This document shows, piece by piece, positions 1 to 35,445 of a stretch of 35,445 nucleotides of DNA (its first letter is position 1; every line of letters begins with the position of its first letter). The stretch covers positions 1 through 35,445 of IMG/VR virus record IMGVR_UViG_3300044998_000941. One strand, given 5' to 3'. This DNA comes from a virus. The translations under genes and the position numbers were made by a program. A model generated the notes under the pieces. The model did not search any database. It was given only the letters and a program-made list of their open reading frames with translations, and was not told the DNA's origin.

Positions 1-23
1 AAAATTTCTCTAATTTTGCTCTT

Positions 24-86
24 GAGGTTAGCTGTCATTGTTATTCTTGTTTATTTGTTCTACAAAAATACAAATTTGCTAACCTC
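24..86. repeat. Inverted repeat GAGGTTAGC / GCTAACCTC around a -7-like box
   Basis: A perfect 9-base inverted repeat occupies 24-32 and 78-86, with 45 bases between its arms. On the minus strand the interval holds TATTTTTG (70 to 63), a match to the Bacteroidota -7 consensus TAnnTTTG, but no clear -33 element at the expected distance. It could be an operator or promoter for a gene beyond the left edge, reading leftwards. Function is inferred only from position. Confidence 0.3.
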
Positions 87-198
87 TTTCATTTTTTTAG
101 TGGTGTAGAGTAAAATCAAAGAACATTGCTCTTATTATAAATGTAATTTTTTGCAATTTTTTTCAAAAAATGAATTTTGAGGCAAAAATGCAGACACT

Positions 199-229
199 AA
201 AAAACCTCCGACTCAGGAAAAATCGGAGG
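199..229 (-). terminator. Rho-independent terminator of the amidoligase operon
   Basis: CCTCCGA (205-211) and TCGGAGG (223-229) form a 7-bp GC-rich stem. On the minus strand it is followed by six T residues (204 to 199). It lies 36 bases past the stop codon of the 78-aa gene, as expected for the end of the minus-strand transcript that starts upstream of the amidoligase gene. Confidence 0.7.
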
Positions 230-264
230 AAAAATGAGGGAGAAAATTGTATAATTTTAGTGAA

Positions 265-501
265 TTATTGCTCTATCAGGTAGCCTACTTTTACAAGACT
301 TTTTACAAAATTGGAAGCGTTGTTGTAGGCTATTTTTTTACCTGTTTGCACTTCATATCTTTCAGCAAAACCTTTCATATAAGTTGCAAGATCCTCTTCT
401 GCTGCAAAGCGACTTCCGCTTCTGATAGCTTCGGCAACTTGTTTGTAGTCATTTCCTTCTACAACTTCATTTTCGTTCTGGATTTTAAATTTTAGGCTCA
501 T
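265..501 (-). CDS. Small protein downstream of amidoligase, unknown function
   Basis: This 78-aa protein is not one I recognise. It is soluble-looking, with no signal peptide or membrane segment, and alternates charged and small residues, with an Ala/Glu-rich helix-like centre (residues about 20-50) and a C-terminal Tyr-Leu-Ile-Glu-Gln. It begins 47 bases after the amidoligase gene on the same strand, has no promoter of its own that I can see, and is followed by a terminator, so the two are probably co-transcribed. Amidoligase genes often travel with small partner genes; this one could be a partner or substrate, but it shows no glutamylcyclotransferase motif, the partner best known in that setting. 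Coding confidence is good; function is open. Confidence 0.6.
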   Translation of the reverse strand: MSLKFKIQNENEVVEGNDYKQVAEAIRSGSRFAAEEDLATYMKGFAERYEVQTGKKIAYNNASNFVKSLVKVGYLIEQ

Positions 502-548
502 ATAAATTAGATTTTAAGGGTTTACGTATATTTAATTTGGAAGAGGAG

Positions 549-1481
549 TTAATTCAACTCCTCTGTTCTTTCGGCATAAAAAGTAATGATATCTTCTTGG
601 TTAAATTCGGCAAGGCTTTCTAAACTTGTGTTGGTTAATATTTTGATTTTAGAAGCCTCTACCAAGTTATGTAAAAATAAAATCCAATTCTTAATTTTCA
701 TAAATTCAATTGTTCCGCTGTGCTGTCTAAATTCAATCGTTTTATGCCTTGCATAAGCTTGTGTGTTTATTTTTTTATACCTTGTTCCGATTCTTGTGGC
801 AATTTGCTCTAAACTAGAAGCTTCTTTTACCTTATTAACATCATCTTTTAAACTTTTGCAATAAGTATTTGCGTTTCCTCTTCTGCTATGAGGCATAAAA
901 GCATCGATCGTATCTTCTAATTTTGCATAATTGATAAGGAGGTTTTTCCAAGTTTGGAGGCTAAAAGTAGAGGCATCAAAATGTATATGCAATCCGCAAG
1001 TTTTATTAATCCGGCATCCGTATTCTTTAAGTGCTTGGCAAACTTTTTCAAGTTGTTCTAATCCGTCCTCGCCTTCCAAAATTGGGCTGACTATCTCAAA
1101 AGTAACTCCTTCTGCTCTCAGGCTGCCATCCGTTACAATTTTCCAGTAGTTTCTAGTGGTGTGGTTGTAATCATTCAATTCGCAATTTAACCCTTTGTTT
1201 CTAATCAAATCCCTGAGAGCCTCTTTCGTTTTACCTCTTTTTACAAAAGCCTCGATTTCAACTCCAAATCTTCTGGTAAAAGGCATCAAGCTAAAATCAA
1301 TATGTTGTGGTCTGTTTTGTCTTTGGGTGCCAAAATGCTTGGCATATACATTTTGCACAAATCCGTAACCTATCCCCATTGCTTCTGCAACCTGACTTCT
1401 GGTTAATCCAATCCCCAAAAGCTGCTTGATTTTTTCGGTTTTGGTAATGTTTGTCTGGGCTAATATTTGTTCTTGTGTCAT
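549..1481 (-). CDS. HTH-amidoligase fusion protein
   Basis: This 310-aa protein has two parts. Residues about 12-50 form a helix-turn-helix-like segment (LTRSQVAEAMGIGYGFVQNV). From residue 70 the sequence follows the phage/plasmid amidoligase family (PF12224): FGVEIEAF at 72-79, a TDGSL strand, a CGLHIHFD motif, and an IEFRQHSGT motif near residue 252. Family knowledge: these are ATP-dependent, glutamine-synthetase/GCS-fold enzymes predicted to form amide or peptide bonds; the substrate in phages is unknown. The gene heads a two-gene minus-strand transcript with the 78-aa protein and has a plausible promoter at 1506-1537. The N-terminal HTH could be for DNA binding or autoregulation (inference). 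I am confident of the family, not of the role. Confidence 0.85.
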   Translation of the reverse strand: MTQEQILAQTNITKTEKIKQLLGIGLTRSQVAEAMGIGYGFVQNVYAKHFGTQRQNRPQHIDFSLMPFTRRFGVEIEAFVKRGKTKEALRDLIRNKGLNCELNDYNHTTRNYWKIVTDGSLRAEGVTFEIVSPILEGEDGLEQLEKVCQALKEYGCRINKTCGLHIHFDASTFSLQTWKNLLINYAKLEDTIDAFMPHSRRGNANTYCKSLKDDVNKVKEASSLEQIATRIGTRYKKINTQAYARHKTIEFRQHSGTIEFMKIKNWILFLHNLVEASKIKILTNTSLESLAEFNQEDIITFYAERTEELN

Positions 1482-1505
1482 CTGCTTTAATGTTTAATTA
1501 CATAG

Positions 1506-1537
1506 CAAAGTAGCTACATAAAACTCTCTATATCAAG
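1506..1537 (-). promoter_or_regulatory. Probable promoter of the amidoligase operon
   Basis: On the minus strand TTG (1536-1534) is followed after 21 bases by TACTTTG (1512-1506), one base short of the consensus TAnnTTTG. The predicted start is near 1500, giving a leader of about 20 bases before the ATG at 1481. The -33 region overlaps an imperfect copy (1533-1548) of the phage operator in which only the CAAGTATTTA part is conserved, so repression is possible but weaker than at the perfect sites. Confidence 0.45.
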
Positions 1538-1615
1538 TATTTAAGTAAGAAGTTTCGATGCAATCTTGCAGTTTTTATTGCATAAGGTTTTCTTAGTTAT
1601 TTTTAAAATAAAAAC

Positions 1616-1646
1616 TTGATAATCAGTATTTTAATTTATATATTTG
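1616..1646 (+). promoter_or_regulatory. Bacteroidota-type promoter of the 47-aa gene
   Basis: TTG at 1616-1618, 20 bases, then TATATTTG at 1639-1646 match the consensus and spacing. Transcription would begin near 1652, nine or so bases before the ATG at 1661. This rules out an upstream TTG at 1616 as the translation start. No operator copy overlaps this promoter, so the gene may be constitutive. Confidence 0.65.
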
Positions 1647-1660
1647 AAGAAAAAATACTT

Positions 1661-1804
1661 ATGAAAAAGGCAAAGAAAATAAAGCTATCCAGTAAGAAGA
1701 AAGGGAACATAAGGAGTAAATTGAATATTTCTTCGTGCAATCCACTCTATAGCAATCTGAGGGCGATTGAGAAAGCCATTCACGACGAAAAGGAGCTCAA
1801 CTAA
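1661..1804 (+). CDS. Small basic protein (47 aa), unknown function
   Basis: The start at the ATG of 1661 is chosen because the promoter -7 box lies just upstream. The 47-aa product is strongly basic at its N-terminus (about eight Lys in the first 15 residues, then GNIRSKLN) and ends in an acidic EKAIHDEKELN helix. It has no membrane segment. It converges on, and overlaps by four bases, the end of the HTH gene at 1801. A short, constitutively expressed, Lys-rich phage protein could bind nucleic acid or a host protein, but nothing in the sequence identifies a function. Confidence 0.45.
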   Translation: MKKAKKIKLSSKKKGNIRSKLNISSCNPLYSNLRAIEKAIHDEKELN

Positions 1805-2202
1805 CTTTTTAGCTTTCTTCTGATGGTTGCTTCGGACACTCCAAGTCTTCTACCTATTTCCCGATTGCTTAGTCCTTCTTGTTTTAAATTTTTGATTTGT
1901 ATTTCTGTTGCGTCATTGGTTTGCGTTTCTTCAAAAGATGGCATCGCATCCTCTGACGCATACTCAGGAGCTTGATTGTCGCATTTTAGAAGCGTTGCGT
2001 CAGGAATAATAGTCTCTTGGGGGTATTCAGAAAGGAATGTCGCAAACCAATCTCCTACAAATTTCGGCTGCATATTTTGTAAGTCTATCACATCTTGATA
2101 AGCCTGATAAAAGGCTTTTATACACTCCGATAATTTCAAATCTTTTCTACCTGCCTGCTGCCAAGCTTGTAGCAGTCTAAAGCTATACTTTTCGGGTATC
2201 AT
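1801..2202 (-). CDS. HTH-domain regulator (Hin-type recognition helix)
   Basis: The 133-aa product ends in a clear helix-turn-helix (residues about 99-132, with LSNREIGRRLGVSEATIRRK) of the kind found in Hin/resolvase C-termini and many small phage regulators. The first 60 residues are helical and Gln/Trp/Tyr-rich; residues 65-98 look like an acidic linker. There is no recombinase catalytic domain. It is transcribed from a consensus promoter whose spacer contains a perfect copy of the phage operator, and it diverges from the recombination operon, so it is probably repressed together with that operon. Its own targets are unknown. Confidence 0.65.
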   Translation of the reverse strand: MIPEKYSFRLLQAWQQAGRKDLKLSECIKAFYQAYQDVIDLQNMQPKFVGDWFATFLSEYPQETIIPDATLLKCDNQAPEYASEDAMPSFEETQTNDATEIQIKNLKQEGLSNREIGRRLGVSEATIRRKLKS

Positions 2203-2222
2203 ATCATTTTAGATATTTTATG

Positions 2223-2253
2223 CAAAAATACAAGTATTTACTTGTTATCAAAG
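2223..2253 (-). promoter_or_regulatory. Consensus promoter of the HTH gene
   Basis: On the minus strand TTTG (2252-2249) and TATTTTTG (2230-2223) are separated by 18 bases, close to the Bacteroidota optimum. The spacer is filled almost exactly by the palindrome at 2230-2245, so a bound repressor would block RNA polymerase. Confidence 0.7.
2230..2245. promoter_or_regulatory. Operator O1: perfect 7-2-7 palindrome
   Basis: ACAAGTATTTACTTGT is a perfect inverted repeat with a two-base centre. It is identical to the copy next to the repressor gene at 12456-12471. It sits between the -33 and -7 elements of the HTH-gene promoter. Confidence 0.7.
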
Positions 2254-2314
2254 AAATATTTAAAATATCTTAAAAATTAAAATTTTCAATAAAATATTTC
2301 AGAAAACATTTTTA

Positions 2315-2340
2315 TTTGCAAGTAATTACTTGTATATTTG
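2315..2340 (+). promoter_or_regulatory. Promoter of the recombination operon
   Basis: TATATTTG (2333-2340) is a consensus -7 box. The nearest -33-like TTTG is at 2315-2318, only 14 bases away, shorter than usual, so this may be an intrinsically weak or activator-aided promoter. Operator O2 occupies the whole spacer. Transcription would start near 2347, which fixes the first start codon at 2366. Confidence 0.55.
2319..2332. promoter_or_regulatory. Operator O2: perfect palindrome CAAGTAATTACTTG
   Basis: A 14-base perfect palindrome, identical to the copy at 12817-12830 and differing from O1 only at the centre. It directly abuts the -7 box of the recombination operon, so occupancy should silence that operon. 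Confidence 0.7.
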
Positions 2341-2365
2341 TAAAGTAAAACCATCAAAAAAGAAA

Positions 2366-2839
2366 ATGGAAAACGTAAAAGAAAACCCAACCCAAGAACT
2401 GGTAAAAACAGATGCACCAGGGCTGAGCATAGAAGCTCAGATGTCTATTGTAGAGCAGATTGCGAAAGTGGCTGCAAATCTGGATACAGCAGAAGTAATT
2501 GATGTGGATTTAGCTTCTGACTATTGGACACCCCAAAACCCGTTGGAAAGCAAAAAACTGATTTTCATGGGCATTCAGAATCGGCTAGTGGAAGATATCA
2601 GCAACCCGGCACAAACCAGAGAGCTACCCACAGCCTTTTTTGTAGAAAAGGTAGTTCAAGGAGACAAAGAAACACTCAGAAGAGTTTGCAATGCTTCCAA
2701 GAAATTACTTGGAGTGATTAGAGACTGCAACATCCAAGCAAGTACGCCTGTATTGGTAACCTACCTTGGAAAAGTTAAGAACAAGACCAATCAATTTTCT
2801 TCTGATAGTTGGTCAGTGAAACCCATCAAAGTATCCTAG
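2366..2839 (+). CDS. Possible ssDNA-binding or accessory recombination protein
   Basis: The start is placed at the ATG of 2366 because the upstream TTG at 2330 lies inside the promoter and operator. The 157-aa product has an acidic, helical N-terminal half and a C-terminal half (residues about 65-157) with alternating strands ending in TPVLVTYLGKVKNK and WSVKPIKV, a pattern I associate with OB-fold phage proteins. It is the first gene of an operon with an ATPase and an exonuclease, the usual place for a single-strand-binding or annealing helper. The OB-fold reading is inference from pattern and context; no diagnostic motif is present. Confidence 0.5.
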   Translation: MENVKENPTQELVKTDAPGLSIEAQMSIVEQIAKVAANLDTAEVIDVDLASDYWTPQNPLESKKLIFMGIQNRLVEDISNPAQTRELPTAFFVEKVVQGDKETLRRVCNASKKLLGVIRDCNIQASTPVLVTYLGKVKNKTNQFSSDSWSVKPIKVS

Positions 2840-2882
2840 TATCCACCTGCCCTCAGTAATGGGGGCTTCTCCTCTATTCATT

Positions 2883-4076
2883 ATGAAAGTAAAACGTATA
2901 GAAATTCGCAATTTTAAGGCTATTCAAGAAGCTGATATAGATTTGAATAGTTCTCATCTGATGATCATCGGGAAAAACGGAGTGGGCAAAAGCACTATCG
3001 GAAAACTCGTTCAAGATTTACTAACCAAGAATACTCCCGTAAAACCCCTAAAAGAAGGAGAAAAGCAAGGTTATTGCCAAGTAGAGCTTTCAGATGGCTC
3101 TATTATTCATTATGCCTTTGATGAGGTAGGTCAGAAACTCAATATCATTTCTAAAACTGAGCAAGGTTCTTTGGCTCAGATACTCAAAAAATTATCTGGT
3201 AAAGGAATGAGTTTTGATATAGATGCCTTCCTACAAATGGCTCCCAAGCCCCGTAAAGAAATGTTGATGCAAGTAGCAGGGATAGACCTCACCCATCTTG
3301 AAGCAAGATACAATCAGGCATACCAGCAACGAGCTGAGGCAAATATGAAACTTAAAACTCAGCAAGCTCGCATCAAACCATATTCAGAAGAGTTGGTGGG
3401 TAAAGAAAAGGTTGATTTAGTAAAAATCACGAATCAGTACAATGAAGCGTTGGCTCATAATTTACAAATCAATACATTGACAGAAAAAGCCGGCAACCTA
3501 GATGCTGAAATATCTGAACTCAAAAAGAAATTGGCTCTTTTGGAGCAAGAACGCTTAGATGTCCAAAACTATCTTAACAATAATATCCCGATCACTAGTG
3601 CAGCCATTACTGATATGCAAAAGCAAATTGGTGAGGCAGAAGGGATTAATGCTAAGATTGATGAAGCCAATCGTTTATCTGAAGAATTTTCTCTTGCCGA
3701 AAAATATGAGAAAGAAGCCAGTCAGGCTCATAATCTCTTGCTATCCATTGAGGTGGAGAAAGAAACTATTCTCAAAAATGCAAATTTGCCCGCAGGTATT
3801 TGCTTTACTTCCGAAGGTTTGGAAATAGATGGTTTACCTTTTGAAAGCAATCAGATTGCCACTTCTCGGAAAATGATTGCTGCTTTGGAAATTGCCGAAA
3901 GAATGCTTGGAGATATTCGATACCTCCATTTTGATGCTTCCATTTTGGACAAACAGAATGCTCAGAAGATTATAGATTGGGCTAATGAACGAGATTTACA
4001 ACTTTGTCTGGAAAGAGCCCTATGGGATGGTGGAGAGTTATCCTACGAGATTATCGAACCTCAAACCACTTCCTAA
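2883..4076 (+). CDS. RecF/SMC-like AAA ATPase, recombination module
   Basis: The ATG at 2883 is preferred because the protein then opens with MKVKRIEIRNFKAI, the classic first strand of RecF/SMC/SbcC ATPases; an ATG at 2859 would add eight poorly fitting residues. The 397-aa product has Walker A GKNGVGKST at 30-38, a long central coiled coil (about residues 140-290), and a C-terminal lobe ending near GDIRYLHFDASILD, which fits the place of Walker B but lacks the usual Asp-Glu pair. Homologues stand beside PD-(D/E)XK exonucleases in many phages and are thought to work with them in DNA end processing. The next gene starts one base after its stop, suggesting coupled expression. Confidence 0.8.
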   Translation: MKVKRIEIRNFKAIQEADIDLNSSHLMIIGKNGVGKSTIGKLVQDLLTKNTPVKPLKEGEKQGYCQVELSDGSIIHYAFDEVGQKLNIISKTEQGSLAQILKKLSGKGMSFDIDAFLQMAPKPRKEMLMQVAGIDLTHLEARYNQAYQQRAEANMKLKTQQARIKPYSEELVGKEKVDLVKITNQYNEALAHNLQINTLTEKAGNLDAEISELKKKLALLEQERLDVQNYLNNNIPITSAAITDMQKQIGEAEGINAKIDEANRLSEEFSLAEKYEKEASQAHNLLLSIEVEKETILKNANLPAGICFTSEGLEIDGLPFESNQIATSRKMIAALEIAERMLGDIRYLHFDASILDKQNAQKIIDWANERDLQLCLERALWDGGELSYEIIEPQTTS

Positions 4077-4077
4077 A

Positions 4078-4722
4078 ATGGATTATTTTGATGTAAAAGC
4101 TGTCAGTAATTCTAAGATAGGAGAATGGAAGAAGATGCTTCGTGGAGAAAAGAACCTCCACGAAAACTCTTCTTTTAAAGGAGCTGGTTTGCTCTTCGGA
4201 ACGGTATTTCACGCCATTATCGCAGGAGAGGATATTCAAGAAAAGTTTGACAAACTAAAACCCCACGAACGTTTTGAAGTGATGAAAATGGCTAAGAAAA
4301 TACACAAAGAACTTGGGCATATCATTACAAAAGCAGTTTCTAAAGAGCAAGAATATACGTGGGTACAAGAGTTTGAAGGAGTAGGGAAAGTAAAATGTAA
4401 AGCGAAAACAGACCTTGTTTATCAAGATGAAATGGGTTTACATTGCGTGGACTTCAAAACTACTGCTGCAGATTCTTATGAAGAGTTTTTGGGTAGCGTA
4501 ATGACTTTTGATTATCATCGGCAAGCTGCCTGGTACTTCCTAGCAGATAAATTTCAAACTTACACGATTATAGGAGTAAGCAAAAGCAAAAGCCACGATA
4601 TTTTCATTTTACCACCTTTCACCAAAGAAGACTTACTCATTGAAGTAGGCTTACAAGAATGCATAGAAGTAATGCAGGAAGTAAGAAAAATGAATCAATA
4701 TCAGGAGTATTTTCAATTTTAA
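4078..4722 (+). CDS. PD-(D/E)XK exonuclease (RecB/RecE-like, DUF3799 type)
   Basis: The ATG at 4078 follows the ATPase stop by one base, and the protein from there (214 aa) contains the entire nuclease core. Visible motifs are GTVFH (His45), KAKTDLV (Asp112), VDFKTT (Asp125 and Lys127) and DYHRQAAWY (Gln149, Tyr153). This order is that of RecB-family phage exonucleases such as RecE and lambda-exonuclease-like proteins. Role: resection of double-strand DNA ends for phage recombination, probably together with the ATPase upstream. An in-frame extension to 3985 would run back through the ATPase coding sequence and is unlikely. No annealase of recognisable type (RecT, Erf, Beta) is seen next to it. 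Confidence 0.85.
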   Translation: MDYFDVKAVSNSKIGEWKKMLRGEKNLHENSSFKGAGLLFGTVFHAIIAGEDIQEKFDKLKPHERFEVMKMAKKIHKELGHIITKAVSKEQEYTWVQEFEGVGKVKCKAKTDLVYQDEMGLHCVDFKTTAADSYEEFLGSVMTFDYHRQAAWYFLADKFQTYTIIGVSKSKSHDIFILPPFTKEDLLIEVGLQECIEVMQEVRKMNQYQEYFQF

Positions 4723-4731
4723 ACAACGAAA

Positions 4732-5016
4732 ATGATTATTCAAGCATTAGAAAAAATTGTGGAGGCTCAAAAAGACTTAACAGAAAGTTTTGAAAGCTTC
4801 AGAAAGGAATGCCTTACAAGTTTGGAGGCTACGTATGGTGCTTCATTAGAGCAACATCAAAGAAAAATCCTTATGGGTTGTATAGATGCCATTCAACAGA
4901 GTCAGTCGGTTCTTCTTTCTTGTTTGCAAAAAGAAGTTTCCGAAAAAGAATGCATCAATACTCTACTAGGCATTTTGGATTCACAAGAATTGGTTAAAAT
5001 GATAAAGGAGGTATAA
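4732..5016 (+). CDS. Small helical protein, unknown function
   Basis: This 94-aa product is almost entirely predicted helix, rich in Glu, Gln, Leu and Ser, with an EKIVEAQKDLTESFESFRKE start that could form a coiled coil. No enzyme motif or membrane segment is visible. It begins nine bases after the exonuclease gene and so belongs to the same operon. It could be an accessory subunit of the nuclease or ATPase; I do not recognise the family. Confidence 0.6.
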   Translation: MIIQALEKIVEAQKDLTESFESFRKECLTSLEATYGASLEQHQRKILMGCIDAIQQSQSVLLSCLQKEVSEKECINTLLGILDSQELVKMIKEV

Positions 5017-5029
5017 AATTAAGAGAAAA

Positions 5030-5317
5030 ATGAAAGCATTAAGAATAGTTTACAGTAGACTGATTTCAAAAGGCAACTATGAAAACGCCAAAATTGAAAT
5101 TGAACTTCAAGTAGAAGAAAATGAAAAAGCTTCGGATGTATTTGATGCTGCCAAAAGTTGGGTGGAAAATCGGATAAAAAAGGAAAAAATCTCAGATCAT
5201 ATAATTGAAAGAGCACGTAAAGTAATAGAAGACAAACGAAACCATACTTTAGCTCAGATAGAAGAAGCAGAAGAAGTGCTTGCAAAAGCTAAAGTACAAG
5301 ACGATTTGCTTTTTTAG
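5030..5317 (+). CDS. Small protein closing the recombination operon
   Basis: The 95-aa product starts with a beta-strand pair (ALRIVYSRLISKGNYENAKIEIELQVEE) followed by two charged helices, a fold outline seen in many small phage operon proteins of unknown role. It lies 13 bases after the previous gene, and a hairpin terminator begins five bases after its stop. Function cannot be assigned. Confidence 0.6.
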   Translation: MKALRIVYSRLISKGNYENAKIEIELQVEENEKASDVFDAAKSWVENRIKKEKISDHIIERARKVIEDKRNHTLAQIEEAEEVLAKAKVQDDLLF

Positions 5318-5321
5318 AACT

Positions 5322-5350
5322 ACTTGGAGCATAAAGCTCCAAGTTTATAT
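5322..5350 (+). terminator. Terminator hairpin after the recombination operon
   Basis: ACTTGGAGC (5322-5330) and GCTCCAAGT (5336-5344) form a perfect 9-bp stem with a five-base loop. The following tract is T-rich but short (TTTATAT). The 5351-5558 stretch that follows holds no gene or clear signal that I can see. Confidence 0.65.
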
Positions 5351-5558
5351 GTAATCACCATCACGCCAGAATCACCATTTACCAGACTTATTTTTCTATT
5401 GTGTTGGTTACTTTGTCTGTATATTTACAGCATGGCTTATGCGATTTAGCAAAAGTAACACCAAAAAAGTCTAATAGTTTATTTTTACAAACAGTTAATT
5501 ACTATTTGTTTTAACTTTTAAAACATCTTATATTTTAGCATAGTATAATTTTACTTTC

Positions 5559-7166
5559 TTATCTACTTCTATTTAATCTTCTTGCTGAAAGTTTCTTCCA
5601 GATGCTGTCCGCAAGTTTTATCTCTTTATCAGTGAAACTATATCCATTTTTTAGGATTTGCTCATTGGTTATTCTTAAAATTTCATCAATATTTTTTCTC
5701 TCTCGCATCATTTTGTCGATAGTTACAATTAAATCTGCATTTTCAGTTTGGTAAGGAAGTAGTATTTTTTCAGCCTCACTTGGCATCAATTCCAAAACTC
5801 CACCACCATAACTACGACCAACAATTTCAGAAAAAGCTAAAGATAATGAGTTGTAAAAACTGGCTATAAATGCATTTTTATTAGTGTCTTGTCTCATAAA
5901 TACACGATGCATAGTATCGGTTGTATATGCTTCGGCTTCATTCAAAATTAAACGAGGATAGAGATTATTTCTTCGGATAAACAAAGCATCTGAAAGTTTG
6001 ATAGAAGGAATGACAAACCAATCATCACGAATACCTGTTTTGTAGCCTTTATTTATACCCATTGATTCGCCCATACGAATGTATGAGTTTGCTCCTTCGT
6101 GTCCATTGATTTTCTCTTTTGCAGGGAATACCAATAAATGTGCTTTAGCTTTAGTTTGTTGATTAAGTTTCCAATCCTTTTCTGTGAAGATTACACTGTT
6201 TACCTGAACACTTCTGCCAACCATGGGTTTTGCATATTCTTTTAAGTCGTAAGTTTCTACAACTGTTAAAGGAACGGTGAAGTAATCATTTGCTCCTGTT
6301 GTTATACCAACTTCTACGTTAGCATAATTTCCAATTGTTGGAACTTTTCTTTTTTCGGCAATCTGTTCTAAAAAGTCAATTTCCTCTTGCTCTAAAAAAT
6401 AGTAAGTCCATTTGTTTGACCTAAAATCTATCTTTTTAGATGGGCTTTTCAGAATATTTACATCTAATTTTTCAAGGTCAGAAGCGTCTCTTAATTCAAG
6501 ATGTTCAATCAAATGTGAATCGCTCCCGTTTTTCTCACACAACAACAAAACAACTTCTTGCTGAATATCAGGGAAAACTAACTTTTCAAAAGAAATGATA
6601 TTGATTTTATTGTAGAAATGAGCCAAAAACTCACGGAGTTGTTGAGCATACGATACTTGCAACAATTCCGCAGGAATCACAAAACCAATTTTTCCCTTCT
6701 CTTTGAGTAATAAGCTTGATCCAACCACAAAGGAAACCCAAGCATTGGTCAGTTTGGAGTATTTTAGTTTGGCTCGATTGAAAACTTTGATAGCTTCATT
6801 TTGCTGTTCTTCCTGAAAATATTGGTAACGAATGTAAGGCGGATTGCCCACCACTAAATCAAACTTCTGTGTGGTTTCATTGCAATACAAATGAAAATCT
6901 GTATTGATTACATCCTTGTTATTGAGTTTAATCTTTTCGGCTTTTTCCGCTTCAACATCATCAAATTCAATGGCTGTTATCGATTTGAATTTATGGTTGT
7001 TCTCTTTCAATTGTTCAAGGAAAACACCATCACCGCAACTAGGCTCTAAAATTTCATAATCAGAACTTCCATTGATGCCCCATTTCAAAATGAATGCAGC
7101 AATTGGCTTGGGTGTATAAAATCCACCTCTCAATTTCTCGGCTGTTGCGTTTTTAATTAGCTTCAT
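5559..7166 (-). CDS. Eco57I-like N6-adenine DNA methyltransferase
   Basis: The 535-aa product is a gamma-class adenine methyltransferase: motif X GGFYTP at 14-19, AdoMet-binding EPSCGDGVF at 41-49, acidic IEFDD at 66-70 and catalytic NPPY at 108-111, followed by a large target-recognition half. Its length and pairing with a roughly 1,000-aa fused enzyme match the Eco57I system, where a 544-aa methylase partners a 997-aa restriction-methylation protein. Role: to methylate the recognition site so that host and phage DNA are protected from the partner nuclease. Its start overlaps the end of the upstream gene by 14 bases, implying one transcript. The recognition sequence cannot be read from the protein. 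Confidence 0.9.
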   Translation of the reverse strand: MKLIKNATAEKLRGGFYTPKPIAAFILKWGINGSSDYEILEPSCGDGVFLEQLKENNHKFKSITAIEFDDVEAEKAEKIKLNNKDVINTDFHLYCNETTQKFDLVVGNPPYIRYQYFQEEQQNEAIKVFNRAKLKYSKLTNAWVSFVVGSSLLLKEKGKIGFVIPAELLQVSYAQQLREFLAHFYNKINIISFEKLVFPDIQQEVVLLLCEKNGSDSHLIEHLELRDASDLEKLDVNILKSPSKKIDFRSNKWTYYFLEQEEIDFLEQIAEKRKVPTIGNYANVEVGITTGANDYFTVPLTVVETYDLKEYAKPMVGRSVQVNSVIFTEKDWKLNQQTKAKAHLLVFPAKEKINGHEGANSYIRMGESMGINKGYKTGIRDDWFVIPSIKLSDALFIRRNNLYPRLILNEAEAYTTDTMHRVFMRQDTNKNAFIASFYNSLSLAFSEIVGRSYGGGVLELMPSEAEKILLPYQTENADLIVTIDKMMRERKNIDEILRITNEQILKNGYSFTDKEIKLADSIWKKLSARRLNRSR

Positions 7167-10140
7167 ACAATTCTTTGATTAATGGGATTAATGAATCTTC
7201 ACTACCTAAATCGTATAGTTTAGCTAATAGATTTTCTAGGTTGGCTTTCCCTCTTGCAAATTGTCCTTGCAGTGGAGTTAAAGCTCTTTTATTTCCTGCG
7301 TTTGCATCTATTTGGTCATAAATGCTGATTAACTCTTTTTGAGTTTCTACAATTTCGTCGTGAAGTGCTTTTTGTTTGGCATCTGAAAAATCAATCTTTC
7401 TTATTGGTAGATTTTTCAAAACCTTTGTTCCTCTTGCTATGTAACCACCTCTGAAAACTTCACCGTACAACGCACTGAACCACTCCAGATATTTAGAGTT
7501 GAGAATGGCTTGAATGTAGTAAATGGAATAGTCGGAAGTTGTTGGAATTGCTACTACACAATATCCAGCTGTTCCACCTGACGAAATCAAAGTTCCGTGA
7601 ACATCTATTGCGTATTTATCGCCTACAGAGAGAACACCAACAATAATTTTTGAAGGAAGTCCACAACTATCCAAACTTTGATGTCTGCCATATCTGTGCC
7701 ATTCATTTTTTGTTTTTGGTTCTGGCTTAATATCTCGTTTCGGGTTATTTAAAATAGCTTTATGCTTTTGCAAATAGTCATAAGCCAAAGGAAATTTCTT
7801 TTGAATTGTTGTTAGCGGAATTACATCTACGCCTGTTTTGGTAGGTTCGTAAGGATAAATTACCCTTGCATTCGGTTTGAATGTTCGGTAAGTGTATAAA
7901 TTATCTTCGCCTGATGAAGTTTGAAAATAGGGTTTTGTTATTTCTTTTTCAATCTTGTAATCAACTCCTTTTTTTGTGAAATAGAAATGCTTCTTATCCT
8001 CTTTACTTGGTGTAAAAATGTAAACATCATTTGCACTGGTCTGAATACCGTTGAAAATATTGTCGCTTCCAACCAAATCGTTAAGTTTTATACTTTGAGA
8101 AACGATTTTATTATAGGCGTTAGTCAATTCGGGTGGAACTAAAACCCAAACTTCACTATCCAATTCATCTGTTTTCTTTGTGCCGTATTTTGTTGCCTCC
8201 GGCTCTCTTACTTTCCAACTTTTCAGGCTTTTTACTTCCGCATATTGGAAAGTCTTTTGAGGTTTCTTGTTCAAAATTAGCAAACAAGTGTAGGTTGTTT
8301 TATCTGCAAAAATCTGATTTGCACCAAATGAAACGATTGAATGTAAATACTCTTTGTCTGCTAGTAATTCACGAAGTTGTTTACCTGCTCCAACTTTTGT
8401 AAACTTGCTCGGAACAATATAGCCTAAAATTCCATCATCAACCAATAAATTCATTCCTTGTTCAAGAAAAAGGAAATATTTGTCAAACTGCTTGTAAGCA
8501 GAATCATAATTGGTTTTGTAAAGTGGCAATTCAAGCGGGGTAATGTTTTTCATATCCTCCGACTTCATATAAGGCGGATTGCCAACAATAACATCAAAGC
8601 GAAGTTTTAAAAAATCAAATGGATTGATAATTGCCTGGTCTTTCTTGTTCGTTACTTGTTTTGAGTTTAATAAACTATTTCCGAAAAAGATGTTTTCAGA
8701 AAGGTCAGGTAATACTGGTTTTGTTTTGTTAGTTGAATTAGCATCCTCGTCCTCTAACAATTTGAGAAGTAAACCAAATTTAGCTGCTTCAACTGCGTTG
8801 TAATCCTTATCAACACCGTAAATGCAATTCAATAAAAGTTGTCGCTTAATTTCAAATGGCAGTTTGTAGGTATTGATATTGGTTTGAATGAGTTTTGATT
8901 TGTCATTTTTCAGATAGTAGTCAATCAAAATATCATTGAGCAATTGGAACAATTCCAATAAAAAAGCACCTGAACCGCAAGAAATATCAGCGAATTTTAG
9001 TTTAAGAATTTCTTTATCCGTTATTCCTTCGCATTTTTTCAAAACGGTATTTCTTAAAATATCGCTTATAATGAAAGTTGGTGTGGTGATAATGTCACGG
9101 TCAACATTTTCAGGTTTCTTTACCAAAACAACTGAACCGCTTTGAACGGTCAATTTTTCAGAAAGGAAAATTTCATAAATGCTTCCCAACACATCAGAAG
9201 AAAAAACACTGAATGAATAAGGACTTTCAGGATAGTACAGTTGCTTGATAATAGTCCAAAAAACAGAACTGACATTTTCTACAATCTTGTCTTTTAGAAG
9301 CTGGTCAAAAAGTCCTGAATTATAGCGTTTGTCTGCTTCTTCAAACTTCTTTATGAGTGCTTTGAAATCGTTTGTATCAGCAAATTTTAAAAGGGTTTGA
9401 TAATCTTCTAAATTTCTGTCTTCACACACACGTAGAAACAAAACCCTATTCAAATAACTCTGAACAATATCATTCAGCAGTTGCTCCTTAATTTTCGGAT
9501 CGTATTTATATATTTCAGAACCGAGTGCTTTTCTCCATTCATTGATTTGACTTAGAAATAAATTATCAATTGAGTATTGATTGATTTTGCTTTCAATTTC
9601 TTGCCATTCTATTTCAAAAGTTCCTGAATAAACAGATTCCTTTCCTAAAAGTTGTTTGATTTCATCAAACTTACTTTCGTATTCTGTGTAGTGGTATTTT
9701 TTTACAAGTGCCTTTGTATAGTTGTCATCTTTTTCAACTTTTACGGAAGTGTCATAAATTATTAAGTACTCAAAGTTAGAAAGAACAGAAATTTTCAACT
9801 TGGCTGTAAATCCGTATCGTCTTACTTGCTTTGCTGTGTCGTTGTTTGATTCAATAGAAACACAAGGTTTCTTAGCTTCTAAGAAAAATTTTCTTTCTGA
9901 AAAAAGTCGAAAAGTGTAATCAGGTTTTTTGGAGTGTTCGGAAACATTTGCTTTTAATGCTTCTTCTAAAATCACTTCTCTCTCGTGGGTTGATTTGCCT
10001 GCATTGTTTTTAATATCCCAACCGAGTAACTCGAAAAATGGATCTAAAAAATCACTACGAAGCAGCGTTTCGTTATAATTACTTTTTAAGTAATTATTTC
10101 GGTCAGCATTATATTTTTCTATGAGTTGTTGTATTGCCAT
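7153..10140 (-). CDS. Type IIG restriction endonuclease-methyltransferase (Eco57I-like)
   Basis: This 995-aa protein fuses nuclease and methylase. The N-terminus carries a PD-(D/E)XK site: PD at 73-74 and EAK at 88-90, within the HsdR-N-like region. The central methylase has ADISCGSGAF (about residues 382-391) and NPPY (about 520-523). The C-terminal third is the expected DNA-specificity region, with AGYCVVAIP and a closing helical bundle. All key residues that I can place are present, so it is probably active. Family knowledge: Eco57I-type enzymes cut at a fixed distance from an asymmetric site and modify one strand, hence the separate methylase. It is a defence cargo placed between the recombination operon and the repressor gene. 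No control (C) protein is seen. Confidence 0.9.
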   Translation of the reverse strand: MAIQQLIEKYNADRNNYLKSNYNETLLRSDFLDPFFELLGWDIKNNAGKSTHEREVILEEALKANVSEHSKKPDYTFRLFSERKFFLEAKKPCVSIESNNDTAKQVRRYGFTAKLKISVLSNFEYLIIYDTSVKVEKDDNYTKALVKKYHYTEYESKFDEIKQLLGKESVYSGTFEIEWQEIESKINQYSIDNLFLSQINEWRKALGSEIYKYDPKIKEQLLNDIVQSYLNRVLFLRVCEDRNLEDYQTLLKFADTNDFKALIKKFEEADKRYNSGLFDQLLKDKIVENVSSVFWTIIKQLYYPESPYSFSVFSSDVLGSIYEIFLSEKLTVQSGSVVLVKKPENVDRDIITTPTFIISDILRNTVLKKCEGITDKEILKLKFADISCGSGAFLLELFQLLNDILIDYYLKNDKSKLIQTNINTYKLPFEIKRQLLLNCIYGVDKDYNAVEAAKFGLLLKLLEDEDANSTNKTKPVLPDLSENIFFGNSLLNSKQVTNKKDQAIINPFDFLKLRFDVIVGNPPYMKSEDMKNITPLELPLYKTNYDSAYKQFDKYFLFLEQGMNLLVDDGILGYIVPSKFTKVGAGKQLRELLADKEYLHSIVSFGANQIFADKTTYTCLLILNKKPQKTFQYAEVKSLKSWKVREPEATKYGTKKTDELDSEVWVLVPPELTNAYNKIVSQSIKLNDLVGSDNIFNGIQTSANDVYIFTPSKEDKKHFYFTKKGVDYKIEKEITKPYFQTSSGEDNLYTYRTFKPNARVIYPYEPTKTGVDVIPLTTIQKKFPLAYDYLQKHKAILNNPKRDIKPEPKTKNEWHRYGRHQSLDSCGLPSKIIVGVLSVGDKYAIDVHGTLISSGGTAGYCVVAIPTTSDYSIYYIQAILNSKYLEWFSALYGEVFRGGYIARGTKVLKNLPIRKIDFSDAKQKALHDEIVETQKELISIYDQIDANAGNKRALTPLQGQFARGKANLENLLAKLYDLGSEDSLIPLIKELYEAN

Positions 10141-10276
10141 CTTTTTTCATTTATAATACTTTACTTTTCCTATCAGTTTCATAATTTATACCTTAAAATA
10201 CTGATATTAAACTAGATACAAACTTTATCGCTTTCTTAATATAAAATAATGTCATAAAATTTTATTACTCAATATT

Positions 10277-10873
10277 TTATTCTGACTTTATCATTGATAA
10301 TTGATTGATTTCATAAAGCATGTTAGTCAGTCTCTCATCCTTGCGAAATCTCTCAACTTTATCTATTATTTGCTTTACGAACTTTTCTGTTTGGTTTCCA
10401 GCATACCATGATAAGGTATTTTCGTCAAAATGACCATCATAAGGGCTATCAAAAATATAATTTCCTGATTCTACAATTTTAAATTGTGGCTCAAACTGTC
10501 TATCTACTCTATCAAAGGCTGAGATTATGGGAGAATATTTCCCCTTCAACAGTTCATCTATTTTATAAGTATCAAATTTATTTTGATTTCCTAAGAATAA
10601 AACGAACTGAAACTTCCAACCTATAGCCAGAGCAAGTGATTCCTTGCCAAAATCTTGTAAATACCATTTCATATCAAAATTGGGATCACCCCACGGTTCA
10701 CAAATCCACCCCTCTACTGCATTTTCATTGAAGTATTTTTGTAGTGGTTGTTTAACTTTTTGAAAATACTGATATTTTATGGCAGGTATTTGATTTGTCA
10801 ATTCAAGAAATGAATTCCATTTTTCAGGGCTTTCGAATAAACCAATTACCTTGTTCAGAAGTTCTTTTTGCAT
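10277..10873 (-). pseudogene. C-terminal half of a split PDDEXK_4-type protein
   Basis: This 198-aa open frame lies in the same reading frame as the 266-aa nuclease gene upstream, separated from it only by a TAA (10888-10886) and four sense codons (Phe-Leu-Lys-Ala) before its ATG. Its start, MQKELLNKVIGLFESPEKW, resembles the segment that normally follows the helical QYI region in full-length PDDEXK_4 proteins, and it shows no catalytic motif itself. The rest is Trp-, Phe- and Asp-rich (EPWGDPNFDMKWYL). Either the stop is a recent nonsense mutation, or the halves are made separately and assemble. I cannot exclude that it is an independent gene. Confidence 0.55.
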
Positions 10874-10885
10874 TGCTTTTAAAAA

Positions 10886-11686
10886 TTAGATTGTCCAATA
10901 TTCAATATACTGCTTAATATGCTCTTTCATTCTATGATTATCAGATGAGATTTTAGTAAGAGATAAGTCTAGCCAATTAGTAATAAAATCACTAAAAACT
11001 ACTTGTTCTACTTCCAAAGGAACATAACTAGGCAGGTTTTCATCCCAATTATATGGTTTTAATATACTATTTTCATTTGGTCTTTTTAAATAATCAGGAG
11101 ATAGATAAATAACTTTATATAGGTCATTTGGCGGATTCAATATATAATCATTTGGCAAATTCTTGCTTTTAATAGTGGTATATATTTCTTGATACCAATA
11201 TCTATAAAGTTGATTTTCTTGGTCTATTGCATAATTTGATTTATTCTCTATTATTATTACAGAGTGTGGAGTATTTCTCTTTAACAGAATATCTATTTTT
11301 CCTTTTTCAGTAGTTACAATCCAATTTTCTTTATCACCAAATCTTTTAATTTTTAACAAGTCAAGAAATATATTTAAAAACAGATGCCCTTGCCCGTGAT
11401 TAGAATAAGGGTTTAGCAAGTGTCCTAGTAGATAACTATGCATCGTTTCACCTACTCCAAAAATCTCAAATATATTAAAACTATAACTTGTTAAATTATT
11501 TGCCTCTCGTGATTCTATAGAAAACTTTTCAGAAAAATCTATAATATCTCTGATATGATTCTCAAAATTGGTATATAGTCTTTTTTGGTCATGATAATAA
11601 TGGCTAATTATCAAAGAGTTTAGCTGCGAACGACTTTCAAAGAAAGTATCTCTATCAGAAAGATATGTATCAAGTGTTTTTTTCAT
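10886..11686 (-). CDS. PDDEXK_4-family nuclease, N-terminal catalytic part
   Basis: The 266-aa product has the family signature NIFEIFGVGETMHS followed by LLNPYSNHGQG (residues 71-100), then the nuclease core GKIDILL (Asp132), IIIENKS (Glu147, Lys149) and QLYRYW (Gln159). The catalytic part appears complete. It ends in EHIKQYIEYWTI at a TAA, exactly where longer relatives usually continue; the reading frame resumes in the downstream 198-aa piece. The gene has its own -7 box and a half-operator next to its ATG. Family members are predicted restriction-like or defence nucleases, and its position beside a restriction-modification system agrees, but no activity is demonstrated for this one. Confidence 0.75.
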   Translation of the reverse strand: MKKTLDTYLSDRDTFFESRSQLNSLIISHYYHDQKRLYTNFENHIRDIIDFSEKFSIESREANNLTSYSFNIFEIFGVGETMHSYLLGHLLNPYSNHGQGHLFLNIFLDLLKIKRFGDKENWIVTTEKGKIDILLKRNTPHSVIIIENKSNYAIDQENQLYRYWYQEIYTTIKSKNLPNDYILNPPNDLYKVIYLSPDYLKRPNENSILKPYNWDENLPSYVPLEVEQVVFSDFITNWLDLSLTKISSDNHRMKEHIKQYIEYWTI

Positions 11687-11689
11687 AGA

Positions 11690-11730
11690 TACTTGTAATT
11701 TTCAAAATTATGTCACAACACCTTCATCAA
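11690..11730 (-). promoter_or_regulatory. Promoter and half-operator of the PDDEXK_4 gene
   Basis: On the minus strand TTG (11730-11728), 17 bases and TAATTTTG (11710-11703) form a consensus promoter overlapping the end of the repressor gene. ACAAGTA (11696-11690) matches one arm of the phage operator and lies three bases upstream of the ATG, but the other arm is not conserved. The gene could therefore be expressed in the lysogen with little repression. Confidence 0.5.
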
Positions 11731-12449
11731 TACACCTTGCTTTGTACAATTTCTTCTATTTTTAAAATTTGGTGAATATCCTGAACATCCACCTTCATTT
11801 GTCCGTGCTTCGGATTGTCAGCAATTAGAAGTAAATATCCTTTGCTCTTAATATCGTTGTCCACTACACGCTTAATTTCGTATCTGCCACCAAAAAAAAC
11901 TGCATACACAGCATTATTGATATACTGCCAATTAACTTTTTCAATCTTTCTGGCAAGTAATAAAGCATCATCCACAAAAGTAGGCTCCATACTATCTCCT
12001 AGTGCTCGTATCAGGGTAGTACCGTCATAAAACTCCTCATCATGCAAACACATAATTTTACGTGTCTTTTCGGAGATGTACTCCAAGCCATTCCCCGAAT
12101 CCTCTTTAAACGAAGCAGCAGCATAGAAATCTATATAGGGTAGCTCAATGAGTTTAATATCTGATTTGACAAGGTTTTTCTCTTGTGCCTCATAAATAGG
12201 GTATTCACCCTCTAAAAGCCATTTATAGCGAACTCCAAAGGTTTGGCTAATCTTCTCCAACAGCTTTGAACCAGGGTTAGTCTTTTTCCTTTCATTAGTA
12301 CCTTGCACCAACTTACCCACAACAATATCGTAGATAGTACCATTGTTTTTATATCCAAGAGCTTTTGCCAAAGAATTAGGATTCAAATTTTCTAATTTCA
12401 TCAATTCTTCTACCCTGTCGCTTATTTGCTTTTTGTTTTCCTTTTTCAT
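11727..12449 (-). CDS. LexA/CI-type phage repressor (HTH + S24 peptidase)
   Basis: The 240-aa product has an N-terminal XRE-type HTH (about residues 8-75, with SLAKALGYKNNGTIYDI) and a C-terminal S24 domain with GDSMEPT (catalytic Ser153) and RYEIKRV (Lys193). This is the layout of lambda CI-like repressors that lose activity by RecA-stimulated self-cleavage. The likely hinge DFYAAASF lacks the usual Ala-Gly scissile pair, so the cleavage site is uncertain. The gene diverges from the early operon, and a perfect palindrome (12456-12471) abuts its start codon. It is the obvious candidate to bind the repeated ACAAGTA palindromes across the window. Confidence 0.9.
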   Translation of the reverse strand: MKKENKKQISDRVEELMKLENLNPNSLAKALGYKNNGTIYDIVVGKLVQGTNERKKTNPGSKLLEKISQTFGVRYKWLLEGEYPIYEAQEKNLVKSDIKLIELPYIDFYAAASFKEDSGNGLEYISEKTRKIMCLHDEEFYDGTTLIRALGDSMEPTFVDDALLLARKIEKVNWQYINNAVYAVFFGGRYEIKRVVDNDIKSKGYLLLIADNPKHGQMKVDVQDIHQILKIEEIVQSKVY

Positions 12450-12455
12450 AAAAAT

Positions 12456-12471
12456 ACAAGTATTTACTTGT
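12456..12471. promoter_or_regulatory. Operator O3 at the repressor/early switch
   Basis: A perfect ACAAGTA-TT-TACTTGT palindrome six bases upstream of the repressor ATG. It also covers the -33 TTG (12468-12470) of the rightward early promoter, so one bound dimer could control both directions. Confidence 0.75.
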
Positions 12472-12498
12472 TTATTGAAACTATTTATATTATGTTTG
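12468..12498 (+). promoter_or_regulatory. Early rightward promoter
   Basis: TTG at 12468-12470, 20 bases and TATGTTTG at 12491-12498 match the Bacteroidota consensus and spacing. Transcription would start near 12505 and read the early replication operon. The -33 element is inside operator O3. Confidence 0.7.
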
Positions 12499-12530
12499 CA
12501 TAGTGATTTACGATAAATCTACTAAATTCT

Positions 12531-12556
12531 ACAAGTATTTACAAGTATTTACTAAT
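12531..12556. promoter_or_regulatory. Operator O4: half-site repeat plus imperfect palindrome
   Basis: ACAAGTATTT occurs twice in tandem (12531-12540 and 12541-12550). The second copy continues into ACTAAT, giving a palindrome with one degenerate arm. It lies in the leader between the early promoter and the first early ATG at 12570, the place of a second operator in CI/Cro switches. Confidence 0.55.
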
Positions 12557-12569
12557 TTTTAATTGCATT

Positions 12570-12797
12570 ATGAGTGAAAAAGATAAGATTAATGAAGAGT
12601 ATCATAGAATACTTGCTGAAATATCCGGACGTGTACCCAAAGGATACATTCGTATTATCCGTGAAAAGCTCAAAGATGAAAGCCGTTTTTTTTCTGATTT
12701 TGTGATTCAGAATGTTAAAATTGGCAAAACTCCCAATTTGCGTATCGCCAGACTTTTATTGGAAGTTGCGGACGAATACGGACCTATAAAAGAGTAA
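12570..12797 (+). CDS. Small early protein in the Cro position
   Basis: The 75-aa product is the first gene opposite the repressor, where Cro-like proteins are encoded. It is charged and mainly helical, with GYIRIIREKLKDES and PNLRIARLLLEVADEYG segments that could form a short DNA-binding helical bundle, but the standard HTH pattern is weak. The early promoter and two operators lie upstream. A Cro or early antirepressor role is inferred from position only. Confidence 0.6.
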   Translation: MSEKDKINEEYHRILAEISGRVPKGYIRIIREKLKDESRFFSDFVIQNVKIGKTPNLRIARLLLEVADEYGPIKE

Positions 12798-12816
12798 TTT
12801 TTTTTGCACCCACATA

Positions 12817-12830
12817 CAAGTAATTACTTG
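12817..12830. promoter_or_regulatory. Operator O5: palindrome before the second early gene
   Basis: A perfect CAAGTAATTACTTG palindrome ending four bases before the ATG at 12835, identical to O2. No good -7 box is visible just upstream, so it may act as a roadblock to transcription from the early promoter or hide a non-consensus promoter. Confidence 0.65.
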
Positions 12831-12834
12831 CTAC

Positions 12835-13152
12835 ATGATAGAAATTAGTCAGGAATACATCAAAAATATTATTTGGGAGTGTATCAAAAAACAAGACGAC
12901 TTTGAATTACAGGTAACCAAAGTCTTAAAAGAAAAGCTTCCTGATCTATTCAAAGACCTTGGCTTCAAAGAAGACTACATCAGTGGTTCTCAGGTTTGTG
13001 AATTGTTAAAATGTTCGCCCTCAACGCTTGCGATATATCGTAAACAAGGTTTGCCATACATAAAAAGCAGCCCTAACAAATATTTGGCATCTGAGGTAAA
13101 AAAATGGTATGCCGATAATAAAAAAATATATCGAAAAGTACGCAACCGATGA
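12835..13152 (+). CDS. Excisionase/MerR-like HTH protein
   Basis: The 105-aa product has a helical N-terminus (residues 1-48) and a C-terminal winged-helix-type segment: GSQVCELLKCSPSTLAIYRKQ followed by LPYIKSSPNKYLASEVKKWY. The order (HTH, short wing with KY, closing Trp-Tyr helix) is that of Bacteroidota HTH_17 proteins, which include excisionases and small regulators. It could act as an early regulator or origin-binding protein. Its stop overlaps the start of the next gene by four bases. Confidence 0.7.
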   Translation: MIEISQEYIKNIIWECIKKQDDFELQVTKVLKEKLPDLFKDLGFKEDYISGSQVCELLKCSPSTLAIYRKQGLPYIKSSPNKYLASEVKKWYADNKKIYRKVRNR

Positions 13153-13868
13153 AAAGGAGAAAAATAGCTTACTGCACAGACTACGCCATACTTTTTGATA
13201 GTGTGGAAGTAGCCGTTTTTCTTAGTCAGTTTGAATATTGGCTGACTAAACTGGGGAACAAAGATGCTTATTTGTACAAAGGACAAGAGCAAATATATCT
13301 AGAAACAGGGCTAAAAGAAAGTAAGCAAAAAGTGGTGAGAAAACTCTTGCAAGCCAATCAGGTGCTTTTTGAAAAGCGAAAGATTGTTTTCGAGAGGAAA
13401 GAACCCAAGAACCTCCTACACTACCGAATAGATTTTGATAGAATTGAATACCTTTTTGAGCATCCTAAAGAAGTGAAAACTCGTTACGAAAGCCAAATCA
13501 GTAACACTCAAAAAAAAAACAACCTCAAAAAGCAAACTTCCAATTTGCAAGTTTACAAAGAGCCTGAAAAAGAAAGCGATTTTGAAGTCTTCTGGAAAAA
13601 GTACGATAAGAATGTGGGAAAATCCGCCACCGAAAAGCTTTGGAATAAAATGCCACAAGAAGCCAAAGAAAGGGCTCTCACACACGCTGAACAACTCGCA
13701 AAAAATACAGAAAAACGGTATAGACCGAATCCTGAGCGATACCTCGCAGAACAGAAGTTTTTAGATGAAATCATCATAAATCAAAATACTAAACCAACAC
13801 TAACCTCCAACAATGATGAATACAGAAGCAACCCACTCGTTGGAATTATTCAAAAAGATAGGAAGTGA
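13149..13868 (+). CDS. Phage replication initiator-like protein
   Basis: The 239-aa product starts with a winged-helix-like domain (residues about 8-100: VAVFLSQFEYWL, EQIYLETGL, QKVVRKLLQ, ERKEP), then a Lys/Asn/Gln linker and a C-terminal motif FEVFWKKYDKNVGK...LWNKM...ALTHA followed by PNPERYLAEQKF. That C-terminal motif is common in phage O-type and DnaD-like replication proteins. It probably binds the phage origin and hands over to the DnaC-like loader encoded next. Its last 56 bases overlap the start of that gene in another frame, an unusually long overlap. Confidence 0.7.
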   Translation: MKRRKIAYCTDYAILFDSVEVAVFLSQFEYWLTKLGNKDAYLYKGQEQIYLETGLKESKQKVVRKLLQANQVLFEKRKIVFERKEPKNLLHYRIDFDRIEYLFEHPKEVKTRYESQISNTQKKNNLKKQTSNLQVYKEPEKESDFEVFWKKYDKNVGKSATEKLWNKMPQEAKERALTHAEQLAKNTEKRYRPNPERYLAEQKFLDEIIINQNTKPTLTSNNDEYRSNPLVGIIQKDRK

Positions 13869-14781
13869 GTTTGTAGATAACTATCGGATTGATGAAGAAA
13901 ACACTCATGAGATTACAGCTCTCCACGGGTATCTTATACAAGATAAGCAATTCGAGTCTCTAAACCATGTATTTTCTCTGGATAAAGGCATTTTACTTAT
14001 GGGAGGCGTTGGAACAGGCAAAACGCTCTTGATGCGAATTTGCCAACGATTTCTGGCAAAATTTAGTCAGAAAGATACTTTTTCATATAAACATATCAAT
14101 CAATTAGCCAATGAATACATAGAATATGGCTTTTCGGTATTGGAACGTTTCGATAAGAAAGATTTGTGGATAGATGAAGTAGGTCTTTTTGATAAGGAGA
14201 GTATCAAACGCTACGGAAACAATTCTAATATTTTTGAAGAACTCATCATGCACCGTTACGAAAAATTCATTTACAATGGTGTAAAAACACATATCACTAC
14301 AAACTTAACGCCTCAGCAGATAGAAGCAGAGTATAATCCTCGTATTTGGAGCAGACTCAAAGAAATGTGCAACATGATACCTCTTACTGGCAAGGATAGA
14401 AGAGATTATGCCAAACCTAAACCGGTCTTAAAATCGGAACAACTTACTCAAAAAACTGAGCAAGAGCAAGAACAAGATATAGCACAAGGCATTTTGGAGC
14501 ATTGGAGAGAATGCCAGAAGGCAGAACGATACCTCCCTTGTGGAGTTTTTAATATGCTTGCTTGGGTATATTACGATTTTCTTGATAGACATCAGATTAT
14601 TCAATATACACCTCAGCAAAAGTACGAAGCCCTGAAATCAGCTCAGCATAAAATAGGGGAAGCCCACAATCAGTGGGGAAAGTCTCTTAAAAATGAAGAA
14701 ATCAATATAGCGAAAGCTATTCTATTTGAAGATTTCATACTCAATCAAAACGTTCAACAAAAACTTTCTAAATTCTTATGA
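13813..14781 (+). CDS. DnaC-like helicase loader ATPase
   Basis: The 322-aa AAA+ protein has Walker A GGVGTGKT at 64-71 and Walker B LWIDEVG at 118-124, then a sensor-I-like THITTNL and an arginine-containing PRIWSRLKEM region, as in DnaC/DnaI/IstB-type loaders. A further 120 residues with Trp-, Tyr- and Gln-rich helices follow the ATPase core. Role: to load the replicative helicase onto the phage origin. The ATG at 13813 (with a second at 13816) lies inside the previous gene. The next gene starts within its stop codon (ATGA). Confidence 0.8.
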   Translation: MMNTEATHSLELFKKIGSEFVDNYRIDEENTHEITALHGYLIQDKQFESLNHVFSLDKGILLMGGVGTGKTLLMRICQRFLAKFSQKDTFSYKHINQLANEYIEYGFSVLERFDKKDLWIDEVGLFDKESIKRYGNNSNIFEELIMHRYEKFIYNGVKTHITTNLTPQQIEAEYNPRIWSRLKEMCNMIPLTGKDRRDYAKPKPVLKSEQLTQKTEQEQEQDIAQGILEHWRECQKAERYLPCGVFNMLAWVYYDFLDRHQIIQYTPQQKYEALKSAQHKIGEAHNQWGKSLKNEEINIAKAILFEDFILNQNVQQKLSKFL

Positions 14782-14981
14782 AACTAAGTCAGAAAATCGC
14801 CGATGAAATGGTAAACCTTTCTAAAATAAAAGCACAAGCAAATGACATCAACCAGCTAAAAAAAGTAGTCCAAAAACGACTGGATAACTTTGTAAATGAA
14901 TACGACATAATGGGTGACCGAGAGTTATCCGAAGAAGAAATGGAAGAATTGCCTGTTAATGATAATAGTTTATTCCCATGA
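14778..14981 (+). CDS. Small early-operon protein, unknown function
   Basis: The 67-aa product is helical and charged, with a basic centre (LKKVVQKRLDNF) and an acidic tail (EEEMEELPVND). Both ends overlap neighbours by four bases, so translation is probably coupled with the helicase loader and the nuclease. No family is recognised. Confidence 0.6.
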   Translation: MKLSQKIADEMVNLSKIKAQANDINQLKKVVQKRLDNFVNEYDIMGDRELSEEEMEELPVNDNSLFP

Positions 14982-15361
14982 AGAAACCCCTGCAACTCAC
15001 GATTCAATCCATCAAACCGGCTACTTCTACCGAAACTACCAAAGCAATCATTTTATACCTGAATGCCTTTGGTTGTGTTGTTTGGAGGCAAAATAATGGA
15101 GGTATTTGGGATGAAAAAAAGCAGTGCTACCTCAAAAGTGATTTCTCCAGAAAAGGGGTAGCCGATATTATTGGTTACAGAAAGTCTGATGGCAAAGCGA
15201 TATTTGTAGAAGTAAAAACAGGTGCGGATAAACTATCTGCTGATCAGAAATTATTTCTTGGTGAAGCACAAGAAGGAAACTGCCTTGTATTCGTTGCAAA
15301 ATCTTTTGATGATTTTGAGGAACAGTGGTCTGCCTTACAAAAAAAGCTGCAAAAAAAATAA
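14978..15361 (+). CDS. VRR-NUC domain nuclease
   Basis: The 127-aa product is a compact VRR-NUC/PD-(D/E)XK nuclease: ETTKAIILYLNAFGCVVWRQNNGG at the start (written here by its key residues Glu19, Trp36, Arg37 and Asn40), GVADIIGY (Asp63), FVEVKTG (Glu78, Lys80) and Gln90. Stand-alone proteins of this type in phages are thought to act on branched or flapped DNA, such as Holliday junctions. It ends the early replication operon; a terminator-like hairpin follows at once. Confidence 0.8.
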   Translation: MKKPLQLTIQSIKPATSTETTKAIILYLNAFGCVVWRQNNGGIWDEKKQCYLKSDFSRKGVADIIGYRKSDGKAIFVEVKTGADKLSADQKLFLGEAQEGNCLVFVAKSFDDFEEQWSALQKKLQKK

Positions 15362-15400
15362 GTCACTCCTTTTATTTTTTACGGAGTAAAGACTTTTTTT
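15361..15400 (+). terminator. Terminator-like hairpin after the early operon
   Basis: AGTC-ACTCC (15361-15369) can pair with GGAGT (15383-15387) and GACT (15391-15394), with a three-A bulge, and a run of T residues follows. It separates the VRR-NUC gene from the RecA-like gene; no promoter is obvious after it, so read-through may matter. Confidence 0.5.
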
Positions 15401-15412
15401 CACACAAAATGT

Positions 15413-16318
15413 ATGAATTTATTTGCTGCCAAAATAGCCGAAATGCAAGAAACAGGTTTACCTGTTTTTTTGCTTAAAGACCTCCCGAAGAAGCATATTT
15501 CTTCGGGCTTCTTTACGCTTGACTACTTTTTACTTGGAGGTTTTGAAAGAAGAAAAATTACAGAAATTGTAGGCTGGGACAGCACAGGACGTACTTCTTT
15601 GTGTTTGCATACAGCCGAACAAGTACAAAAAGAAGGAGGCATTGTAGCCATTGTAGATACAGAAGACTGTTTAGAAATGGCTCAGAAGAGATTACATCCT
15701 GATAGAACTGTTTTTTGCCCTTTTCACGTAGTCAAGGATTTATTAGCTACAGGTTGTGTAGATTTACTTATCATAGACTCCATTGCTGCCATTTCTTATG
15801 AGACAGGTTATGGCTCAAAATATGCTTCTAAAAACATTTCAATGGTCGTTGGAGAGCTACGCAACATTTCGGAACTCATCAAAAAATCGAATACAGCCTG
15901 TTTGATTACCAACCAATTCAGACAAAGCCCAAGGGGGATTTACACATATGCCGAAGCCCAGCTATCTGCTTATTTTGATGTTCGCTTATTTCTGACCAAA
16001 ATAGCCAACCGAAGTAAATTTATACAAGAAGGCTTTCGATTGAATTTGGTAATAAAAAAACATAAAAACTATCCAGAGTTTGAAAATAAGGAAGTAGAAT
16101 TGGATATTTTCCCACAACAAATGCAATTTGCAGAAGTTTCTAAAGTAATAGAGATCGCTTTGCAAAAAGGAATTATTCGCTACAATGGTAGAGTATTTAT
16201 TTTTAAAAATAATCCTATCGGCAAGAAAAGCCAGATAGGAGACTTTATGAAAACCAACTGGAATATATTTGAAGAAATCAAAAAAGAGGTGTTTGAACTT
16301 AGCATCAGACTCATTTAG
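15413..16318 (+). CDS. RecA-like recombinase with Arg in Walker A
   Basis: The 301-aa product follows the RecA core: VEI-like strand ITEIVG, P-loop GWDSTGRTS at 54-62, VDTEDCL (Glu84, matching RecA Glu96), Walker B VDLLIIDSIAAI (Asp122) and loop-2 ITNQFR at 165-170. The invariant P-loop Lys is Arg60. In E. coli RecA the matching K72R change allows ATP binding and filament formation but nearly abolishes hydrolysis. The C-terminus differs from RecA and is shorter. It may be a phage strand-exchange protein tuned to stable filaments, or a derived non-hydrolysing paralogue. Its end overlaps the convergent DUF6046 gene by four bases. Confidence 0.8.
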   Translation: MNLFAAKIAEMQETGLPVFLLKDLPKKHISSGFFTLDYFLLGGFERRKITEIVGWDSTGRTSLCLHTAEQVQKEGGIVAIVDTEDCLEMAQKRLHPDRTVFCPFHVVKDLLATGCVDLLIIDSIAAISYETGYGSKYASKNISMVVGELRNISELIKKSNTACLITNQFRQSPRGIYTYAEAQLSAYFDVRLFLTKIANRSKFIQEGFRLNLVIKKHKNYPEFENKEVELDIFPQQMQFAEVSKVIEIALQKGIIRYNGRVFIFKNNPIGKKSQIGDFMKTNWNIFEEIKKEVFELSIRLI

Positions 16319-16944
16319 CCCAAAGTTTGTCCTGTTGTATTATTAGCAGTTGTTTGGCTCTGCTGAAAATCATCTCTAACCACTAGTTCTACAATTTTAT
16401 CACTCAATGCTTGTATTTCATAGGGCTGTATATGAGGAGCACCCTCAAAAACAGGAAATCGAATACTTCTGATAGCAATATAGAAAACATCAAAGAGGTT
16501 CAAATACTCTGAAATAACCTCAACAGACTCTCTGGTTTCACTGATTTTTCTAAGATTCTGAATTTCTGCAATTGGATAACTGTTTTCATTTTCGCCTATA
16601 ATCACTCCCCTGATAGTTATGTCCCAATCATTCATCCCCATACTTTCTTTTACAGTACCTTCATAATTTGTCATTTCGGTAATCACAAGATTTTTAGAGA
16701 GTCCAAGTTCTATCAGAGGCTCGTTAGGCAGTTCTATATCATTGAGCCTGACAATATTCATGACTTGCCCTACATAAGGGCTTGCTTTTTTGCCTGCAAC
16801 CGTTTCAAGTAAATTTTGGACACGCTCACCATCCAGAGGATTTCTGAGGTATCCGTTTTGCTGAGCAAGCAAAGGAAATGGCAAGCCTTTCAAGCCAAAA
16901 ACAGCCTGATAGACATCGTTTAAGTTAAATTTTAATTCAGCCAT
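16315..16944 (-). CDS. DUF6046-type tail protein
   Basis: The 209-aa product is a mostly beta phage protein (motifs GKKASPYVGQVMNIVRLND, TNYEGTVKESMGMNDWDITIRG) that I associate with the DUF6046 family found after tape measures in Bacteroidota phages. The segment VKESMG...WDITIRGVI resembles the tail-hub/initiator region of contractile tails. The gene overlaps the tape measure by one base. It is the last late gene in the window; no baseplate or fibre gene follows, because the opposing replication region begins at its stop. Confidence 0.7.
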   Translation of the reverse strand: MAELKFNLNDVYQAVFGLKGLPFPLLAQQNGYLRNPLDGERVQNLLETVAGKKASPYVGQVMNIVRLNDIELPNEPLIELGLSKNLVITEMTNYEGTVKESMGMNDWDITIRGVIIGENENSYPIAEIQNLRKISETRESVEVISEYLNLFDVFYIAIRSIRFPVFEGAPHIQPYEIQALSDKIVELVVRDDFQQSQTTANNTTGQTLG

Positions 16945-19184
16945 TAGAAACTTGTTTGTAATTGCATTGCACCATTGATCGCTCTTGTAACAGTGGTAAT
17001 AATTTTAGATTCAAGCAAATCCAAACCACTTCCAGAAGTATCAGCCCCGCTAATTTCCATTCTTTCCGCAGCTTGTAGTTTAGAGATATTGACAGTTACG
17101 TGAAGTTGCTTATTGCCACCTGCAGAGATACTATCAATGCCACTTTGAGCCTCTTTGACAGCCGAAGATTTCCCAGAAGTTGCTAAAGAAGATACAGAAG
17201 CAGTTCCCATAGCTGTTGCATTCGTTGCAGGAGTTTTACTAAACAAATTTTTAGCAAAATCAGCTGCTTGACCAAGCATGCTATCTTTTCCAGTGGCTTG
17301 TTCGTACAAAAATTTCGCTCCATCTGTCATAGATTGGGCTTTTTTTGTGATAAACGACAAGTCAGCTGCTTCTGTACTCTGGGCAGCACTAGCTGCTCCT
17401 TGGGCTACTGATGAAATTTTAGTTTCCGTTTTATCTCCTAATCCTAGAATGTCCATTACCAGATTATAAATAGCCTTCAAGTCATCTATAAAACCCATTA
17501 CCTTTTCCCAAACCCATTTGAGAGCATTCCCTATCCCTTCAAATGCCATTTTACCGACTGTCCCGATTGCATCCAGTACTACCCGAACGGTCTCAGAGTT
17601 ATCGTATGCCATTTTGAGCAAGCCTATCAATCCTGCAATTGCTCCAATAATCAACCCGATAGGATTGGCTGAAAGAGCTACATTCCAAGCCCATTGTAAA
17701 GCAATCACTGTTCCGTAAATGCCTGCAAGAATGCTTAACCAATTGCTATTTTCTGTAATCCAACGAGCCATCATAGCAAGCCCCTCTACAAAAGGAGAAA
17801 TAATGTTGGCTAAAAAACTAATTGAAGGAGCTACTACATTTGTAACAATGCCAGCCAGCGTTTGCATTACTCCTTTTGTAGTATCACCCACACTACCCAC
17901 ATTTCCGAAGCCAGCAACAATAGCATCTATAATAGGCAGAAATGCTGCTTTTAGACTAGCTGCGACTGTTTCCACAAATGCAAAATTTTCTGTAACAGCA
18001 TTGATAAAGGATGTAATCCCTTGCACAATATCCCTTAAAAATCCGTTTGAGCTATCTCCCATTCGAATAAACAAACCCTCAATACCACTTTTTAAGATGG
18101 TAACATCTCCTTTGAGGTTGTCCAACATTCTTTTGGACATATTTTCAGATGCTCCGGCAGCATTGTTATACTCATTTGTAAGTCCTCTCAAAGCTTCAGC
18201 TCCTTGCATTACGACTTCTTTCCCATCTACCATAATTTTCTTCTGTGCAGACATTAAAGTAAGTATCTCTCCTGTTGCTTCAGCTCCGAATAGAGTAGAA
18301 ATGGAAGCCATTTTTTGCTCTTGTGTGTATTGCTGAGTGGCTTTAGAAAGGTTCTCGACCATGGCAGCCATGCCAATAAACTTGCCACTGGTATCGAAAG
18401 CAGAAAAACCAAGTCTATTCATTTCTGCTTGCATAGCAGCTGTAGGAGCAGCAAACCTTCCCATAGCTGTTCCCAAAGCTCGTGTAGCCATACTACCTTT
18501 CATTCCATAATCTCCCAAAATACCAATTGCAGCGGATACCTCCTCCAAAGATATTCCCAAAGAGGCAGCCGTGGGTCCTATGTACTTCATGGATTCAGCC
18601 ATACTTTCAACAGTAGTATTCGTTCTACTTACGGCCTTGGCAAGTACGTCAGTTACACGAGCCGAATTTTCAGCTTTGATAGAAAAAGTTGCCATCGTGT
18701 TGGCTACGATTTCAGAACTTCTTCCTAACTCCATGTTAGTGGCTGCTGCAAAACTAAGAACATTACCAATAGTGTTCACAGAGTCCGAAGCTGTAAATCC
18801 TGCTCTTGAAAGTTCTGTAAGTCCTTGTGCAGCCTGAGTAGCAGAAAAGGATGTACTATTACCTAATTCAATAGCCTTTTTTCGCATTTTGTCAAAGTCC
18901 TCTCCAACTGCCCCAGAAACAGCTCCGACTTCACTCATTTGAGCATCAAAACTCAAAGAATATCCCATTACAGATTCAAAAGCATTTTTTATCAAACCTA
19001 CTGATTGTACAATCTGATTAAATTGAAACGCTCTTCCAAATAAGGAAACTTGGTTATCAGCTGCTTTGGCTGCATTTCCTGCATTCTGAAAAGAACTGGA
19101 AACCCCTCCTAGTGATGCCATAATTTTCGCAACAGGAGAGGAAACCATATCTGTAATTTTGAGAACAACTTCGTAGGCTTTCAT
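16944..19184 (-). CDS. Phage tail tape measure protein (TP901 type)
   Basis: The 746-aa product has the TP901 tape-measure core: FDAQMSEVGAVSGA, GNSTSFSATQAAQGL, TNTTVESMAESMKYIGPTA, GILGDYGMKGSMATRALG and an ASISTLFG motif, residues about 70-310. A hydrophobic stretch (about residues 470-535, ALSANPIGLIIGAIAGLIGL) suits the membrane-active segment of this family, and the C-terminus is Ala/Ser/Thr-rich. Role: sets tail length and leaves with the DNA at infection. The ATG overlaps the TGA of the -1 frame of the tail chaperone gene, as in lambda-type G/GT-H arrangements. Confidence 0.9.
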   Translation of the reverse strand: MKAYEVVLKITDMVSSPVAKIMASLGGVSSSFQNAGNAAKAADNQVSLFGRAFQFNQIVQSVGLIKNAFESVMGYSLSFDAQMSEVGAVSGAVGEDFDKMRKKAIELGNSTSFSATQAAQGLTELSRAGFTASDSVNTIGNVLSFAAATNMELGRSSEIVANTMATFSIKAENSARVTDVLAKAVSRTNTTVESMAESMKYIGPTAASLGISLEEVSAAIGILGDYGMKGSMATRALGTAMGRFAAPTAAMQAEMNRLGFSAFDTSGKFIGMAAMVENLSKATQQYTQEQKMASISTLFGAEATGEILTLMSAQKKIMVDGKEVVMQGAEALRGLTNEYNNAAGASENMSKRMLDNLKGDVTILKSGIEGLFIRMGDSSNGFLRDIVQGITSFINAVTENFAFVETVAASLKAAFLPIIDAIVAGFGNVGSVGDTTKGVMQTLAGIVTNVVAPSISFLANIISPFVEGLAMMARWITENSNWLSILAGIYGTVIALQWAWNVALSANPIGLIIGAIAGLIGLLKMAYDNSETVRVVLDAIGTVGKMAFEGIGNALKWVWEKVMGFIDDLKAIYNLVMDILGLGDKTETKISSVAQGAASAAQSTEAADLSFITKKAQSMTDGAKFLYEQATGKDSMLGQAADFAKNLFSKTPATNATAMGTASVSSLATSGKSSAVKEAQSGIDSISAGGNKQLHVTVNISKLQAAERMEISGADTSGSGLDLLESKIITTVTRAINGAMQLQTSF

Positions 19185-19707
19185 TGGCTAAATACTAGGA
19201 AAGGGTTAGAAAGAGCTTCTTTTTTACGTACCCATTGTAGTTTGGCAAACTCAGCAAAAAACGCATCATCGCTTAAGGCTTCTACTTCTGCTGGGGTATA
19301 TCTAAAATAATACCTCAGCTGTATTTCCATTTGGCTGAGGTAGTCTTCTTCAATAAGATTTTTGTAATAGTCTAATTTTTTTTTACAACTTCTGCATCAT
19401 AACCATTGACAACTGCCTCTATTTTGCTTTGTAAAGCCAAATAAACCTTTCCATTGCTGAGAAACTCTTTACCATTCACAAGGGTGCTGTCCAAAATGAC
19501 ATCAATGAAATCGCTTCCATTTTTAGTCTGAGAAACTTTCGCATTGGCAGCCTTGATAATCTGCCTGCTAATGTCCTTGAAACAAAATAGCATTTTTTCA
19601 CCATTACTCTGCTTAGTCAGTTCTACAATAGTCAAAGTACCATAGTTATTTTCTAATTCAGCTATTTCTTGCTCCGAAAAACTTACTTTCTTATCCAGAT
19701 TTTCCAT
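19181..19707 (-). CDS. Predicted tail-chaperone frameshift product (G-T type)
   Basis: Nine A residues (minus strand, 19384-19376) lie just before the TAG of the 111-aa gene. A shift of -1 there opens a frame of 64 codons that runs without a stop to a TGA at 19183-19181, overlapping the tape-measure ATG. The predicted fusion is about 175 aa, ending LSNPFLVFSQ; the added part begins KLDYYKNLIEEDYL and is acidic and helical. A perfect 9-bp inverted repeat (19311-19319 with 19334-19342) follows 34 bases downstream, too far for a standard stimulator. Gene order, length and position match the programmed-frameshift chaperone of tailed phages; frameshifting itself is inferred. Confidence 0.7.
19372..19707 (-). 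CDS. Tail assembly chaperone, short form (G type)
   Basis: The 111-aa product is acidic and mixed alpha/beta (VSFSEQEIAELENNYG, TIVELTKQSNGEKMLFCFKD) and ends KKN at a TAG immediately after an A run. It stands between the tail tube gene (one base upstream) and the tape measure, exactly where tail assembly chaperones are encoded. In that family the short form is abundant and coats the tape measure during assembly, while a rarer frameshifted form recruits tube subunits. No sequence motif proves this; the argument is position plus the open -1 frame. Confidence 0.7.
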   Translation of the reverse strand: MENLDKKVSFSEQEIAELENNYGTLTIVELTKQSNGEKMLFCFKDISRQIIKAANAKVSQTKNGSDFIDVILDSTLVNGKEFLSNGKVYLALQSKIEAVVNGYDAEVVKKN

Positions 19708-19708
19708 A

Positions 19709-20119
19709 CTAAGAGTTATAATCTATTTTACCAATATTTAGGGGTAGAGAGACTTCCATGTGAGTATCTCCGGACTTCATACCTTTTTCAAACTCTGTAA
19801 AAGAGCACCCTCTCAGAATATCTACTACAACAGCATTTTCATAAGTATAAGCTACTGTAATATCAAATGCAGGAATATCCGTAAGGGATTTTCCTCGAGG
19901 CAAAGATTGTTGCAAAGCTTCAATTTCACTTTGTAGCAAGGTAATGGAGCCATCATACTCATTTCTTCCTCTTCCATAAGCAACAGGGTTTCTACCCCTG
20001 CCATAAATCTTCACCTGTTCTTTCTTTGTTTTATAAGAAATGGCTGTAATTCCAATCAGAGGTCTTCCCAAAAGGACGACCTCAATATCTTCCCAAGCGT
20101 ATTCTGTACCGTTAATCAT
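19709..20119 (-). CDS. Probable tail tube protein
   Basis: The 136-aa product is predicted to be largely beta (WEDIEVVLLGRPLIGITAISYK, EYDGSITLLQSEIEAL, GDTHMEVSLPLNIGKI), with a GRGRNPVAYGRGRN loop. The fold outline and the position after the sheath gene fit the tail tube of contractile-tailed phages. Stop and start spacing to its neighbours is one to two bases. The family is recognised by context more than by motif. Confidence 0.65.
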   Translation of the reverse strand: MINGTEYAWEDIEVVLLGRPLIGITAISYKTKKEQVKIYGRGRNPVAYGRGRNEYDGSITLLQSEIEALQQSLPRGKSLTDIPAFDITVAYTYENAVVVDILRGCSFTEFEKGMKSGDTHMEVSLPLNIGKIDYNS

Positions 20120-20121
20120 AG

Positions 20122-21321
20122 CTAATTAATATTTGGATTGGAAAAGCCTAATGTAATATCAAACTGCCTGCCGATACCTGCGGGCACAGCTTTGATGTTG
20201 ATGGCTACTTTGTCAGTTGCCAGTACATCCTGATTGGGGTCTGCAAAAGCTTGTATGCCACTAATTTCACCAAAAGCCACCATGTTTTGTTCAATGGCTC
20301 TTTCTACCTTTCTCTGAAAAGCTTTGATAACAGCAGGAGTAAGTTTGCCTGTTTCTGCATCTACCACAAAATCTTTATTGAGTTCAAATACATAGACTTG
20401 ATAAGCGATGCGAGCCATCTTATCAGCTACTCTCCCTCTGTTGATAAATGCGTAATCATCTGTGATGTTAGTCGCTACACTATCATCACACCAGAAAAAG
20501 CCCGATACACCAGTATAAGTTCTTGGGAAAATATAACCTTTGTTGTACAATACTTGCAACTCTGCTTGGCTGTAATCTTGTACCTTTTTACTAGAACCTA
20601 TCCAAGCATTTTGCAAACCAATATCACCATCTTCTACACAGCCTAGGTTTCTTTGTACTCGAATTCTCGCTAATCTTCCCAAAGCAAGCCCTACTAAACA
20701 AGCATCAGCATTTGCAGCATCCCATCCTAACAGCACCGAAACTCGATTTTGAGTACCTGTTCTGAAATCCTTAGCAGAGCCTACATTACCTTGAAAATCT
20801 CTACCTTCTACAATAATTTGTATAGGTCTATGATTGGCTTGTTCTTGTACAACAAGCAATTGAGCTTTGGTAACAGCAGCCACTACATCCGGATCTATAC
20901 CTTCTATGATAGTAGGGTTGTAACTAGCTGGCATTCTTGTAACGCCCAATAAATTAACCCTCCCTTGTAGTTGATTGAGCAACTTGGTAGCATACAAATT
21001 ACCCGTAGGATCTAGGATTGTTTCCATTGTTACAGCTTCAGATACTACCATCAAATACAATTCAGCACCCTCTCCTGCAGCAGTATAAAAATCTTTACAT
21101 TGCTTGTGTGCATTGGTTTGATTAGTAATATCGTAAGCAGCTGTAATCCCCTTTTCTTCAACATTCGGCAAAGAGAAGAAAGGACCGATTACATCTCCCA
21201 ATGCAAACTGACCAGAGATAGCTATGCCTGTAACAATCATAGCTACAATACCGTCAGCAGAACTAGCTGTACGCCCTAACTGACCGTTCTCATATTGAAT
21301 ATTTACGTTGGGTAATGTCAT
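20122..21321 (-). CDS. Tail sheath protein, DUF2586 type
   Basis: The 399-aa product begins LPNVNIQYENGQLGR, followed by SSADGIVAMIVTG, a start typical of DUF2586 sheath-like proteins of Bacteroidota phages. Further conserved-looking parts are GAELYLMVVSEA, VSVLLGWDAANADACLVGLALGRLA, SGFFWCDDSVA and a C-terminal IKAVPAGIGRQFDITLGF strand. The presence of a sheath indicates a contractile tail. The gene is two bases from the 88-aa gene upstream, and next comes the tube gene, the usual sheath-tube order. Confidence 0.8.
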   Translation of the reverse strand: MTLPNVNIQYENGQLGRTASSADGIVAMIVTGIAISGQFALGDVIGPFFSLPNVEEKGITAAYDITNQTNAHKQCKDFYTAAGEGAELYLMVVSEAVTMETILDPTGNLYATKLLNQLQGRVNLLGVTRMPASYNPTIIEGIDPDVVAAVTKAQLLVVQEQANHRPIQIIVEGRDFQGNVGSAKDFRTGTQNRVSVLLGWDAANADACLVGLALGRLARIRVQRNLGCVEDGDIGLQNAWIGSSKKVQDYSQAELQVLYNKGYIFPRTYTGVSGFFWCDDSVATNITDDYAFINRGRVADKMARIAYQVYVFELNKDFVVDAETGKLTPAVIKAFQRKVERAIEQNMVAFGEISGIQAFADPNQDVLATDKVAINIKAVPAGIGRQFDITLGFSNPNIN

Positions 21322-21323
21322 TT

Positions 21324-21590
21324 TTACACCTCCTTATCAGAGAAAGTTTCAATAGCCATATCTCTACCCACTTTGTAGAGTTTGAGTTTATTGAGGCTCG
21401 CATGCCTTTTAGCATACAAGATATTACTCATATAAAAAGCTTGACCATCACTGGTAACCAGCAGCTCTTTGAGTTCCTCGTTTTCGGCAAAAATAGGCTT
21501 TACGGAAGATGCCAAAGTAGATTCAGCATCTTTTTTGGTAGTTTCGTTTTTGGTAACACCTTTTGCATCATTTTTATTTTCTGTACTCAT
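21324..21590 (-). CDS. Small late protein between capsid and sheath
   Basis: The 88-aa product has a Lys/Asp/Glu/Thr-rich, probably disordered start (residues 1-25) and a folded remainder with ELLVTSDGQAFYMSNILYAKRHASLNKLK. It lies 47 bases after the capsid gene. It could be a head completion or neck protein; no family is recognised. Confidence 0.6.
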   Translation of the reverse strand: MSTENKNDAKGVTKNETTKKDAESTLASSVKPIFAENEELKELLVTSDGQAFYMSNILYAKRHASLNKLKLYKVGRDMAIETFSDKEV

Positions 21591-21637
21591 AAAATCCTAA
21601 ATGTGATAAAATGTGAATAAATAAATGTAAATGGCTT

Positions 21638-22528
21638 TTACACTGGAACTGAAACAATTGCTCCAAGTCCTTGAGCCTTTTTAGGCATCGCAATAAACCA
21701 AAGCCCAAAACCCACCACTGTTTTACGTTTTTCAGGATCAGTACTTTTCTCCCTATAAAACATATCAGGGTCAGCACTTGCCTTGAAAGTTCTGGGTGCA
21801 TAAAATGCGACAGATGCATAATTATCTGTTGCAGGATTAAAAACACTTCCAAAAGCCTTCTTAGCCAGAGCAGCCGTATAACCAGGTACAGAGTGATACT
21901 CATAGATGTCGAATCCAAACAACGAAGGAACAATTGTTCCAGAGCCAATATTTTTATATTGTTCTTTGAAAGTTTCCGACACATTGAGTAGTTGTTCTAC
22001 GTGCTGAGGACATAAAACAAGTATTCTGTCTTTCTTGGGTACCTTGATATCGTCAAAAGCTCTTTTGAGTTTGATAATATCAGCTACTGTAATCTGTTTT
22101 CGAGCAGATGCTCCTCCATCAGTATTACCTGTTGTTTGTACAATAGGAGTATCTGCGGAGTTTGTGCTAGGAGCTAAAGCATGAATAGCTAAATCAGCTG
22201 CTGTTTCTTGCATCTTGTCTGAGTGCAATTGGGCATATTCAGCAATAACATCATAATGCAAACCATGCAGATATTTATCCGGTACGCCTGTATTTTCCGT
22301 TTCAAGATGCTTCAATGGAATGGGCACATCAGTATCATTCACATCTACCACAGGAATAGGATAAGTAGTATTATCCACAAGCACATTGGGGTCTCCTCCG
22401 ATTTCTGTAAAGTGAATAATTTTATTTTTTACCCAATCATTCTTTTCTGGAATGCGATCCATAAAGCCTGTGTCTTTACGGAAACGTGTAATAAGTTCGC
22501 CTGTCCAAAATTCTGAATGTACTGCCAT
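21638..22528 (-). CDS. Major capsid protein
   Basis: The 296-aa product follows the protease-scaffold gene, as in Mu-like and HK97-fold heads. It has an N-terminal EFWTGELITRFR segment, an IPLKHLETENTGVP turn, a helical spine with HYDVIAEYAQLHSDKMQETAADLAIHALAP (key residues His, Glu and Asp at regular spacing), a VLVLCPQH-like strand and a C-terminal VGFGLWFIAMPKKAQGLGAIVSV. These features agree with Bacteroidota phage capsid proteins of this size. The gene is 67 bases downstream of the protease gene and probably shares its transcript. Confidence 0.85.
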   Translation of the reverse strand: MAVHSEFWTGELITRFRKDTGFMDRIPEKNDWVKNKIIHFTEIGGDPNVLVDNTTYPIPVVDVNDTDVPIPLKHLETENTGVPDKYLHGLHYDVIAEYAQLHSDKMQETAADLAIHALAPSTNSADTPIVQTTGNTDGGASARKQITVADIIKLKRAFDDIKVPKKDRILVLCPQHVEQLLNVSETFKEQYKNIGSGTIVPSLFGFDIYEYHSVPGYTAALAKKAFGSVFNPATDNYASVAFYAPRTFKASADPDMFYREKSTDPEKRKTVVGFGLWFIAMPKKAQGLGAIVSVPV

Positions 22529-22595
22529 AAGTATTTGGTAATTTGAGATTTAAGCCTGATTTTTAAGATTAAAAGTTGGGGGTTGTAAAAGACTC

Positions 22596-23750
22596 CTAGC
22601 TTTGTGGAACAAAGCCATACTGAGCTTTGTAGAGTTTCACATAAAGACCAGGTTCTTCATTCTTGATTCTTTCAAGTTCAGTCGGATCATTTTTCATGTA
22701 GTCCAATAATCCCCAACCTGCTTTTTCATCGACAGTAGTAGTTCTCTCAGAAAATCTGGGATGCGTAGATGCCGAAAGATTATTGATAGTGTCTTTTGCA
22801 AGATCAAAATCTGTCAAAGCCAGTTTCATAAAAGAATCTTTCTGATTCGCTCTGATTTTACCTTTTGCAAGGGCATCTTCTATCAAAGCTACTGCATTGG
22901 CTTTTTTGGCTTCTTCATTCATAGCCTTCAATTCCTCATTTTCAGCTTTTAAAGAATTAATTTCCTCCAGAAGCATATCATTTTGCATCCCTTTGGCTTT
23001 CAAATTCTTTATTTCTGCAATAGTTTCTTTTTCAGAAGAGTCTAATGACAATCCTAATGCATTTTTCAGGTTGTCAAATACTTTGCTATCGTTCATTGTA
23101 TGTGTAGGTTTAGTAATAGGTGCAGGTTCAGAAAGAATAGAGTTGTAGAACTCGTATAATGCCGTAGGTGTATTATTCCCCTCTGGCGATACTTGCCCTC
23201 TTTTGTTTGGATAAGAAATTACTTCATCAATAAATCCTTTTGAAAGAGCCTCTTCCGCAGAAAGCCAAGTTTCGACATTCATCATTTCATCAATCGCTTC
23301 TTTGTTCTGTGACGTTCTTGTTTCAAAGATTTTTACCAGACCATCTTTGAGAGAGCTAAGCACGCTCTGTTCCTGAGCAGAAGGATTAGGATTCCCATTA
23401 TGAGGATTATGCAACATCAATTTTGCATAATCTGCCATAAATACTTTTTTACCAGCCATCAATATTACTCCTCCCATACTTGCGGCAATTCCATCATTGT
23501 AAGTATGAACAGGTACTTTGCAATTGAGAATGCTGCTGAAAATAGCATACCCTTGTAAGATACTTCCCCCAGGGCAATTGACTCTAATATTGATTTTTTT
23601 GTAAAAAGAAGCCAGATAATCTAATTCTTGGGCAAACACATCTCCTTGAATACCTCCATCCCCTCCAATAGGCTTATATATACGCATTGTAGCTGTATCA
23701 CCAGAAGCATTTTGAAAGTATTGGAGTGTATCAAGTTGAGGTTTTTCCAT
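22596..23750 (-). CDS. ClpP-type prohead protease fused to a scaffold
   Basis: The 384-aa product has a ClpP-like N-terminal half: VNCPGGSILQGY (59-68), nucleophile GIAASMGG (Ser91), LMLHNP (His114) and KGFIDEV (Asp175). From about residue 210 a charged coiled coil (EIKNLKAKGMQNDMLLEEIN and on to EEAKKANA) resembles an internal scaffold. Such fusions let the protease be built into the prohead and digest the scaffold. An operator copy (23752-23765) abuts the ATG and a -7 box lies at 23778-23785, so the capsid genes seem to have their own repressible start, separate from the packaging genes. Confidence 0.85.
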   Translation of the reverse strand: MEKPQLDTLQYFQNASGDTATMRIYKPIGGDGGIQGDVFAQELDYLASFYKKINIRVNCPGGSILQGYAIFSSILNCKVPVHTYNDGIAASMGGVILMAGKKVFMADYAKLMLHNPHNGNPNPSAQEQSVLSSLKDGLVKIFETRTSQNKEAIDEMMNVETWLSAEEALSKGFIDEVISYPNKRGQVSPEGNNTPTALYEFYNSILSEPAPITKPTHTMNDSKVFDNLKNALGLSLDSSEKETIAEIKNLKAKGMQNDMLLEEINSLKAENEELKAMNEEAKKANAVALIEDALAKGKIRANQKDSFMKLALTDFDLAKDTINNLSASTHPRFSERTTTVDEKAGWGLLDYMKNDPTELERIKNEEPGLYVKLYKAQYGFVPQS

Positions 23751-23751
23751 A

Positions 23752-23765
23752 CAAGTAATTACTAT
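23752..23765. promoter_or_regulatory. Operator O6 at the protease/capsid start
   Basis: CAAGTAATTACTAT matches the palindrome in 12 of 14 positions, with a degenerate right arm. It ends one base upstream (minus sense) of the ATG at 23750, between a predicted transcription start and the coding sequence. Confidence 0.6.
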
Positions 23766-23777
23766 AATTATTCAAAA

Positions 23778-23813
23778 CAAAAGTAAAAAATAAAAAACTT
23801 GATTTAAAATCAA
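23778..23813 (-). promoter_or_regulatory. Internal late promoter for protease and capsid genes
   Basis: On the minus strand TACTTTTG (23785-23778) matches the -7 consensus. The nearest TTG (23813-23811) lies 25 bases upstream, slightly long. Transcription would start near 23771 and pass through operator O6. Confidence 0.45.
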
Positions 23814-23845
23814 AAAAGAATGATTGCACCTTTTAAGGGTAATCA

Positions 23846-23876
23846 TTGCATCTTTTATAAAAAATCTTTATTTTTG
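23846..23876 (+). promoter_or_regulatory. Consensus promoter of the 61-aa gene
   Basis: TTG at 23846-23848, 20 bases and TATTTTTG at 23869-23876 are an excellent match. The predicted start near 23883 is at the first base of operator O7, so a bound repressor would block initiation. Confidence 0.65.
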
Positions 23877-23883
23877 ACTTTGA

Positions 23884-23897
23884 AAAGTAATTACTTG
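23884..23897. promoter_or_regulatory. Operator O7 at the 61-aa gene
   Basis: AAAGTAATTACTTG matches the palindrome in 13 of 14 positions. It ends one base before the ATG at 23899 and covers the predicted transcription start. Confidence 0.6.
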
Positions 23898-23898
23898 T

Positions 23899-24084
23899 AT
23901 GTTAAAAAACTTCAACTTACGCAATCAAAGAATTAAAGAGGATATTGATTTCCTGATAGAAGTAAAGGGAAAGCGATTTGTGGAAGCTATTGAAATGACA
24001 GCTTTCAAATATGGTTTGGAGAATGAAACCACCGAGAAAATTTACTGTAAAGTAGAAAAGAAAGTATCGAAGACACTAGAGTAA
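23899..24084 (+). CDS. Isolated 61-aa protein inside the head cluster
   Basis: This small gene is on the plus strand within a long run of minus-strand head genes, with its own consensus promoter and an operator at the start site. The 61-aa product is charged and helical (RIKEDIDFLIEVKGKRFVEAIEMTAFKYGLENETTEKIY) and has no membrane segment or cysteine cluster. Its last nine bases overlap the end of the convergent gene at 24076. The promoter, operator and ATG are spaced as in the other repressor-controlled genes, which supports real expression. It may be a late or induction-time regulator, or a moron. Function unknown. Confidence 0.6.
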   Translation: MLKNFNLRNQRIKEDIDFLIEVKGKRFVEAIEMTAFKYGLENETTEKIYCKVEKKVSKTLE

Positions 24085-24570
24085 TTTATCTACCAGTTGA
24101 ATAGACGTGTCTAGACCAAACTGTTGTAAAGCCATTTTGATCTCTGCTGAATCCTCTTTAAACTCACACTCATAATCTATGGCAACAACATAGATATTTC
24201 CCCAAGTATTAGCTGTCTGCATTCTTCTACGGGCAAGAGCTCCAAATTTTTCGGTATGCCAGCCATGTAAAACTTTATTGATTAACTCTACAAGTAAGAA
24301 AATACCCTCATCACCTATCACACCCTCACTATTCTCTGATTCGGCATAACTTTCATAGGCAACATATAGTGTAATAATAGCTTTTCCTTGTTGGGACTTC
24401 TTACCCATACTTGTAAAAGTAATTTCTGGGAAAGCAATAAAGACAGCCGGACACAAGAAAGACTCCTCCATTTCTGAACTTTCCAGTTGATTGTTGTACA
24501 GAGCGATGGTTTTAATACCTTCTATGCTATTTTTTAGCCTATTTTTTATTTCGGAGTAAAGCAAATACAT
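24076..24570 (-). CDS. Mu gp37/DUF1834-like head-tail joining protein
   Basis: The 164-aa product has an N-terminal IKNRLKNSIEGIKTIALYNNQ, a LCPAVFIAFPEITFTSMG strand pair, ITLYVAYESYAE and a C-terminal VVAIDYECEF strand. This looks like the DUF1834/gp37 or tail-terminator group. It follows the gpG-like morphogenesis gene by two bases, matching Mu-type order. The annotation rests on pattern and neighbourhood. Confidence 0.6.
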   Translation of the reverse strand: MYLLYSEIKNRLKNSIEGIKTIALYNNQLESSEMEESFLCPAVFIAFPEITFTSMGKKSQQGKAIITLYVAYESYAESENSEGVIGDEGIFLLVELINKVLHGWHTEKFGALARRRMQTANTWGNIYVVAIDYECEFKEDSAEIKMALQQFGLDTSIQLVDKLL

Positions 24571-24572
24571 GG

Positions 24573-25055
24573 CTATTGGAATATTTTAGAAAAAAAACTG
24601 GTAAACTCCTGATTGATTTTGTTCTGTAAAGACCTATCCACGCCCAAAAACTGCCTTTTGGGAATAATTAGCTGTTTTTTAGAAGTGAGAGCCAATGCCT
24701 TCCAATGACTCTTTTTTCCAGAAGTATAATAACGTGCCCAAAAGAACTTTCTCATCTTTGCCGTAACAGGTATTTTACCTCCTTCATTATGAATTTTGGC
24801 ATAGTTTAAATCTGAAGCCACAACAATTCTCTTGAAAGAAGCATCTACCAACCTGATAGAACGTCTGAGCCTTCCAGATTGTACCAACAAATTTCGGCTT
24901 GTATCTTTATCTTTTCTCAACTGCCAAGGAGTACCATCAAAAGCTTGCTTTCTAAAGTTTTCGTTGGTATGGTCAAGCACTACAAAACCTATTCTTTTAG
25001 GAATTTGCTGAATATTTTTGAGTTTATTTATCAGATTTTTGAGCATCTTCTGCAA
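24573..25055 (-). CDS. Phage virion morphogenesis protein (Mu gpG / P2 gpS like)
   Basis: The 160-aa basic product carries the hallmarks of this family: ENFRKQAFDGTPWQLRK, LLVQSGRLRRSIR, ASDLNYAKIHNEGG and a C-terminal PKRQFLGVD. These proteins act in tail completion or head-tail joining. Its first 32 bases overlap the end of the portal fusion gene; an internal ATG at 25046 is a possible alternative start. Confidence 0.85.
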   Translation of the reverse strand: MQKMLKNLINKLKNIQQIPKRIGFVVLDHTNENFRKQAFDGTPWQLRKDKDTSRNLLVQSGRLRRSIRLVDASFKRIVVASDLNYAKIHNEGGKIPVTAKMRKFFWARYYTSGKKSHWKALALTSKKQLIIPKRQFLGVDRSLQNKINQEFTSFFSKIFQ

Positions 25056-26997
25056 ACTCTTTAATTTTTTTCTTCATTTGCTCCGGAATACTATTGTAAT
25101 AGGGATGATTCTCTGGGAAAATGATTCCTTGGGTGGCTACATTTCCAGAGAAAATACCTTCAGGTTTTTCTATATTGGAAGGCAAACTACTTACTTTACC
25201 TTCTTCTATAGGAATAACCGTACTTCTACAACGCCAATGATTTGGAGGATAATAAATTGCCCAGAATCTATCGGAAGCTGGTAATATTGTCCCATCTAGT
25301 TTTTTGCAAAGTGGGGTAGTTCTTCTATCACCTACTGCCGAATATTTTAACAAAATATTTTTATCCTTTTCTACATTGTTTTTCCATATAGAAATCATTT
25401 GAGCTGCTGCAATAGCATGTTCATACTCTGCTTGCAAGTAATTTCGGTTATAAAGTTGGTTAGTCTGCTTTACTTCTTTATAAAACTGCTCGAACGATTT
25501 CAGTTTTCCCTTGCCATCTAGTAATTTCGAATTGATTTCTTTTAGCTGCTGGTATGTTTTTGCCCCTGAAAAATAAAAGATATTGTATCTCAAAGCTTTA
25601 TCTTTTTCAACATCCTCACCGATTTGAAGTGTTTTTATGAGTTGTTTTGCTGTGATGGAGGCTATTGTTTTATCAAAAAGAATCCTGGTGCCTGAATAGA
25701 TTTTTGTAGTAATCCTTTCATAAACAGCCTGAAATTTTCTGAATAGTTTTTGTAAATCATCATCAAAGCCATTAACAATACCATATAAATCACGCAACTC
25801 GTGATGCACAGAATGCAAGTTTTGATAGTCTTTGAGAGCATTCACAGGAATATTTTCTTGTTTTTGCTTTTTAATAACTTGTAAGCCAAAGTTCTTTTCA
25901 AAATACTCTTCGGGTAAATCGTAGTGTTCTAACACCACTTTAAGCATTTCAGGGGTAATCGTTTTTTGGTTTTCGCTAATTTTCTGATTGAGTAAATAAT
26001 TGTAAACAAACCTGAGTCCTTCTAATGGATAGCCAAGACGAATCAAACGTGGAATAAGGTACTCGTTTACGATATTCTGAACATAAGTCATATCTGACTC
26101 CACTCGCTCTTCTGAAGGAGTTTTATTGATAGCATCTTTATTGATATATGTTTGCTGACCACTTTTTGCCTCATCATCCGCATTCTTAGTATGACCCAAG
26201 ATAAGTTTTGAAAGTTCTGAATTGACTCGTTCTATGAGGTTTTCAAAAGTCTTGGAGGAATCCGCCCCAGTAGCAGGTTGTAAATAATCGACTTCATCAT
26301 CTTTAGAAATCACACCTATTCCATCTGTGCCAACTTTCAACATTTGCTCTTCAATGAGGCGTTTTTCCGCATCATCTCTGTCTGTTTTTACAATCAGATT
26401 AGGCAAGCCAAAACGCTCGTTAAAACTAGCATGAGAACCCATTGAAAACCTTTTATAAATGACCATGGGTGAAGCTTTGAGCAAAAGCCCCAAACCGTTA
26501 TTTATAAAAATATAGTAATCTTGATAAGCAGGATTATCTATAGGTTCTCCTTTATTATCGTAACTATTGATTAGAACTTGTCTTTTTTCAGGAATGATAT
26601 TTCTCCGTTCTACCAAAGCTACTTCTGTAACATATCCTGTTTCATCAAAATTTTTAAGTTCTATCAAAGAATACCCGAAATAAATAGCATCCAGAGTATA
26701 TTCTACAAATTTATCAAACCAACTTTTTCTCAGAAGATTCACCTTATCCGATTGATTACCATTTTTATCAACCAGTAAAAAAGTTTCTCCGAGTACCTTG
26801 TGTTTTCTGTTTTCAATAATGCCGGAAAGGTGGTTATCCAGCAAAACCATTTCATACAAATCAATAAGTTTTTGTCTTCGTGGACTGATCGTATTTTCTG
26901 CTGCTTGCCACGCTGAAATGAACTCTTGAATGCTTTTTCTGCCTCTATCGAGACGTAGAATTTTTGTACGGGAGGAAAATAAAGTTTGATTATTCAT
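25024..26997 (-). CDS. Portal (DUF935) fused to Mu F-like head morphogenesis protein
   Basis: The 657-aa product joins two proteins that Mu makes separately. The first two-thirds is DUF935/Mu gp29-like portal: LIDLYEMVLLDNHLSGIIENRK, GYSLIELKNF, FGLPNLIVKTDRDDAE and LILGHTKNADDEAKSGQQ. The last third has the gpF/SPP1-gp7-like minor head protein motif (AEYEHAIAAAQM, YSAVGDRRTTPLCKKLDG, YYPPNHWRCRST). Fusing them would fix a one-to-one ratio of portal and morphogenesis domains. It stands between the gp36-like gene (one base upstream) and the gpG-like gene. Confidence 0.85.
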   Translation of the reverse strand: MNNQTLFSSRTKILRLDRGRKSIQEFISAWQAAENTISPRRQKLIDLYEMVLLDNHLSGIIENRKHKVLGETFLLVDKNGNQSDKVNLLRKSWFDKFVEYTLDAIYFGYSLIELKNFDETGYVTEVALVERRNIIPEKRQVLINSYDNKGEPIDNPAYQDYYIFINNGLGLLLKASPMVIYKRFSMGSHASFNERFGLPNLIVKTDRDDAEKRLIEEQMLKVGTDGIGVISKDDEVDYLQPATGADSSKTFENLIERVNSELSKLILGHTKNADDEAKSGQQTYINKDAINKTPSEERVESDMTYVQNIVNEYLIPRLIRLGYPLEGLRFVYNYLLNQKISENQKTITPEMLKVVLEHYDLPEEYFEKNFGLQVIKKQKQENIPVNALKDYQNLHSVHHELRDLYGIVNGFDDDLQKLFRKFQAVYERITTKIYSGTRILFDKTIASITAKQLIKTLQIGEDVEKDKALRYNIFYFSGAKTYQQLKEINSKLLDGKGKLKSFEQFYKEVKQTNQLYNRNYLQAEYEHAIAAAQMISIWKNNVEKDKNILLKYSAVGDRRTTPLCKKLDGTILPASDRFWAIYYPPNHWRCRSTVIPIEEGKVSSLPSNIEKPEGIFSGNVATQGIIFPENHPYYNSIPEQMKKKIKEFAEDAQKSDK

Positions 26998-26998
26998 T

Positions 26999-27415
26999 TT
27001 AGTAAAGCATATCTTGTGGAGGTTGTTTGGACTTAAACCTAAACCCTGAAGGTGTATTTTTACTAGGTTCTAGAATAGGTAAATCAGGAATGGTATCTCC
27101 TTTTTTAACCTCAGAAAGCCACTTGCAGGCATCTTCATATAATTTGACACGTGTTTCCTGAGCCTGTTTTGGTGAAACACGCATGGTCAAGTAGTAAATA
27201 ACGATATCTATCATACACGCCACAATGAGAGGATGTCTTTCAGAACCAACATTTGAAAAGATACTTTCCACATCATACTTACCCCTCAAACGAGATTCAA
27301 TAAAACTTTGGGCATCTGTCTCAAGTTCTTTTAGCAAATCATCGTTGTCCTCTATCATCTGCCTCAAAACATTATCTCGAATTCGTTTTTTATAGTCATC
27401 AATTGTTAGAAACAT
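26999..27415 (-). CDS. Mu gp36-like protein (DUF1320)
   Basis: The 138-aa product begins FLTIDDYKKRIRDNVLRQM and continues with DAQSFIESRLRGKYDVESIF, RHPLIVACMIDIVIYYLTMR and LYEDACKWLSEVKKG, all in the order known from DUF1320 proteins. These are small head-completion or adaptor proteins. In this window the gene lies between large terminase (four bases upstream) and portal. Confidence 0.8.
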   Translation of the reverse strand: MFLTIDDYKKRIRDNVLRQMIEDNDDLLKELETDAQSFIESRLRGKYDVESIFSNVGSERHPLIVACMIDIVIYYLTMRVSPKQAQETRVKLYEDACKWLSEVKKGDTIPDLPILEPSKNTPSGFRFKSKQPPQDMLY

Positions 27416-27419
27416 AGTT

Positions 27420-28835
27420 TTAGAATATATTTTTAGATAAAGGTCTTTTTACAGAAGAAATTGTCACCTTCGATTTATTGAAGAATTTCCGAAACTCCTC
27501 TTTGAAACATTCTGTCAGGAAATAGTCATCAGCATCTGAGCAGTGTCCAAGAGCCTCATAACTTACCCTTGTCTTAGGATCAGTAACTTTCTTTTTATTT
27601 TTAGTTCCATCTGGATTTTCCTTAATATTCTGAAAATCTTGAATACTTTTTTGGCATTTTTTATCAATCAAAATACTAATACCCGCATATTTGGCAGCAA
27701 AAATCTCATTGATAAACTCTCCACGCATAGCCACACCCGGTGCAGAGGATGCTACTCTCTTTTTGGGTCTCCAATCAGCAAGTTCACTGAGAATAATGTC
27801 AAAATCATTTTTGTTCTGACGAGTATCTCGGTGATGTCCAGAAGGGTCTCCATAAACAAAGCAAGGAGCTTGCTGTAATGGATATGCTTTCAGAATAGCC
27901 TTACATAGCTTGGGAGTAGTATTATGAGGAGATTCTAAGCAAAATTCTGCAATCTTATAGCACGTTTTCCCCTCTACTTGCCAAATGCCTGCTGTGATAT
28001 AGGGCACTACGTTAAAGTCAAAAGTCAGGTGCAATGGTTGAAGAGGATTGTAATATGAAGCAACTTCCTGCACGTGTAGCAGGCTATCAAATGATTTATA
28101 GAACTCCCCACCTGTTCTTTCTTCTGCATCCCAATTGCCATATAAAAGCCTTTGCTTATCATATTCGGACTTCATAGATTCTAAACTATTTCCATAGATA
28201 GCTACAAAATCTTTATCAGGATTATCTTTCAGCAAAGCCTGTACAAATTTTTGATTGGACTTTAGCTGTATGGGGTTATCATCTTTATCTTTTACATATC
28301 GATGTTTTACCCAATGTGGACCCGGATTGCCTGTGAGCAATACTTTTGGAGCCAATCCAAACTTAATAATTTTGTATCTTACCCTAGTTTTTACAATCTC
28401 AAAAGCTTTTTCTGTAATTTCAGGAGCTTCATCAATGAAAGCATCTGTGTACTCTGTCGAACCTAGTGTTTGAAAGTCTGGATCTGATGGTTGATACTTT
28501 AGTTCTTTTAGAACTGTTCGGCTGCCATTGTACCAACTGATAATTTTCATTTGAGAATTATACTTGAAATGGACACCTTCTATCAGACCAAAGTTCATAG
28601 CCACATCTTTTAGGGTAATAAGAGTACTTTCTGTAATGGATTTCAGTTCATTTCGCCCTATCAATCCTCTGCTTCTGGGGTATCGGAGCCTGCGATAAAT
28701 ATGCCAAGCACAACCCAGCATCGTTTTGCCCCCGCCGGCAGCTCCGCCATAGAAAATCTCATCTGTAATAGCATCTTCCAAAAACTGCCAAGCAATATAT
28801 TGCTTTAAGGAAGGTTGGAAATTAATCTCAATCAT
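27420..28835 (-). CDS. Terminase large subunit
   Basis: The ATG at 28835 is preferred (471 aa, starting MIEINFQPSLKQ); an earlier one at 28865 adds a poly-Lys leader and lengthens the overlap with the small subunit to 38 bases. Motifs: Walker A YGGAAGGGKTML (about 29-40), Walker B TDAFIDEAPEI, and RNase-H-like nuclease residues in HLTFDFNVVPY, ILIDKKC and HCSDADDYFL. It drives ATP-dependent packaging and cuts concatemers. The family is the Mu-like/Bacteroidota terminase. Confidence 0.9.
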   Translation of the reverse strand: MIEINFQPSLKQYIAWQFLEDAITDEIFYGGAAGGGKTMLGCAWHIYRRLRYPRSRGLIGRNELKSITESTLITLKDVAMNFGLIEGVHFKYNSQMKIISWYNGSRTVLKELKYQPSDPDFQTLGSTEYTDAFIDEAPEITEKAFEIVKTRVRYKIIKFGLAPKVLLTGNPGPHWVKHRYVKDKDDNPIQLKSNQKFVQALLKDNPDKDFVAIYGNSLESMKSEYDKQRLLYGNWDAEERTGGEFYKSFDSLLHVQEVASYYNPLQPLHLTFDFNVVPYITAGIWQVEGKTCYKIAEFCLESPHNTTPKLCKAILKAYPLQQAPCFVYGDPSGHHRDTRQNKNDFDIILSELADWRPKKRVASSAPGVAMRGEFINEIFAAKYAGISILIDKKCQKSIQDFQNIKENPDGTKNKKKVTDPKTRVSYEALGHCSDADDYFLTECFKEEFRKFFNKSKVTISSVKRPLSKNIF

Positions 28836-29247
28836 CTTCCAAGTTTTCTTCTTTTTCAGGAACAACTAAATTGAATACAATGCCCATCTCACCAGAGTGT
28901 GTTACCTGTTGCTGTTTGACATAGCCTCTTTCTTTGCCTTGGGTTTCCAAAAAAAACTGTAAGAGTTTTTCTGAAGGTCGTTCTACCCAGCCAACCATTT
29001 GTTTATCCTTATCTAGTTTGGGAATACCTTGAATGAGAAGAAACATCTGGCTTTCACAAAAATCTAGTCTAGATTCTATTACCTCATCATAGATTTCTTT
29101 GAGTTTAGGGTCACTGGCTAGCCACTTATTTAAACCGGAAATAGAGCACTCTAAGGCTTTTGCGATTTGGGTTTTATTACCCAATTTTCTATCACAAACC
29201 CATCGGAAGGTTTCGTAATCAGGTTTTTTATAAGCATTTTTTGCCAT
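28828..29247 (-). CDS. Terminase small subunit-like HTH protein
   Basis: The 139-aa product has an N-terminal HTH (RKLGNKTQIAKALECSISGLNKWLA, key residues Gln, Ala and Trp) followed by a helical oligomerisation region, and its C-terminus VTHSGEMGIVFNLVVPEKEE is typical of small terminase subunits near pac-binding helices. It overlaps the large subunit by eight bases and stands just upstream, as expected. Confidence 0.75.
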   Translation of the reverse strand: MAKNAYKKPDYETFRWVCDRKLGNKTQIAKALECSISGLNKWLASDPKLKEIYDEVIESRLDFCESQMFLLIQGIPKLDKDKQMVGWVERPSEKLLQFFLETQGKERGYVKQQQVTHSGEMGIVFNLVVPEKEENLEDD

Positions 29248-29248
29248 C

Positions 29249-29536
29249 CTACAATAATTCTAAGACTTGTAAATAAGATTTTGTTTGCCAATATCTGGTT
29301 TCTACCATCAGTTTTTCCGTTCTAAATTGCTCTGACAATTCGGAAGCTGCAATGCCCACTTCAAACCTTTTGAGTTGTTCAGCTAGGGTTTCTTCTTGCT
29401 TTTTAAAATAAGCAATAGCCTTTTGTCTAAAAGACATCTTTTCAGGATCCTCGACGAATTCCACATCTTTTACTTTTACAGTTTTCTCAGACATATCGAA
29501 AATTAAGTTTAGTTTGATTTCTACTGTATTATCCAT
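29249..29536 (-). CDS. Small protein upstream of terminase
   Basis: The start is placed at the ATG of 29536 (95 aa). A GTG at 29557 would give 102 aa but lies inside a hairpin. The product has a strand-rich start (VEIKLNLIFDMSEKTVKVKDVEFVED) and a long charged helix (RQKAIAYFKKQEETLAEQLKRF). It is one base from the terminase small-subunit gene. No family recognised. Confidence 0.6.
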   Translation of the reverse strand: MDNTVEIKLNLIFDMSEKTVKVKDVEFVEDPEKMSFRQKAIAYFKKQEETLAEQLKRFEVGIAASELSEQFRTEKLMVETRYWQTKSYLQVLELL

Positions 29537-29541
29537 AAAAA

Positions 29542-29557
29542 GTGAGTTTAGACTCAC
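29542..29557 (-). terminator. Short hairpin after the methyltransferase gene
   Basis: On the minus strand GTGAGT-CTAA-ACTCAC forms a 6-bp stem followed by five T residues, just after the TAA of the ParB-methyltransferase gene and just before the ATG at 29536. It may attenuate transcription into the packaging genes or shield the start codon. Confidence 0.4.
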
Positions 29558-29560
29558 AAT

Positions 29561-30928
29561 TTACAATAAATCTTCTATTTTTAAAGAACCATTAATGTGC
29601 TCAAAATCGAATTTTACTTCATTTTTTAAGCAGTAATTATAATAGCGAAGAATGATAAGTTGAGCATAATGCTCTTCAAATTCTACTCCACGACAAATCC
29701 TCTTAGTTTTTTCTGCTGCGATAAGTGTTGTTCCAGAACCCAGAAAACAGTCAATCACAATATCTCCTTCATCAGAAGCATCTAAAAGTACATCTGCCAC
29801 CATTTGCACAGGTTTAGGGGTAGGATGATTAGCCAATTGCCCAATACCTCCGACTTCCTTTCTGTCAGGATTAGAAAAATCGTTGGCAGAGGGATAGTCC
29901 CATACGTTGGCTCTAAACCTATCTGCTAAATCAATATGTGATTTGTGTTTGGCTTTTCCATGTTTAAAAATCAAACAAAACTCGTGTTTAGCTCTGTAAA
30001 ATGAGCCGTTACCCGCCACAGACTTATTCCAAACACAGATTTGTTTGGGTTCAAAGGTTTTGTAGGTGTCTTCTTTCCCTGCAGCTTGGCAAACATGCCA
30101 CACATGTCTGAAATCCATAAAATGGTAATGAATTGCCCCATCCACAGAATGACTGACTAAATTAGCCATGTACTTTGCTAGAAAATCCACAAACTCCCAG
30201 TCAGACATTTCTCCTGCACCCATAGCAAAATCTTTATGCTGAACTTTTCCTTTGCCACCAAATTCTTTGTAAGAAAGATTGTAGGGAGGATCTGTAAATA
30301 CTATTTGAGCTTTTTGCCCTTGCATCAATATATCGAAGGTTTCTGACTTGGTAGAATCCCCAACAATAAGGATGTGTTTGCCCAATCGGAAAACATCTCC
30401 TTTCTTTACCAAAATTTCGGCTGTATTGACGGGGATTTCTTCATCTTCAACATTTACATTTTGTACGGAGTACAAATCAAATTTTTGCTCAAACCTATCA
30501 AAACTGAACTCTGGAATATCTATAGCAGATTTCAAATCCAATAAATCCAGATTAAAGTTTAAGACAAAATCTTGCAAACCTTGTTGGGTAAGTTTAGCAT
30601 ACTGACTTGTATACACAAGAACTAGTTTAGCCGCTTCTTGCTTACTTTCACAATCTATGAAACAAGCATCCAAAAGTTCAGGGATAACAATTCCCTCTGC
30701 TTCCATTTCTTGCAAAGTATCTTGACGATGATGCCCGTCCAAAATCCAGATTATTCCTTCCGGATCTTGCCAGACCATGAAAGGCATCACAAAGAAGAAC
30801 TCTTTGAGAGATTTCTTGAGTTTTTGAGCTTTCTCATCAGAAAAATCTTTGAAGTTTTCATTTTGAAACCATTGGGCTTCTTTCCAATTAATTTTTTCTG
30901 TTTTGATAATTCTAGAAATGATTTCCAT
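29561..30928 (-). CDS. ParB-like domain fused to an adenine/cytosine DNA methyltransferase
   Basis: The 455-aa product has a ParB/Srx-like N-terminal domain with DGHHRQDTL (64-72), then a beta-class amino-methyltransferase: catalytic DPPY at 213-216 and AdoMet motif CFLGSGTTLIAAE (about 394-406), with HPTPKP before it. The order DPPY then FxGxG, with NxSY after DPPY, is usual for N6-adenine or N4-cytosine enzymes. ParB-methylase fusions are frequent at the head of packaging gene clusters. It could protect phage DNA from restriction, including by the co-encoded Eco57I-like enzyme, or mark DNA for packaging; neither is shown. Confidence 0.85.
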   Translation of the reverse strand: MEIISRIIKTEKINWKEAQWFQNENFKDFSDEKAQKLKKSLKEFFFVMPFMVWQDPEGIIWILDGHHRQDTLQEMEAEGIVIPELLDACFIDCESKQEAAKLVLVYTSQYAKLTQQGLQDFVLNFNLDLLDLKSAIDIPEFSFDRFEQKFDLYSVQNVNVEDEEIPVNTAEILVKKGDVFRLGKHILIVGDSTKSETFDILMQGQKAQIVFTDPPYNLSYKEFGGKGKVQHKDFAMGAGEMSDWEFVDFLAKYMANLVSHSVDGAIHYHFMDFRHVWHVCQAAGKEDTYKTFEPKQICVWNKSVAGNGSFYRAKHEFCLIFKHGKAKHKSHIDLADRFRANVWDYPSANDFSNPDRKEVGGIGQLANHPTPKPVQMVADVLLDASDEGDIVIDCFLGSGTTLIAAEKTKRICRGVEFEEHYAQLIILRYYNYCLKNEVKFDFEHINGSLKIEDLL

Positions 30929-30963
30929 AATCCCGATTTTACTCCCGATTTTTTATATAAAAG

Positions 30964-31113
30964 TTGATAAAACTTGTATAAAATATTTATATCTTTGTAG
31001 AGTAAAATATTGGATATAGAAGATAGAATGGAGATTCTTATAAAGGATTATATTTTGTTTTGATTCCAGCGGGATCACTGAAACCTCCTCAAAACGATTT
31101 GGGGAGGTTTTTT
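30964..31113 (+). ncRNA. Candidate small RNA with promoter and terminator
   Basis: TTG (30964-30966), 23 bases and TATCTTTG (30990-30997) form a promoter-like pair on the plus strand. AACCTCC...GGAGGTT (31082-31111) plus six T residues form a strong terminator. Between a start near 31003 and 31113 there is no open frame of note, giving a possible transcript of about 110 bases. It is divergent from the packaging genes and convergent with the primase gene. It could also be a leftover of the element junction. Confidence 0.4.
31081..31113 (+). terminator. Rho-independent terminator, plus strand
   Basis: AACCTCC and GGAGGTT pair as a 7-bp stem around a loop TCAAAACGATTTGG, followed by TTTTTT. It would stop plus-strand transcription from the 30.97-kb promoter before the primase gene. 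The region 31114-31207 after it has only a weak CCTCTTTT/AAAAGAGG hairpin (31140-31161). Confidence 0.7.
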
Positions 31114-31207
31114 AATGGAAAAAACTCAAAAGGGGTTTTCCTCTTTTAGCTAAAAAAGAGGTTCTACGCACTACAAAAAGCACTCAATAATATTTTTTAT
31201 ACTCAAA

Positions 31208-32107
31208 TTATCTCATTACCATTTCTCCAAAATCTTTGAACCCTTGATAGATATATCTGCAATCCCTGACACCGAAAAACTGACTAAAATGCTCACTTAG
31301 TTTGGTGGTTGCTTGGTCGCCTGCAGTGTCGTTGTCAAGTAGTAAAAACAATTCTTTTGTGTGTACTGGTGGAGCTTCTAAAATTTTGTTGATGTTGGAA
31401 ACAGAGTGCAGAATGATAACATTTGCTTTTAACGGTCTATTGTAATATGTAAGACAAGCCAAAAAATCAAACATACCTTCAAAAATGCAAGTGTTTTCAA
31501 AACCATAATTTAGGAATGTGGCATCTTTTGAGCCTATGCAGTAATATTTTTCTGTTTGGCAGTTCTTAATCTCGTAACCACCAGAATTATTCATCATACC
31601 GATACCAAAAAAGCATTTTTTTTGTTCAGGGCTTGTCTTATAGTAGATAGCTTTTAAATACTCTTGCGAAAAATCAAAAGAAATTTTACGGGCTTTGATG
31701 TAGTTTTCAAAGTGCTTGCCTTGCAAAGGCTTTACGCTCTCAATGCTTGGGCGTTCTTTGGTTTCGTGTGGTTTTGGTGTGCCTGCTACTGTCGGCGTAT
31801 GCTTAGGGCTAATAAAAAAGAAATTTTGAGATAAAAGCACCTTAATAGCTTCTACAAATGATATTTTGAGTAATAGCATTGCGAGCTTCACTACATCGCC
31901 CCCTGTGCTTGTTCCGAAATCAAAAAAACTATTAGAATGTTGATAGACTGCAAAACTTTCCGTTTTTTCGTTCCTTAGTGGCGATAAATACATGAGTGTA
32001 TTGTTTTTGATACTGGCTGGCTCATGTCCGTACTGCCTCAATAGTTCTACGATTGGAAAACTTTTTGCCTGTGCTATTTCTGATTGTGTGAACGCTCTCT
32101 TTGTCAT
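31208..32107 (-). CDS. Toprim primase of an integrative element, zinc-finger cysteines lost
   Basis: The 299-aa product starts with a CHC2-like region (AKSFPIVELLRQYGHEPA, YLSPLRNEKTESFAVY, FFDFGTSTGGDVVKLAMLL), but the zinc-binding cysteines are absent, as in many primases of Bacteroidota mobilizable elements. The C-terminal Toprim domain has CIFEGMFDFLA (Glu) and LFLLLDNDTAGDQA (Asp-x-Asp). Role: primer synthesis for replication or strand conversion of the mobile element. It ends near the boundary with the phage packaging cluster, and differs in style from the phage's own replication genes at 13-15 kb. Confidence 0.8.
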   Translation of the reverse strand: MTKRAFTQSEIAQAKSFPIVELLRQYGHEPASIKNNTLMYLSPLRNEKTESFAVYQHSNSFFDFGTSTGGDVVKLAMLLLKISFVEAIKVLLSQNFFFISPKHTPTVAGTPKPHETKERPSIESVKPLQGKHFENYIKARKISFDFSQEYLKAIYYKTSPEQKKCFFGIGMMNNSGGYEIKNCQTEKYYCIGSKDATFLNYGFENTCIFEGMFDFLACLTYYNRPLKANVIILHSVSNINKILEAPPVHTKELFLLLDNDTAGDQATTKLSEHFSQFFGVRDCRYIYQGFKDFGEMVMR

Positions 32108-32158
32108 AAAAATTTCTTTTTTATTAGCCCTAATAATTGCATTTTTCTAAGATTGATT

Positions 32159-32368
32159 AGAGTTTGTTTTTTGGAGTTTGTTTTTGAGGGGGTATATAGG
32201 TTTTCAAACTCCAAACTCCAAAAAAACTTACATCATATAGCGTAAGTTTTTGACTGAAAAAACCATATTTTACTTTTTGATTTTGGAGTTTGGAGTTTGT
32301 TTTTCCCTTATAGATACAAACTCCAAACTCCAAACTCCTATAAATTTGAGTTTAGGAGTTTGGAGTCA
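32159..32368. repeat. Heptamer AAACTCC array in alternating orientation
   Basis: The heptamer AAACTCC or its complement GGAGTTT occurs singly at 32173 and in tandem at 32206 (two copies), 32285 (two), 32318 (three) and 32355 (two, the second degenerate). Adjacent blocks face opposite ways and can pair: 32205-32223 with 32281-32299 (19 bp) or 32285-32299 with 32317-32331. A perfect hairpin AAAACTTAC/GTAAGTTTT (32223-32231, 32242-32250) is nested inside. The array lies between the RepA-like and primase genes and runs into the 3' end of the former. It could be an origin or a transcript-level switch. Confidence 0.75.
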
Positions 32369-33399
32369 TGTAAATAGTAATAAACTTCATTTTTGGATTT
32401 TTCCTCTTTTATGAACACTCCTATATTAACAGCTTCTTTAACTTTCTCAATAGCTTTATTTTTCCCCCAGCCTTTTGCTTTCATAACTTTATCATGTAAA
32501 GTCTTGCTGGTAAATTTGTCTTCAACAGTCATCAAACTGCCAAGCTCCCGAAGCTCCTCTTCTAAGTTGCTCCTTCTTTTTGCTTCTTTATACTCATCTC
32601 CTTGCAGTGTAATCATTGATTTTGTATTTTCATCAAACCTAAAAATCACATCTTCAAAATTTCGTCCTTCTCTACATTCCACCGATTTTATGCTGTGTGT
32701 TTGATTTTTACGGTCTTTGGATATGGAAATAGTCGCAAAGCATTTACGTTGTGCCTCGCTCCCTAAATGCCCTCTCATTTTGTCATTACTTGATACACTG
32801 TTTTCGTGCAGAAATAAAATAAAGGCTGTTTCTTTTGCTTCTACTTGGGAGTTCAGAAAGTGTATTAACTCTTTTGCTTCTTCTTCACTGTTTACACTTC
32901 TTACCATATCCGAAATACCATCAAGAAACCACAGGAAAGCCCCTTTGTGATGTTCTAAAAGCTCCTGAAAAGCATGTTTTAGGCTTTCGTAGTCTAAATG
33001 TCTAAAATTGTAAACGAAAAGGTTTTCAGGTGCTTTTTGGATATTTAGATTTTGTTTGATACGCTCCAAAATCTTTTTACTGCTTCGCTTGCTTTGCTCG
33101 CTATCAATGTAAATAATAGGCTTATCCTCACAAAAAGTGCCGACCATTCCCAAAGTATCAAAGGTTGGGTTATTGGTTAGGCATACTGAAAGCATTACAC
33201 CGGCTACACTGGTTTTACCCGATTTGGGTTTACCACTTATGAAACTCATCTCATTGGTAGCACAAAAAACACTACCATTTATAGTAATAATAGGTCTAAG
33301 GTCTTTTACTTCGGTTTCTTCGGTTATTCTACATGACAAAATGTATTCAAGTGTTATTCTTTTTGATACTTTTTCTTGGTGTATTCCGTTGGATTTCAT
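32338..33399 (-). CDS. RepA-like hexameric ATPase (AAA_25)
   Basis: The 353-aa product has Walker A SGKPKSGKTSVA (55-66), an acidic YIDSEQS strand (97-103), Walker B FLWFLDGIS (155-163) and a sensor strand AFILFLHENS. This is the RecA-fold RepA/AAA_25 type used as replicative helicases by plasmids and integrative elements. Its C-terminal 90 residues are Lys/Glu-rich and contain a winged-helix-like DKVMKAKGWGKNKAIEKVKEA. The last codons (HDSKLLNSNL) are encoded by part of the heptamer array. It probably works with the primase downstream. Confidence 0.8.
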   Translation of the reverse strand: MKSNGIHQEKVSKRITLEYILSCRITEETEVKDLRPIITINGSVFCATNEMSFISGKPKSGKTSVAGVMLSVCLTNNPTFDTLGMVGTFCEDKPIIYIDSEQSKRSSKKILERIKQNLNIQKAPENLFVYNFRHLDYESLKHAFQELLEHHKGAFLWFLDGISDMVRSVNSEEEAKELIHFLNSQVEAKETAFILFLHENSVSSNDKMRGHLGSEAQRKCFATISISKDRKNQTHSIKSVECREGRNFEDVIFRFDENTKSMITLQGDEYKEAKRRSNLEEELRELGSLMTVEDKFTSKTLHDKVMKAKGWGKNKAIEKVKEAVNIGVFIKEEKSKNEVYYYLHDSKLLNSNL

Positions 33400-33469
33400 A
33401 TATTTACATTGTTTTTGATTTTATATTTAAAGTGTTTGTTATTTCAAAGTGGCAAAGCACTAAAAAAAA

Positions 33470-33492
33470 CCCTTAAATTCCTTATTTAAGGG
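33470..33492 (-). terminator. Bidirectional terminator after the recombinase gene
   Basis: CCCTTAAAT (33470-33478) and ATTTAAGGG (33484-33492) form a perfect 9-bp stem with a five-base loop. T tracts follow on both strands (minus: complement of the A run 33462-33469; plus: 33494-33501). The recombinase stop codon lies inside the hairpin. Confidence 0.75.
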
Positions 33493-34702
33493 CTTTTTTT
33501 TCGGCTTTTAGTAAACTCTGAAAGCCCTTTTGTTGGTTTGGTTGTGCATAGTGTTTTCTGAAAACTTCTGCCGTGTTCCCTATCAGGAAGGAGGCTTCAC
33601 TTTCCGACAAATCACAATTTATAAGTAAGTGCTTTGCCCTTGTCTTACGTCCTAAATGAAGATGTAGCTTTTTGCTAATGCCTGCCATTTCCGAAATCCT
33701 ATCAAATGCTTCACGCATAGACTTATACCCCTTTATGAGCTTGGGAATGTTCTCATAGCCTCCATATTTGGCAAACAAATTTTTTAGTTCTTCATCATAA
33801 TTACAAATAATGTACTTATGAGGGTTGTTAGACGATTTTAAGGCTTTGGTTCGGTCTTTTATGAAGTATTGCCTTTGGTCGTTGTCGGTTTTTATGGTGG
33901 CTTGATGTAGGTTTTTTAGTTCTTTATACCCGCAAGCTGTAAGAATTGATATTAAAAGCAAATCCCTGTACTTCTCCAAATGCTTGTTATAGTCGGTAAA
34001 GGTTAATTCCTTTATCCTGCTTACTTCGTCATCTGTGAGGCTTTCAGATATGCCGTATTGCTTGCGTTCGGTTGCAATGTGTTTGGCTGGGTTTTTATCT
34101 GTCAAATCCTTTAAAATAGCGTTCTCAAATACATTTCTAAGAACTAATATTTTTTTCCTAACCGTTTCCTGCTGGTTGCCTTGCTCTTGGTACAACCAAT
34201 TTTTATACTTCTCGCAAAAACTGTAATCTGCGTCTGATATATGAATGTCAGAGCATTTATAAACGACACGGATAAACTCGGCTATTTCGTTGTAATAAGT
34301 CAAATAACGCCCTGCGGTTACCTGTTCTATGGTTTTGTTTACAAGTGCTTTCTTGGTTTCTGCAAACTCCTTATACACCTGCAAAAACGTTTTATGGCTT
34401 TTGCCACTCATCAAGTCAAAAACATCTTCGGCGGTGTAGTATTTGCCTCTACGCTTGAACTCAAAACAATGCTGTTCTAAATTCTTTTTCAGGTTTTGAA
34501 GAGTGTGCGTATCGTTTAGATTATCCTTTATTTCTCCTGTCTTGGTATTAAAGTCATCTTTCAGTACTCTGATACCTGTACTCTTTTCTTTCGCTTTCTG
34601 TCCGTCAATGATAAGCGAAATATGCACACTATAACGCCCATGTTTATTGGGCGTTCTTAGTGTGTAATAAACGGTGTATCCTAATTCTGTATTACAAATC
34701 AT
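33482..34702 (-). CDS. Tyrosine site-specific recombinase (integrase)
   Basis: The 406-aa product has the three-part layout of Bacteroidota integrases: an arm-binding start (VYYTLRTPNKHGRYSVHISLII), a SAM-like core-binding domain (about 100-210) and a C-terminal catalytic domain. HLHLGRKTRAKHL supplies the His-x-x-Arg motif and FRKHYAQ the nucleophilic Tyr. The first catalytic Arg is not where expected: LTACGYKELKNL shows Gly where most relatives have TGLRxxDL, and the His/Trp box reads IGNT. IntDOT-type enzymes are known to lack the first Arg and remain active. It overlaps the 135-aa gene by four bases. It may move only the right-hand element. Confidence 0.85.
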   Translation of the reverse strand: MICNTELGYTVYYTLRTPNKHGRYSVHISLIIDGQKAKEKSTGIRVLKDDFNTKTGEIKDNLNDTHTLQNLKKNLEQHCFEFKRRGKYYTAEDVFDLMSGKSHKTFLQVYKEFAETKKALVNKTIEQVTAGRYLTYYNEIAEFIRVVYKCSDIHISDADYSFCEKYKNWLYQEQGNQQETVRKKILVLRNVFENAILKDLTDKNPAKHIATERKQYGISESLTDDEVSRIKELTFTDYNKHLEKYRDLLLISILTACGYKELKNLHQATIKTDNDQRQYFIKDRTKALKSSNNPHKYIICNYDEELKNLFAKYGGYENIPKLIKGYKSMREAFDRISEMAGISKKLHLHLGRKTRAKHLLINCDLSESEASFLIGNTAEVFRKHYAQPNQQKGFQSLLKAEKKALK

Positions 34703-35106
34703 AATGTTTCGTCTTTAACTGAATAACTGCCAATTATTTTAATACTTGGGTCATGCTCGGTAGTGTGGTTGCAGTTGTCAAGAAACTGCAATATCTTTTG
34801 TAAGGAGTAGGCATATTTACCCAACATTTTTAAGTCTTTACTTGCCAATTCTGCATGCAATAGTGCCATATCCCTGAACGCCTCTATTGCCTCATTTGTG
34901 GTATAGAAAGCCCTTGCAAAGCCATTTGCTACATAAAATATATCCATTGGCACATCTAACTGTATTCTGCTTTTAAGCATTGGCGAAAAATCCATAGTTT
35001 CGTCTGGGTCTCCCTCGTCTGAGTCGGGAGTGTAACGGCTCAACCATGCGTGGCAAATTTTTGTACCCTCTTTGGGTGTTTCGGGTTTTTCTGTTATATT
35101 TGTCAT
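34699..35106 (-). CDS. Unknown protein translated with the integrase
   Basis: The 135-aa product has a polar, acidic start (DSDEGDPDETMDFS), a central helix-rich part (FARAFYTTNEAIEAFRDMALLHAE) and a beta-like tail (IKIIGSYSV). No membrane segment or enzyme motif is visible. Its stop overlaps the integrase ATG, indicating translational coupling. Family not recognised. Confidence 0.6.
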   Translation of the reverse strand: MTNITEKPETPKEGTKICHAWLSRYTPDSDEGDPDETMDFSPMLKSRIQLDVPMDIFYVANGFARAFYTTNEAIEAFRDMALLHAELASKDLKMLGKYAYSLQKILQFLDNCNHTTEHDPSIKIIGSYSVKDETL

Positions 35107-35124
35107 ATCGTTATTATTTTTTTT

Positions 35125-35160
35125 GCCTTTGGTGTGTTGTAGTACGCCAAAGGCTTTTTT
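35125..35160 (+). terminator. Plus-facing hairpin with T tract
   Basis: GCCTTTGG (35125-35132) pairs with CCAAAGGC (35147-35154), extended by a wobble pair, and TTTTTT follows on the plus strand. The genes on both sides are on the minus strand, so it faces the wrong way for them and may insulate the element from host or antisense transcription. Confidence 0.4.
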
Positions 35161-35162
35161 GA

Positions 35163-35417
35163 TTAAATAAGACCTATTTTTTTTGCTTCATCTTGTGGCA
35201 ACAAATACACATAATCCTTTTCGAGTAGATTTGTGGGTAGGGCTTTGTAGTTTATCCAAAGTTGGCATATATTGTTTCTCATCAGGTAGGCATAATCTAT
35301 GATAAAATTGCCCGCCTCGTCTTGCTCTGGCTCGCTTGGGTGTTTTTGCCCTGTCTGAACGGCTCTTTTTGCCTTTCTGATACCTTCTTGTAATCTTGAT
35401 AATTCATCTAAAAGCAT
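35163..35417 (-). CDS. Small unknown protein near the right edge
   Basis: The 84-aa product has a basic helix (LQEGIRKAKRAVQTGQK) followed by an acidic, Tyr-rich part (DEAGNFIIDYAYLMRNN) and ends DEAKKIGLI. It reads toward the integrase cluster and is 56 bases from the next gene. A regulatory role before an integrase would be common, but no HTH can be seen. Confidence 0.5.
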   Translation of the reverse strand: MLLDELSRLQEGIRKAKRAVQTGQKHPSEPEQDEAGNFIIDYAYLMRNNICQLWINYKALPTNLLEKDYVYLLPQDEAKKIGLI

Positions 35418-35445
35418 TGTTTTGGGGGGTTAAGGTGAAAAAAAA

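Follow-up and report, generated by a model that had tools for sequence, protein, structure and literature searches.

The immunity region of phage lambda is composed of an S24 repressor gene and a divergent gene in the Cro position, with several promoter-overlapping operators between them, and the lambda late genes are controlled indirectly, via Q. In phage P1, the operators are asymmetric and the repressor C1 controls a late-activator gene. P1 relies on a single lysogeny repressor with operators dispersed across the genome, and C1 acts along with the corepressor Lxc (PMC8198154). Repressor sites are also dispersed along the genome in L5-type phages, as the L5/Bxb1 stoperators (PMC6550527, PMC9283540). 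The SOS regulators of Bacteroidota are CI-like S24 proteins with diverging motifs, and the non-canonical LexA of Bacteroidetes combines a CI-like HTH with an S24 domain and possesses palindromic promoter operators, including its own (PMC8565304). No paper on the operators of Bacteroidota temperate phages was found in the literature searched.

Here, the whole 35.4-kb stretch of an IMG/VR viral record, referred to as the window, was analyzed. It encodes an integrase, replication genes and a Mu-like portal/F protein along with a ClpP-type protease, capsid, sheath and tape measure. The capsid has relatives in Bacteroidota prophages at about 40% identity and in Winoviridae such as Peternella_1, lotta8-1 and FPSV-S1. 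No close relative of the whole phage was found; the DnaC loader has no relatives among the viral contigs and the integrase none in 396 Bacteroidota genomes. The genes concerned are as follows.

1801-2202, minus strand: HTH protein of 133 aa, transcribed away from the recombination operon
2366-4722, plus strand: recombination operon with a phrog_14584 protein, an SbcC-like ATPase and an exonuclease VIII-like protein
11727-12449, minus strand: CI/LexA-like repressor of the S24/CI type, with a probable N-terminal HTH and a C-terminal S24 peptidase carrying Ser153 and Lys193
12570-12797, plus strand: gene opening the rightward operon (75 aa), in the cro position, no family match, role assigned from position
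12835-13152, plus strand: 105-aa HTH protein, phrog_668
13149-14781, plus strand: replication genes, O-like initiator and DnaC-like helicase loader
16315-23750, minus strand: protease-capsid-tail operon (protease 22596-23750, major capsid 21638-22528, sheath 20122-21321, tape measure 16944-19184, all minus strand)
23899-24084, plus strand: 61-aa protein modeled as three helices, read away from the protease; it weakly matches the small HTH proteins that relatives encode in this slot
24076-30928, minus strand: terminase-portal part of the head cluster

As in lambda, the S24 repressor gene of the window and the gene in the Cro position diverge, with several promoter-overlapping operator-like sites between them, but the window has further such sites at distant loci, including the recombination operon and the head-gene junction. 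P1 differs from the window in its asymmetric operators and its corepressor Lxc, and C1 and the S24 repressor are presumably unrelated. The control of a late activator by C1 would parallel that of the 61-aa gene. The site at 12817, between two genes of one operon, has a position similar to that of L5/Bxb1 sites. The L5-type sites, however, are asymmetric, mostly oriented with transcription, up to 30 in number and mostly off promoters, whereas those of the window are palindromic, eight in number and mostly on promoters. The arrangement thus appears to work like the dispersed operators of P1 and L5, but not as a stoperator system. With non-canonical LexA it shares an S24 domain and palindromic sites in promoters, that of the regulator itself included. 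It differs from non-canonical LexA in its motif, in the absence of SOS genes, in being phage-encoded and in that the scissile Ala-Gly was not seen. We consider it likely that these sites serve a temperate Bacteroidota phage as its operators, through which an S24/CI-like repressor silences four control regions.

A palindrome repeated in the control regions

Sites, promoter overlaps and gene identities were observed in the window, and site statistics were computed from it. The core palindrome CAAGTANNTACTTG is present in four perfect copies, at 2231, 2319, 12457 and 12817. One intergenic copy has one mismatch (23884) and three have two mismatches (23752, 12532 and 12542), the last two overlapping as tandem half-sites, CAAGTATTTACAAGTATTTACTAA. 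These eight sites are all intergenic, and intergenic DNA makes up 7% of the window (about 2.4 of 35.4 kb). Half-sites are present at 1534 and 11690. The sequence-only reading had listed the same perfect copies, counting two of them from the flanking A (2230 and 12456), the same half-sites and the same imperfect copies, with the 12532 and 12542 pair entered only as 12541. A further one-mismatch copy at 2698, absent from that reading, lies within coding sequence and scores 11.6 bits, a background value (0.7 expected).

2231-2244: operator-like palindrome CAAGTATTTACTTG, filling the minus-strand promoter spacer of gene 1801-2202 (TTTG-N18-TATTTTTG)
2319-2332: operator-like palindrome CAAGTAATTACTTG, directly followed by TATATTTG (2333-2340), the -7 element of the recombination operon
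12457-12470: operator-like palindrome CAAGTATTTACTTG, 8 bp from the repressor start codon
12532-12555: overlapping imperfect pair past the 12491 promoter, with cores at 12532 and 12542 (14.7 and 16.2 bits)
12817-12830: operator-like palindrome CAAGTAATTACTTG, located within the early operon and 4 bases ahead of the HTH gene start
23752-23765: imperfect site CAAGTAATTACTAT, a single base away from the start codon of the protease (15.2 bits)
23884-23897: near-perfect site AAAGTAATTACTTG, one base from the 61-aa gene start (19.4 bits)

Under a Markov model of intergenic DNA, 0.003, 0.02 and 0.26 intergenic sites are expected with zero, one and two mismatches, against four, one and three observed (in total, eight against 0.28). 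A symmetric 20-bp matrix was trained on the four perfect sites alone and used to rank about 35,000 positions. The held-out sites 23884, 12542, 23752 and 12532 came directly after the training sites, and below 12532 the scores fell to coding hits at background level. At 14.7 bits or more, shuffling leaves 0.15 positions per window. When several half-lengths and gaps were searched blind for palindromes that recur, only CAAGTANNTACTTG came up, besides A/T runs. The sites fall in two spacer classes, TATTTA (2231, 12457, 12532, 12542) and TAATTA (2319, 12817, 23752, 23884).

Only four of the eighteen gaps of at least 30 bp hold sites, and three of the four are divergent, namely those between the repressor and the early operon, the 133-aa HTH gene and the recombination operon, and the protease and the 61-aa gene. 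The Bacteroidota-type vegetative promoter pattern TTG-N18..22-TANNTTTG was found in full at 2230 (minus strand), 12491 (plus) and 23869 (plus), and its -7 element alone at 2333 (plus) and 23785 (minus). Of the intergenic TANNTTTG elements, seven precede a same-strand start codon by no more than 130 bp; a site is situated within 25 bp of five of them and half-sites accompany the other two. The final three bases of site 12457 form the -33 TTG of the rightward promoter, TTG-N20-TATGTTTG (12491-12498). Site 23884 is positioned just downstream of TTG-N20-TATTTTTG (23869-23876), the promoter of the 61-aa gene, and site 23752 downstream of the -7-like TACTTTTG (23785-23778, minus strand), for which no -33 TTG was found at 18-22 bp. 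The placement of the sites relative to promoters and start codons agrees with the earlier description. No operator-scale site was found in the gap upstream of the terminase-portal genes (30929-31207).

The S24 repressor as candidate binder

The assignment of a LexA/CI-type repressor to the gene at 11727 was supported by profile searches. Its S24 peptidase domain matches PF00717 above the cut-off (E=3e-7), and residues 1-235 are covered by phrog_4, 'transcriptional repressor' (E=5e-20). The N-terminus scores 17.2 bits against HTH_3, for which the curated cut-off is 23. The Ser-Lys dyad, Ser153 and Lys193, is invariant in the repressor alignment. The scissile Ala-Gly of RecA-triggered self-cleavage is not found in the expected stretch, which reads FYAAASF; cleavage may occur at a different bond, so that the repressor may or may not be SOS-inducible, and its assignment stands on the other features. 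The structure model of the repressor alone (pLDDT 34) was too poor for use.

No close relatives of the repressor were found in IMG/VR, and those in phages are distant matches, mostly to the S24 part. Within the 396 Bacteroidota genomes, its homologues are two chromosomal S24 regulators. No relative sharing its HTH was found in IMG/VR, phages or these genomes.

The divergent control region of the repressor (12450-12569) holds three of the eight sites (12457, 12532 and 12542), the largest group. Because this gap is the usual place of operators, the S24 protein is the putative binder, a standard inference for a phage repressor rather than a demonstration. We infer that it binds the palindrome and that binding means repression, with an effect on the capsid operon as well. 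The repressor dimer would bind ATACAAGTAwTTACTTGTAT and, in the lysogen, would block RNA polymerase at four control regions. At its own divergent switch, the Cro-position gene and the replication genes would be kept off. In the divergent region 2203-2365, the recombination operon and the HTH gene would be silenced, and the third target would be the start of the early-operon HTH gene (12817). In the divergent region 23751-23898, the putative 61-aa regulator would be off and, with lower confidence, the protease operon. The early switch and the promoters of the recombination operon and the head junction would all be freed by induction.

Possible control at the head-gene junction

The region 23751-23898 divides the terminase-portal genes from the protease-capsid-tail operon, and the 61-aa gene reads the opposite way. 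The same layout was found in several relatives. In lotta8-1, the slot is occupied by gp33 (60 aa), and in FPSV-S1 by an unannotated 64-aa frame that is 53% identical to it. Two further loci, L179 and L155, possess a 57-aa HTH-like protein in this position, and in about 20 IMG/VR loci (L125-L154) an 82-92-aa protein is encoded divergently from the protease, which looks ribbon-helix-helix-like by eye. The small gene of the slot in relatives is probably DNA-binding. The AlphaFold model of the 61-aa protein has three helices (pLDDT 80), and fold searches with it gave no significant match. Against a profile of four HTH-like relatives the protein scores 10.3 bits, a value reached by three of 20,000 shuffles and also by a handful of about 12,100 unrelated small frames, four of them higher among the matches listed. 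The hhalign comparison with two relatives was insignificant (E=0.24). The 61-aa protein is thus a probable, though not a certain, small regulator of this type.

That the protease operon is directly repressed is about as likely as not. The main competing possibility, somewhat less probable in our view and still substantial, is indirect control of the late region: only 23884 would work, on the 61-aa regulator, the protease operon would have a separate start, and most of 23752 would be inherited leader sequence. Of the two halves of site 23752, one is perfect and the other poor. The protease leader is like TATAGTAATTA(A/T)TTTTGTAT-ATG in most of L125-L144 and L154, and the closest relatives of the protease carry this leader with no such operator; the leader of the window, TATAGTAATTACTTGTATG, is close to it, so the match at 23752 may be partly inherited leader. 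Indirect control is further favored by the higher score of 23884, by its full promoter and by the small, probably DNA-binding gene in the slot of relatives. Against it, the gene-proximal half of 23752, CATACAAGTAATTACT, is identical to that of 12817, and the score of 23752 is matched by only 0.15 positions per shuffled window.

The earlier claim of direct repression of a capsid promoter is thus only partly supported. There is a site on the protease side, and it has a poor half, resembles a leader found in relatives without the operator and is the weaker of the head pair. The stronger site of the pair, 23884, belongs to the 61-aa gene, whose slot in relatives holds a small gene that is probably DNA-binding. 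The target of the repressor may therefore be a regulator of the late region no less than the capsid operon. More tentatively, the paired operators could let the lysogeny repressor directly silence both the protease-capsid-tail operon and the divergent small regulator. Winoviridae-like Bacteroidota phages might then share a conserved control slot at the head junction, where a divergent regulator encoded nearby switches the late genes, and this phage would have one version of it, with the regulator brought under the immunity repressor. The view that such control is unusual was overstated, as dispersed lysogeny-repressor sites are described in L5-type phages (PMC6550527) and P1 (PMC8198154).

Other possible binders and the meaning of the proposed operator set

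It is rather unlikely that the main binder of the palindrome is a different phage product (the Cro-position protein of 75 aa, one of the HTH proteins of 133 and 105 aa, or the protein of 61 aa) and that the S24 repressor acts at other places. Several DNA-binding candidates are encoded beside the sites, and with two spacer classes, TATTTA and TAATTA, two binders could be conceived. The largest site group, however, lies in the control region of the repressor itself, and no second palindrome is left for it in the window.

Ownership of the sites by a host SOS regulator is very improbable and was rejected on motif. In its favor, the motifs of Bacteroidota SOS regulators, themselves CI-like S24 proteins, are divergent (PMC8565304), and the nearest chromosomal homologues of the repressor are S24 regulators, with an upstream region that seems to read like a UmuC-type gene. 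Yet the palindrome differs from the SOS motifs: CTAA-N5-TTAG (PMC8565304) does not occur in the window, GGA-N5-TCC occurs in coding sequence only, with none intergenic, and TTAC-N5-GTAA is absent from the control regions. Moreover, the palindrome has seven hits in the 396 Bacteroidota genomes against eight for a reversed control, which is chance level; within this set, the random scatter that in the host genome would have told against the earlier proposal was not seen. None of the 57 viral contigs with a perfect copy holds a cluster, no other viral contig combines the operator with the promoter pattern, and in 26 prophage regions with a capsid protein about 40% identical the palindrome was not seen as a repeated element. 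As it is at chance level in genomes and unclustered in viral contigs, the palindrome appears to be a signal private to this phage. Chance or a start-codon-context artefact of AT-rich intergenic DNA, suggested by the three sites within 5 bases of a start codon, is hardly credible and is refuted for the set by four perfect 12-position palindromes against 0.003 expected and by the remaining sites, which are not beside start codons; the translation-start explanation, rejected for the set, is kept in part for 23752 only.

The S24 repressor thus stays the preferred binder, and the window supplies a sharp motif, eight sites and a named candidate repressor. If true, the operator set predicts which genes are shut off in the lysogen. 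One repressor probably silences the early genes and the late-gene control point together, as in some other phages. The analysis also points to a conserved divergent control slot before the capsid protease in this phage group. This head-junction slot is a more interesting by-product than the operator network itself, being a candidate answer to the timing of late genes in these phages.

Putative promoters and small genes at the head protease junction

A head protease with a divergent small gene was observed in many Winoviridae-like phages, and this gene is probably DNA-binding. The small proteins are of two kinds, either 57-64 aa and HTH-like or 82-92 aa and ribbon-helix-helix-like, the latter judged by eye. 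The gene of phage FPSV-S1 is without annotation.

Small genes divergent from the head protease
L121 (lotta8-1), 18375-18557
L122 (FPSV-S1), 18335-18529
L125-L154 (IMG/VR loci), at the junctions
L155, 6811-6984
L179, 2263-2436

The protease junctions of L125-L144 have the sequence CAAATATAGTAATTAATTTTG, which possesses a back-to-back pair of -7 elements, TATATTTG on the minus strand and TAATTTTG on the plus strand, the latter merely 4 or 5 bases from the start codon. This arrangement suggests divergent promoters that overlap and an mRNA that is nearly leaderless.

Spacers of the operator-like sites and other repeats

The eight operator-like palindromes of the window possess the spacer TATTTA (2231, 12457, 12532 and 12542) or TAATTA (2319, 12817, 23752 and 23884), and these classes might mark differing affinities or binders. 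Ahead of the terminase operon, the intergenic stretch 30929-31207 contains an inverted repeat, ATACAAGT-N7-ACTTTTAT, whose half-sites resemble those of the palindromes but are spaced differently; it may be due to chance. At 32108-32337, GGAGTTT/CAAACTCC repeats are iterated in both direct and inverted orientation between a primase-like gene and an AAA-ATPase gene, and the tract looks like an iteron origin. The Dysgonomonas prophages of genomes G003 (L072/L073) and G422 (L102/L103) showed TTTAAA-N5-TTTAAA(-N5-TTTAAA) repeats with a period of 11 bp, dispersed among late genes and in several cases terminating at a start codon. They are a possible dispersed binding element or late-promoter element.

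Repressor relatives and adjoining probable cargo

Two chromosomal S24 regulators (L060 and L061) share ~30% identity with the window repressor. Their upstream sequence resembles the beginning of a divergent UmuC-type gene, as expected for Bacteroidota SOS regulators.

The following block adjoins the repressor gene in the window.
5559-11686, a restriction-modification pair of the Eco57I type, made up of a type IIG enzyme and a methyltransferase, together with a PD-(D/E)XK protein (PDC-S26)

No full operator was found within 5559-11686, and the block is likely a defence cargo expressed in the lysogen.
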